DNA of 64,000 nt from Tritrichomonas musculus (lineage: Eukaryota; Parabasalia; Tritrichomonadida; Tritrichomonadidae). The notes below the pieces were generated by a model that was given only the letters and a program-made list of their open reading frames with translations, did not search any database and was not told the origin of the DNA. The DNA lies in NCBI GenBank assembly GCA_039105265.1, contig JAPFFF010000012.1:3968001-4032000 (forward strand). The letters are read 5' to 3'. Numbering within the stretch: position 1 is the stretch's first letter; each line of letters begins with the position of its first letter. This document shows, piece by piece, positions 1 to 64,000 of the stretch. Both the position numbers and the translations under genes were made by a program.

Positions 1-50
1 ATGAAATAGTGAGGGGAGAGAGGGGGGAAAAAAAAAATATTAAATTTCTT

Positions 51-660
51 AATAAGATTCTATGAAAACAAATGAAAGAATAAGAATGAACAACTATAAT
101 AACCATTAAATTACTTTATATCGTTTATTGCTAGTTTATATAACTGGATGAAGAGAAGATATAATATTTTGAAATAAGATTCTATGAAAACAAATGAAAG
201 AATAAGAATGAACAACTATAATAGCCATTAAATTACTTTATATCGTTTATTGCTAGTTTATATAACTGGATGAAGAGAAGATATAATATTTTGAAATAAG
301 ATTCTATGAAAACAAATGAAAGAATAAGAATGAACAACTATAATAACCATTAAATTACTTTATATCGTTTATTGCTAGTTTATATAACTGGATGAAGAGA
401 AGATATAATATTTTGAAATAAGATTCTATGAAAACAAATGAAAGAATAAGAATGAACAACTATAATAACCATTAAATTACTTTATATCGTTTATTGCTAG
501 TTTATATAACTGGATGAAGAGAAGATATAATATTTTGAAATAAGATTCTATGAAAACAAATGAAAGAATAAGAATGAACAACTATAATAACCATTAAATT
601 ACTTTATATCGTTTATTGCTAGTTTATGTAACTGGATTAAGAGAAAATATAATATTTTCA
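51..660. repeat. 122-bp tandem repeat, five copies
   Basis: Five head-to-tail copies of a 122-bp unit start at 51, 173, 295, 417 and 539, each opening with AATAAGATTCTATG. Copies 1-4 are almost identical; copy 5 has a few changes near its end (GGATTAAGAGAAAA for GGATGAAGAGAAGA). The unit has stops in all frames and is non-coding. The array may continue upstream of the window. A 19-nt piece of the unit (AACCATTAAATTACTTTAT) recurs near 34552. Confidence 0.95.
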
Positions 661-1569
661 TCAAATTGTTCAATTTTCACCACATAAAGGAAAATATCAG
701 GAACTCCAAAATAATGAACAATATACTAAATAATTATATCATATTATTAATATTAAAAATCTTTTCTATTGTAAAATAAATCGATAAAAGATAAAAGAGC
801 CGTTTATAAAAATAAATATTTCAATGCATTCAATATATAATTATTTTTATTCAAAATTATACTTTATTCACAAAATATAAAATATGAATTCTATGAAATA
901 TAACATTTATATCATATAAAATAACCACTAAATATATGTTTAATAATATTATATAAGCAGATTAAAGTTTATATATCCGTATAGTGCATGAACATATTAA
1001 AATAAATAAATATGAAATATAATAATAATTAATTCAATAATTTTTCTATTGCCATTCAATATTTTATTATCAATTTTAATTATTTTGTTTTTTTTCTGAG
1101 AAAATAATATCTCACATTTAATATAAAATTATCTCATAAAAAACATTATTAAATTAAAAATGGTGATGACTAATTTGTTAATTAACGTTAAATAATTTCA
1201 AATAAGTAATTTTCTTTTATTTTTAGAAAATCAATCAATATTTGAAGTATCAATATTATCGCGAAAATGACACGCAAATATTAATATACAAGCTACATTA
1301 AATGATAATTTGCCTTTTTCACAATATTAGATCAAATATATGAAATATATAGGATAATTTGCATTTCTCAATTTTATACCATTTTTTATTTCATATGGAC
1401 TTATACATTTTATATTATAATTTTTATAAAAACATTTTAATTCTATTTATGATTTATTTAAGTTTTTTTTTTCTCCAAATTTGTCACTTTTTGTGCAAAA
1501 AGCACTTTTTGGGAAACTTTTTCAGTATTTTTCACTTTTTGGGCACTTTTTGTGCAAAAAAACTAGTAC

Positions 1570-1607
<38 letters not shown>

Positions 1608-2384
1608 CCGTTTTTATCTCATTATAATGGAATGTAATATTTATTTTTACATATATTATATTCGTTTGAAACAAAATTATCGAAAATATTTTAAAAAAAA
1701 TTGAGCAAAATTAAATGACATCCCCAAATATTAATAAAAGTAATTTATTTAATATATATATATATAAAATGTAAAAAAAAAATATAATCGATAATGTAAA
1801 ATAATATTACATCCTATTATATAATTAATAAAATGCAGAAAAGCATGAATAATATGAAAATAACAATAATTGCTGATTATGGATTCTATATTTATGGAGG
1901 GGAAAATCGTATTTTCTTTTTCATGATAAGAAATTATTTCAATGGTTTTTGAGAAATTTATATAAATATTTATTGGAAATGAAAAAAATAATTCTATCCA
2001 GAAATAAAAAATAAATCAAAAACTATAAAGAAATATCTAAAAAATATTCAAGTAAAAATCGATGATTGAACATTTTCTTATATCTGGTTATACATAGCCT
2101 TCAATATTTGAATTTGGACAACCCGAATAATTTTCCATTCGATTGGAAATTTTGAGTTGAACAGTCAGCATGATATAGAATATTTGAGGGCTGCTTTAAA
2201 TATCCCCAGAAAAAGTGGTATTTGGTTTTCAGAAGACTCTATTTTTTTCAAATATTTTTTAAATAAATTCGTTGGATAATTATCCAAATATTTTTAAAAT
2301 AATTATTTTAAAAAATAAAATATAATATTAAATTAGATTCAATTAATCTTAAATCATTTGAATTAAATAAAAATGTATTTATAA
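661..2384. other. AT-rich spacer, no gene seen
   Basis: Very AT-rich sequence without a coding region I can support. It holds a 35-base A tract (1571-1605), several copies of a CACTTTTTGNG motif (about 1485-1555) just before that tract, and a short TA run near 1757. The 92-codon open frame here runs through the A tract as poly-lysine and is not believable. Confidence 0.6.
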
Positions 2385-2393
2385 AATAATATC
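2385..2393 (+). repeat. Left target-site duplication of the 28-kb MULE
   Basis: AATAATATC sits immediately before the GGCGA tip of the element and is repeated exactly after the TCGCC tip at 30429-30437. Nine bases is the usual duplication length for the Mutator/MULE superfamily, which fits the transposase inside. Confidence 0.92.
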
Positions 2394-2576
2394 GGCGAAT
2401 GGACATTTCTCTCAAAAATGTAATCCACTTTTTCTGAAATATAAAAACTTTTTGTGAAAATGAATAGTCTTTCAAAAAGTTAAAATTTTGTGATAGAAGA
2501 TAAAGCGCCATTTTCAACAAGGTTTCTCCAATATTCAAAGCAAATGCATGATAACAAACTTGATTTCAAGATAACA
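2394..2576 (+). repeat. Left terminal inverted repeat tip
   Basis: This unique outer segment is reproduced in inverse orientation at 30246-30428 and 20182-20364. Between left and right tips I see two mismatches in the first 33 bases and close to identity after that. It is the likely transposase recognition end. Confidence 0.93.
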
Positions 2577-3374
2577 GACTGCCGAACACGATATCAAGAA
2601 TACGGAATCCCACAAAAAGCAACCAAATCGAGTTACAGACTACCGAACACGATATCAAGAATACGGAATCCCACAAAAAGCAACCAAATCGAGTTACAGA
2701 CTACCGAGCACGATATCAAGAATACGGAATCCCACAAAAAGCAACCAAATCGAGTTACAGACTACCGAACACGATATCAAGAATACGGAATCCCACAAAA
2801 AGCAACCAAATCGAGTTACAGACTACCGAGCACGATATCAAGAATACGGAATCCCACAAAAAGCAACCAAATCGAGTTACAGACTACCGAACACGATATC
2901 AAGAATACGGAATCCCACAAAAAGCAACCAAATCGAGTTACAGACTACCGAACACGATATCAAGAATACGGAATCCCACAAAAAGCAACCAAATCGAGTT
3001 ACAGACTACCGAGCACGATATCAAGAATACGGAATCCCACAAAAAGCAACCAAATCGAGTTACAGACTACCGAGCACGATATCAAGAATACGGAATCCCA
3101 CAAAAAGCAACCAAATCGAGTTACAGACTACCGAACACGATATCAAGAATACGGAATCCCACAAAAAGCAACCAAATCGAGTTACAGACTACCGAACACG
3201 ATATCAAGAATACGGAATCCCACAAAAAGCAACCAAATCGAGTTACAGACTACCGAACACGATATCAAGAATACGGAATCCCACAAAAAGCAACCAAATC
3301 GAGTTACAGACTACCGAACACGATATCAAGAATACGGAATCCCATAAAAAGCAACCAAATCAAGTTACAAGTTA
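2577..3374 (+). repeat. 61-bp minisatellite, left arm (13 copies)
   Basis: Thirteen units of 61 bp (core CCGAACACGATATCAAGAAT at 2582, 2643, ... 3314), with a biallelic CCGAACAC/CCGAGCAC site. The last unit has CCCATAAAAAGC and AAATCAAG changes that also occur in the matching edge unit of both right arms, so the array edge is conserved across arms. Because 61 is not a multiple of three, the frame rotates from unit to unit, yet no stop appears through 2490-3347. Confidence 0.95.
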
Positions 3375-3419
3375 TCTGACTAGAAACAGCGTATGCTTCC
3401 AGTGCATTATAATCAGCAC

Positions 3420-6400
3420 ATTCTTCGATGCATCGCTAACATCGCATGAATCAGATGCATCAACAGCATCGCATGATTCCGATGCATCAACAGCATCGCA
3501 TGATTCCGATGCATCAACAGCATCGCATGCTTCAGATGCATCAACAGCATCGCATGCTTCAGATGCATCAACAGCATCGCATGATTCCAATGCATCAATA
3601 GCATCGCATGCTTCAGATGCATCAATAGCATCGCATGCTTCAGATGCATCAACAGCATCGCATGCTTCAGATGCATCAATAGCATCGCATGCTTCAGATG
3701 CATCAACAGCATCGCATGCTTCAGATGCATCAACAGCATCGCATGCTTCAGATGCATCAATAACATCGCATGCTTCAGATGCATCAACAGCATCGCATGC
3801 TTCAGATGCATCAACAGCATCGCATGCTTCAGATGCATCAATAGCATCGCATGATTCCGATGCATAAACAGCATCGCATGCTTCCGATGCATCAATAGCA
3901 TCGCATGATTCCGATGCATAAACAGCATCGCATGCTTCCGATGCATCAATAGCATCGCATGCTTCCGATGCATCAATAGCATCGCATGCTTCCGATGCAT
4001 CAATAGCATCGCATGCTTCAGATGCATCAACAGCATCGCATGATTCCGATGCATCAACAGCATCGCATGATTCCGATGCATCAACAGCATCGCATGATTC
4101 AGATGCATCAACAGCATCGCATGCTTCCGATGCATCAATAGCATCGCATGCTTCCGATGCATCAACAGCATCGCATGCTTCAGATGCATCAACAGCATCG
4201 CATGCTTCAGATGCATCAACAGCATCGCATGCTTCAGATGCATCAACAGCATCGCATGCTTCAGATGCATCAACAGCATCGCATGCTTCAGATGCATCAA
4301 CAGCATCGCATGCTTCCGATGCATCAATAGCATCGCATGCTTCCGATGCATCAATAGCATCGCATGCTTCAGATGCATCAACAGCATCGCATGCTTCAGA
4401 TGCATCAACAGCATCGCATGCTTCAGATGCATCAACAGCATCGCATGCTTCCGATGCATCAACAGCATCGCATGCTTCCGATGCATCAATAGCATCGCAT
4501 GCTTCAGATGCATCAACAGCATCGCATGCTTCCGATGCATCAACAGCATCGCATGCTTCAGATGCATCAACAGCATCACATGATTCCGATGCATCAACAG
4601 CATCGCATGCTTCAGATGCATCAACAGCATCACATGATTCCGATGCATCAACAGCATCGCATGCTTCCGATGCATCAACAGCATCGCATGCTTCAGATGC
4701 ATCAACAGCATCACATGATTCCGATGCATCAACAGCATCGCATGCTTCCGATGCATCAACAGCATCGCATGCTTCAGATGCATCAACAGCATCACATGAT
4801 TCCGATGCATCAACAGCATCGCATGCTTCAGATGAATCAACAGAATCGCATGCTTCAGATGCATCAACAGCATCGCATGCTTCAGATGCATCAACAGCAT
4901 CGCATGATTCCGATGCATCAACAGCATCCCATGCTTCAGATGCATCAACAGCATCGCATGCTTCCGATGCATCAACAGCATCGCATGATTCAGATGCATC
5001 AACAGCATCGCATGCTTCAGATGCATCAACAGAATCGCATGATTCAGATGCATCAATAGCATCGCATGCTTCAGATGCATCAACAGCATCGCATGCTTCA
5101 GATGCATCAATAGCATCGCCTGCTTCAGATGCATCAACAGCATCGCATGCTTCAGATGCATCAATAGCATCGCATGAATCAGATGCATCAATAGCATCGC
5201 ATGCTTCAGATGCATCAACAGCATCGCATGCTTCAGATGCATCAATAGTATCGCATGAATCAGATGCATCAACAGCATCGCATGCTTCCGATGCATCAAC
5301 AGCATCGCATGCTTCCGATGCATCAACAGCATCGCATGATTCAGATGCATCAACAGCATCGCATGCTTCAGATGCATCAACAACATCGCATGAATCAGAT
5401 GCATCAATAGCATCGCATGCTTCAGATGCATCAACAGCATCGCATGCTTCAGATGCATCAACAGCATCGCATGCTTCAGATGCATCAACAGCATCGCATG
5501 CTTCAGATGCATCAATAACATCGCATGCTTCAGATGCATCAACAGCATCGCATGCTTCAGATGCATCAACAGCATCGCATGCTTCAGATGCATCAACAGC
5601 ATCACATGATTCCGATGCATCAACAGCATCGCATGCTTCAGATGCATCAACAGCATCACATGATTCCGATGCATCAACAGCATCGCATGCTTCCGATGCA
5701 TCAACAGCATCGCATGCTTCAGATGCATCAACAGCATCACATGATTCCGATGCATCAACAGCATCGCATGCTTCAGATGAATCAACAGAATCGCATGCTT
5801 CAGATGCATCAACAGCATCGCATGCTTCAGATGCATCAACAGCATCGCATGATTCCGATGCATCAACAGCATCCCATGCTTCAGATGCATCAACAGCATC
5901 GCATGCTTCCGATGCATCAACAGCATCGCATGATTCCGATGCATCAACAGCATCGCATGCTTCAGATGCATCAACAGAATCGCATGATTCAGATGCATCA
6001 ATAGCATCGCATGCTTCAGATGCATCAACAGCATCGCATGCTTCAGATGCATCAATAGCATCGCCTGCTTCAGATGCATCAACAGCATCGCATGCTTCAG
6101 ATGCATCAATAGCATCGCATGAATCAGATGCATCAATAGCATCGCATGCTTCAGATGCATCAACAGCATCGCATGCTTCAGATGCATCAATAGTATCGCA
6201 TGAATCAGATGCATCAACAGCATCGCATGCTTCCGATGCATCAACAGCATCGCATGCTTCCGATGCATCAACAGCATCGCATGATTCAGATGCATCAACA
6301 GCATCGCATGCTTCAGATGCATCAACAACATCGCATGAATCAGATGCATCAATAGCATCGCATGCTTCAGATGCATCAACAGCATCGCATGCTTCAGATG

Positions 6401-8475
6401 CATCAACAGCATCGCATGCTTCAGATGCATCAACAGCATCGCATGCTTCAGATGCATCAACAGCATCGCATGCTTCAGATGCATCAATAACATCGCATGC
6501 TTCAGATGCATCAACAGCATCGCATGCTTCCGATGCATCAACAGCATCGCATGCTTCAGATGCATCAACAGAATCGCATGCTTCAGATGCATCAACAGCA
6601 TCGCATGCTTCAGATGCATCAACAACATCGCATGAATCAGATGCATCAATAGCATCGCATGCTTCAGATGCATCAACAGCATCGCATGCTTCAGATGCAT
6701 CAATAACATCGCATGCTTCAGATGCATCAACAGCATCGCATGCTTCAGATGCATCAACAGCATCGCATGCTTCAGATGCATCAACAGAATCGCATGCTTC
6801 AGATGCATCAACAGCATCGCATGCTTCCGATGCATCAATAGCATCGCATGCTTCCGATGCATCAACAGCATCGCATGGTTCCGATGAGTCAACAGCATCG
6901 CATGCTTCAGATGCATCAACAGCATCGCATGCTTCAGATGCATCAATAGTATCGCATGAATCAGATGCATCAACAGCATCGCATGCTTCCGATGCATCAA
7001 CAGCATCGCATGCTTCAGATGCATCAACAGCATCGCATGCTTCAGATGCATCAACAGCATCGCATGATTCCGATGCATCAACAGCATCGCATGCTTCCGA
7101 TGCATCAATAGCATCGCATGCTTCAGATGCATCAACAGCATCGCATGCTTCAGATGCATCAACAGCATCGCATGCTTCCGATGCATCAACAGCATCGCAT
7201 GCTTCCGATGCGTCAACAGCATCGCATGATTCAGATGCATCAACGGCATCGCATGCTTCAGATGCATAAACAGCATCGCATGCTTCAGATGCATCAACAG
7301 CATCGCATGCTTCCGATGCATCAACAGCATCGCATGCTTCAGATGCATCAATAGCATCGCATGCTTCAGATGCATCAACGGCATCGCATGCTTCCGATGC
7401 ATCAACAGCATCACATGATTCCGATGCATCAACAGCATCGCATGATTCCGATGCATCAACGGCATCGCATGCTTCCGATGCGTCAACAGCATCGCATGCT
7501 TCAGATGCATCAACGGCATCGCATGCTTCCGATGCATCAACAGCATCGCATGCTTCAGATGCATCAACAGCATCGCATGCTTCAGATGCATCAACAGTAT
7601 CGCATGCTTCAGATGCATCAATAACATCGCATGAATCAGATGCATCAACAGCATCGCATGCTTCCGATGCATCAATAGCATCGCATGCTTCCGATGCATC
7701 AATAGCATCGCATGCTTCCGATGCATCAACAGCATCGCATGCTTCCGATGCATCAATAGCATCGCATGCTTCAGATGCATCAACAGCATCGCATGCTTCC
7801 GATGCATCAACAGCATCGCATGATTCAGATGCATCAACAGCATCGCATGCTTCAGATGCATCAACAGCATCACATGATTCAGATGCATCAACAGCATCGC
7901 ATGCTTCAGATGCATCAACAGCATCGCATGCTTCCGATGCATCAATAGTATCGCATGCTTCCGATGCATCAACAGCATCGCATGCTTCCGATGCATCAAC
8001 AGCATCGCATGCTTCAGATGCATCAATAGTATCGCATGATTCAGATGCATAAATAACATCGCATGATTCCGATGCATCAACAGCATCGCATGCTTCAGAT
8101 GCATCAACGGCATCGCATGCTTCCGATGCATCAACAGCATCGCATGCTTCAGATGCATCAATAGCATCGCATGCTTCAGATGCATCAACAGCATCGCATG
8201 CTTCCGATGCATCAACAGCATCGCATGATTCAGATGCATCAACAGCATCGCATGCTTCAGATGCATCAACAGCATCGCATGATTCAGATGCATCAACAGC
8301 ATCGCATGCTTCAGATGCATCAACAGCATCGCATGCTTCCGATGCATCAATAGTATCGCATGAATCAGATGCATCAACAGCATCGCATGCTTCCGATGCA
8401 TCAACAGCATCGCATGCTTCAGATGCATCAATAGTATCGCATGATTCAGATGCATAAATAACATCGCATATTTTT
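3420..8475 (-). repeat. 27-bp minisatellite, left arm (~187 units)
   Basis: The unit, read on the minus strand, is GATGCATCT-GAAGCATGC-GATGCTGTT. Three common biallelic sites vary: CTGAA/CGGAA, GAAGCATG/GAATCATG and CTGTT/CTATT. The unit contains palindromes GATGCATC and GCATGC. Segments several hundred bases long recur inside the array (for example about 4560-5040 against 5590-6000), showing higher-order duplication. The inner edge, beyond 8455, decays into ATGCATC-like remnants toward the transposase. Several frames are open simply because a 27-bp unit without stops stays open. Confidence 0.95.
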
Positions 8476-8651
8476 AATGCATCATAATCAGAATTGCATA
8501 CTTACAACCAATTCTAAAAAACGCATACTTCAAGTTCAATATTTCGAAGAAAGCATGCTTCTCATATAAAAAATCTATCATAATTAAATTTGATTTTTTT
8601 ATTTTATATTTATAATTCATTTTTTAGATTTTTTATTTTATTAATTAAATC

Positions 8652-10925
8652 TTATTTAGTTTCTTTATGAAAGAATTTATTGCTTTTAGCTTTTTCATCT
8701 GCATCTTTCCAGCTTTGTATTTTCATTAAAGCTAGCAAATCTGGGATATTTTCGGAATTTCGATCATTGTTATGGAAAATAATTTTCATGAAATTATTGA
8801 AGCATATAGAAGCTGGGTTTTCCATTTTGGGATACATTGAAATAATTTCGTTAACAGTTTCATTATATTTGATTTTGATCATTATTTCCATTGGATCATC
8901 TCCCGGATCAAACCAATCCATATGTTTGTCATTTATGACTTTCATTGCTTTTACAGGAGGATTCCTTGTTGTTTCATTAAAGGGATAATATTCTTTAACA
9001 GGTTCTTTGAGAAAAACATTTGTTCTGTCTTTGTCATCAACTTTGTAGAATTCTGGTAGAGTATAAGACAAACTATCTATAAATGCATTTATTATTACAG
9101 ATAAATCTGTCTTATTTGTAGTTGGATGAATATTCGCATATTGGTTTAAAATTTTGTGAATATTCTTATTTGATTCAAATGTATCTTTGTATGCTGAATT
9201 GTAAAATTTTAGTTGAAACGTGTCTAAACATATTAAAGCAAATTCATTAAAATCAAAATCCAAATTATTTCTTTGAAATGTTATAAAATTTTCATCATGT
9301 ATTATTGTATAAAGTACTTGGTGTATGCATGGGAAACGGACTCCAAAAATAGATTCATTATATAGATCATCTTCGCATGAACAGTTTTCCTTTGAATATT
9401 TCAAATATTTTTTGGAACCTTTTACAAATATTTGCTTAAGTTTAATGATTATTTTTTCATGCTTGTTTTTGAATGCATCTCCATATGTACTTGAGCGTCT
9501 TTGCAAATAATTAAGAAGATAATTAACAACTGCAGAAAAACCAGTACGAACGCATGTTTGTCCACTTGTGCTCAATGATTGATTAATGTTTGCATGACAG
9601 CCTTCACAGTGATTACTGCACCTACCAACATGGTTAATTCTGCGCATCCAAATGGCCCAATTTGCAAGATAATAATTACTTTTTTTTATTTCTGGACTTA
9701 CATTTTCTTCTGGGTCAATTAACATAATTAAAAGGTTCTTGACACTTTTTTCTGTAGTAGTTGTATTAAAACCGAAATTTTTTAAAAATGAGTGATATGT
9801 TGTAATCTCAGAAATATAAAACTTTCTCATTTTCAAAAAATCTCTGAGGCTTTTGATTTTCAAAATTTTGGATGCCCACAAACCGAAAATACTGCTTGAA
9901 CCTATGTTTTCTATCAAATGACGATGGCATAGATTTTGACTCATTCCGTGATCTGCGCAAAATTTCTTAATGGCAGATCCTAAATCAGAAAGAGTTGGTT
10001 TATTTTCAAAGTTTTGCTTTGAAATGTGATGCTTTTGTAAACCAACAAAAAGCATATCAAATAATTCACTGCATTCGCTTGGAAATAACGTAACAGCGAA
10101 TGGCAGTGAATTATTATATATGATTCCATGAAAAATGCAATAGTGGTAAGGTTCACATGCCTTATATGAACCATCTATTTCGATATAGTGGCAGTCTTTT
10201 GACACTTTTTCTGCCCATGGCATGATCCATGCCAAAGAAGCCAGAATGCTTTTTTTATTATCAATGTTCATTATCAAAGGCTTGTGTTTGAGTTGTGGCT
10301 CCTCTTTAATTGCAGAATACTCCATGTATACAAACCCCGGTAAGTGTTCAAGTATTTTAATAAAATCATCATATACAGTTATAAATTTTTTATTTCTATT
10401 GTGAGTTTTTTGATTCAAAAAACCATCGAAAGTATATTTCAAAAAAATAGGAGCGCATGTGTTTTTTTTAGCTGCATAATTACCAAAATTATATAGCACA
10501 GAGTCTTTATAAGGGAACTGAGAATCCCATTTGTGGTTTTCGAAATAAAAAACTTGGTTATTTTCAGTTGAGAATGCCTTGAAAGTTAAGCAATTTTCGT
10601 CATCGATTTTCGATTGTTTAATACGACGAATTTCATCTTGTACGTAAACTTTATACTTGGAATCTTCGAATTTAATTTTGACAATTATGCATGGGTGGAA
10701 ATCTTGATGAAGATCAACATGTGAGGCGTACATAATAAATGAATTTTTTCTGACTGCTTTATAGTAACAAATATAATCGATTGTTATTGAATCTGCGAAT
10801 TCTATGAATGAAGATATATCAAAATCGCTTTTATTGAACGGAATTATCTGAATTGGACGGGATTGATGTACCGAATCAAGAATAAAATCATCAAATTGTA
10901 TTTTTTTTGCAGAATAGTTGAGCAT
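8652..10925 (-). CDS. MULE transposase (Mutator superfamily), 757 aa
   Basis: This is the only protein gene of the 28-kb element and presumably cuts and joins its ends in the nucleus. Seen in the sequence: a DDE core with D251 (motif IEIDGSYK), D314 (LSDLGSAIKKFC) followed by NLCHRHLIEN at 332-341, and a candidate third acid E441 in SNHCEGCHANINQ, which sits where MULEs carry their N-x-x-E-x-x-x motif. A SWIM-type zinc knuckle follows, C515-x-C517-x15-C533-x-H535. No N-terminal zinc finger or helix-turn-helix is obvious in residues 1-220, unlike the second MULE of this window. The frame is open over its full length and starts at an ATG, so the gene may be functional. It lies between the two inverted 27-bp arrays with only ~180-200 bp of spacer on each side, so its promoter must lie in that spacer or in array DNA. 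The class assignment is firm; the catalytic residues are assigned by eye. Confidence 0.9.
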   Translation of the reverse strand: MLNYSAKKIQFDDFILDSVHQSRPIQIIPFNKSDFDISSFIEFADSITIDYICYYKAVRKNSFIMYASHVDLHQDFHPCIIVKIKFEDSKYKVYVQDEIRRIKQSKIDDENCLTFKAFSTENNQVFYFENHKWDSQFPYKDSVLYNFGNYAAKKNTCAPIFLKYTFDGFLNQKTHNRNKKFITVYDDFIKILEHLPGFVYMEYSAIKEEPQLKHKPLIMNIDNKKSILASLAWIMPWAEKVSKDCHYIEIDGSYKACEPYHYCIFHGIIYNNSLPFAVTLFPSECSELFDMLFVGLQKHHISKQNFENKPTLSDLGSAIKKFCADHGMSQNLCHRHLIENIGSSSIFGLWASKILKIKSLRDFLKMRKFYISEITTYHSFLKNFGFNTTTTEKSVKNLLIMLIDPEENVSPEIKKSNYYLANWAIWMRRINHVGRCSNHCEGCHANINQSLSTSGQTCVRTGFSAVVNYLLNYLQRRSSTYGDAFKNKHEKIIIKLKQIFVKGSKKYLKYSKENCSCEDDLYNESIFGVRFPCIHQVLYTIIHDENFITFQRNNLDFDFNEFALICLDTFQLKFYNSAYKDTFESNKNIHKILNQYANIHPTTNKTDLSVIINAFIDSLSYTLPEFYKVDDKDRTNVFLKEPVKEYYPFNETTRNPPVKAMKVINDKHMDWFDPGDDPMEIMIKIKYNETVNEIISMYPKMENPASICFNNFMKIIFHNNDRNSENIPDLLALMKIQSWKDADEKAKSNKFFHKETK

Positions 10926-11129
10926 TATTGATATAAAAGTAAAACTTTTATAAAATATTTTGAATAATCATTAAGAATTTTTTGAATACTCCATGAATAA
11001 TTAAAAAGAAAATATATATAAAATATTATATTTTAAGAAATTTTTATTAGGCAATTAAATTCTTTAATTAATTAGGAATCGTTTGGTATTTATGATGTAT
11101 TTGTCGAATGTGCTGTTGTTGATGAACGT

Positions 11130-14100
11130 GAAGTATGTGGTTTTGTTGATGCATCGGAAGCATGCGATGCTGTTGATGCATCTGATTCATGCGATGCTAT
11201 TGATGCATCTGAAGCATGCGATGCTGTTGATGCATCGGAAGCATGCGATGCTGTTGATGCATCTGAAGCATGCGATGCTGTTGATGCATCTGAAGCATGC
11301 GATGCTGTTGATGCATCGGAATCATGCGATGCTGTTGATGCATCGGAAGCATGCGATGCTGTTGATGCATCGGAAGCATGCGATGCTGTTGATGCATCGG
11401 AAGCATGCGATGCTATTGATGCATCTGAAGCATGCGATGCTGTTGATGCATCGGAAGCATGCGATGCTATTGATGCATCTGAAGCATGCGATGCTGTTGA
11501 TGCATCTGATTCATGCGATGCTATTGATGCATCTGAAGCATGCGATGCTGTTGATGCATCGGAAGCATGCGATGCTGTTGATGCATCTGAAGCATGCGAT
11601 GCTGTTGATGCATCTGAAGCATGCGATGCTGTTGATGCATCGGAATCATGCGATGCTGTTGATGCATCGGAAGCATGCGATGCTGTTGATGCATCGGAAG
11701 CATGCGATGCTGTTGATGCATCGGAAGCATGCGATGCTATTGATGCATCGGAAGCATGCGATGCTGTTGATGCATCGGAAGCATGCGATGCTATTGATGC
11801 ATCTGAAGCATGCGATGCTGTTGATGCATCGGAAGCATGCGATGCTGTTGATGCATCGGAATCATGCGATGCTATTGATGCATCGGAAGCATGCGATGCT
11901 ATTGATGCATCTGAAGCATGCGATGCTGTTGATGCATCTGAAGCATGCGATTCTATTGATGCATCTGAAGCATGCGATGCTATTGATGCATCTGAAGCAT
12001 GCGATGCTATTGATGCATCTGAAGCATGCGATGCTATTGATGCATCTGAAGCATGCGATGCTGTTGATGCATCGGAAGCATGCGATGCTGTTGATGCATC
12101 TGAAGCATGCGATGCTATTGATGCATCGGAATCATGCGATGCTGTTGATGCATCGGAAGCATGCGATGCTGTTGATGCATCGGAAGCATGCGATGCTGTT
12201 GATGCATCGGAATCATGCGATGCTATTGATGCATCTGAAGCATGCGATGCTGTTGATGCATCTGAAGTATGCGATGCTGTTGATGCATCTGAAGCATGCG
12301 ATGCTATTGATGCATCTGAAGCATGCGATGCTATTGATGCATCGGAATCATGCGATGCTGTTGATGCATCGGAATCATGCGATGCTGTTGATGCATCTGA
12401 AGCATGCGATGCTGTTGATGCATCGGAATCATGCGATGCTATTGATGCATCGGAAGCATGCGATGCTATTGATGCATCGGAAGCATGCGATGCTATTGAT
12501 GCATCGGAAGCATGCGATGCTGTTGATGCATCGGAAGCATGCGATGCTATTGATGCATCTGAAGCATGCGATGCTGTTGATGCATCGGAAGCATGCGATG
12601 CTGTTGATGCATCGGAATCATGCGATGCTATTGATGCATCGGAAGCATGCGATGCTATTGATGCATCTGAAGCATGCGATGCTGTTGATGCATCTGAAGC
12701 ATGCGATTCTATTGATGCATCTGAAGCATGCGATGCTATTGATGCATCTGAAGCATGCGATGCTATTGATGCATCTGAAGCATGCGATGCTATTGATGCA
12801 TCTGAAGCATGCGATGCTGTTGATGCATCGGAAGCATGCGATGCTGTTGATGCATCGGAATCATGCGATGCTATTGATGCATCTGAAGCATGCGATGCTG
12901 TTGATGCATCTGAAGTATGCGATGCTGTTGATGCATCTGAAGCATGCGATGCTATTGATGCATCTGAAGCATGCGATGCTATTGATGCATCGGAATCATG
13001 CGATGCTGTTGATGCATCGGAATCATGCGATGCTGTTGATGCATCTGAAGCATGCGATGCTGTTGATGCATCGGAATCATGCGATGCTATTGATGCATCG
13101 GAAGCATGCGATGCTATTGATGCATCGGAAGCATGCGATGCTATTGATGCATCGGAAGCATGCGATGCTGTTGATGCATCGGAAGCATGCGATGCTATTG
13201 ATGCATCTGAAGCATGCGATGCTGTTGATGCATCGGAAGCATGCGATGCTATTGATGCATCGGAAGCATGCGATGCTATTGATGCATCTGAAGCATGCGA
13301 TGCTATTGATGCATCTGAAGCATGCGATGCTGTTGATGCATCTGAAGCATGCGATTCTATTGATGCATCTGAAGCATGCGATGCTATTGATGCATCTGAA
13401 GCATGCGATGCTATTGATGCATCTGAAGCATGCGATGCTATTGATGCATCTGAAGCATGCGATGCTGTTGATGCATCGGAAGCATGCGATGCTGTTGATG
13501 CATCTGAAGCATGCGATGCTATTGATGCATCTGAAGCATGCGATGCTGTTGATGCATCGGAAGCATGCGATGCTATTGATGCATCTGAAGCATGCGATGC
13601 TGTTGATGCATCGGAAGCATGCGATGCTGTTGATGCATCGGAATCATGCGATGCTATTGATGCATCTGAAGCATGCGATGCTATTGATGCATCTGAAGCA
13701 TGCGATGCTGTTGATGCATCTGAAGCATGCGATTCTATTGATGCATCTGAAGCATGCGATGCTATTGATGCATCGGAATCATGCGATGCTATTGATGCAT
13801 CTGAAGCATGCGATGCTATTGATGCATCTGAAGCATGCGATGCTGTTGATGCATCTGAAGCATGCGATGCTGTTGATGCATCTGAAGCATGCGATGCTGT
13901 TGATGCATCGGAATCATGCGATGCTATTGATGCATCGGAAGCATGCGATGCTATTGATGCATCGGAAGCATGCGATGCTATTGATGCATCTGAAGCATGC
14001 GATGCTGTTGATGCATCGGAATCATGCGATGCTGTTGATGCATCTGAAGCATGCGATGCTGTTGATGCATCTGAAGCATGCGATGCTGTTGATGCATCGG

Positions 14101-17100
14101 AATCATGCGATGCTGTTGATGCATCGGAAGCATGCGATGCTGTTGATGCATCTGAATCATGCGATGCTGTTGATGCATCGGAAGCATGCGATGCTGTTGA
14201 TGCATCGGAATCATGCGATGCTATTGATGCATCTGAAGCATGCGATGCTGTTGATGCATCTGAAGCATGCGATGCTATTGATGCATCTGAAGCATGCGAT
14301 GCTATTGATGCATCTGAAGCATGCGATGCTATTGATGCATCGGAAGCATGCGATGCTGTTGATGCATCGGAAGCATGCGATGCTGTTGATGCATCGGAAT
14401 CATGCGATGCTATTGATGCATCTGAAGCATGCGATGCTGTTGATGCATCTGAAGTATGCGATGCTGTTGATGCATCTGAAGCATGCGATGCTATTGATGC
14501 ATCTGAAGCATGCGATGCTATTGATGCATCGGAATCATGCGATGCTGTTGATGCATCGGAATCATGCGATGCTGTTGATGCATCTGAAGCATGCGATGCT
14601 GTTGATGCATCGGAATCATGCGATGCTATTGATGCATCGGAAGCATGCGATGCTATTGATGCATCGGAAGCATGCGATGCTATTGATGCATCTGAAGCAT
14701 GCGATGCTGTTTATGCATCTGAAGCATGCGATGCTGTTGATGCATCGGAATCATGCGATGCTATTGATGCATCTGAAGCATGCGATGCTATTGATGCATC
14801 TGAAGCATGCGATGCTGTTGATGCATCTGAAGCATGCGATTCTATTGATGCATCTGAAGCATGCGATGCTATTGATGCATCTGAAGCATGCGATGCTATT
14901 GATGCATCTGAAGCATGCGATGCTATTGATGCATCTGAAGCATGCGATGCTGTTGATGCATCGGAAGCATGCGATGCTGTTGATGCATCTGAAGCATGCG
15001 ATGCTATTGATGCATCGGAATCATGCGATGCTGTTGATGCATCGGAAGCATGCGATGCTGTTGATGCATCGGAAGCATGCGATGCTGTTGATGCATCGGA
15101 ATCATGCGATGCTATTGATGCATCTGAAGCATGCGATGCTGTTGATGCATCTGAAGTATGCGATGCTGTTGATGCATCTGAAGCATGCGATGCTATTGAT
15201 GCATCTGAAGCATGCGATGCTATTGATGCATCGGAATCATGCGATGCTGTTGATGCATCGGAATCATGCGATGCTGTTGATGCATCTGAAGCATGCGATG
15301 CTGTTGATGCATCGGAATCATGCGATGCTATTGATGCATCGGAAGCATGCGATGCTATTGATGCATCGGAAGCATGCGATGCTATTGATGCATCGGAAGC
15401 ATGCGATGCTGTTGATGCATCTGAAGCATGCGATGCTGTTGATGCATCGGAATCATGCGATGCTATTGATGCATCTGAAGCATGCGATGCTGTTGATGCA
15501 TCGGAAGCATGCGATGCTGTTGATGCATCGGAATCATGCGATGCTATTGATGCATCTGAAGCATGCGATGCTATTGATGCATCTGAAGCATGCGATGCTG
15601 TTGATGCATCTGAAGCATGCGATTCTATTGATGCATCTGAAGCATGCGATGCTATTGATGCATCTGAAGCATGCGATGCTATTGATGCATCTGAAGCATG
15701 CGATGCTATTGATGCATCTGAAGCATGCGATGCTGTTGATGCATCGGAAGCATGCGATGCTGTTGATGCATCTGAAGCATGCGATGCTATTGATGCATCG
15801 GAATCATGCGATGCTGTTGATGCATCGGAAGCATGCGATGCTGTTGATGCATCGGAATCATGCGATGCTATTGATGCATCTGAAGCATGCGATGCTATTG
15901 ATGATCTGAAGCATGCGATGCTATTGATGCATCTGAAGCATGCGATGCTATTGATGCATCTGAAGCATGCGATGCTATTGATGCATCTGAAGCATGCGAT
16001 GCTATTGATGCATCTGAAGCATGCGATGCTGTTGATGCATCGGAAGCATGCGATGCTATTGATGCATCTGAAGCATGCGATGCTGTTGATGCATCTGAAG
16101 CATGCGATGCTATTGATGCATCTGAAGCATGCGATGCTATTGATGCATCGGAAGCATGCGATGCTGTTGATGCATCGGAAGCATGCGATGCTGTTGATGC
16201 ATCGGAAGCATGCGATGCTGTTGATGCATCTGAAGCATGCGATGCTGTTGATGCATCGGAAGCATTCGATGCTATTGATGCATCTGAAGCATGCGATGCT
16301 ATTGATGCATCGGAAGCATTCGATGCTATTGATGCATCTGAAGCATGCGATGCTATTGATGCATCGGAAGTATGCGATGCTGTTGATGCATCGGAAGCAT
16401 GCGATGCTATTGATGCATCTGAAGCATGCGATGCTATTGATGCATCGGAAGTATGCGATGCTGTTGATGCATCGGAAGCATGCGATGCTATTGATGCATC
16501 GGAAGCATTCGATGCTATTGATGCATCTGAAGCATGCGATGCTGTTGATGCATCGGAAGCATGCGATGCTATTGATGCATCTGAAGCATTCGATGCTGTT
16601 GATGCATCGGAAGCATGCGATGCTGTTGATGCATCGGAAGCATGCGATGCTGTTGATGCATCGGAATCATGCGATGCTGTTGATGCATCGGAAGCATGCG
16701 ATGCTGTTGATGCATCGGAATCATGCGATGCTGTTGATGCATCGGAAGCATGCGATGCTGTTGATGCATCGGAATCATGCGATGCTATTGATGCATCTGA
16801 AGCATGCGATGCTGTTGATGCATCTGAAGCATGCGATGCTATTGATGCATCTGAAGCATGCGATGCTATTGATGCATCGGAAGCATGCGATGCTATTGAT
16901 GCATCGGAAGCATGCGATACTGTTGATGCATCGGAAGCATGCGATGCTGTTGATGCATCGGAATCATGCGATGCTATTGATGCATCTGAAGCATGCGATG
17001 CTGTTGATGCATCTGAAGTATGCGATGCTGTTGATGCATCTGAAGCATGCGATGCTATTGATGCATCTGAAGCATGCGATGCTATTGATGCATCGGAATC

Positions 17101-18672
17101 ATGCGATGCTGTTGATGCATCGGAATCATGCGATGCTGTTGATGCATCTGAAGCATGCGATGCTGTTGATGCATCGGAATCATGCGATGCTATTGATGCA
17201 TCGGAAGCATGCGATGCTATTGATGCATCGGAAGCATGCGATGCTATTGATGCATCGGAAGCATGCGATGCTGTTGATGCATCGGAAGCATGCGATGCTG
17301 TTGATGCATCGGAATCATGCGATGCTATTGATGCATCTGAAGCATGCGATGCTATTGATGCATCTGAAGCATGCGATGCTGTTGATGCATCTGAAGCATG
17401 CGATTCTATTGATGCATCTGAAGCATGCGATGCTATTGATGCATCTGAAGCATGCGATGCTATTGATGCATCTGAAGCATGCGATGCTATTGATGCATCT
17501 GAAGCATGCGATGCTGTTGATGCATCGGAAGCATGCGATGCTGTTGATGCATCTGAAGCATGCGATGCTATTGATGCATCGGAATCATGCGATGCTGTTG
17601 ATGCATCGGAAGCATGCGATGCTGTTGATGCATCGGAATCATGCGATGCTATTGATGCATCTGAAGCATGCGATGCTATTGATGCATCGGAAGCATGCGA
17701 TGCTATTGATGCATCGGAAGCATGCGATGCTGTTGATGCATCTGAAGCATGCGATGCTGTTGATGCATCTGAAGCATGCGATGCTGTTGATGCATCGGAA
17801 TCATGCGATGCTGTTGATGCATCGGAAGCATGCGATGCTGTTGATGCATCTGAAGCATGCGATGCTATTGATGCATCGGAAGCATGCGATGCTGTTGATG
17901 CATCTGAAGCATGCGATGCTGTTGATGCATCTGAAGCATGCGATGCTGTTGATGCATCGGAATCATGCGATGCTGTTGATGCATCGGAAGCATGCGATGC
18001 TGTTGATGCATCGGAAGCATGCGATGCTGTTGATGCATCTGAAGCATGCGATGCTGTTGATGCATCTGAAGCATGCGATGCTGTTGATGCATCTGAAGCA
18101 TGCGATGCTGTTGATGCATCGGAAGCATGCGATGCTGTTGATGCATCTGAAGCATGCGATGCTGTTGATGCATCGGAAGCATTCGATGCTATTGATTCAT
18201 CGGAATCATGCGATGCTGTTGATGCATCTGAAGCATGCGATGCTGTTGATGCATCTGAAGCATGCGATGCTATTGATGCATCTGAAGCATGCGATGCTGT
18301 TGATGCATCTGAAGCATGCGATGCTGTTGATGCATCTGAAGCATGCGATGCTGTTGATGCATCGGAATCATGCGATGCTGTTGATGCATCTGAAGCATGC
18401 GATGCTGTTGATGCATCGGAAGCATGCGATGCTGTTGATGCATCTGAAGCATGCGATGCTGTTGATGCATCTGAAGCATGCGATGCTGTTGATGCATCTG
18501 AAGCATGCGATGCTGTTGATGCATCTGAAGCATGCGATGCTGTTGATGCATCGGAATCATGCGATGCTGTTGATGCATCTGAAGCATGCGATGCTGTTGA
18601 TGCATCGGAATCATGCGATGCTGTTGATGCATCTGATTCATGCGATGTTGGCGATGCATCGAAGAATGTGCT
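11130..18672 (+). repeat. 27-bp minisatellite, right arm A (~279 units)
   Basis: Same 27-bp unit as the left arm in inverse orientation. The inner edge (11083-11145) is made of degenerate units such as GATGAACGTGAAGTATGTGG. A marker variant (GCGATTCTATT) recurs at 11949, 12705, 13353, 13731, 14838 and 15621, at distances that are exact multiples of 27 (28, 24, 14, 41 and 29 units), so blocks of units have duplicated together. A single-base deletion near 15903 (GATGATCT for GATGCATCT) splits what would otherwise be one open frame. The outer edge carries GATGTTGGCGATGCATCGAAG, shared with arm B and, with one change, the left arm. Confidence 0.95.
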
Positions 18673-18719
18673 GATTATAATGCACTGGAAGCATACGCTG
18701 TTTCTAGTCAGATAACTTG

Positions 18720-20178
18720 TAACTTGATTTGGTTGCTTTTTATGGGATTCCGTATTCTTGATATCGTGTTCGGTAGTCTGTAACTCGATTTGGTTGCTTT
18801 TTGTGGGATTCCGTATTCTTGATATCGTGCTCGGTAGTCTGTAACTCGATTTGGTTGCTTTTTGTGGGATTCCGTATTCTTGATATCGTGCTCGGTAGTC
18901 TGTAACTCGATTTGGTTGCTTTTTGTGGGATTCCGTATTCTTGATATCGTGTTCGGTAGTCTGTAACTCGATTTGGTTGCTTTTTGTGGGATTCCGTATT
19001 CTTGATATCGTGCTCGGTAGTCTGTAACTCGATTTGGTTGCTTTTTGTGGGATTCCGTATTCTTGATATCGTGTTCGGTAGTCTGTAACTCGATTTGGTT
19101 GCTTTTTGTGGGATTCCGTATTCTTGATATCGTGTTCGGTAGTCTGTAACTCGATTTGGTTGCTTTTTGTGGGATTCCGTATTCTTGATATCGTGTTCGG
19201 TAGTCTGTAACTCGATTTGGTTGCTTTTTGTGGGATTCCGTATTCTTGATATCGTGTTCGGTAGTCTGTAACTCGATTTGGTTGCTTTTTGTGGGATTCC
19301 GTATTCTTGATATCGTGTTCGGTAGTCTGTAACTCGATTTGGTTGCTTTTTGTGGGATTCCGTATTCTTGATATCGTGCTCGGTAGTCTGTAACTCGATT
19401 TGGTTGCTTTTTGTGGGATTCCGTATTCTTGATATCGTGTTCGGTAGTCTGTAACTCGATTTGGTTGCTTTTTGTGGGATTCCGTATTCTTGATATCGTG
19501 TTCGGTAGTCTGTAACTCGATTTGGTTGCTTTTTGTGGGATTCCGTATTCTTGATATCGTGCTCGGTAGTCTGTAACTCGATTTGGTTGCTTTTTGTGGG
19601 ATTCCGTATTCTTGATATCGTGTTCGGTAGTCTGTAACTCGATTTGGTTGCTTTTTGTGGGATTCCGTATTCTTGATATCGTGTTCGGTAGTCTGTAACT
19701 CGATTTGGTTGCTTTTTGTGGGATTCCGTATTCTTGATATCGTGTTCGGTAGTCTGTAACTCGATTTGGTTGCTTTTTGTGGGATTCCGTATTCTTGATA
19801 TCGTGCTCGGTAGTCTGTAACTCGATTTGGTTGCTTTTTGTGGGATTCCGTATTCTTGATATCGTGCTCGGTAGTCTGTAACTCGATTTGGTTGCTTTTT
19901 GTGGGATTCCGTATTCTTGATATCGTGTTCGGTAGTCTGTAACTCGATTTGGTTGCTTTTTGTGGGATTCCGTATTCTTGATATCGTGTTCGGTAGTCTG
20001 TAACTCGATTTGGTTGCTTTTTGTGGGATTCCGTATTCTTGATATCGTGTTCGGTAGTCTGTAACTCGATTTGGTTGCTTTTTGTGGGATTCCGTATTCT
20101 TGATATCGTGCTCGGTAGTCTGTAACTCGATTTGGTTGCTTTTTGTGGGATTCCGTATTCTTGATATCGTGTTCGGCA
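18720..20178 (-). repeat. 61-bp minisatellite, right arm A (24 copies)
   Basis: Twenty-four 61-bp units (GATATCGTG marker from 18760 to 20163, every 61 bp) in inverse orientation to the left-arm array. Same unit, same TTCGG/CTCGG alleles and same variant edge unit. A minus-strand frame stays open through all 24 units and into the 27-bp array. Confidence 0.95.
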
Positions 20179-20181
20179 GTT

Positions 20182-20364
20182 TGTTATCTTGAAATCAAGT
20201 TTGTTATCATGCATTTGCTTTGAATATTGGAGAAACCTTGTTGAAAATGGCGCTTTATCTTCTATCACAAAATTTTAACTTTTTGAAAGACTATTCATTT
20301 TCACAAAAAGTTTTTATATTTCAGAAAAAGTGGATTACATTTTTGAGAGAAATGTCTACTCGCC
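20182..20364 (-). repeat. Internal (buried) transposon tip
   Basis: A complete copy of the right tip, ending TACTCGCC at 20364. It is not followed by flanking DNA but directly by the 27-bp array of arm B (GATGCTGTTGATGCATCGG...). It differs from the true right tip at 30246-30428 by very little; one T/C change in CGGCAGTTTG/CGGCAGTCTG is visible. It marks the junction of a tandem duplication of the right arm. Confidence 0.92.
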
Positions 20365-23300
20365 GATGCTGTTGATGCATCGGAAGCATGCGATGCTATT
20401 GATGCATCTGAAGCATGCGATGCTGTTGATGCATCTGAAGCATGCGATGCTATTGATGCATCTGAAGCATGCGATGCTATTGATGCATCGGAAGCATGCG
20501 ATGCTGTTGATGCATCGGAAGCATGCGATGCTGTTGATGCATCGGAAGCATGCGATGCTGTTGATGCATCTGAAGCATGCGATGCTGTTGATGCATCGGA
20601 AGCATTCGATGCTATTGATGCATCTGAAGCATGCGATGCTATTGATGCATCGGAAGCATTCGATGCTATTGATGCATCTGAAGCATGCGATGCTATTGAT
20701 GCATCGGAAGTATGCGATGCTGTTGATGCATCGGAAGCATGCGATGCTATTGATGCATCTGAAGCATGCGATGCTATTGATGCATCGGAAGTATGCGATG
20801 CTGTTGATGCATCGGAAGCATGCGATGCTATTGATGCATCGGAAGCATTCGATGCTATTGATGCATCTGAAGCATGCGATGCTGTTGATGCATCGGAAGC
20901 ATGCGATGCTATTGATGCATCTGAAGCATGCGATGCTATTGATGCATCGGAAGCATGCGATGCTGTTGATGCATCGGAAGCATGCGATGCTATTGATGCA
21001 TCTGAAGCATTCGATGCTATTGATGCATCGGAAGCATGCGATGCTGTTGATGCATCGGAAGCATGCGATGCTGTTGATGCATCGGAAGCATGCGATGCTG
21101 TTGATGCATCTGAAGCATGCGATGCTGTTGATGCATCGGAAACATTCGATGCTATTGATGCATCTGAAGCATGCGATGCTATTGATGCATCGGAAGCATT
21201 CGATGCTATTGATGCATCTGAAGCATGCGATGCTATTGATGCATCGGAAGTATGCGATGCTGTTGATGCATCGGAAGCATGCGATGCTATTGATGCATCT
21301 GAAGCATGCGATGCTATTGATGCATCGGAAGTATGCGATGCTGTTGATGCATCGGAAGCATGCGATGCTATTGATGCATCGGAAGCATTCGATGCTATTG
21401 ATGCATCTGAAGCATGCGATGCTGTTGATGCATCGGAAGCATTCGATGCTATTGATGCATCTGAAGCATTCGATGCTGTTGATGCATCGGAAGCATGCGA
21501 TGCTATTGATGCATCGGAAGCATTCGATGCTATTGATGCATCTGAAGCATGCGATGCTGTTGATGCATCTGAAGCATGCGATGCTATTGATGCATCGGAA
21601 GCATGCGATGCTATTGATGCATCGGAAGCATGCGATGCTATTGATGCATCGGAAGCATTCGATGCTATTGATGCATCTGAAGCATGCGATGCTATTGATG
21701 CATCGGAAGTATGCGATGCTGTTGATGCATCGGAAGCATGCGATGCTATTGATGCATCGGAATCATGCGATGCTGTTGATGCATCGGAATCATGCGATGC
21801 TGTTGATGCATCTGAAGCATGCGATGCTATTGATGCATCGGAAGCATGCGATGCTATTGATGCATCTGAAGCATGCGATGCTATTGATGCATTGGAATCA
21901 TGCGATGCTGTTGATGCATCTGAAGCATGCGATGCTGTTGATGCATCGGAATCATGCGATGCTGTTGATGCATCTGAAGCATGCGATGCTGTTGACGCAT
22001 CGGAAGCATGCGATGCTTTTGATGCATCTGAAGCATGCGATGCTGTTGATGCATCTGAATCATGCGATGCTGTTGATGCATCTGAATCATGCGATGCTGT
22101 TGATGCATCTGAAGCATGCGATGCTATTGATGCATCTGAAGCATGCGATGCTGTTGATGCATCGGAAGCATGCGATGCTGTTGATGCATCGGAAGCATGC
22201 GATGCTGTTGATGCATCTGAAGCATGCGATGCTGTTTATGCATCGGAAGCATGCGATGCTTTTGATGCATCTGAAGCATGCGATGCTATTGATGCATCTG
22301 AAGCATGCGATGCTGTTTATGCATCTGAAGCATGCGATGCTGTTGATGCATCTGAAGCATGCGATGCTGTTTATGCATCTGAAGCATGCGATGCTGTTTA
22401 TGCATCGGAAGCATGCGATGCTTTTGATGCATCTGAAGCATGCGATGCTATTGATGCATCTGAAGCATGCGATGCTGTTGATGCATCTGAAGCATGCGAT
22501 GCTGTTGATGCATCGGAAGCATGCGATGCTGTTTATGCATCGGAAGCATGCGATGCTGTTGATGCATCTGAAGCATGCGATGCTGTTGATGCATCTGAAG
22601 CATGCGATGCTGTTGATGCATCTGAAGCATGCGATGCTGTTGATGCATCTGAAGCATGCGATGCTGTTGATGCATCTGAAGCATGCGATGCTGTTGATGC
22701 ATCGGAAGCATGCGATGCTATTGATGCATCTGAAGCATGCGATGCTGTTGATGCATCTGAATCATGCGATGCTATTGATGTATCGGAATCATGCGATTCT
22801 GTTGATGCATCTGAAGCATGCGATTCTATTGATGCATCGGAATCATGCGATGCTGTTGATGCATCGGAATCATGCGATGCTGTTGATGCATCTGAAGCAT
22901 GCGATGCTATTGATGCATCGGAAGTATGCGATGCTGTTGATGCATCGGAAGCATGCGATGCTATTGATGCATCGGAATCATGCGATGCTGTTGATGCATC
23001 TGAAGCATGCGATGCTGTTGATGCATCTGAATCATGCGATGCTATTGATGCATCTGATGCATGCGATGCTGTTGATGCATCTGAATCATGCGATGCTGTT
23101 GATGCATCTGAATCATGCGATGCTGTTGATGCATCTGAATCATGCGATGCTGTTGATGCATCTGAAGCATGCGATGCTGTTGATGCATCTGAATCATGCG
23201 ATGCTGTTGATGCATCTGAATCATGCGATGCTATTGATGCATCTGAAGCATGCGATGCTGTTGATGCATCGGAATCATGCGATGCTGTTGATGCATCTGA

Positions 23301-26300
23301 AGCATGCGATGCTGTTGATGCATCTGAAGCATGCGATGCTATTGATGCATCTGAAGCATGCGATGCTGTTGATGCATCTGAAGCATGCGATGCTGTTGAT
23401 GCATCTGAATCATGCGATGCTGTTGATGCATCTGAAGCATGCGATGCTGTTGATGCATCTGAATCATGCGATGCTGTTGATGCATCTGAATCATGCGATG
23501 CTGTTGATGCATCGGAAGCATGCGATGCTGTTGATGCATCTGAAGCATGCGATGCTGTTGATGCATCTGAATCATGCGATGCTGTTGATGCATCTGAATC
23601 ATGCGATGCTATTGATGCATCTGAAGCATGCGATGCTGTTGATGCATCGGAATCATGCGATGCTGTTGATGCATCTGAAGCATGCGATGCTGTTGATGCA
23701 TCTGAAGCATGCGATGCTATTGATGCATCTGAAGCATGCGATGCTGTTGATGCATCTGAAGCATGCGATGCTGTTGATGCATCGGAAGCATGCGATGCTA
23801 TTGATGCATCTGAAGCATGCGATGCTATTGATGCATCGGAAGTATGCGATGCTGTTGATGCATCGGAAGCATGCGATGCTATTGATGCATCTGAAGCATG
23901 CGATGCTATTGATGCATCGGAAGTATGCGATGCTGTTGATGCATCGGAAGCATGCGATGCTATTGATGCATCGGAAGCATTCGATGCTATTGATGCATCT
24001 GAAGCATGCGATGCTGTTGATGCATCGGAAGCATTCGATGCTATTGATGCATCTGAAGCATTCGATGCTGTTGATGCATCGGAAGCATGCGATGCTATTG
24101 ATGCATCGGAAGCATTCGATGCTATTGATGCATCTGAAGCATGCGATGCTGTTGATGCATCGGAAGCATGCGATGCTATTGATGCATCGGAAGCATGCGA
24201 TGCTATTGATGCATCGGAAGCATGCGATGCTATTGATGCATCGGAAGCATTCGATGCTATTGATGCATCTGAAGCATGCGATGCTATTGATGCATCGGAA
24301 GTATGCGATGCTGTTGATGCATCGGAAGCATGCGATGCTATTGATGCATCGGAATCATGCGATGCTGTTGATGCATCGGAATCATGCGATGCTGTTGATG
24401 CATCTGAAGCATGCGATGCTATTGATGCATCGGAAGCATGCGATGCTATTGATGCATCTGAAGCATGCGATGCTATTGATGCATTGGAATCATGCGATGC
24501 TGTTGATGCATCTGAAGCATGCGATGCTGTTGATGCATCGGAATCATGCGATGCTGTTGATGCATCTGAAGCATGCGATGCTGTTGATGCATCTGAAGCA
24601 TGCGATGCTGTTGATGCATCGGAATCATGCGATGCTGTTGATGCATCTGAAGCATGCGATGCTGTTGATGCATCTGAAGCATGCGATGCTATTGATGCAT
24701 CGGAAGCATGCGATGCTATTGATGCATCTGAAGCATGCGATGCTATTGATGCATTGGAATCATGCGATGCTGTTGATGCATCTGAAGCATGCGATGCTGT
24801 TGATGCATCGGAATCATGCGATGCTGTTGATGCATCTGAAGCATGCGATGCTGTTGATGCATCGGAAGCATGCGATGCTTTTGATGCATCTGAAGCATGC
24901 GATGCTGTTGATGCATCTGAATCATGCGATGCTGTTGATGCATCTGAATCATGCGATGCTGTTGATGCATCGGAAGCATGCGATGCTTTTGATGCATCTG
25001 AAGCATGCGATGCTGTTGATGCATCGGAAGCATGCGATGCTGTTGATGCATCGGAAGCATGCGATGCTGTTGATGCATCTGAAGCATGCGATGCTGTTTA
25101 TGCATCGGAAGCATGCGATGCTTTTGATGCATCTGAAGCATGCGATGCTATTGATGCATCTGAAGCATGCGATGCTGTTTATGCATCTGAAGCATGCGAT
25201 GCTGTTGATGCATCTGAAGCATGCGATGCTGTTTATGCATCTGAAGCATGCGATGCTGTTTATGCATCGGAAGCATGCGATGCTTTTGATGCATCTGAAG
25301 CATGCGATGCTATTGATGCATCTGAAGCATGCGATGCTGTTGATGCATCTGAAGCATGCGATGCTGTTGATGCATCGGAAGCATGCGATGCTGTTTATGC
25401 ATCGGAAGCATGCGATGCTGTTGATGCATCTGAAGCATGCGATGCTGTTGATGCATCTGAAGCATGCGATGCTGTTGATGCATCTGAAGCATGCGATGCT
25501 GTTGATGCATCTGAAGCATGCGATGCTGTTGATGCATCTGAAGCATGCGATGCTGTTGATGCATCTGAAGCATGCGATGCTATTGATGCATCTGAAGCAT
25601 GCGATGCTGTTGATGCATCTGAATCATGCGATGCTATTGATGTATCGGAATCATGCGATTCTGTTGATGCATCTGAAGCATGCGATTCTATTGATGCATC
25701 GGAATCATGCGATGCTGTTGATGCATCGGAATCATGCGATGCTGTTGATGCATCTGAAGCATGCGATGCTATTGATGCATCGGAAGTATGCGATGCTGTT
25801 GATGCATCGGAAGCATGCGATGCTATTGATGCATCGGAATCATGCGATGCTGTTGATGCATCTGAAGCATGCGATGCTGTTGATGCATCTGAATCATGCG
25901 ATGCTATTGATGCATCTGATGCATGCGATGCTGTTGATGCATCTGAATCATGCGATGCTGTTGATGCATCTGAATCATGCGATGCTGTTGATGCATCTGA
26001 ATCATGCGATGCTGTTGATGCATCTGAATCATGCGATGCTATTGATGCATCTGAAGCATGCGATGCTGTTGATGCATCTGAATCATGCGATGCTGTTGAT
26101 GCATCTGAAGCATGCGATGCTGTTGATGCATCTGAAGCATGCGATGCTATTGATGCATCTGAAGCATGCGATGCTGTTGATGCATCTGAAGCATGCGATG
26201 CTGTTGATGCATCGGAAGCATGCGATGCTATTGATGCATCTGAAGCATGCGATGCTGTTGATGCATCTGAATCATGCGATGCTATTGATGCATCGGAATC

Positions 26301-28736
26301 ATGCGATTCTGTTGATGCATCTGAAGCATGCGATTCTATTGATGCATCGGAATCATGCGATGCTGTTGATGCATCGGAATCATGCGATGCTGTTGATGCA
26401 TCTGAAGCATGCGATGCTATTGATGCATCGGAAGTATGCGATGCTGTTGATGCATCGGAAGCATGCGATGCTATTGATGCATCGGAATCATGCGATGCTG
26501 TTGATTCATCTTAAGCATGCGATGCTGTTGATGCATCTGAATCATGCGATGCTATTGATGCATCTGAAGCATGCGATGCTGTTGATGCATCTGAATCATG
26601 CGATGCTATTGATGCATCTGAATCATGCGATGCTGTTGATGCATCTGAATCATGCGATGCTGTTGATGCATCGGAATCATGCGATGCTGTTGATGCATCT
26701 GAAGCATGCGATGCTGTTGATGCATCGGAAGCATTCGATGCTGTTGATGCATCGGAAGCATTCGATGCTGTTGATGCATCTGAATCATGCGATGCTATTG
26801 ATGCATCGGAAGCATGCGATGCTGTTGATGCATCGGAATCATACGATGCTGTTGATGCATCGGAATCATGCGATGCTGTTGATGCATCTGAATCATGCGA
26901 TGCTGTTGATGCATCTGAATCATGCGATGCTGTTGATGCATCTGAAGCATGCGATGCTGTTGATGCATCGGAATCATGCGATGCTGTTGATGCATCTGAA
27001 GCATGCGATGCTGTTGATGCATCGGAATCATGCGATGCTGTTGATGCATCTGAAGCATGCGATGCTGTTGATGCATCGGAATCATGCGATGCTGTTGATG
27101 CATCGGAATCATGCGATGCTGTTGATGCATCGGAATCATGCGATGCTGTTGATGCATCTGAAGCATGCGATGCTATTGATGCATCGGAAGTATGCGATGC
27201 TGTTGATGCATCGGAAGCATGCGATGCTATTGATGCATCGGAATCATGCGATGCTGTTGATTCATCTTAAGCATGCGATGCTGTTGATGCATCTGAATCA
27301 TGCGATGCTGTTGATGCATCTGAATCATGCGATGCTGTTGATGCATCTGAATCATGCGATGCTGTTGATTCATCTTAAGCATGCGATGCTGTTGATGCAT
27401 CTGAATCATGCGATGCTGTTGATTCATCTTAAGCATGCGATGCTATTGATGCATCGGAAGTATGCGATGCTGTTGATGCATCTGAAGCATGCGATGCTGT
27501 TGATGCATCTGAAGCATGCGATGCTGTTGATGCATCTGAATCATGCGATGCTATTGATGCATCTGATGCATGCGATGCTGTTGATGCATCTGAATCATGC
27601 GATGCTGTTGATGCATCTGAATCATGCGATGCTATTGATGCATCTGAAGCATGCGATGCTGTTGATGCATCGGAATCATGCGATGCTGTTGATGCATCTG
27701 AAGCATGCGATGCTGTTGATGCATCTGAAGCATGCGATGCTATTGATGCATCTGAAGCATGCGATGCTGTTGATGCATCGGAAGCATGCGATGCTATTGA
27801 TGCATCGGAAGCATGCGATGCTGTTGATGCATCTGAAGCATGCGATGCTGTTGATGCATCTGAAGCATGCGATGCTGTTGATGCATCGGAATCATGCGAT
27901 GCTGTTGATGCATCGGAAGCATGCGATGCTGTTGATGCATCTGAAGCATGCGATGCTATTGATGCATCGGAAGCATGCGATGCTGTTGATGCATCTGAAG
28001 CATGCGATGCTGTTGATGCATCTGAAGCATGCGATGCTGTTGATGCATCGGAATCATGCGATGCTGTTGATGCATCGGAAGCATGCGATGCTGTTGATGC
28101 ATCTGAAGCATGCGATGCTGTTGATGCATCTGAAGCATGCGATGCTGTTGATGCATCTGAAGCATGCGATGCTGTTGATGCATCGGAAGCATGCGATGCT
28201 GTTGATGCATCTGAAGCATGCGATGCTGTTGATGCATCGGAAGCATTCGATGCTATTGATTCATCGGAATCATGCGATGCTGTTGATGCATCTGAAGCAT
28301 GCGATGCTGTTGATGCATCTGAAGCATGCGATGCTATTGATGCATCTGAAGCATGCGATGCTGTTGATGCATCTGAAGCATGCGATGCTGTTGATGCATC
28401 TGAAGCATGCGATGCTGTTGATGCATCGGAATCATGCGATGCTGTTGATGCATCTGAAGCATGCGATGCTGTTGATGCATCGGAAGCATGCGATGCTGTT
28501 GATGCATCTGAAGCATGCGATGCTGTTGATGCATCTGAAGCATGCGATGCTGTTGATGCATCTGAAGCATGCGATGCTGTTGATGCATCTGAAGCATGCG
28601 ATGCTGTTGATGCATCGGAATCATGCGATGCTGTTGATGCATCTGAAGCATGCGATGCTGTTGATGCATCGGAATCATGCGATGCTGTTGATGCATCTGA
28701 TTCATGCGATGTTGGCGATGCATCGAAGAATGTGCT
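20365..28736 (+). repeat. 27-bp minisatellite, right arm B (~310 units)
   Basis: Starts abruptly after the buried tip. Its first units match, in variant order, the arm A array from about 16026 onward, including the rare GAAGCATTCG and GAAGTATGCG variants. Large internal duplications are visible (about 21,600-22,980 against 24,180-25,860). A variant with a stop (GATTCATCTTAAGC) occurs at about 26504, 27259, 27369 and 27423. The outer ~780 bp match the outer end of arm A at a constant offset of 10,064 bp. Confidence 0.95.
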
Positions 28737-28783
28737 GATTATAATGCACTGGAAGCATACGCTGTTTCTAGTCAGATAACTTG

Positions 28784-30242
28784 TAACTTGATTTGGTTGC
28801 TTTTTATGGGATTCCGTATTCTTGATATCGTGTTCGGTAGTCTGTAACTCGATTTGGTTGCTTTTTGTGGGATTCCGTATTCTTGATATCGTGCTCGGTA
28901 GTCTGTAACTCGATTTGGTTGCTTTTTGTGGGATTCCGTATTCTTGATATCGTGCTCGGTAGTCTGTAACTCGATTTGGTTGCTTTTTGTGGGATTCCGT
29001 ATTCTTGATATCGTGTTCGGTAGTCTGTAACTCGATTTGGTTGCTTTTTGTGGGATTCCGTATTCTTGATATCGTGTTCGGTAGTCTGTAACTCGATTTG
29101 GTTGCTTTTTGTGGGATTCCGTATTCTTGATATCGTGTTCGGTAGTCTGTAACTCGATTTGGTTGCTTTTTGTGGGATTCCGTATTCTTGATATCGTGTT
29201 CGGTAGTCTGTAACTCGATTTGGTTGCTTTTTGTGGGATTCCGTATTCTTGATATCGTGTTCGGTAGTCTGTAACTCGATTTGGTTGCTTTTTGTGGGAT
29301 TCCGTATTCTTGATATCGTGTTCGGTAGTCTGTAACTCGATTTGGTTGCTTTTTGTGGGATTCCGTATTCTTGATATCGTGTTCGGTAGTCTGTAACTCG
29401 ATTTGGTTGCTTTTTGTGGGATTCCGTATTCTTGATATCGTGCTCGGTAGTCTGTAACTCGATTTGGTTGCTTTTTGTGGGATTCCGTATTCTTGATATC
29501 GTGTTCGGTAGTCTGTAACTCGATTTGGTTGCTTTTTGTGGGATTCCGTATTCTTGATATCGTGTTCGGTAGTCTGTAACTCGATTTGGTTGCTTTTTGT
29601 GGGATTCCGTATTCTTGATATCGTGCTCGGTAGTCTGTAACTCGATTTGGTTGCTTTTTGTGGGATTCCGTATTCTTGATATCGTGTTCGGTAGTCTGTA
29701 ACTCGATTTGGTTGCTTTTTGTGGGATTCCGTATTCTTGATATCGTGTTCGGTAGTCTGTAACTCGATTTGGTTGCTTTTTGTGGGATTCCGTATTCTTG
29801 ATATCGTGTTCGGTAGTCTGTAACTCGATTTGGTTGCTTTTTGTGGGATTCCGTATTCTTGATATCGTGCTCGGTAGTCTGTAACTCGATTTGGTTGCTT
29901 TTTGTGGGATTCCGTATTCTTGATATCGTGCTCGGTAGTCTGTAACTCGATTTGGTTGCTTTTTGTGGGATTCCGTATTCTTGATATCGTGTTCGGTAGT
30001 CTGTAACTCGATTTGGTTGCTTTTTGTGGGATTCCGTATTCTTGATATCGTGTTCGGTAGTCTGTAACTCGATTTGGTTGCTTTTTGTGGGATTCCGTAT
30101 TCTTGATATCGTGTTCGGTAGTCTGTAACTCGATTTGGTTGCTTTTTGTGGGATTCCGTATTCTTGATATCGTGCTCGGTAGTCTGTAACTCGATTTGGT
30201 TGCTTTTTGTGGGATTCCGTATTCTTGATATCGTGTTCGGCA
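28784..30242 (-). repeat. 61-bp minisatellite, right arm B (24 copies)
   Basis: Same 24-unit array as arm A, displaced by 10,064 bp. Most variant units are in the same order, though a few TTCGG/CTCGG alleles differ (for example the fifth unit), which argues for a real duplication followed by slight divergence. Confidence 0.95.
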
Positions 30243-30245
30243 GTC

Positions 30246-30428
30246 TGTTATCTTGAAATCAAGTTTGTTATCATGCATTTGCTTTGAATATTGGAGAAAC
30301 CTTGTTGAAAATGGCGCTTTATCTTCTATCACAAAATTTTAACTTTTTGAAAGACTATTCATTTTCACAAAAAGTTTTTATATTTCAGAAAAAGTGGATT
30401 ACATTTTTGAGAGAAATGTCTACTCGCC
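30246..30428 (-). repeat. Right terminal inverted repeat tip
   Basis: Inverse copy of 2394-2576, ending GAGAGAAATGTCTACTCGCC at 30428 and followed at once by the 9-bp duplication. Confidence 0.93.
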
Positions 30429-30437
30429 AATAATATC
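30429..30437 (+). repeat. Right target-site duplication of the 28-kb MULE
   Basis: AATAATATC, identical to 2385-2393, abuts the TCGCC tip. Confidence 0.92.
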
Positions 30438-31278
30438 TACCATTTTTATTCTATTTAATATTTTCAATCATTCTGAAGTTGAAATATATAAACTTCAGAA
30501 TTGTATTCAATATTGGTATGAGATTATTGTGAGTGGTCAGAGGAAATTCGTTATATATACTGTTTTTATCAAGTATTCAAATATAATTGTTTTATCAAAA
30601 ATTGAGAATCAACTTAAAAAAAAACTTTGATAAAACAGAATCAAATATTCTTTTTATCTTTAATATCTAATAATTTTTTGAGGATAAAAAACTCTTTTAC
30701 GATAAGATTATCCTCTGAAAAAATTAAAAGTGGAAAAACAAAAAAAAAAAAAAAAAAAAAAAAATTCTCATTGAAAATAATTCTATTTTGAATAAAAACT
30801 ATATATATATATATATATAAACTTTTTTCTAGGGAAATAACAAGTGAATACGAACAAAACTAATATCATTCCATATTATATGCTGAGAAGTGAGACATAT
30901 TTAAAGTGCATCCATTTTTTAAAATTATATATTTAGCTCACTTATATATTCAAATAAAAAACAACAAGGCAAATTATATATTTGGCTCACTTATATATAT
31001 TTTTGCTTAATTGTTATTATATTATATTTATTTTGAAACAATAAAGAAATGGATGGAAATTTCAAATGGATTGAAAAAAAAATCCATTCAAAAAGTTTCA
31101 CAAGTCAAAATGGATTCAAATTAATTCGAAACTGATTGATTATGAATTGTTGAAAAAGTCAAAGACTTGAAATGATCAAAATTATCAAAATAACAATAAA
31201 ATATAAATCAATTTTATGCTTCACTATGTTAAAAATGATTTTATAAACTCTCAATTGGTTACATTCATTAAGTTATTA
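30438..31278. other. AT-rich spacer, no gene seen
   Basis: Flank of the 28-kb element. It holds an A tract near 30738-30763, a TA run near 30800-30820, and a 27-bp direct repeat (AAATTATATATTTRGCTCAC core) at about 30922 and 30971. No coding region is convincing. Confidence 0.6.
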
Positions 31279-32741
31279 TAGTTGGTGGACATAATTCTGT
31301 TTTGGAGACAAAATTATGTTTTCACATCATTTCTATATATTCAAATTGGACTTTTAAAAAAACAATTGTAGAACAATTAATATCATATTGGATACATTCT
31401 ATTCCCCGATTTTCATTCACTTTTATCAAACTAAATTTGATCATAAATATGATATCGAATTTTTAATTTCTGAATATTTTTTTATTATTTGAAAAAAATC
31501 ATAATTTACTTTTCATCTATAATTAAAATGTATCATTATTATTTATTGAAATAAAATAGATAATTAGAAAAAATGGTTTCATTTTCATTTCACTACTCAA
31601 AAAACTCATTTCATATCACATTTCATGCTTTTTCCATAAAAAAAAAGGTTGTTTTAATTTGCTCTAACATAGTTATTATTTTAGAATATAATGCATATGT
31701 TATATTTTAGAAAAAATTTATTGAAATAATAATTATATAAAAAGAAAAAGTTTTTTCAAAATATGACAAAAATCATTCATACAAAATTACTAATTTTGAA
31801 AAATGAGTTTATTTTATTTCAAATTAGATGCAGTATTAATCATCTATATGATGAATATAATATATTAAATATAATAATATGGTTGAAAAAGAATCAATCT
31901 TGGAAAAATTTCATTTTTCTTTTTTTCATTCAAAATCATTCATAAATCACTCATGCATAATTGATATGATTTCAGAATTACATTATTTGATAACACATAC
32001 AATGAAATATATTATTAATCCTCTAAAAATCATTGTTGCCCATCAAGATTTCAGGTTTTTCTAAGAAATATACAAATTTCACTTTTTTATTTTTTCTATT
32101 ATTATAGCATTAAAAATAGCAATTAATCAATAAATATTAGGTAAGTATAGAAGAACTATTAAAATAATGAAAATAATTTCTCAATGTCTAAAATTGAAAG
32201 TCTTTTTAAGTTATTTCAGAAGTTACTCTTTTTCATTAAGGTAATAGATCTTGAGTAGAACCGCCAATTTTATTCTTTCAATATCATTATACTATATGCA
32301 TTATATCAAATATTTAAATAAAAATTTAAAAGTTTTTATTTTTTATTGGAAAAAAACAAAAAAGTGATATGATTTTTAACAATATTTTGTGCATCAAAAT
32401 TTTCTTATATGAAAGTTTTTAGATATCAATTATCTGACAAAATTATATCATTACTGATTATGAATTAATGACATTATTATTAAATCCCAAGTTTCAATTA
32501 TTGAGAATAAAATAAGCATTTTGACTATTTTTTACATTAATGGCAAAATTTCATATAAATCACAAATATAATAGCTCATTTAATTAAATAATGATGTACA
32601 TAAAATACATTAATAAAGTATATAATATTATCAAATTATCTTTAAAAAGTATTGAGAAAAATGTGTTTTATTTTTGTGTACCATTCAAAAAGTTGAGCAA
32701 ACATGATTATGTCCCAAAAACATAATTATGTCCACCAACTA
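31279..32741. mobile_element. Non-autonomous inverted-repeat element, ~1.46 kb, TA-flanked
   Basis: The ends are inverted repeats of about 43 bp: TAGTTGGTGGACATAATT at 31279 and its reverse complement ending at 32741, with a few mismatches further in. Each end carries two spaced copies of a GGACATAATNATGTTT-like motif, which could be paired transposase sites. Flanking TA dinucleotides fit a Tc1/mariner-type insertion (inference). The interior is AT-rich with only 60-codon open frames and no recognisable transposase. Confidence 0.72.
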
Positions 32742-32857
32742 TAAAATATATATTTTTCATTTTATAATTTAAATCGTTCTGGTTATTATTTCCTTAAAAA
32801 ATATATATATGCTATAATTCAATGAGAAATTAAGCATTCCGAGTATTTATATTTATA

Positions 32858-33195
32858 TTAAGGGACCACTATCAAATTCTATGTTAAAAATTCTATGAGT
32901 TATCACAAAATTAATTGACTTAAAAAAAATTATTTCTTGAGTATTTTTGCTATATTTTGGTATATATAAATTATATAAATTACATATCATTTATTTCTAT
33001 TCTTCTTTTAAGCCTATTCCCTTTTTTCAATAAAAATTTAAAAGTTGAAAGGAGTAAAAATTTTACAAAAATGATCGGAATGGTGAAATTTTAAAGTTTT
33101 AAACTTTTTCCGAGATAACAACTATTGAATTTTCTTTTCTGTGAGTTTTCTCAATATTGAAATGTTTACAAAAAAATATGATAGTGGTCCCTTAA
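32858..33195. mobile_element. 338-bp MITE with TTAA ends
   Basis: Perfect 17-bp inverted ends, TTAAGGGACCACTATCA at 32858 and its complement ending at 33195. TTAA duplications and GGG/CCC ends are the pattern of piggyBac-type elements, although TTAA could also be part of the inverted repeat. No coding sequence. Confidence 0.72.
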
Positions 33196-33245
33196 ATTTA
33201 AAAATATTTATATCTAATATTTTAATAATAAATAAAAAAAAGAAA

Positions 33246-34423
33246 GGATCAACTAAAGTATAGTAAGGCTTTTCTGAATCTCATTCAAAAAGTGGAAATC
33301 ATTCAGAAAAAATAATCAAATAAAAATACAGTTTTTTCAACAACGTTATGGAAAAAGTTGATATTCGTTATGTAAACTTTTTCTTAAAAACTTCTTTTCT
33401 AAGAAAAATTTGTATCTGTTATGGAAAAGTATCACCAAACTTTTTCTGAGCAATTATTTTTTATCGTTATGGAATTGTAAAGTTATCAATTTTTTTACTC
33501 AGAAAATGAGATATATCGTTATGGATAAATATGGAAATTGAGATAAAGTGCAAAATTGAAAGCATTTTTTATTCAAAAAAGATTTATACTCAATACAGCA
33601 TTTTCTCGAACAATTAAATATAAATTCTTGATTATTTTCGTAATTAATGTTTCCTTATTCATGGTTTCTTATAATAAACTATTGATTTACAGTAAAACTT
33701 GTAAATACAAAATACATAAAACTAATTAAGGAATATGATTTCAAATAATATCCTTTTCTAACATTAATCTGATATGTGATTCCTTTTTTACCAGAAGAAT
33801 GATTAATAAAAATGTCTTTTGCAAGATAATTTTATAGAAAAAAAATGATTAAAATTATTTTTTCTATGCATTCCTTCTTGAATTTTTCCTTTTTCACTAT
33901 TTTTGCATGATATTCTTTTCACAAAGAAAAAATTGAGAAAATTAAAAGATTTTTTTCTGAGGAATTTCCATATTTTTCCATAACGATATATCTCATTTTC
34001 TGAGTAAAAAAATTGATAACTTTACAATTCCATAACGATAAAAAATAATTGCTCAGAAAAAGTTTGGTGATACTTTTCCATAACAGATACAAATTTTTCT
34101 TAGAAAAGAAGTTTTTAAGAAAAAGTTTACATAACGAATATCAACTTTTTCCATAACGTTGTTGAAAAAACTGTAATAAAAAAAGAATCTTTTTATGTTA
34201 CAAAATTTTTACCGATTCTTACCGCCAGCCGCGGGGTCTCGACTCGGCTTCGCTTCGCTCAGCCTCGCTCGACGCCCGCTAGGCGGTATGTAGCCTCGGT
34301 AAAAATTATGTAAAAATATAAAAAGATTTGTTTTTTCAATTTTTTTATTTAGATTATTTTTTCTGAATGATTTCCACTTTTTGAAGGTTCTTCAGAAAAG
34401 CCTTACGATACTTTAGTTTATCC
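33246..34423. mobile_element. 1.2-kb foldback element with ~300-bp inverted arms
   Basis: Left arm 33246-33545 and right arm about 33960-34423 are inverse copies over roughly 300 bp (GGATCAACTAAAGTAT... against ...ATACTTTAGTTTATCC), with few mismatches. A possible 8-bp duplication, AAAAGAAA, lies at 33238-33245 and 34424-34431, but it is low complexity. The centre (33546-33959) has no gene. The right arm is interrupted by a separate GC-rich insert (34177-34337). Confidence 0.8.
34177..34337. mobile_element. ~160-bp nested insert with a GC-rich core
   Basis: Present in the right arm of the surrounding foldback element but absent from the left arm, which therefore serves as an empty site. It has its own imperfect ~37-bp inverted ends (AATCTTTTTATGTTACAAAA / TTTTACATAATTTTTACCG type). 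The core at 34221-34287 is about two-thirds G+C in DNA that is otherwise mostly A+T, is bounded by ACCGCC and GGCGGT that can pair, and contains repeated CTCG/CTTCG motifs. Confidence 0.75.
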
Positions 34424-34632
34424 AAAAGAAATCGAGAGAAATCATGTATTTATTAAGATTATATATATAAAAATTCAAAAATTATTCTCGTTGTCCAATG
34501 TCAAAAAAAAAAAAAAAAAAAAAAAAATATGATCAAGGATCCTTGATCTCCAACCATTAAATTACTTTATTGGATATGAATTTTCTTCCTAGAATTAATT
34601 GGGTTTCTTCATCTCTTTTTGGTAAAAATTTG

Positions 34633-34664
<32 letters not shown>

Positions 34665-34859
34665 ATGGCTGGATGTTCATTATATATAACACCTAATATT
34701 TTTAGTGAAAGATGTTATAATGAAAAATCATATGTTTGTTCATTTGAAGTTTTATTGTATGAAAGTTTTATAAATTCATCTGTTTATCATCGCGATTATT
34801 CTTATTATACAAAAGAAATAAAACATAATTCGCTTCAAAATTTAGTTGAACGATGGTAA
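34665..34859 (+). CDS. Small open frame, 64 aa, unknown
   Basis: ATG just after an A tract, ending TGGTAA. Codon and residue use (Tyr, Asn, Ser rich, NSLQNLVERW at the end) looks more protein-like than other short frames nearby, so it may be a genuine small gene or the remnant of a larger one. No family recognised, no signal peptide or membrane helix. It lies 165 bp upstream of the DUF2828 gene on the same strand. Confidence 0.25.
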   Translation: MAGCSLYITPNIFSERCYNEKSYVCSFEVLLYESFINSSVYHRDYSYYTKEIKHNSLQNLVERW

Positions 34860-35009
34860 AATCGAGATCTGAATCAAAGAATATTTATCAAAGAAATTAT
34901 CAATTAAATTCTGATGTCATAATTATTTAAAATTTTACAATTCTCAAAAAGTTCCAAAAATTTTATAAAATTTTGTTTATAAAAATATCAATAAAATGAT
35001 TATTTTACT

Positions 35010-35015
35010 TCATTT
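35010..35015 (+). promoter_or_regulatory. Possible initiator element (TCATTT)
   Basis: TCATTT lies 8 bp before the ATG at 35024. It fits the trichomonad initiator consensus TCA(Y)(W), which sits within about 20 nt of the start codon. Short and AT-rich, so chance is possible. Confidence 0.3.
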
Positions 35016-35023
35016 CTATTTCG

Positions 35024-36529
35024 ATGATGTCTAATAATCAAGAATCAATTTTTATTAAAGCAGTTGAAAAAGAATTAAATCAACGAACAACAACAGAAAA
35101 TGGTGCTTTATCAAACAATTCGTCGTTAAACCCAGTTTTAGATTTCTTCTCCAAATCAGGTGCACTTCGTGGTCAAAAAGAAGAAATCATCCAATATTTC
35201 GAAAAAGCATTTCAATCGAATGAAGAATTAGCATTACGTGCACTCTTTTATCTGCGAGATATCAAAGGAGGCCAAGGCGAACGAGCCAATTTCAGAATCA
35301 TCTGTCAATGGTTGTCAACACGCTCACAAGAATCAATCATTCGTAACATGGTTCACATTCCAATCTTTGGACGGTGGGATGATTTCTATGCATTTTTTGA
35401 GAATGAACAAACGAAGAGCATTGCATTGAACATCATGAAAGAGCAATTCGACCAAGACATTGAATTAGCTAGTAAAGGGAAGAATGTATCGTTACTTGGT
35501 AAATGGTTGAAATCAGAAAATGCATCATCTAAAGAAACTAAAGGACTTGCGATAATGACACGTGAATTCTTTGGCTTAACGAGTGCTCAATATCGTAAAT
35601 CATTATCGCTCCTTCGAAAGCAGATCCAAATTGTTGAATCTTTGATGTCACAAAAGAAGTGGTCTGAAATTGAATACTCACGTGTTCCTTCATACGCGAT
35701 GAAAATGTATCGTAAAGCATTTGGTAAGCACGACTCAGAACGATTCCAGCAATATCTATCAGATGTTGCAAGTGGTGAAAAGAAGATCAATGCATCGACG
35801 TTGTATCCATATGACATTGTTCGAGAGATTTTTTCGAGGCGAAGTATGGAATCAGAAGATTTGAAGACACTTGACTTGCAATGGAATAATCTCCCAAATT
35901 ATATGGAAGAAAGCAATGATACACGATGCATTGTTTTGGCCGATGTTTCAGGTTCGATGACATGGGGCTGTTCAGGAGGTGTCCTACCAATTCATGTCTC
36001 AATCTCACTTGCGATTTATTTCGCCGAACGGATGAAAGGCGCATTCAATGGATATTTCATGACATTCACGAGCACACCAGAACTTGTCAAAGTCAGAGGA
36101 TCGAATATTCAAGAAAAAGTTATAAATGTTGAAAATGCAGAATGGGGAGGAAGTACAAATCTAACTGCAGCATTCAAAACGATTCTGGATGCCGCAATTA
36201 AAAATCATGTTCCTCAAGAAGAAATGCCTAGTAAGCTTTTCATCGTTTCAGATATGCAATTCGATCAAGCATGTAGTGACAATAGTCGAACGAATTTTGA
36301 AGAAATCGATCGATTGTATGAAGAATCAGGATACACAAGACCAACATTAGTTTTCTGGAATGTGAATGCACGAAGTGACTCACCTGTTACTAAAGACGAT
36401 ACAGGAACATTCTTAGTTTCAGGTTGTTCGCCAAGTATCTTGAAGTATGCATTGAACACGAAAGCGATGACACCAATGGAACTGATGTTAGAAGTATTGA
36501 ACTCAGAACGATATTCATTCATTCATTAA
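35024..36529 (+). CDS. DUF2828-type protein with vWA/MIDAS domain, 501 aa
   Basis: The N-terminal half carries the family signature around residues 72-90 (FYLRDIKGGQGERANFR), with helical repeats after it, and IPIFGRWDDFYAF follows. The C-terminal half is a von Willebrand A-like fold: metal site D307-x-S309-x-S311 in LADVSGSM, the GGSTNLTAAF segment and VSDMQFD. The layout (helical repeats then vWA) resembles TROVE/Ro60 RNA-binding proteins. DUF2828 members occur in plants, fungi, bacteria and giant viruses, and their function is not established, so RNA binding is inference only. Two consecutive ATGs start the frame; the first is used here. G+C is higher than in neighbouring DNA and the frame is intact, with no transposon features of its own. 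It lies between the MITE cluster and the second MULE. Confidence 0.88.
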   Translation: MMSNNQESIFIKAVEKELNQRTTTENGALSNNSSLNPVLDFFSKSGALRGQKEEIIQYFEKAFQSNEELALRALFYLRDIKGGQGERANFRIICQWLSTRSQESIIRNMVHIPIFGRWDDFYAFFENEQTKSIALNIMKEQFDQDIELASKGKNVSLLGKWLKSENASSKETKGLAIMTREFFGLTSAQYRKSLSLLRKQIQIVESLMSQKKWSEIEYSRVPSYAMKMYRKAFGKHDSERFQQYLSDVASGEKKINASTLYPYDIVREIFSRRSMESEDLKTLDLQWNNLPNYMEESNDTRCIVLADVSGSMTWGCSGGVLPIHVSISLAIYFAERMKGAFNGYFMTFTSTPELVKVRGSNIQEKVINVENAEWGGSTNLTAAFKTILDAAIKNHVPQEEMPSKLFIVSDMQFDQACSDNSRTNFEEIDRLYEESGYTRPTLVFWNVNARSDSPVTKDDTGTFLVSGCSPSILKYALNTKAMTPMELMLEVLNSERYSFIH

Positions 36530-36702
36530 TCATGTTTGTTTTCATAAAAAGCGCTTCTCGAAGTAAATTATTCTTTTTGTATTCATTATTAAATTAAGCA
36601 AATGACTGCTCAACACCTGTTGGTACTGATGATCTAAAAAAAAAACATTTGACCTTTAGGTTAAAAATTTGGCCTGGGATTTGATATCAAAAAAAAAAAA
36701 AC

Positions 36703-36711
36703 AAAAATTTT
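36703..36711 (+). repeat. Left target-site duplication of the 13-kb MULE
   Basis: AAAAATTTT directly before GGCCAATCGC, repeated exactly at 49670-49678 after ...GCGATTGCCC. Nine bases, as expected for a MULE, though the sequence itself is simple. Confidence 0.82.
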
Positions 36712-36745
36712 GGCCAATCGCTTAAGCATACACCACTTTTTGAAT
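36712..36745 (+). repeat. Left TIR of the 13-kb MULE
   Basis: Thirty-four bases matching the inverse of 49636-49669 with two mismatches (GGCC/GGGC and TTAAG/TTATG). Beyond this the arms diverge, so this element has short TIRs, unlike the 28-kb element. Confidence 0.88.
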
Positions 36746-36968
36746 TGCTCACAATTCATTGAAATAAAGTCTTTAAACTTTTTCAAATAATGTCTTTAAA
36801 CTTTTTGATAGCATTTGAAAGAAGGTCTATAAACTTTTTGTAAAAAGGTCTTTAAACTTTTTTTTCCAAAAATTAATTTATAAATTTTTCAACTTTTTGT
36901 GTGAGGTTAAAAAAACAATAGGCAAGGCCCTAACCGTAAAATTTGCTCTATTTTATTTAAAATTAAAA

Positions 36969-37465
36969 TTCACAATTCGCAATTACTTTTACAGAAAGAA
37001 ACACAGTAGCAAGCTACAAGAAACACAATCAGTGCATCGAACACGAAAAAACCAACGAAACAGCGACCAACGCAGACCATTCACAATTCGCAATTACTTT
37101 TACAGAAAGAAACACAGTAGCAAGCTACAAGAAACTCAATCAGTGCATCGAACACGAAAAAAACAACGAAACATGTAGCAAAGAAGCAGCTACAAACGCA
37201 GACCATTCACAATTCGCAATTACTTTTACAGAAAGAAACACAGTAGCAAGCTACAAGAAACTCAATCAGTGCATCGAACACGAAAAAAACAACGAAACAT
37301 GTAGCAAAGAAGCAGCTACAAACACAGACCATTCACAATTCGCAATTACTTTTACTAGAAAGAAACACAGTAGCAAGCTACAAGAAACTCAATCAGTGCA
37401 TCGAACACGAAAAAACCAACGAAACAGCGAACAACACAGACCATTCATAACCGCAATATCTTTTA
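36969..37465 (+). repeat. 111/126-bp tandem repeat upstream of the transposase
   Basis: Four good copies start at 36969, 37080, 37206 and 37332 (TTCACAATTCGCAATTACTT), plus a decayed one at 37444. Spacing is 111 or 126 bp depending on a 15-bp length variant near ATGTAGCAAAGAAGC. The last copy ends ~30 bp before the transposase ATG, so the block is probably promoter or 5' leader DNA. It is more G+C-rich than its surroundings. Confidence 0.88.
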
Positions 37466-37495
37466 CAAAGACGTTTAACATTTTTTATTTTTAAA

Positions 37496-40400
37496 ATGCA
37501 AGATTCAAATACAAAGTACCATGTCTCAAAAGAAGAGATTGAACTATTGGTTCCTGCACTTAAGAACTATTTTAGTTACCCTCAAAGAACTATTGAACGA
37601 TCAAATATTGTACACGAAGTTGTAGCAAAGCTTTCAGTTATTAGCCAACATTGGAATCCTGGAACTGTAAGAAAATGGTTCATTAACAATATGCAACAAT
37701 ATGTTAAAAATTATTTATATGCATCTACTCCACAACCCATCATAGAAGAAGAAAAATTTCCAGGTTGCCCTGAATGGATGAATTATTATTTGCCTCGGCA
37801 ATGGTATTATACGCTTCCTAAGAATATCCAACGCTATTATGATCGAATAGAAGAAAAAACATTGGAAATGAGAAGAAATCAAGCACAATTTCAAAATGTT
37901 TTACAGCCACAAGCACAAGCACAAGCACAATTTCCGAATACTCAATCAGTGCAATTACATCAACAACCACAAGCACAAGCACAAGTCCATGGAGTTCAAA
38001 CAGAGCAAATACAGCAACAATCACAAACACAAGCACAAGTCCACAGAGTTCAGGCCCTTCAGTTGCAACCACAAGCACAATTTCAGAATACTCAATCAGT
38101 GCAATTACATCAACAACCACAAGCACAAGCACAAGTCCACGGAGTTCAGGCAATGCAAATACAGCAACAATCACAATTTCAGAATGCTCAATCAGTGCAA
38201 TTACATCAACAACCACAAGCACAAGCACAAGTCCATGGAGCTCAGGCAATGCAAATACAGCAACAATCACAAACACAAGCACAAGTCCACAGAGTTCAGG
38301 CCCTTCAGTTGCAACCACAAGCACAATTTCAGAATACTCAATCAGTGCAATTACATCAACAACCACAAGCACAAGCACAAGTCCACGGAGTTCAAACAGT
38401 GCAATTACATCAACAACCACAACCACAAGCACAAGTCCATGGAGCTCAGGCAATGCAATTGCAGCAACAATCACAAACACAAGCACAATTTCACAATACT
38501 CAATCAGTGCAATTACATCAACAACCACAAGCACAAGCACAAGTCCACGGAGTTCAGGCAATGCAATTGCAACCACAAGCACAATTTCAGAATGCTCAAT
38601 CAGTGCAATTACATCAACAACCACAAGCACAAGTTTACGGAGTTCAGGCAATGCAATTGCAGCAACAAGCACAATTTCCGAATACTCAATCAGTGCAATT
38701 ACAGCCACAAGCACAAGCACAAGCACAATTTCCGAATACTCAATCAGTGCAATTACATCAACAACCACAAGCACAAGCACAAGTCCATGGAGTTCAAACA
38801 GAGCAAATACAGCAACAATCACAAACACAAGCACAAGTCCACGGAGTTCAGGCCCTTCAGTTGCAACCACAAGCACAATTTCAGAATACTCAATCAGTGC
38901 AATTACATCAACAACTACTAGCACAAGCACAAGTCCATGGAGCTCAGGCAATGCAATTGCAACCACAAGCACAATTTCAGAATGCTCAATCAGTGCAATT
39001 ACATCAACAACTACTAGCACAAGCACAAGTCCATGGAGTTCAAACAGAGCAAATACAGCAACAATCACAAACACAAGCACAAGTCCACGGAGTTCAGGCC
39101 CTTCAGTTGCAACCACAAGCACAATTTCAGAATACTCAATCAGTGCAATTACAGCCACAAGCACAAGCACAATTTCAGAATACTCAATCAGTGCAATTAC
39201 ATCAGCAATCACAACCACAAGTCCAAGGAGCTCAGGCAATGCAATTGCAGCAACAATCACAAACACAAACACAATTTCAGAATGCTCAATCAGTGCAATT
39301 ACATCAACAACTACAAGCACAAGTCCACGGAGTTCAAACAGTGCAAATACAGCAACAACCACAAACACAATTTCAGAATACTCAACCAATGCAAATACAG
39401 CAACAACCACAAGCACAATTTCAGAATACTCAACCAATGCAATTGCAGCAACAACCACAAGCACAATTTCAGAATACTCAACCAATGCAATTACAGCAAC
39501 AACCACAAGCACTATTTCAGAATACTCAACCAATGCAATTACAGCAACAACCACAAGCACTATTTCAGAATATTCAACCAGTGCAATTGAAGCCACAAGC
39601 ACAAATTTACAGATCTCAACCAATGCAATTAATTCCTCAAGAACAATTGCAATTCCAAAGTACTCAACCATCACAATTTCAACCACAGGTTTTAGTGCCT
39701 CAATGCCAGCCACCACAGGTATTAACGACTCCATATCATTCAATGATTAATATAGCAACTCCTTATCAATTTCAACCAGAACGCCAAAATCAATATCATC
39801 ATACAGTACAGGATGATATACAAAGTTATAATCAAATGATGCAGCAAACAAAATGGCAAAGTAAAATGAATAACTCCAATTATTTCAATTTTTCACAAAA
39901 GCGTAATACACAAGTTGTATCCTCTAATGATATTAATTTAAATGATGAGCCAACTATTTACGAAACCAATAACATAATAGTACAGTTGCCGGAACTCTCA
40001 AAAGAAATACGAATTCAAGATCCACCTCAAAATGAACTTAATGAAAATACCAGAGAAACTCCGCCTGAGTTAGTAAATTGTTTCCTGGAACTCAACAATA
40101 ATAATGTAGATTCATTAGATTTGTTACTATCATATGTCCATGATATTTCAATTGCACATGGATGTCCTTTTGTTGCAAAACAAACAGGGCCTACGCGTTC
40201 CACTCAGATATTTGCTTGTAGTTTTCATGAAACTCAATTTCAATGCAAAGCTTGTATCAAGTTATATTATGATGATCTTTCTCATAAAGTTTATATAGAA
40301 GAAATGGAGCATCATCATACTCATTGTATTGGACAAGTAAAGAAAGGAAAAACACGAAACTCATTACCATATATACAAAAGTTAAGAATTCAAAATGCAA

Positions 40401-41947
40401 CAAATGACTTTCAAACCGCACAAGCAATAAAAGAAAAAGAAGGCTTAGTTTGTTCGAAAGATATATTATTTGGAGCAAGAAGAAAGGCACTCAAGAAATT
40501 GCGTGATAATGAAATGAAGCACTTATTGCAAGTTATGTTAGATTACAATAATTGGACCAATATTGTAATTATTGATGAGAATAATAAGTTCCGCCACTGT
40601 TACTGTATACACAATCCTGTTCTTTATTCCACATACTCAAATGACATTTGCATTATAGATGATACCAGTTGTACGAACTATTATGGAAAGCCATTATTAT
40701 CATTAGTAGTAGAAGACGAAAATAAAAATAATCAGTTGTTATCTTTTGCGATTATGGATAACAGATGCAAACCATCATTCATTGCTTTTTTTTCACATCT
40801 AAAGAAATTCATTGGCGATATAAGAGTTTTTGTTACAGATAGAAACCAAACACAAATAGAAGCAATTGAAGAAATCTGGCCACACGCTCATATAATGTAT
40901 TGTCTCAGACACATAGGTAAAAACATCGGAACGAATGTCTCAGCCGCAATGAAAGAAAGATTCGATAAAATGGTACATAAACAAATAACAGAAAAAGAAC
41001 TACTTGATGATTTCGAAAAATACCTAAAAGATCAAGATCCCAAAAGCCAAGGTTATTCTACAATATCCAATCTTTTATCATGTAAACACTGTTGGTTGCC
41101 AAGCATTACAGCTACATACTGTCACCGTGAAAATTCTACAAGCAATCGTGTTGAAGGATTCTTTGGTAAATTAAAAAATTTCAATGAGCACCGAATTAAA
41201 ACGCTAGGAAGATTAGTAAGATCAATTTATATATCCGCAGCAAATGAATACACTAATTCCATAAATACAGATGACTTTCATATTAAAGATCATATATTGT
41301 CGCCTGAACACTCAGTGAAAGTAGGTTCTTATGCGTTAGAAAGAATACAAAAAGAGAATGACATCTTAGAAAACCTTCGCCTTCATAAAGAATACGGACC
41401 AACCTGTTGTGATACTCATGTTATTTTAGGACTTCCATGTCGCCACCTCTTGTTCAAAAGAATGAAAGAAAATAATGATCCTTTATTAACAATTAATGAT
41501 ATTCATCCAAGATGGTTGCATAGTTATCAATATGATATAAGTAAATCTATTCGAAATAGGGTCTCAATCAAAAAAATTAAGCTACTAGAAGATGGTAATT
41601 GGACTTATTCGGCATGTATTGATAGATTCGAAAGATATTTTTCCGTAGCCAAGAGATCAAAAGCAATTCAAAAAATACTTAAACAATGCCTTCTATTGTT
41701 ACAAAATGAAGAACAAAAATCAGGAGAAAGTTCATTTATAATACCACCAGATAGTTTACTTATTTCAGGCAGATCCACAACATTCCCTCGTAATAATGTC
41801 GATAAGCCAGGAGCACCTAAATTAAAAAAGCCGTATAAAAAAGGAGAAAATGAAAAGAATAATGCTAACAGATGCACAGAAGGTAAATGCAGGAAGCCAA
41901 GAAAATCTAGTGCTAAGACAATTAAGAAAAGAATCTCGAATGATTGA
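37496..41947 (+). CDS. MULE transposase with long Gln-rich tract, 1483 aa
   Basis: Residues ~8-75 look like a helix-turn-helix of homeodomain type (HWNPGTVRKWFINN). Residues ~129-745 are a Gln-rich tract of imperfect repeats about 15-35 residues long (QNTQSVQLHQQPQAQAQVHG and QAMQLQQQSQ patterns). A WRKY/GCM1-like zinc site follows (C917-x2-C920 ... H941-x-H943), then the DDE core: D1055 (IIDDTSC), D1115 (VFVTDRNQTQ), a CLRH segment, and E1220 in SNRVEGFFGKL. A SWIM-like knuckle is at 1304-1317 (CCDTHVILGLPCRH) and the tail is Lys/Arg-rich, possibly a nuclear signal. MULE transposases usually lack so large a Gln-rich insert. The frame is intact despite ~1.85 kb of repeats, all of unit length divisible by three, which suggests selection on the protein. 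The antisense frame through the tract is only a shadow. Confidence 0.9.
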   Translation: MQDSNTKYHVSKEEIELLVPALKNYFSYPQRTIERSNIVHEVVAKLSVISQHWNPGTVRKWFINNMQQYVKNYLYASTPQPIIEEEKFPGCPEWMNYYLPRQWYYTLPKNIQRYYDRIEEKTLEMRRNQAQFQNVLQPQAQAQAQFPNTQSVQLHQQPQAQAQVHGVQTEQIQQQSQTQAQVHRVQALQLQPQAQFQNTQSVQLHQQPQAQAQVHGVQAMQIQQQSQFQNAQSVQLHQQPQAQAQVHGAQAMQIQQQSQTQAQVHRVQALQLQPQAQFQNTQSVQLHQQPQAQAQVHGVQTVQLHQQPQPQAQVHGAQAMQLQQQSQTQAQFHNTQSVQLHQQPQAQAQVHGVQAMQLQPQAQFQNAQSVQLHQQPQAQVYGVQAMQLQQQAQFPNTQSVQLQPQAQAQAQFPNTQSVQLHQQPQAQAQVHGVQTEQIQQQSQTQAQVHGVQALQLQPQAQFQNTQSVQLHQQLLAQAQVHGAQAMQLQPQAQFQNAQSVQLHQQLLAQAQVHGVQTEQIQQQSQTQAQVHGVQALQLQPQAQFQNTQSVQLQPQAQAQFQNTQSVQLHQQSQPQVQGAQAMQLQQQSQTQTQFQNAQSVQLHQQLQAQVHGVQTVQIQQQPQTQFQNTQPMQIQQQPQAQFQNTQPMQLQQQPQAQFQNTQPMQLQQQPQALFQNTQPMQLQQQPQALFQNIQPVQLKPQAQIYRSQPMQLIPQEQLQFQSTQPSQFQPQVLVPQCQPPQVLTTPYHSMINIATPYQFQPERQNQYHHTVQDDIQSYNQMMQQTKWQSKMNNSNYFNFSQKRNTQVVSSNDINLNDEPTIYETNNIIVQLPELSKEIRIQDPPQNELNENTRETPPELVNCFLELNNNNVDSLDLLLSYVHDISIAHGCPFVAKQTGPTRSTQIFACSFHETQFQCKACIKLYYDDLSHKVYIEEMEHHHTHCIGQVKKGKTRNSLPYIQKLRIQNATNDFQTAQAIKEKEGLVCSKDILFGARRKALKKLRDNEMKHLLQVMLDYNNWTNIVIIDENNKFRHCYCIHNPVLYSTYSNDICIIDDTSCTNYYGKPLLSLVVEDENKNNQLLSFAIMDNRCKPSFIAFFSHLKKFIGDIRVFVTDRNQTQIEAIEEIWPHAHIMYCLRHIGKNIGTNVSAAMKERFDKMVHKQITEKELLDDFEKYLKDQDPKSQGYSTISNLLSCKHCWLPSITATYCHRENSTSNRVEGFFGKLKNFNEHRIKTLGRLVRSIYISAANEYTNSINTDDFHIKDHILSPEHSVKVGSYALERIQKENDILENLRLHKEYGPTCCDTHVILGLPCRHLLFKRMKENNDPLLTINDIHPRWLHSYQYDISKSIRNRVSIKKIKLLEDGNWTYSACIDRFERYFSVAKRSKAIQKILKQCLLLLQNEEQKSGESSFIIPPDSLLISGRSTTFPRNNVDKPGAPKLKKPYKKGENEKNNANRCTEGKCRKPRKSSAKTIKKRISND

Positions 41948-42360
41948 ATATGCAAATAGTAATGGCTTGAGAACTGACCAGATAAATACATTAAATTGTT
42001 CAATGTTATGTAAAAATTTGTTTTATTTGCCTTATTATTATATAATAATTATATTATAATTATATTAATTATCGTTTGAAAACTGAGATTATAATTCAAA
42101 GTCTACATTTCATTAGCCTTGCTAAATAGTTAAATAGAAATTTTAAAGATATTTCTGATGTTTAATCTAGGTTATGATTTTCAATTGTACCTTTTGATTA
42201 ATAAAATGTTAATTATTTACATTATTTTTACCTTTTTTGATTTACTTTTAATTATTATTATTATGATGATGATCATTTTAAGGAATACATAATAAATCGG
42301 AATATCGTTTTATTTTTTTTTTTTTTTTCTGACTCACTTTTTCAATAAAAGCATATTTTT
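41948..42360. other. 3' flank of transposase, AT-rich
   Basis: Follows the TGA stop; contains AATAAA-like signals (for example AATAAAATG near 42200) and a T run near 42311-42328. No gene seen. Confidence 0.5.
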
Positions 42361-43250
42361 ATAGGGGATTCAACCGTAAAAAAAGTGACTCATTTTTAAA
42401 ACTTCAATATTTTTTAATAAAAATATTATCATTTTGTAGATAATTTGCTAAATAATCGAGCATTAATTTTTGGAAAAAAAATGTCTATCATGTCATGAAA
42501 GGGAATGGATTTTTTAATTGAATGCTTTTCTTATATTTTTTATTTCACATTTCAAACTCAAAAAAAATTTAAATAATAGAGTTTATCCAAATTCCAGTTA
42601 TTTTAAACCAGATTAAAAAAGGCAGATGCATTCATATAATTATGTTCTAGTATTTTTTTTATTTATTTCTACGAATTGTCAGTTATTTTTTTATCTTCAG
42701 ATATCATATTTCACTTCTAAAAAATATCAATGCCAATGCTTTTATTAATACATTAATATTGTAAAGCCAACTTTTTGGATTATTTTTTTTAGTTTAAATA
42801 ATAAAGATTAGAATTAAAATATTTTTACATTAAAAATGATATTATTATCACCATAAAATATCAGTTATGAATCATGAAAAAATGTGCGATATTTCTTTAT
42901 AGATTTTTATAATTGATGTTTGATATGATTTGAATCTTTTTCTAAATTCATTAATTTCAAGTATTTTATCATTGAATTATATGTTTTTGTTTATGAATTG
43001 AATAATTATTCTATTGTATTTAACATGAATTTTCTTTTTTTGGTTCATAAATTATGCATTTTTTATATAACATTTCATACCAACTTTCTTTTATTCCCTT
43101 TCATGACCCTATAGATTTTTTTTTATTATAAGATATATTTTAGAATTAATAAATAATGGATATATTATTTTAATAATAAAATAAACAAAATAATTAATTT
43201 TTAATTTTTATTCAATTTTTTGACACTTTACAAACAGTTGAATCCCCTAT
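42361..43250. mobile_element. 890-bp TIR element nested in the 13-kb MULE
   Basis: Inverted ends ATAGGGGATTCAACCGT at 42361 and the inverse of ATAGGGGATTCAACTGT ending at 43250, with partial similarity further in (AAAGTG). An 8-bp duplication ATATTTTT lies at 42353-42360 and 43251-43258. TAGGG-type ends and 8-bp duplications fit hAT elements, but a MULE derivative is possible. No open frame, so non-autonomous. The last 137 bp are repeated at 50737-50873. Confidence 0.8.
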
Positions 43251-43449
43251 ATATTTTTATTTTTTATGTAAAAAACACTATTTTCAATATTTATTTAGAC
43301 AATATTATTCTACTCATGAAAATATGAAATACAAATCAATTTCATATTTCGCTAAAATTTCTTACTCTTCGAGTCCATCTAAAAAAAATTGAATGGACTT
43401 AACCTGAACAATGACCTATGACGATCATGATTTTAACCATATAAAAATT

Positions 43450-43491
<42 letters not shown>

Positions 43492-43727
43492 TTCTTATAG
43501 AATAATAAGTAGGCTATTATTTAACAAATTGTAGTTCAATTTGAATGAAACTCAAATACTTTAACATTTTTATCTTCATTTATGGTTTCTGTTTTTACTT
43601 TTCAATAAGAATAAATTGTATCCATAGTCTCAGTAATATAATAATATGGAATCAAAAGAGCAGTAACACGATATAACTTTTTGAAATATAAACCATTAAA
43701 AAAGAAATCTTCTGGATTCAAGACATT
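43251..43727. other. AT-rich spacer inside the 13-kb MULE
   Basis: Non-coding; contains a ~29-base A tract at about 43458-43486 and nothing else I can support. Confidence 0.5.
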
Positions 43728-43730
43728 ATA

Positions 43731-46700
43731 TTTTGAAAAATGGAATTAGAGAATCTTAACTGCAAAAATCATTATAAGATAAACTATTCTGTATTATGAA
43801 TAATGAAACTAGAGAATCTTAACTGCAAAAATCATTATAAGATAAACTATTCTGTATTATGAATAATGGAACTAGAGAATCTTAACTGCAAAAATCATTA
43901 TAAGATAAACTATTCTGTATTATGAATAATGGAACTAGAGAATCTTAACTGCAAAAATCATTATAAGATAAACTATTCTGTATTATGAATAATGGAACTA
44001 GAGAATCTTAACTGCAAAAATCATTATAAGATAAACTATTCTGTATTATGAATAATGGAACTAGAGAATCTTAACTGCAAAAATCATTATAAGATAAACT
44101 ATTCTGTATTATGAATAATGGAACTAGAGAATCTTAACTGCAAAAATCATTATAAGATAAACTATTCTGTATTATGAATAATGGAACTAGAGAATCTTAA
44201 CTGCAAAAATCATTATAAGATAAACTATTCTGTATTATGAATAATGAAACTAGAGAATCTTAACTGCAAAAATCATTATAAGATAAACTATTCTGTATTA
44301 TGAATAATGGAACTAGAGAATCTTAACTGCAAAAATCATTATAAGATAAACTATTCTGTATTATGAATAATGAAACTAGAGAATCTTAACTGCAAAAATC
44401 ATTATAAGATAAACTATTCTGTATTATGAATAATGGAACTAGAGAATCTTAACTGCAAAAATCATTATAAGATAAACTATTCTGTATTATGAATAATGAA
44501 ACTAGAGAATCTTAACTGCAAAAATCATTATAAGATAAACTATTCTGTATTATGAATAATGAAACTAGAGAATCTTAACTGCAAAAATCATTATAAGATA
44601 AACTATTCTGTATTATGAATAATGAAACTAGAGAATCTTAACTGCAAAAATCATTATAAGATAAACTATTCTGTATTATGAATAATGGAACTAGAGAATC
44701 TTAACTGCAAAAATCATTATAAGATAAACTATTCTGTATTATGAATAATGGAACTAGAGAATCTTAACTGCAAAAATCATTATAAGATAAACTATTCTGT
44801 ATTATGAATAATGAAACTAGAGAATCTTAACTGCAAAAATCATTATAAGATAAACTATTCTGTATTATGAATAATGAAACTAGAGAATCTTAACTGCAAA
44901 AATCATTATAAGATAAACTATTCTGTATTATGAATAATGGAACTAGAGAATCTTAACTGCAAAAATCATTATAAGATAAACTATTCTGTATTATGAATAA
45001 TGGAACTAGAGAATCTTAACTGCAAAAATCATTATAAGATAAACTATTCTGTATTATGAATAATGGAACTAGAGAATCTTAACTGCAAAAATCATTATAA
45101 GATAAACTATTCTGTATTATGAATAATGGAACTAGAGAATCTTAACTGCAAAAATCATTATAAGATAAACTATTCTGTATTATGAATAATGAAACTAGAG
45201 AATCTTAACTGCAAAAATCATTATAAGATAAACTATTCTGTATTATGAATAATGGAACTAGAGAATCTTAACTGCAAAAATCATTATAAGATAAACTATT
45301 CTGTATTATGAATAATGAAACTAGAGAATCTTAACTGCAAAAATCATTATAAGATAAACTATTCTGTATTATGAATAATGGAACTAGAGAATCTTAACTG
45401 CAAAAATCATTATAAGATAAACTATTCTGTATTATGAATAATGGAACTAGAGAATCTTAACTGCAAAAATCATTATAAGATAAACTATTCTGTATTATGA
45501 ATAATGGAACTAGAGAATCTTAACTGCAAAAATCATTATAAGATAAACTATTCTGTATTATGAATAATGGAACTAGAGAATCTTAACTGCAAAAATCATT
45601 ATAAGATAAACTATTCTGTATTATGAATAATGAAACTAGAGAATCTTAACTGCAAAAATCATTATAAGATAAACTATTCTGTATTATGAATAATGAAACT
45701 AGAGAATCTTAACTGCAAAAATCATTATAAGATAAACTATTCTGTATTATGAATAATGGAACTAGAGAATCTTAACTGCAAAAATCATTATAAGATAAAC
45801 TATTCTGTATTATGAATAATGGAACTAGAGAATCTTAACTGCAAAAATCATTATAAGATAAACTATTCTGTATTATGAATAATGGAACTAGAGAATCTTA
45901 ACTGCAAAAATCATTATAAGATAAACTATTCTGTATTATGAATAATGAAACTAGAGAATCTTAACTGCAAAAATCATTATAAGATAAACTATTCTGTATT
46001 ATGAATAATGGAACTAGAGAATCTTAACTGCAAAAATCATTATAAGATAAACTATTCTGTATTATGAATAATGGAACTAGAGAATCTTAACTGCAAAAAT
46101 CATTATAAGATAAACTATTCTGTATTATGAATAATGGAACTAGAGAATCTTAACTGCAAAAATCATTATAAGATAAACTATTCTGTATTATGAATAATGG
46201 AACTAGAGAATCTTAACTGCAAAAATCATTATAAGATAAACTATTCTGTATTATGAATAATGAAACTAGAGAATCTTAACTGCAAAAATCATTATAAGAT
46301 AAACTATTCTGTATTATGAATAATGAAACTAGAGAATCTTAACTGCAAAAATCATTATAAGATAAACTATTCTGTATTATGAATAATGGAACTAGAGAAT
46401 CTTAACTGCAAAAATCATTATAAGATAAACTATTCTGTATTATGAATAATGAAACTAGAGAATCTTAACTGCAAAAATCATTATAAGATAAACTATTCTG
46501 TATTATGAATAATGAAACTAGAGAATCTTAACTGCAAAAATCATTATAAGATAAACTATTCTGTATTATGAATAATGAAACTAGAGAATCTTAACTGCAA
46601 AAATCATTATAAGATAAACTATTCTGTATTATGAATAATGGAACTAGAGAATCTTAACTGCAAAAATCATTATAAGATAAACTATTCTGTATTATGAATA

Positions 46701-47838
46701 ATGGAACTAGAGAATCTTAACTGCAAAAATCATTATAAGATAAACTATTCTGTATTATGAATAATGAAACTAGAGAATCTTAACTGCAAAAATCATTATA
46801 AGATAAACTATTCTGTATTATGAATAATGAAACTAGAGAATCTTAACTGCAAAAATCATTATAAGATAAACTATTCTGTATTATGAATAATGGAACTAGA
46901 GAATCTTAACTGCAAAAATCATTATAAGATAAACTATTCTGTATTATGAATAATGGAACTAGAGAATCTTAACTGCAAAAATCATTATAAGATAAACTAT
47001 TCTGTATTATGAATAATGGAACTAGAGAATCTTAACTGCAAAAATCATTATAAGATAAACTATTCTGTATTATGAATAATGGAACTAGAGAATCTTAACT
47101 GCAAAAATCATTATAAGATAAACTATTCTGTATTATGAATAATGGAACTAGAGAATCTTAACTGCAAAAATCATTATAAGATAAACTATTCTGTATTATG
47201 AATAATGGAACTAGAGAATCTTAACTGCAAAAATCATTATAAGATAAACTATTCTGTATTATGAATAATGAAACTAGAGAATCTTAACTGCAAAAATCAT
47301 TATAAGATAAACTATTCTGTATTATGAATAATGAAACTAGAGAATCTTAACTGCAAAAATCATTATAAGATAAACTATTCTGTATTATGAATAATGAAAC
47401 TAGAGAATCTTAACTGCAAAAATCATTATAAGATAAACTATTCTGTATTATGAATAATGGAACTAGAGAATCTTAACTGCAAAAATCATTATAAGATAAA
47501 CTATTCTGTATTATGAATAATGGAACTAGAGAATCTTAACTGCAAAAATCATTATAAGATAAACTATTCTGTATTATGAATAATGGAACTAGAGAATCTT
47601 AACTGCAAAAATCATTATAAGATAAACTATTCTGTATTATGAATAATGGAACTAGAGAATCCTAACTGCAAAAATCATTATAAGATAAACTATTCTGTAT
47701 TATGAATAATGGAACTAGAGAATCTTAACTGCAAAAATCATTATAAGATAAACTATTCTGTATTATGAATAATGGAACTAGAGAATCTTAACTGCAAAAA
47801 TCATTATAAGATAAACTATTCTGTATTTTGAATAATAA
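43731..47838 (+). repeat. 63-bp satellite, 65 copies
   Basis: Period exactly 63 bp from the first unit (marker at 43745) to the last (47777), 65 units, with no internal indel seen. Almost the only variation is one G/A site (AATGGAACTAG / AATGAAACTAG), plus a single C change near 47661. Edge units are diverged (GGAATTAG at the left, TATTTTGAATAATAATG at the right). Runs of the G/A pattern recur, showing block duplication. Stops in every frame; non-coding. Confidence 0.96.
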
Positions 47839-49635
47839 TGTTTGATAAAACTAAATTCTGAAACCTTTGCGTTAAGAAAAACCATTTTTACTTATCATGA
47901 TAAATTATTTGATTATAATATACATTTTATTATATTGTTCAGCTCAGTATGCTCTCATTTGCAACTCTATAACATTTAAAAGCAAAGTTTCCTCTATAAT
48001 TAACATATATAACATCACTGAAGGTTAATTATGATTTCTACGTTAAATATATTAATTCAAATCAATGTGTTTTATAATAAACACATCAAGGATTAATGCA
48101 TTTTAAACTATAAGTTCATGTAATTCTTTTTTTTTTTTTTTTTAGAAATAAAGATGCTACACTTAGGCGAGTCGAATACGAGTTTGCAGTGAAGCAGTTC
48201 TAGTAGTTAACAGTAGAGCATAGCAACAAAGTGCCAGCCATACTACTACTACTTCAAATGTCCCCCTGGACATAGCCTTCAAAAATTCTTAAAAAGCTCA
48301 AAAAACTTGGTCTCATTCAAAAATTTCATAATTTTTTTTTTTCAAACAAAATGCTATCAGTTTCGGTTTATTTACTGCCTATTTTTTTTTTTTTTTAAAT
48401 TTAGGTTGGTTATTTACTTTGTATATTTTTAGTTAATATTTATATTGTGAATAAGCGAACAGTGCTGGAGCTCCAGTTTTTGAAATCATATATGGTCCTT
48501 TTTTTTTAAGAAAAAAAAAAAAAAAAACCATGACCTATAGGTCATGGTTTTAAATAAAAAAAAGAAAAAACTTAAAAACTTTAAATTTTTATTATATTTC
48601 ATAAAAATATGATATAATGCATGATTATTAGACTGTTTTAAAGCATAATACTAAAAAAAAAAATCAATTTTTTGAAAATTTACAGACGAATGATTATTAT
48701 TATTATTATTTTTTTTTTTTTTCAATATTTCTTATATATAATATTTTATATATACAATTCATGTAATAATTGATAACCAATCTATTGCTTTTAATTTTCT
48801 TTTTTCTTTTTTTTTCTTTTTTTTTTTTTTTTTTATATATATATAATAAAAAAAGTGCCGTTGAACGTTTATTTTTATTTCTAATGTTTGACAGCACCGG
48901 AATGAGCAATTCCAATAAACGATTACAATAAAAAAAAAGTCCGAGTTCTTAATAACATTGGTCCTTTTCATGGATTACCTATCTTATCGTAGATATATCA
49001 CAATCTTCAAAAAATGATAATCAGATAGCTATTTTTACTAATAGGCAACTTTTTGATTACTGCAGAATATCTCCATCGATACCTTGCATTTTTTTTTTTA
49101 TTCTAAGTGATATTTTCAACTCGTTGATCTTATCTTATCATTACTTATAACCATTATTTGTACTCGTTTTTATTATTTTACGCATTAATATTTAGATTTT
49201 CATTACATTGTTCTTATATTGGCATTTCTTAGTACCATAGTTTTTACTTTTTCAGTGTATCATCACAAAAATAATCAAAAAAATCAATTTTCATCTCGTT
49301 TTTCTTATATTTGCTTTGTTTAATATCTTTATTTTAACTCTTTTTTATTATTTTACGCATTCTAGTTTATATTATACATAATTATTATTCATGTTATTTT
49401 TTATCTTTAAGATAGAATACTTATCTTTTTTATTTATTTATTTATTTTCTTTTTTCTTTCTTATTTTTTTTAAATAAACTATAAAACTCCCTATTTTATT
49501 ATTATAAATCTATTTTTTTTTTTTGGATTTTTTTTAAACAAAAACTTGAAAAATTTACATTCAAAATCTGTACGTTTTTTCTACATTCAATTTTTTATCA
49601 CAATTTTTGAATCAACTCATTGAAAAAGTTTCCCC
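47839..49635. other. Right subterminal region of the 13-kb MULE
   Basis: Mostly AT-rich with long T tracts. Two things stand out: a GC-balanced patch at about 48148-48270 (GGCGAGTCGAATACGAG ... GCCAGCCATACTACTAC), and a perfect 28-bp palindrome at 48524-48551 centred on CCTATAGG within ACCATGACC/GGTCATGGT. No coding region is supported. Confidence 0.6.
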
Positions 49636-49669
49636 ATTCAAAAAGTGGTGTATGCATAAGCGATTGCCC
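49636..49669 (-). repeat. Right TIR of the 13-kb MULE
   Basis: Inverse copy of 36712-36745, ending GCGATTGCCC at 49669. Confidence 0.88.
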
Positions 49670-49678
49670 AAAAATTTT
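49670..49678 (+). repeat. Right target-site duplication of the 13-kb MULE
   Basis: AAAAATTTT, identical to 36703-36711 and directly abutting the TIR. Confidence 0.82.
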
Positions 49679-49718
49679 TTTAAGTTGATTCAAAGTTATT
49701 TTATAAAAATATTGGCGC

Positions 49719-50736
49719 TTGATTTTGATAATTTTTATTATATTTTTCAGGATCGTTCCAGCAGGATTAATTTCTTCCATTAATGGAAAGGCAGATGATT
49801 CATGTGGTGTTTTCCAAGATATTAAAATTAATAATTATATGTATAGCCAGTCAGGTGATATTTTCAGTCTTATCAAATGTTTATTTGATGATACAACATC
49901 TGCTTCTGAAGAAAATACTTATATTATTCATTCAAATAATGTTAATTTAAATGTCGAAAGTTGCCAGTTTAACAATTGCATTTTAACTGGATCCGTTATT
50001 CAATGTGATAGTAAAAGCCTAATTATGTATTCAAATTCTATTTATAACTGTCTTAATCATAATAATTTCAATTCAAAGATAATTATTGTAAAAGCATTGA
50101 GCTCCAGAACTGATATACGAATAAATAATATTACATTTCTGAATTCAAATCATAATTGCAGAGCATATTTTATTCAAACCTTTGCTAATACAATTTTTCA
50201 AAATAATCGAATCGAAAAAGCTTACCAATCACAAGGAAGTTGGCTTTATATTAATATTTCAGGGACATGCACGCCATTAGATATATCTGGATGCTTATTT
50301 TCAGGTTGTGCTGGTGGAAATGGTGCTGTTTTGTTTATATCAAGTGCAATTCAATTTTTTCAAATTTTCAATACAACTTTTGAATGTTTTACAAATTTGA
50401 TATTTGATAAAAATGGCAAAGGTTGTGGATACTTTATAGAAATGAATGCTGCTTCTACCGATTTTAGTGTTTTGTTTGAAGGTTGCCTTTTTAGTAATAT
50501 TGAAAGTAACGCAATCGGAGGTGGCTCAATTGGACTCTGGACAAAAAACATTAAAAATGAAGCTTATTCAGTTTCATTTATAAAATGTGAATTTGAAGAT
50601 CTTTTTTTTTAATGATAGCCAATTTGGAGGTGCTCTCATTTTTTATTCAGCAACAAATAGAAACGCTAACATTGATGTTATTGAATGCCTTCAAAATCAG
50701 GCGGAGCAGCAATCACATACGGAGCTGATTTATGTC
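49719..50736 (+). pseudogene. Broken beta-helix (pectin-lyase-fold) surface-type protein
   Basis: An open frame without its own ATG at the 5' side (it begins at a TTG; the first ATG is at 49839) encodes ~290 residues of short repeating strands with Asn/Cys/Gly turns (FNNCILTGS, ISGCLFSGCAGGNGAV, FEGCLFSNIESNAIGGGS). These are typical of right-handed beta-helix extracellular or surface proteins. At the T run near 50602-50611 the frame stops, but removing one T continues the same pattern (NDSQFGGALIFYSATN). A second shift near 50690 is needed to reach SGGAAITYGAD. At 50737 the sequence switches to a truncated transposon end. With no proper start, two frameshifts and a foreign 3' end, it is a pseudogene fragment. 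No signal peptide or membrane anchor remains. Confidence 0.72.
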
Positions 50737-50873
50737 GATATTTTTTTATTATAAGATATATTTTAGAATTAAAAAATAATGGAAATATTATTTTAATAAT
50801 AAAATAAACAAAATAATAAATATTTAATTTTAATTCAATTTTTTGACACTTCACAAACGATTGAATCCCCTAT
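50737..50873 (+). repeat. Truncated copy of the 890-bp TIR element
   Basis: 137 bp matching 43114-43250 at roughly 90% by eye, including the terminal GATTGAATCCCCTAT. The other ~750 bp and the opposite TIR are absent, and the copy directly abuts the beta-helix gene fragment. Confidence 0.85.
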
Positions 50874-50954
50874 TTAATATAAAACTTTTTCAATTCAAAT
50901 AGCGTCTTATATTTTGTGATATGCTTAAAATAGAGGGAGAATTATTTTTACTAA

Positions 50955-50957
<3 letters not shown>

Positions 50958-50992
<35 letters not shown>
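50958..50992. repeat. TA dinucleotide microsatellite
   Basis: An uninterrupted AT/TA run of about 35 bases upstream of the acetyltransferase gene. Confidence 0.95.
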
Positions 50993-50995
<3 letters not shown>

Positions 50996-51104
50996 TAGGT
51001 AAATAAGTAATTGAATTATTGAAACATTTTGAATACTAAATGGTTGACGCTGATTTAATTTAAAAAGTTTTTTCTTTTTTAAAAAAATATAATCATTTTT
51101 TAAT

Positions 51105-51110
51105 TCATTT
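51105..51110 (+). promoter_or_regulatory. Possible initiator element (TCATTT)
   Basis: TCATTT six bases before the ATG at 51117, matching the trichomonad initiator pattern and its usual short distance to the start. TCATTT also occurs just upstream at 51093, which lowers its weight. Confidence 0.3.
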
Positions 51111-51116
51111 TTATAA

Positions 51117-51617
51117 ATGATTTCGCATTTATTTTCAAGATCTTTATCAGTTAGAAATGCTACCTCTGGAGATTGTACATTTGTTCGTGAAATGATATCA
51201 AAAATAAATAAAATCGTATATGGTTCAGACGTTGTTCCAAAAAACTTTAATGAAGTGTATAATCAAATGATTCAAAATCCAAAAAAGTTTCCGATTTTTG
51301 TTGCTGAAGAGAAAGATGAAAAAAATAAAACAGTTCCTCTTGGTGCAATTGTAACATCAACTATGCTTTATATACAAACATGTAAGCCTTCCTTATATAT
51401 TCAAGATCTGGTTGTTGATGAATCAGCTCGTGGAAAAGGTGTTGGATCTGTCCTAATTAATCATGTAATTGATTATTGCAAAAATAATGAAATGAATTAC
51501 ATTGATTTGGTTCAACCTCCAGATTCTGATAAATTCCATGAAAAAAGGACCAAATTTTACACCGAACAAGGATTTGAAATTGGTGGAAGATATCGTTTAA
51601 TGAATTTAAAACCATAA
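51117..51617 (+). CDS. GNAT-family N-acetyltransferase, 166 aa
   Basis: A compact GNAT domain fills the protein. Acetyl-CoA-binding motif A is IQDLVVDESARGKGVGSVLI (residues 95-114), with the R-G-K-G-V-G loop at 105-110 that holds the CoA pyrophosphate. The C-terminal KFYTEQGFEIGGRYRL has the usual F/YxxxGF strand. N-terminal RNATSGDCTFVREMI matches the first strand-helix of the fold. Substrate cannot be told; diamine/polyamine or small-molecule acetylases have this size. The ATG at 51117 gives a full-length domain with a ~12-residue lead. The stop overlaps TAAA (CCATAAATG), which in Trichomonas can act as the polyadenylation signal. Intact and probably expressed. Confidence 0.88.
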   Translation: MISHLFSRSLSVRNATSGDCTFVREMISKINKIVYGSDVVPKNFNEVYNQMIQNPKKFPIFVAEEKDEKNKTVPLGAIVTSTMLYIQTCKPSLYIQDLVVDESARGKGVGSVLINHVIDYCKNNEMNYIDLVQPPDSDKFHEKRTKFYTEQGFEIGGRYRLMNLKP

Positions 51618-51894
51618 ATGATTAAAATTCTTCTTTAATAAAATTTTAAAATTTTATTTTAGTTTGATTGTATTTGCAATACAAGAATGCTTTTATTAAT
51701 AAATATTGATTTATTCATTTTAAAATAATAATTGATCAAGCAAAAATTCTTCTATTTCCATTCAATTATAATTATTTTTATGTTTGCATTGTTTAATATT
51801 AAATATTTGAAGAGAATAGAATGAAATTTCTTTTTCGAAAGGTTTCATGACGAAATTGGATAATATGAATGATTAATATTATTCATTTTTTACT

Positions 51895-52886
51895 CTATGC
51901 AATGGATGCTTTTTGAATTTTTTCAGAAGAATCATATGATTCTTCTTTATCTTCTTTCATGTCTTTATCATGTTCATCTTTATTTGGTTCTGAAATCATT
52001 AAAACACCCCAAATAATTCCAAAAATACAAATAAAAAAGAAAAATATTGATGTTCCAAACATTGTCATTGTTTTTTTCATTGAAGGAAATGATATCACAA
52101 TAACAAACAAAAAAATCCAATTTGCAATTAAACAAACAGAATTTGCAGCAGGACGTATATCTGATTCAAATGTCTCAGAAACAATGAACCAACAAATTGT
52201 GCCAATTCCATAGCTAAAACCAAATAAAAAAACAAATATACAAACAACTGGCAGAATGTTTGACAATTTGAACTTTTCATTCAAAGCAAGGATAAGCAAG
52301 CCAATTGCACAGATTGCTGAAGATATGATTCTTCAATAAACCATATTAAAATGCCATGTAATGCACTTATACCAGCTCCAACGTAATTTAATTCCATGAA
52401 ATTCAAATAAGGTCCAAGGATGCAAAAAAGATCATTTCCAATTACAATTCCGAAATTTCCAAATGATCCAAGTACGCCTGAATAACCTTCAGGTGCTATT
52501 TCGACTAGATACATTGTGCAAATCGTCATAAATGATCCCATTGAAATTCCACATAAAACACGCATAAATATTCCTGCAATAATGCTCAATTTAGTTAGGC
52601 TATTTAGCAGCCATGAAGCCATTGCAATACAATCTATAATGAATACTGTCATTTTTCTACTTCCGTTGAATTTTGCCAATATTAATTTGGCTACGAATGA
52701 ACCAAAGATTGCGGCTAAAAAGGAGATTGAACTATATAAAACCCATTGAATACTTGTGTCTTTCAAGTGATGTTCACTTCGGATACTATCTCCCGTTGGT
52801 GACGGATAAATTCCATATAATCCAAAATCTATTGATCCAATCATCAAAACAATTCCATATGCTAATTTAATGTTACAGGGTCCCAT
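51895..52886 (-). pseudogene. MFS sugar-transporter pseudogene
   Basis: The first frame (ATG at 52886, MGPCNIKLAYG) covers transmembrane helices 1-6 of a sugar-porter-type transporter, with MRVLCGISMGSFMTICTMYLVEIAPEGYSG as the family's helix 4-5 motif, ending at FIEES. It then shifts frame near 52320 and resumes at SAICAIGLLILALNE, continuing with FGFSYGIGTICWFIVSETF (the GxGxxxWxxxSE motif of helix 10) and helices 11-12. The long cytoplasmic loop, helix 7, helix 8 and part of 9 are missing, so an internal deletion of over 100 codons accompanies the frameshift. Total preserved length is ~335 codons against ~450-500 in the family. A sequencing error could explain the shift but not the missing helices. 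It is convergent with the acetyltransferase gene, 277 bp away. Confidence 0.82.
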
Positions 52887-53638
52887 ATTATAAAACAAAA
52901 CTAAAGAAAAAAATCATTTCACTAATTTTGATTTATTTCATATCAATTGAATTTTTTCTGTTTGTTGATTATTTTGAATGAAAATAGCGTCGTCTAATTC
53001 AAAACTCCATCAATTGACTATGTTGATTTTTAATTTCTTCAAGAGAATCAATATAATAATTTTGATTTGAATTTATAAAAAAATAAAAAGATATCTAGTT
53101 TTTATATGGAAAAGTTGAACATAATCCTCCATATAAATTGTAAGAATTCAGTAGAATTTGATTTTATTTATTCAATTTAAAAAAATGAATTTAAATCATC
53201 TTAAAAAGAGTAATTCCATTTTTATCTTGAAATATTTTTCATTTAGTAGAATTTGTTTTTTATTTATTCGATTTATAATATGTTAAATATTATATAATTA
53301 TTTATATTTACATATTTTGTATTAGACATATACATTTTAAAGGAAAATGAACATTATTTTTTAAACTATCATCAATGTTAAATGAGAATAATTGACCTTT
53401 TATTTTTTTATGAATATCAGTTTTTCGAAAATAGTAAACAATTGTTTCAATTATCTCACTATTTTCATATTCATTTAAATTTAACACGCATATAAATGTA
53501 AAAAAACATATTCATATTTGTTTTATACATGAGTAAAAAATGTTTTATTTCAACTGAAAAGTTTGAGTTTTTTGTGAAAAAAAAAAAAGAAAATAAAGTG
53601 AAAATATTATAATTAAAAATGTTTAGATTTAGATGTAA
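52887..53638. other. AT-rich spacer
   Basis: Between the transporter pseudogene (upstream side) and the 3' end of the hydrolase gene. No open frame, RNA gene or repeat that I can support. Confidence 0.55.
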
Positions 53639-54421
53639 TTAAAAAGTTAAAATTTCATTATCAGATGGAACCAAAACGTTTGGTAAATGCAAATTTTTGA
53701 TATCATCTCTTGTAATTGTAAGATGACTTACGGTTCCCATGTGGCTTGCAATGATAGTTGAGGATTTAGCATATGCTGATATTGCTTTTATATCATCAAT
53801 TCCCATAATCAAAAGAACTTTTGTTCCATCTTCCAAAATTGATGTTGCACCGCATGCATTGATAACAATAATTGAAGGTGAATATTTATCAATAGCTTCT
53901 TTGACTTCAGGGCACCAAATTGTATCACCAGTGATATAAAGTGTTTTTTGATCTTCAGCTTGCAAAACAACACCCATTGCATCATACTTCCATCCAATTC
54001 TTTTGCAGAAAGGTTCAACTAGGTCACGTCTTCCATGTTGTGTTTTTGTTCGAAAGATTTTGATTTTTTCAAACTCAGCACCATTTTCACCAATGATGTT
54101 TATATTTGTAAATCCAAACGTTTTAATGTAATCAAAATCAACTTTGTCATCAACAAAAAACGGTATATCTTTAGGAAGATTTTGGCCTGCAATATCATCC
54201 CAGTGATCAAGATGATGATGAGTTAGAATCACAGCATCAATTCCACTGATAATTTCTTGGACTGAGATTGGTAAATCAACTCTTGGTTGTCTAACATCTT
54301 GATTGACTGAATATTCAAAACCTTCCATTTGTCCTTTTTCCATCAACCATGGATCTATCAGAAAGGTTTTGCCTGCATATGTAGCTTTTATAGTAGCATT
54401 TCTAATTTGATGGATTTTCAT
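53639..54421 (-). CDS. UlaG-like metallo-beta-lactamase-fold hydrolase, 260 aa
   Basis: A metal-dependent hydrolase of the COG2220/UPF0173 type (L-ascorbate-6-phosphate lactonase UlaG is the best-known relative). Metal ligands: H68-x-H70-x-D72-H73 in ILTHHHLDHWDD, H129 in TKTQHGRRD, D166 in YITGDTIW and H227 in IIASHMGTVSH. The start MKIHQIRNATIKATYAGKTFLIDPWL is the normal first strand pair, so the ATG at 54421 is right and the protein is full length. No signal peptide; probably cytosolic. Substrate unknown. Such genes are common in bacteria and scattered in protists, so lateral acquisition is plausible (inference); base composition here gives no separate support. Single exon, minus strand, 73-bp AT-only 3' flank before an A tract. 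Confidence 0.88.
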   Translation of the reverse strand: MKIHQIRNATIKATYAGKTFLIDPWLMEKGQMEGFEYSVNQDVRQPRVDLPISVQEIISGIDAVILTHHHLDHWDDIAGQNLPKDIPFFVDDKVDFDYIKTFGFTNINIIGENGAEFEKIKIFRTKTQHGRRDLVEPFCKRIGWKYDAMGVVLQAEDQKTLYITGDTIWCPEVKEAIDKYSPSIIVINACGATSILEDGTKVLLIMGIDDIKAISAYAKSSTIIASHMGTVSHLTITRDDIKNLHLPNVLVPSDNEILTF

Positions 54422-54429
54422 AATTTTTT

Positions 54430-54434
54430 TATGA
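54430..54434 (-). promoter_or_regulatory. Possible initiator element (TCATA)
   Basis: On the minus strand TCATA lies 8 bp before the hydrolase ATG, matching TCA(Y)(W). Weak on its own. Confidence 0.25.
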
Positions 54435-54985
54435 TGGTTTTTTGTGAAACCATATCAGTATTCAATTTTTTCATTTCAATATTAAGCCATGATTATTCCG
54501 AAAAAAAAAAAAAATTGAGTGAAAAAATAATTTTAAATTGTAATGAAACAAAAAAGGTTATGAAGAATTGTTATCCTCGGTAAATTTTTAGTATAAAACT
54601 TTTTGAATTCAACCAGCGACAGCAATTCAATATTAAAAACAATAAAAATATACAAATATTAAAATATATCATATAATAAATCGTTTTTTTTTCATTGAAT
54701 GCATGAAACGGATCATGATTTTGTTATATTTCAGAATAAATATATTCTTAAGTAAATCAATTTTTTCTTCTTTTTTTTTTAAAAAAAAAAACTAAAACAT
54801 ATTTATTAATATTGAGCATAATTAAAAAAACAATTTATTATTATTATATATATAGTTAGGAGTAAGCCATACCTCACTCCAATTACTGTAGATGGATAGA
54901 CAGAAGCCTTTCATGATTTTTCATCTGATGAAAGTATTTAATAAGATAAAAAATTTTGAAAGAATTCTTTTTTGTTAATACAAAT
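54435..54985. other. Spacer with a structured, less AT-rich patch
   Basis: Between two minus-strand genes. At about 54856-54926 a ~70-nt patch is clearly richer in G+C and can form two hairpins (GGAGT/ACTCC and CTTTCAT/ATGAAAG). It could be a small RNA gene or the 3' UTR of the UBR gene. ACTTTTTGAATTC at 54597-54609 is one copy of a motif common in these spacers. Confidence 0.4.
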
Positions 54986-57900
54986 TTAAATTTCTATCTT
55001 TCTCTTCAGTTCACCAGTGATCAAATCTTCTAACAATTGTGAAACTCGGGATTTATTCAGGATCAAAATATTGCCATGTTTCAAGCCCACATTCTCGTCG
55101 CCATATTTGTCTGTATAAATTGGCAAGCATTTGTTAAACCTTTTCAAAGTACCATCATAATAAAACACAGAAGAAGCGTAATTGCCAGTTATCAACAAAA
55201 TCAACGATCCCAAATTTTTGAAGCATTTTGAAGCATGTTCGAAAAAGCTCACAATCGGTTCATCCGATCCATTTTCAATATTTGGAATCAACTTATTCAA
55301 AAAGCACAATTTTCCACATAACATGCATTGGCAAAATTCAACATTTGGCTTTTTATTTGTCAGAATTATTTTGTAACTCAAAATGTATTCTGTGAAGTTT
55401 TCTTTTAGATTAGGAAATGAGTATTTGACACAAGGTGACAAATTGAAGTAATTTTCTATTGGATTTGAAACTGTTTTTATTTCATCATCAATAGATTTAA
55501 GTTGATGCGATTCAATGAATTCAGAAACGGTTGGAAGAAAGATGGAATCCGAATCTGAATAAAAAGTTATTTGTTCAAGAAGTGAAGCTCTTCGAATGTA
55601 AGTTTGAATTAGCAACAATTGTTCATTTCTATCGGAACTGTTTACTGAAGCAATTGAAACTAAATTGTGCCAAAAAGAAGGAAGAATTGAATCAAATTTC
55701 TTTCTGGCATCTTGAAGATTTCCTCCTGAACAGAATTCAATTGTAAACTTCATAAATGGATCTTCAGTAATGTCGTGATTGTCTTCAATTATATCAACGA
55801 AGAAACAGGCCCGAATAAAATGAATCATGCACAAAATTGTCCTTTTATCGTCAATGTACTTCGGATTATGCCTGTTCAATATTTCAATCAAAGAAAGATT
55901 ATATGCAAGACATTCTTGAGCAGATAAAAAACAAATTAAAAATATTTTAATAGAAAGTTGTTTGATTTGTTCAATGCATGCTGTGTCAGGTTCATTTCCT
56001 TCAAAAACTGGAATTATTACATTTGATTTAGACCTGTCAAGCGGACATGGAATTTCAAAGTTATCATCTTGAATGTCTTCTTCTTGATTCATTTGATGAT
56101 AACAATTGTAATGAGCCCAATGGCCACAAGTTCTAATTTGACAAAAATAAACATTGTAATCTCGTTGTTCAATTTTATGTAATAATGAAGATAGAAACAA
56201 ACTTGCCATGATTCCATAAGTACCTGATGAATTAAACTGTTCTCCACAGAATGCACAATTAAAAGACGATGATGATGTATTTTCAATGGTGTTTAACTCA
56301 TCTTTATTCGCTGAAGCAAAATTTCTTTGATCTTTTAAAAATTTTTCAAGAATTTTTGATTTGTCAATTTTCTTCTTTGATTCATTTTTCTTTTTCACCT
56401 CATTTTCGATCTCTTTGTCTACAATTTCACTTATTTTTGAATATTTCTCAATGCATTCGTTTGAAAAATTCTGAAGATATAAAATTCCATTTTCTAATAA
56501 TTTGACCAATTTAATTAAGTTGTGAATAATACCAATTTGAATGAATTCATTTCCTGTTTCTTCAGGAGTTTCTGATTCCATTAAAATGAGACGAATGAGA
56601 GCAAAAATTGTATGAGCACAAGAAACAGAGAATTTATCAGTGCAACTTAACATTGTAGTTAAAATTCTATGAATTAAAACTTTCATTTCTTTTGTTTGAA
56701 GATAAGATTTAAGGAAAGGAAAAGTGTCGATTGGAGGATCAATTGGGGAAAGACGAAGAAGGATTCCTTTATGATTAGCTATTTCATATGCCAGCATTTT
56801 ATTGAATTCTTTTGATGTGAAATTCGCTGAAAAAATGGAAGAAGTATCGTCATATTCAGGCTTTAAAGTGAAATGACTTCCATTGTTATCAATTCGAATA
56901 TCAACAACCTCTTCAATTGCCTTGTCAATGATGAGAATTTCAGATGTGAATGTTCTAGTTCTATCAATAACTTTCAATCTGTTGTTCTCACCGCAATAAA
57001 CATAGTCAACGACAATTCTCTTCATCTTTTCAAGATCAAGATGAAAATTGAAAAAGTTGTCATTGCACGATAAATTGATGAAAAGACGAAGCATTGCAGT
57101 CATGACATTTGTCCATCTTCGGCAATCAACAGGTTCATCTATTGATAAATTTTCCCAGATACTAACACCAAAAGACTCAGCAATAATAATCACAATTTCA
57201 CCAGCAAATTCTTCCTTCATTGAAATGATTGCCTGAAGTTCAGATAGAGAAGACAAACAGAAGTCATCGTAAAAATTGGCAACATTCTGAAGTGAGTCAT
57301 CATTTAATAAAAACAAGTCATTAATGATCTGATATTTTCCAGCCTCACAACTAGCAAAAATTGCAGCAAGCTGATAAAATTTATTAAAACAAATTCGATC
57401 AAAAATTGTGAATGGATTCACTGAATTATAAAGTGAAAAACAAGAAGCAGAAGAAACAATTAATTTAGCAAGTGGATGATCGAATATATAACTATCAATA
57501 TAAGGCTGTATATAAAAAGATGTTGACTTAAACGAGTTTGAACTTTCTTTAATTTCATCAAGAAATGATTCCAGCTCTTCACAAAAGATCGAAAAGATTG
57601 AATTCAATGTGATGATGTGTGAATCATTGATACTTTCAATTAGCATATCAAACAGCTCATTGTAATTAATGTCTTCATCTACATTGACAGTTATCATTGG
57701 CAGATGATTTGTAAAGATATTCCAGATAAATCTCATGTCTAAAAGATTGTTGGATTGTAAAATATGAATATTTGTGTTGATTGCAACTTTTTCACTTCTT
57801 TTTCGCCGAATGATTGAATTCTTACTATTGATTGACATCAAATGACACAAAGCCTTCAAATAATCAGAATCGTTAACCAGATATTGAAACATCATAACAT

Positions 57901-58849
57901 TATCCATTACAATTCGAATAATGGATGAAAACAAAGAATGAAGCTCGTGTTTAACTTCTGTTGTAATGACATATTTGTCTTTCCTTTTGAAATGAGGAAA
58001 TTTGAAAATGCTCGCAAAAAGATTGATGAGTTTTGTCAGAAACGAATTATAACTCTGAAAGTATATCAAATTCTCACTCTCATGAAAACATTGGAAAGAA
58101 AAATCAAAGGCTTCTAATAAACTTTTTGGAAAGTTTTCTTCAAAATAAATAAAAGTGAGAATTTTGAATGTCTCATTCAAAAAGTTCGTATATCCTCTTT
58201 TAAAAGTAGGTGAAACAACAGCTTTAAAGAAAAAAGTACCTAATGATTCTATGTTCTGTGGCAAGTAATTTTTATAATTTCTGATCATTTGGCCATAGAT
58301 TGAATTCTCCCAGTTTCCTTCAAATAAAATTTCTGAAATTAAATTGATATAAAAAGATCCCCAATCAGTAAAATTGTATAAAAATTGAAGCGATTTTAAA
58401 AATGTGTCAGATTGTGGATATTTAAGCAAGATATCAAATATTTCTTTGACCTTTGTTTTAAATAATATAATATAATTTTCTTCTGGTAATTCTTCTTTTA
58501 TAAGTTCTCTGCCGTGATGAGAACACCAATTCTCTTCTCTAATTGTTTTGGGGTCTCCACAATCACAAAATGCGCATGTTCCAAAAAAAAAAGATACATG
58601 ATGATTAACATGATTGGTTTCATTAAAACAGAAAGCGCAATAAACTCCATCAGGTGCCAAGCAACAATCATCGCAATGGAAAAAAAGAGAAACTTCTTGT
58701 TTGCTTTGACAACACCTCAAAAAACTAGCATTATCTTTTTGAAATTGATCAAATTCGTCAAAATTTTTATATTTAGATGGTGTGAGTTCTTTTTTCCATT
58801 TTTCTATTTGAGATTCATAGTCAAGTGACTCGTTTTCTGTTGAATCCAT
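54986..58849 (-). CDS. UBR-box E3 ubiquitin ligase (UBR1-like), 1287 aa
   Basis: Likely an N-recognin-type ubiquitin ligase acting in protein turnover. The UBR box spans residues ~46-112 with the full Cys/His set (CCQSK, FHCDDCC, CAFC, HVNHH, CAFCDCGD, CSHHG), the fold that binds basic N-terminal residues of substrates. A long helical middle follows, then a RING-H2-like region from C865-x2-C868 (CAFCGEQF) to ICFxC-type CGHWAHYNCYHQMN and PCPLDRSKSNVIIP. The C-terminal part has CQCMLCGKLC (~1195) and resembles the C-terminal cap of UBR1/UBR3. It is shorter than yeast or animal UBR1 (about 1750-1950 aa) and I see no ClpS-like type-2 domain. The last RING ligand is Asp (CPLD) rather than Cys. 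ATG at 58849 gives a natural start; the stop lies in TAAA. Single exon, intact. Confidence 0.88.
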   Translation of the reverse strand: MDSTENESLDYESQIEKWKKELTPSKYKNFDEFDQFQKDNASFLRCCQSKQEVSLFFHCDDCCLAPDGVYCAFCFNETNHVNHHVSFFFGTCAFCDCGDPKTIREENWCSHHGRELIKEELPEENYIILFKTKVKEIFDILLKYPQSDTFLKSLQFLYNFTDWGSFYINLISEILFEGNWENSIYGQMIRNYKNYLPQNIESLGTFFFKAVVSPTFKRGYTNFLNETFKILTFIYFEENFPKSLLEAFDFSFQCFHESENLIYFQSYNSFLTKLINLFASIFKFPHFKRKDKYVITTEVKHELHSLFSSIIRIVMDNVMMFQYLVNDSDYLKALCHLMSINSKNSIIRRKRSEKVAINTNIHILQSNNLLDMRFIWNIFTNHLPMITVNVDEDINYNELFDMLIESINDSHIITLNSIFSIFCEELESFLDEIKESSNSFKSTSFYIQPYIDSYIFDHPLAKLIVSSASCFSLYNSVNPFTIFDRICFNKFYQLAAIFASCEAGKYQIINDLFLLNDDSLQNVANFYDDFCLSSLSELQAIISMKEEFAGEIVIIIAESFGVSIWENLSIDEPVDCRRWTNVMTAMLRLFINLSCNDNFFNFHLDLEKMKRIVVDYVYCGENNRLKVIDRTRTFTSEILIIDKAIEEVVDIRIDNNGSHFTLKPEYDDTSSIFSANFTSKEFNKMLAYEIANHKGILLRLSPIDPPIDTFPFLKSYLQTKEMKVLIHRILTTMLSCTDKFSVSCAHTIFALIRLILMESETPEETGNEFIQIGIIHNLIKLVKLLENGILYLQNFSNECIEKYSKISEIVDKEIENEVKKKNESKKKIDKSKILEKFLKDQRNFASANKDELNTIENTSSSSFNCAFCGEQFNSSGTYGIMASLFLSSLLHKIEQRDYNVYFCQIRTCGHWAHYNCYHQMNQEEDIQDDNFEIPCPLDRSKSNVIIPVFEGNEPDTACIEQIKQLSIKIFLICFLSAQECLAYNLSLIEILNRHNPKYIDDKRTILCMIHFIRACFFVDIIEDNHDITEDPFMKFTIEFCSGGNLQDARKKFDSILPSFWHNLVSIASVNSSDRNEQLLLIQTYIRRASLLEQITFYSDSDSIFLPTVSEFIESHQLKSIDDEIKTVSNPIENYFNLSPCVKYSFPNLKENFTEYILSYKIILTNKKPNVEFCQCMLCGKLCFLNKLIPNIENGSDEPIVSFFEHASKCFKNLGSLILLITGNYASSVFYYDGTLKRFNKCLPIYTDKYGDENVGLKHGNILILNKSRVSQLLEDLITGELKRKIEI

Positions 58850-60031
58850 TTAAATTTCAATGCATTCAAATTTCAAAAATTTTTAAAGGGAGGAAAATAA
58901 AGCTTTCACATTTAATTCAAAACAGAATCAAATTTAAAATTAAATATTTTAATATTAATATATATATTAAAATTAGTTAGTAATACACTTTAAGATTACT
59001 CTTTTTTTATTTTAATTAATTAGATATCTTTATTTTTTTAAAAATTGAATTAATTTGAATGAAATATAAAAATAATATTTTTCTTATTTCTAAATAAACT
59101 TCATACATTATTAATTTATAATGGAAAAATATCTTTATAAATTCATAAATAAAATTAAAAATTATGTTAATAATAAAAATCATTAGATTTTTTTAATAGT
59201 CGCGTAAATCAATTTAAATAAAATAATTTTTTTCATAATATTAACTGAATACTTGCAATAAAACATTTTTTTTACTGTTTGAAAAACTGTATTAACTAGT
59301 TTGGCTTTTGATCATTACGAAAGCTGGTCTCTCTCTTTGTTAAGTACTAGTCATTTTGAGCTAAAAAATGTATTTATACTAGTCATTTTTAATTTACAAT
59401 GAATTGAAATGTGATTGCTAGTTTATTTTTATAATAGTTATTCTTTTTTTCAAAAAAAAAAAAGGCATTAAAAATTGCATTCAAAAAAGATATTTCTTAC
59501 AAAATGGAGAAAAAGATTATAAAGGAAAATTAATAAGAAAATATTTATAACAAAAAAGATAAATAAAAGCTAAAAATAAGAAAACTGACTATATGTGTAA
59601 AAATTTTGGATAAAATCGAATGATAATTAAGAAAATTGTTAAAATTAAGAATCCTCGCTACTGTGCAGCTTGTAGAATCATCGCATAATGTGCTTTTTTG
59701 AATGAATCTTTTTTTTTGGCCAAAAAAAAAAAAATTTTGAAGAAAGTGACATTTAAAAAAATTCTTAGATTATATTTTTAATTAACCAGTATTAAATTCC
59801 ACAAATGAAATATTTTTTAATTCAAATCAATATTTGTAGAGATATAATAGATAATTATATTTAATTGTTTTCAATATAATAATAGCCAAATATCATTTCA
59901 AAAAAGTATATAGATTGAGTAATTTTTTAATAATTATATCTTAAAATTTTACTAATAATTCTATATTATTAATTAATTAATATATTACAAAAGTATGATT
60001 AAATATTAAATTAATGTAATCGAAAATAAAG
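58850..60031. other. AT-rich intergenic region between divergent genes
   Basis: Holds the upstream regions of the UBR gene (minus) and the coiled-coil gene (plus). TACTAGTCATTTT occurs twice (59346 and 59377). A less AT-rich ~45-nt patch (59650-59694, CCTCGCTACTGTGCAGCTTG...) ends in six T, a possible Pol III-type terminator. No coding region is supported. Confidence 0.45.
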
Positions 60032-61195
60032 ATGACTAAATCAAATCATTATAAAATTTTTTTGAAGTTAAACGTACATAACAAAATCTATATGGAAAAT
60101 ATCGAACCAAATAGCCAAATATTCGATCGAAAGGTTAAATATTGCCAATTTCGAATTCAAGAAGCTATTTGCTTGCATGATGACGAAATTAATCGTTTTA
60201 CAAATCGTTTAAATCAATATAAAGCTTTGATTCATGAAACCAAAGAAAAAATTGATAACCTATCACGTCAAATAGAGGAAGAATCGGAAAGTAAACAAGG
60301 CGAAAGAAAAAGAAGACAAGCTGAGCTTAATGTTGGAATTGCAAGGATAAAAGCTTCCCATCACCAATCTTTACAAGATCTACAAAAGAAACAAGCAGAA
60401 GAAATTGAACTTATTCAACAAGATTTCGAAAATTCTTTAAATACTTTGAAGCAAACTTCATCTTTTCAAAGTACAAAGAAAATCCAAGAAGTTGAAAGCG
60501 AAATTCAAAAAGTACAAACCCAAATTGAAACATACAAAAAAGAAACTGCCAAAGTCGAAAAACAATCAATTATAATAGAACATAGCAATAATGAACAATA
60601 CGACGGAATCAATCTTGCAGTGATTGATCAACTTCAACAAATTATTAAAACCAGAAGCGAAGAACGTTACAAAAGTTTACGTCAATCAAGAGAGAAACTA
60701 GCTACTTGTGTTGAAACAATAGAAGGAATGATTAGAAAACATACAATACAAGTTGGAGAACTGCAAAATAAGCTTCATGAGCTTGATGAACAATACGAGA
60801 CAGACTTTCAAAGACTTGAAGATGATCAAGAATATACATTAAGATCATTAAAAAGCCATTTACTTGAAGCCCAAAAAAGAACAAATAGATTGTTAAATGC
60901 TGCTAAAAAACTAGATTATGAAAATCAAAAACAGTTAAGAGAAACAATAAAAGATCTCGAAGGAATGAAGCAAAAATGTTATACCATATCCGAAGATGTT
61001 AGTGGAATAGATGAGCAAAGAATGAATCAACTAAAAAGCTTGAGATCAGAGCTACCTAAATTAAAAAGATACCAGAAAAAGTTAGATGAAATCTTAGATG
61101 ATAAAAGAGCTGAAAATGAAGAACTAAGAAGAGATATTGGTAAATTCAGGCACATGCTTAGATTTGGTGTTAATCCAGGTGAGGTAATTGAATAA
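60032..61195 (+). CDS. Coiled-coil protein, 387 aa
   Basis: Almost the whole protein after residue ~45 is charged, Gln/Glu/Lys-rich and predicted by eye to form long coiled coils (KEKIDNLSRQIEEESESKQG, ELQNKLHELDEQYETDFQRL), with no enzyme motif, signal peptide or membrane helix. Such proteins in parabasalids are often cytoskeletal or centrosomal, but nothing here proves that. A second in-frame ATG at 60092 (MENIEPNSQIFDRKVKYCQ) would drop the hydrophobic-basic 20-residue lead and looks at least as good a start. The stop GAATAAATG overlaps TAAA. No named family recognised. Confidence 0.75.
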   Translation: MTKSNHYKIFLKLNVHNKIYMENIEPNSQIFDRKVKYCQFRIQEAICLHDDEINRFTNRLNQYKALIHETKEKIDNLSRQIEEESESKQGERKRRQAELNVGIARIKASHHQSLQDLQKKQAEEIELIQQDFENSLNTLKQTSSFQSTKKIQEVESEIQKVQTQIETYKKETAKVEKQSIIIEHSNNEQYDGINLAVIDQLQQIIKTRSEERYKSLRQSREKLATCVETIEGMIRKHTIQVGELQNKLHELDEQYETDFQRLEDDQEYTLRSLKSHLLEAQKRTNRLLNAAKKLDYENQKQLRETIKDLEGMKQKCYTISEDVSGIDEQRMNQLKSLRSELPKLKRYQKKLDEILDDKRAENEELRRDIGKFRHMLRFGVNPGEVIE

Positions 61196-62046
61196 ATGTT
61201 GTATGTATAAGTTTACATATTATTTATATTTAATTTGTCTATAAAGATTATTTAAAAGCATAAAAAGAAATCAAATCTATATGTATAATATGTAAATATA
61301 CCCTTTTCAGTATTATAATAATTTTTTAAATTTCATAAAAAATAAGTCTAAATGTATAAAGAAATAAATATGATATTGTATACAATAGTGTTAAATAAAT
61401 GTAGGTTTATTGTTGGTCTTACGTAAAAAGTTATTTATGATAATCTTTTTGTCAGATGATTCACAAAAAGAATTTTCAGTATTTTCAATTTATTGTGTCC
61501 AATACTTGTTTAATAATATTTAAAATCCAAAATATATATATTATGATTTTATTAATTATAAAATTAAAGTAAATTGATTTGATAAAAATTGTTAATTAAG
61601 ATATATTCAATAAAATTCAAGATTAACGGAATTTAACCAAATGATTGAATGCATTGAAATTTTAATAAAATATTTATCCCCTAATTCTTTAATATTCTAT
61701 AGTAAATATTTTGTTGGATATATTTTGTATCAAATTTTAAATAAATTTATATTGATTTAAATAATCATATTTTTCATAGACATTTTTATTAGTACAGTTT
61801 TTTCAATGAATAAGATGAAATTTTCAATTTACATTTAAATTTGAAAATGTTATGTAATTTTTATAGTTGAAGTATATCTCTTGATTCAAAATGATTAGTT
61901 TTAAATTAATTAGATAAAATAAAATAAATTATTCTTATTTTTAACAAAAATATAAAATAATTTTTTATATATCAGTTATTTATCAAAATATTTATATTTT
62001 TATTATTAGATTATTGTTTATAACGCATAATAATAACAGATAGAAG
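61196..62046. other. AT-rich spacer
   Basis: Between two plus-strand genes. AATAAA-like signals follow the coiled-coil stop and ACAAAAAGAAT appears at 61463. No gene or repeat supported. Confidence 0.55.
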
Positions 62047-63507
62047 ATGATAGGAGGAGATTTAAAAGTTGAAAAATATAGATTTCGTGCACGTCCGCAA
62101 AATAAGCATTTTGTTCTTTTCCCAGCTGACCAAACATCACATTCAATATCAATGTTTTCTGTCATTATATTATTGTGCAAAATATCTCTTGACACAGATC
62201 CATTTTTTTCTTACATAGATTTAAACAAATGTGGAATTATTGAAGCATTGATTGCCATTATATTAGTAATTATACTTATTCAAATTTCAATTAATCTATA
62301 CATCAGATGTTGGTTTTATGGAACAGCTTATAATTATGAGAACATTTGGGTATGTGTATTTGGAAGCAGAGCATTTCAATTTATTCCAACAATTCTCAAC
62401 ATTCTTGCATATCTAACTTATGTGGTTTGGTTTACATTTGAAATACATGACAATGCAGCTACATTTTTAAAAGTTGTATGGCCAAATGTTCCCTCATTTT
62501 TAACAAATAAATGGTTTCTCTCATATATTATAAATTTAATTACAGTAGTTCCATGCTTGTTTGTTAAAAGATTCTCATCTCTAACTTGGGTAGCTTGTGT
62601 AGGCAATATTGCAATGATCATATCCATTGTCTGTCTAATAATTTTACTTGCTCGAAATGCTCATGATCTCAATTTTAACGTACAAATTGAAAAGGAAGCA
62701 ACTATTGAAAAGGACGACTTCCCTTATTTACCTTTTACTTCCCTTTTCTCAAAAAATGTTGGAGCTTTTTTCTATTGTATTGGATCAGTTATGACAGCCT
62801 TTTACATGCATCCAATGCTTGATATGGTATTTTCAGAGATGAAAAACCCGACAGTTTGCCGTTGCCTATCTAGTACTTGGATTGTGGGAATTATTTCTAT
62901 CGTTGTTTTTTACGGAATCGGTCTTATATCGTATTTTATTATACAAATCAATTTACAAGATTTTATTCATGTTTCAAATTTGATAAGTGATGGAAAACTT
63001 TCAATTGATGCCACTCAATTTTTGAATAGACCATTCAATATTTTTTCTTTTAATTTGAATGGTGAAGTTGAAGAATTGAATAATGAGAACGTTTTCTTTA
63101 ATTTTAATACAAATCATGTAGAAGCTTTAATTGGAATGGTAGCCACGTATATCGTAACCCTTACAACAAACATGATCTATCACTACTTTCTAGCAACGCA
63201 AGTGTCGTCTCTCGTCATCCGTAGAAAACAAGATGATATCCCGCCTTTGATTATTTCGGGAGTTGTAGTAATACTGTTTTGTATAGGAATAAACTTTATG
63301 GATGATACTGCTACAGAAATATTGGATATGATTTCAATTATTGCGTTTTGCATAATGGTATTCATACTTCCGCCTGTTTTTTACTTAAAGCTATACAGAT
63401 TTACTAATGTATTTTGGGGTGCTTTGAGTCTTTTTGTTTTGGTCATCGGAATAGCACTTAGTGTAACTGTTGTTTACTTTAATTCCAAAGAAATATCTAT
63501 TAAATAA
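62047..63507 (+). CDS. Amino-acid permease, AAAP family, 486 aa
   Basis: A polytopic membrane protein with about 11 hydrophobic helices: near residues 34-48, 63-86, 108-131, 155-173, 184-202, 238-256, 274-299, and four more between ~365 and 480. The pattern, with the N-terminal cytosolic stretch, WVACVGNIAMIISIVCL in helix 5 and MTAFYMHPMLDMVFSEMKNP around helix 6 and the following loop, fits the amino acid/auxin permease (Aa_trans) family, which is expanded in trichomonads that scavenge amino acids. Substrate and membrane (plasma or lysosomal) cannot be assigned. A long loop at ~305-365 separates helices 7 and 8 and carries possible N-glycosylation-poor, Asn-rich sequence. ATG at 62047 is the first in frame; the stop is AAATAATT. 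Intact. Confidence 0.82.
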   Translation: MIGGDLKVEKYRFRARPQNKHFVLFPADQTSHSISMFSVIILLCKISLDTDPFFSYIDLNKCGIIEALIAIILVIILIQISINLYIRCWFYGTAYNYENIWVCVFGSRAFQFIPTILNILAYLTYVVWFTFEIHDNAATFLKVVWPNVPSFLTNKWFLSYIINLITVVPCLFVKRFSSLTWVACVGNIAMIISIVCLIILLARNAHDLNFNVQIEKEATIEKDDFPYLPFTSLFSKNVGAFFYCIGSVMTAFYMHPMLDMVFSEMKNPTVCRCLSSTWIVGIISIVVFYGIGLISYFIIQINLQDFIHVSNLISDGKLSIDATQFLNRPFNIFSFNLNGEVEELNNENVFFNFNTNHVEALIGMVATYIVTLTTNMIYHYFLATQVSSLVIRRKQDDIPPLIISGVVVILFCIGINFMDDTATEILDMISIIAFCIMVFILPPVFYLKLYRFTNVFWGALSLFVLVIGIALSVTVVYFNSKEISIK

Positions 63508-64000
63508 TTAAAAATAAATAGAGCGGTTGTACATTTGTAAAGTATTGAAAAATATTAAAAAACGCTGATTGGCTTATAATATTTTATATTTGGGGCTGAA
63601 ATATATGAATTGCTCAGATATATTCCGTTGATTATGAGAAAAAAAATTCAATATAAAAATAAATGTGTTTTAAAAATTTTATATTTCTCACAAAATTATA
63701 GATACGATTTTCTCTTCATTATTTCATTCCTTTTTATAAATTACTTTATTTTTCATATTTTTTCTTTTATGAGTTTATTTAAAGATTGAATTTTTGTATT
63801 ATTATTTTTGGTCAATTCAAATTTCCAAATAAATTTCAATAAAATTTTTCAATTTATTCATTTTTTAAAATATTTTTATAATCCATTCAAATATTTCATT
63901 CAATTGTTCTTCCAATTGGAATACCTGTTGGCGAAAAAATAATTTGTAAATTGACTTTATTTATAAATTTGATAAAGACACTTTTTGAGCGTAGCTCAAA
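63508..64000. other. 3' flank and window end
   Basis: AT-rich, no gene seen. The last 17 bases (63984-64000) form a tight hairpin, TTTGAGC-GTA-GCTCAAA, preceded by CACTTTTT; this may be the first part of a further repeat that continues outside the window. Confidence 0.5.

Follow-up and report, generated by a model that had tools for sequence, protein, structure and literature searches.

Several described systems share features with the element reported here. Mutator/Foldback elements that combine tandem-repeat terminal inverted repeats (TIRs) with 8-9-bp target duplications have been published (PMC3169594, PMC5225508). Tm1 of Meloidogyne carries a MULE-type transposase in composite TIRs with tandem motifs of variable number, makes 9-bp duplications and has terminal motifs that differ between its ends (PMC3169594). 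Muta1 and Muta5 of Aedes aegypti are likewise MULEs with tandem repeats within the TIR and duplications of 8-9 bp, and Muta1 has been termed a type-2 foldback (PMC5225508). In Drosophila, Tetris (PMC4079207) and Galileo (PMC3573991) join an outer domain to tandem units of changing number, and the arms of Galileo also recruit internal sequence. Plant multiple-TIR MULEs have an extra TIR stacked at an end (PMC3310237), Rehavkus combines a 9-bp duplication with a minisatellite near a TIR (PMC6446971), and TvMULE1-4 of Trichomonas vaginalis are MULEs of a parabasalid (PMC2725143). According to the cited tables and passages, MULE TIRs measure 14-500 bp across eukaryotes, with entries of up to 640 bp in the table (PMC6446971), and 13-1,193 bp in arthropods, with 1,527 bp in one table row, in elements of up to 10 kb (PMC13359780).

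The window, by which we mean the whole 64,000-nucleotide stretch of Tritrichomonas musculus DNA that was analysed, contains an insertion of 28,035 bp (2394-30428) with an intact gene inside (Table 1). Tandem-repeat arm accounts for 90.5% of this length, 6,077 bp on the left and 19,285 bp on the right side, and the whole element holds 776 units of 27 bp. The tips, at 2394 on the plus strand and 30428 on the minus strand, form a 183-bp inverted pair with mismatches only at positions 6 and 8, and a perfect 9-bp target duplication, AATAATATC, stands at both flanks. The original prediction, made from the letters of this DNA, had described matching tips, the 9-bp duplication, inverted arms each ordered tip, 61-bp array, spacer and 27-bp array, some 25 of 28 kb of repeat and a single transposase gene, and our results bear it out on each of these. 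The TIR is composite, consisting of a terminal domain and tandem repeats of variable number, and the terminal motifs differ between the two ends, GGCGAATGG and GGCGAGTAG, as they also do in the sister family B. Outside the array frames there is only one ORF of at least 150 aa. Open frames across the arrays reach 2,802 aa, and as a 27-bp unit that lacks a stop keeps its frame open without limit, we do not take these array-long frames as genes.

Table 1. Features of the 28-kb element and its flanks, in window coordinates.
Feature	Start	End	Strand
Left target-site duplication, AATAATATC	2385	2393	
Left tip, terminal inverted repeat proper, end GGCGAATGG	2394	2576	+
Left 61-bp array, 13 units	2574	3369	+
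Left spacer, about 49 bp	3370	3418	+
Left 27-bp array, 187 units	3419	8469	+
Transposase gene, 757 aa, D251/D314/E441, CHRH, CxC-x15-CxH	8652	10925	-
Right arm 1, 27-bp array, 279 units	11144	18674	-
Right arm 1, spacer (approximate)	18675	18717	-
Right arm 1, 61-bp array, 24 units	18718	20184	-
Internal tip, 183/183 bp identical to outer right tip	20182	20364	-
Right arm 2, 27-bp array, 310 units, directly abutting internal tip	20365	28738	-
Right arm 2, spacer (approximate)	28739	28781	-
Right arm 2, 61-bp array, 24 units	28782	30248	-
Outer right tip, end GGCGAGTAG	30246	30428	-
Right target-site duplication, AATAATATC	30429	30437	

We propose that this is probably an autonomous-looking, cut-and-paste Mutator-like DNA transposon of foldback architecture, the arms of which lengthen as their repeats expand and as breaks are repaired. 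The transposase would act at the tips of about 183 bp and the arrays would be carried along, changing in length by slippage and through the repair of transposase-made breaks, for which the sister chromatid or the opposite arm would serve as template. The original prediction of a foldback MULE stands with regard to the repeat-built inverted arms around an intact gene, which are of foldback type and probably Mutator-like, but not with regard to the right side, which had been taken for one 19-kb arm and is in fact two consecutive, stacked arms with a third complete tip between them.

The second right arm is a copy of the outer part of the first. The two match at both array ends, only 2 of the 24 units in their 61-bp arrays are unlike, and next to the junction 20 of the 27-bp units are identical, where 100 shuffles gave at most 6; over most of the length of the 27-bp arrays the unit order is unlike. 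Such an extra complete TIR in tandem is found at the right end of the window element only. The best account of the doubling, which we favour tentatively, is an aberrant one-ended event, in which the right terminus of the copy on one chromatid, once cut, would have been joined to a point inside the 27-bp array in the right arm on the sister chromatid. This join would duplicate all sequence from the joining point to the tip, and afterwards either the copied 27-bp array would have expanded or arm 1 would have shrunk. It is also possible, if somewhat less likely, that the arm was doubled by ordinary break repair, that is by template switching or end joining after excision, rather than by one-ended strand transfer. 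Three of the six complete copies of sister family A contain additional arm modules, in which the tips are truncated and 79 bp from the start of the gene are included, in two copies on both sides, which resembles repair copying. The break in the window element, however, coincides with the tip terminus to within one base (judged by eye), as random break points would rarely do. In family A the arm duplications end elsewhere than at the tip terminus, so the one-ended model has a single example.

The architecture is not confined to the window. Three sister lineages, with transposases 35-41% identical, have inverted arms with units of 120, 131 and 130 bp that are unlike in sequence, the longest words common to units of different lineages being at most 8 bases (as a raw length). 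As each of the three has an arm sequence of its own, it is the architecture that recurs and not a repeat. The sister families have many copies, and target duplications of 8-9 bp flank most of the copies checked. Family A, to which we assigned 50 of the 60 matches listed by their similar identity and length, has perfect 9-bp duplications in all six complete copies fetched and terminal motifs GGCGAAGTG and GGCGGAATG. In family B the one copy for which both ends were available (L038) is flanked by a 9-bp duplication; its 16-bp ends differ from each other and are equal to those of the window element, each on the corresponding side of the gene. The 8-bp duplications of family C, scored by eye from printed flanks in five pairs, are exact in three (one of them an A run), agree at 7 of 8 bases in one and are absent from one; the flanks of the copy C12 share 8 bases by eye, and an automated 9-bp comparison was negative. 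Paired family-C tips are spaced 3.2 to 15.3 kb apart. Arrays flank the gene on both sides in five of six complete A copies, in L038 and in two C copies (L041, L042). With respect to the gene, the end motifs have changed places in two of six A copies and also in L039, the second copy of family B. No right-hand array was detected in the A copy L036 at the score used, nor were paired inverted arrays present in the 9.9 kb fetched for a further lineage (L040). We offer as a conjecture, which may or may not survive, that in this trichomonad lineage a clade of Mutator-like elements keeps building arms from fresh tandem repeats, such that tips and transposase persist while the arm sequence turns over completely, and that growth also proceeds by one-ended transposition into an element's own arms, leaving tip-to-array junctions. 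If this is true, the clade would keep turning out inverted minisatellites, and its largest product seen here would be the window element, at 28 kb.

It is unlikely that the arms are instead under selection as a protein-binding platform, providing extra transposase sites or targets for an anti-silencing protein, in which case the quick turnover of unit sequence between lineages would be co-evolution. Consistent with a platform are the recurrence of arms in three sister lineages, the secondary sites within the arm repeats of Galileo and others (PMC3573991, PMC4079207) and, in the VANDAL work cited, the tandem repeats that serve as targets of an element-coded anti-silencing protein and diverge fast (PMC10398659). 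Against it, the words common to tip and arrays do not exceed shuffles, the longest measuring 9 bases for the element's own 61-bp unit, a length attained in 9 of 100 shuffles, and 6 bases for its own 27-bp unit (81 of 100), so the predicted hundreds of transposase sites find no support in the sequence. A wider search for a motif common to tips and arrays, with 20 tip-unit comparisons, gave nothing remarkable; the best was an 11-base word that the 61-bp unit has in common with the C tip (1 of 100 shuffles), followed by a 10-base word that it has in common with the B tip (5 of 100). With only the one ORF outside the array frames, no separate VANC-like protein is seen in the element. Giant hairpins, also foreseen, are possible, but self-folding is already seen in a single strand of the 27-bp array (z -6.9 for RNA, -3.0 for DNA); the 61-bp unit is not hairpin-prone. 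The original prediction further suggested that the arms could yield hairpin RNA.

In the transposase, the CHRH motif, CxC-x15-CxH and three acidic residues (D251, D314 and E441), which we take to be catalytic, are invariant in all ten aligned sequences. The SWIM-like CxC-x15-CxH lies at 515-535 of the window transposase and stands as a pattern, with no match to Pfam SWIM. That the enzyme comes from another DDE superfamily and resembles Mutator by convergence is quite improbable. The window protein has no match to Pfam MULE up to E 10 (one irrelevant match at 0.36), nor have family A or the four outside homologues scanned, and among 5.8 billion proteins it has only five homologues, none of them named. 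Yet three of four sister proteins match Pfam MULE weakly (3.4e-4, 0.005 and 0.012, all under the curated cut-off), CHRH and the SWIM-like pattern are conserved, and the window element and its sisters have duplications of 8-9 bp, the 9 bp of the former lying within the 8-11 bp of MULEs. For the window transposase an NCBIfam scan gave no match, no PHD finger was matched at E up to 10, and no relative with a solved structure came up by sequence. When its profile was compared with that of the Pfam-positive MULE protein at 37496-41947, nothing was returned either. This second MULE of the window was considered as a similar element, and no arms were found; of 114 inverted pairs in 34000-45000, the top one among the longest 25 reaches 55 nt at 71%, and they are mostly A/T runs.

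One host protein of this genome is 41% identical to TRFO_15189 of Tritrichomonas foetus and 99% to a further, unnamed protein. Genome-wide, seven tip matches are listed, three of which lie within the window element. The search for further copies that the original prediction suggested yielded one redundant contig, one decayed copy and the whole sister families, with no second intact insertion of the window family found. The contig (C545) is the reverse complement of window 24054..4055, identical at all 20,000 bases fetched (of 20,268), which rules it out as a second insertion; it spans the inner junction and is perhaps not independent evidence for it. It is very improbable indeed that misassembly accounts for the doubled arm or for the array lengths: arrays of 5-8 kb are difficult to assemble and C545 shows that redundant pieces of the locus exist in the assembly, but the differing unit order of the two right-hand 27-bp arrays means that neither is a duplicate contig of the other, and the same inner junction is present on C545. 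The decayed relative (C71) keeps the order of the window element with few units, 2.2 of 61 bp and six of 27 bp on one side and 3.4 of 27 bp on the other, a truncated left end and no visible target duplication. A further tip match (C42) is a 38-bp relic, with neither inverted arm arrays nor a transposase match in the 9 kb around it, and a match to the 61-bp unit (C40) comes to three units, at about 74%, which adjoin a 30-bp array and AT-rich repeats, with no element recognised within the 2.3 kb read. The empty site that had also been proposed as a check did not appear among the 42 matches to the joined flanks (40 of 59 candidates scored), of which two are the flanks of the element itself, one is a weak self-match and the other 39 match short dispersed repeats in part.

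A transposon that reaches 28 kb with its gene intact and its duplication perfect widens the range of what elements of this sort are able to carry. The order of the units is a record of their past, and one can therefore read from such arms in what way terminal inverted repeats grow, which the work on multiple-TIR MULEs had left open (PMC3310237), and in what way satellites can arise from transposons, an origin put forward for Tetris (PMC4079207).

The suggestion that such an element is not described may hold for its size and layout but not for its kind, given Tm1 (PMC3169594) and Muta1 (PMC5225508). In the work cited, Tm1 has a motif of about 14 bp, elements of a few kb (a 3,154-bp clone; amplicons of 0.9 and 2.3 kb) and a FLYWCH finger (PMC3169594), whereas the window element has 61- and 27-bp arrays, arms of 6 and 19 kb, a doubled arm and a SWIM-like pattern. 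Muta1 and Muta5 differ in their TIRs of about 150 bp, with nine copies of a 12-15-bp unit, in elements of 3.2-3.5 kb (PMC5225508). Tetris is known, from the account cited, only as non-autonomous, with arms of up to about 1.7 kb (PMC4079207), and Galileo is a P-type element with arms of up to about 1.3 kb (PMC3573991). The minisatellite of Rehavkus precedes the 3' TIR only, and its listing gives a PHD finger and animal hosts (PMC6446971). TvMULE1-4 lack typical long TIRs according to their authors, whose cited text describes no tandem arms (PMC2725143), and their tabulated TIRs of 20-38 bp (PMC6446971) compare with tips of 183 bp here, on arms that measure 6.1 and 19.3 kb. In plant multiple-TIR MULEs the doubling mostly affects both ends (48 elements, against 13 in which the extra TIR is solo), the amplified ones measure about 1.3-1.4 kb, and their origin was left open (PMC3310237); in the window element, by contrast, unit order reveals both the part that was copied and the point of joining. 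Taken against these systems, the scale, the doubled arm and the turnover of arm sequence within a clade are apparently new.

We propose, from a single example, that the doubled right arm of the foldback transposon may have originated when a cut right end was joined into the right arm of a sister copy. The element, in window G000:C12:3968001-4032000, is bounded by two outer 183-bp tips, with mismatches at positions 6 and 8 only, and is flanked on both sides by AATAATATC, the target duplication. From the left, the tip is followed by 13 units of 61 bp, a spacer, 187 units of 27 bp, a short AT-rich stretch and then the transposase ORF, with a second AT-rich stretch between the ORF and the right side. 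Tips, duplication, single ORF and left-hand order are all as in the original prediction; of the one right arm it had described, the inverted arrays are present, but they form two stacked arms with an extra tip between them.

Features of the window element, its surroundings and one related locus (window positions unless stated)
Feature	Position	Strand	Description
Left end	2394		starts GGCGAATGG
Right end	30428		GGCGAGTAG, read inward
Transposase ORF	8652-10925	minus	757 aa
Stem inside transposase gene	10060-10115		~20 bp, z -7.3, far beyond shuffles
Right arm 1	tip ends 20364		27-bp x279, spacer, 61-bp x24, tip
Right arm 2	starts at base after 20364		27-bp x310, spacer, 61-bp x24, outer tip
Array ORFs	2490-30332	both	several frames, up to 2,802 aa
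Dispersed repeat	2299-2392		94 bp, left of element
126-bp array	36968-37467		directly upstream of second MULE
Second MULE transposase	37496-41947		Pfam-positive, E 6.5e-14
63-bp array	43729-47836		outside element, x65, 99% alike
61-bp array, contig C40	649-1150 of L051		~74% like that of the window element, directly adjoining a 30-bp array

Counted from the tip, the two right arms show just two mismatches in their first 2,374 bases; the inner and outer tips are identical over 183 bp, 2 of 24 units differ between the 61-bp arrays, and unit-order comparison finds the first 24 units of the 27-bp arrays the same. Beside the internal tip, arm 2 carries 20 units that are identical to units 77-96 of arm 1, against at most 6 for shuffled orders in 100 trials. 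No stretch of 8 or more identical units is common to the left 27-bp array and either of the right ones. Arm 2 therefore duplicates the outer portion of arm 1, beginning near unit 97 and running out to the tip, and since then either its interior has expanded by about 210 units or arm 1 has shed as many. A block of 21 units in arm 2 recurs 106 units away. The join connects a transposon terminus, to within one base, with a point in the interior of an array, an outcome that neither slippage nor unequal exchange inside arrays would produce. Joining into a sister copy would produce it, and the outer duplication would then survive unbroken, as it does. Extra arm modules also occur in three of the six complete copies of sister family A, flanking the gene in L035 and L037 and present on one side of it in L036. 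There the internal tips are incomplete and the gene's first 79 bp have been included, a pattern that resembles repair-associated copying.

A protein search of the genome (193 Mb in 746 contigs) returned at least 60 matches, with 59 of 482 candidates scored; those listed comprise the window, its redundant contig C545, a decayed copy on contig C71 in three pieces and sister lineages, among which identity (39%) and length place 50 rows in family A. A family-A tip search gave at least 40 matches, all 100% identical (40 of 328 candidates scored). Arm units measure 120 bp in family A, 131 bp in family B and 130 bp in family C. Arrays lie on both sides in five of six complete family-A copies and, at the score used, on one side only in L036; in L039 (family B) a single side carries an array within the stretch fetched, and paired arrays were not found in L040, a further lineage. 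Arms of tandem repeats are thus frequent across the clade but perhaps not universal. Tips start GGCG in the window element and all three families, and the window element, A and B have in common GCGCCATTTT, which lies close to the tip's inner edge and is absent from the remaining 35.9 kb of the window. In the two family-C elements retrieved in full (C12, 3.2 kb; C5, 4.0 kb), the arrays are separated by about 590 bp, too little to accommodate the gene. At L039 (G000:C3:2182875-2210172), of which the first 7 kb was fetched, two family-B tips point towards one another over a distance of 27.3 kb, marking either one large element or a nest.

The C71 copy keeps the window order, with 2.2 units of 61 bp and 6 of 27 bp on one side and 3.4 of 27 bp on the other; its left end is truncated and its gene interrupted by stops and frame changes. 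Either the window lineage enlarged its arms many-fold or this copy lost most of its own. In the window element and L038 (family B), GGCGAATGG lies 3' of the gene and GGCGAGTAG 5' of it, and the remnant ends on C71 agree. In L039 and two complete family-A copies out of six (L035, L037), the motifs are reversed relative to the transposase, as an inversion of the interior between the arms would leave them.

Around the element, the 94-bp repeat, at whose very end the transposon is inserted, has at least 35 other matching places at 85-95% identity, 34 of the 35 listed stopping at the same base, 2392; on contig C7 two matches point outward and span 376 bp, resembling TIRs of a small element. The second MULE protein carries a long glutamine-rich repeat, and no inverted arms were found around its gene. 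The paired arrays on C40 resemble the two array types of the window element.

Three acidic residues, CHRH and a CxC-x15-CxH pattern are conserved in all ten aligned transposase proteins. The Pfam MULE profile matches sister proteins below Pfam's cut-off (C, 3.4e-4; B, 0.005; L040, 0.012) and gave no match in family A, the window protein or P0001-P0004, the four of five outside homologues scanned. Profile comparison with the second MULE protein gave no match, no relative by sequence was found among solved structures, and the five homologues among 5.8 billion proteins are all unnamed. Motifs and duplications suggest a Mutator-like identity, to which the profiles lend weak support.

No sign of a function of the arms was found in the sequences. 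We favour the arms as by-products of hairpin-prone repeats and break repair. Folding as single-stranded DNA is stronger than in shuffles for four of the five units (z -2.8 to -8.1), the exception being the 61-bp unit (+0.7), and 10 of 11 control stretches gave z -1.5 to +0.7, the other, inside the transposase gene, -7.3. Alternatively, the arms might act as a binding platform; VANDAL elements show that such platforms exist (PMC10398659). The hundreds of transposase sites originally predicted find no sequence support, words shared by the tip and its own arrays not exceeding shuffles. For Trichomonas vaginalis, reports exist of both a Dicer gene and small RNAs (PMC7845603), which makes the hairpin-RNA idea testable. 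The long array ORFs are probably a by-product of stop-free units.

Among the matches listed in the open-licence literature, most subscription papers and Repbase lying outside it, no foldback MULE of a parabasalid, or any of such size, was found. FARE and Drosophila FB appear there only as mentions in PMC3169594 and PMC4079207, and the related systems found in open-licence literature are Tm1, Muta1, Tetris, Galileo, multi-TIR MULEs, TvMULEs and Rehavkus.
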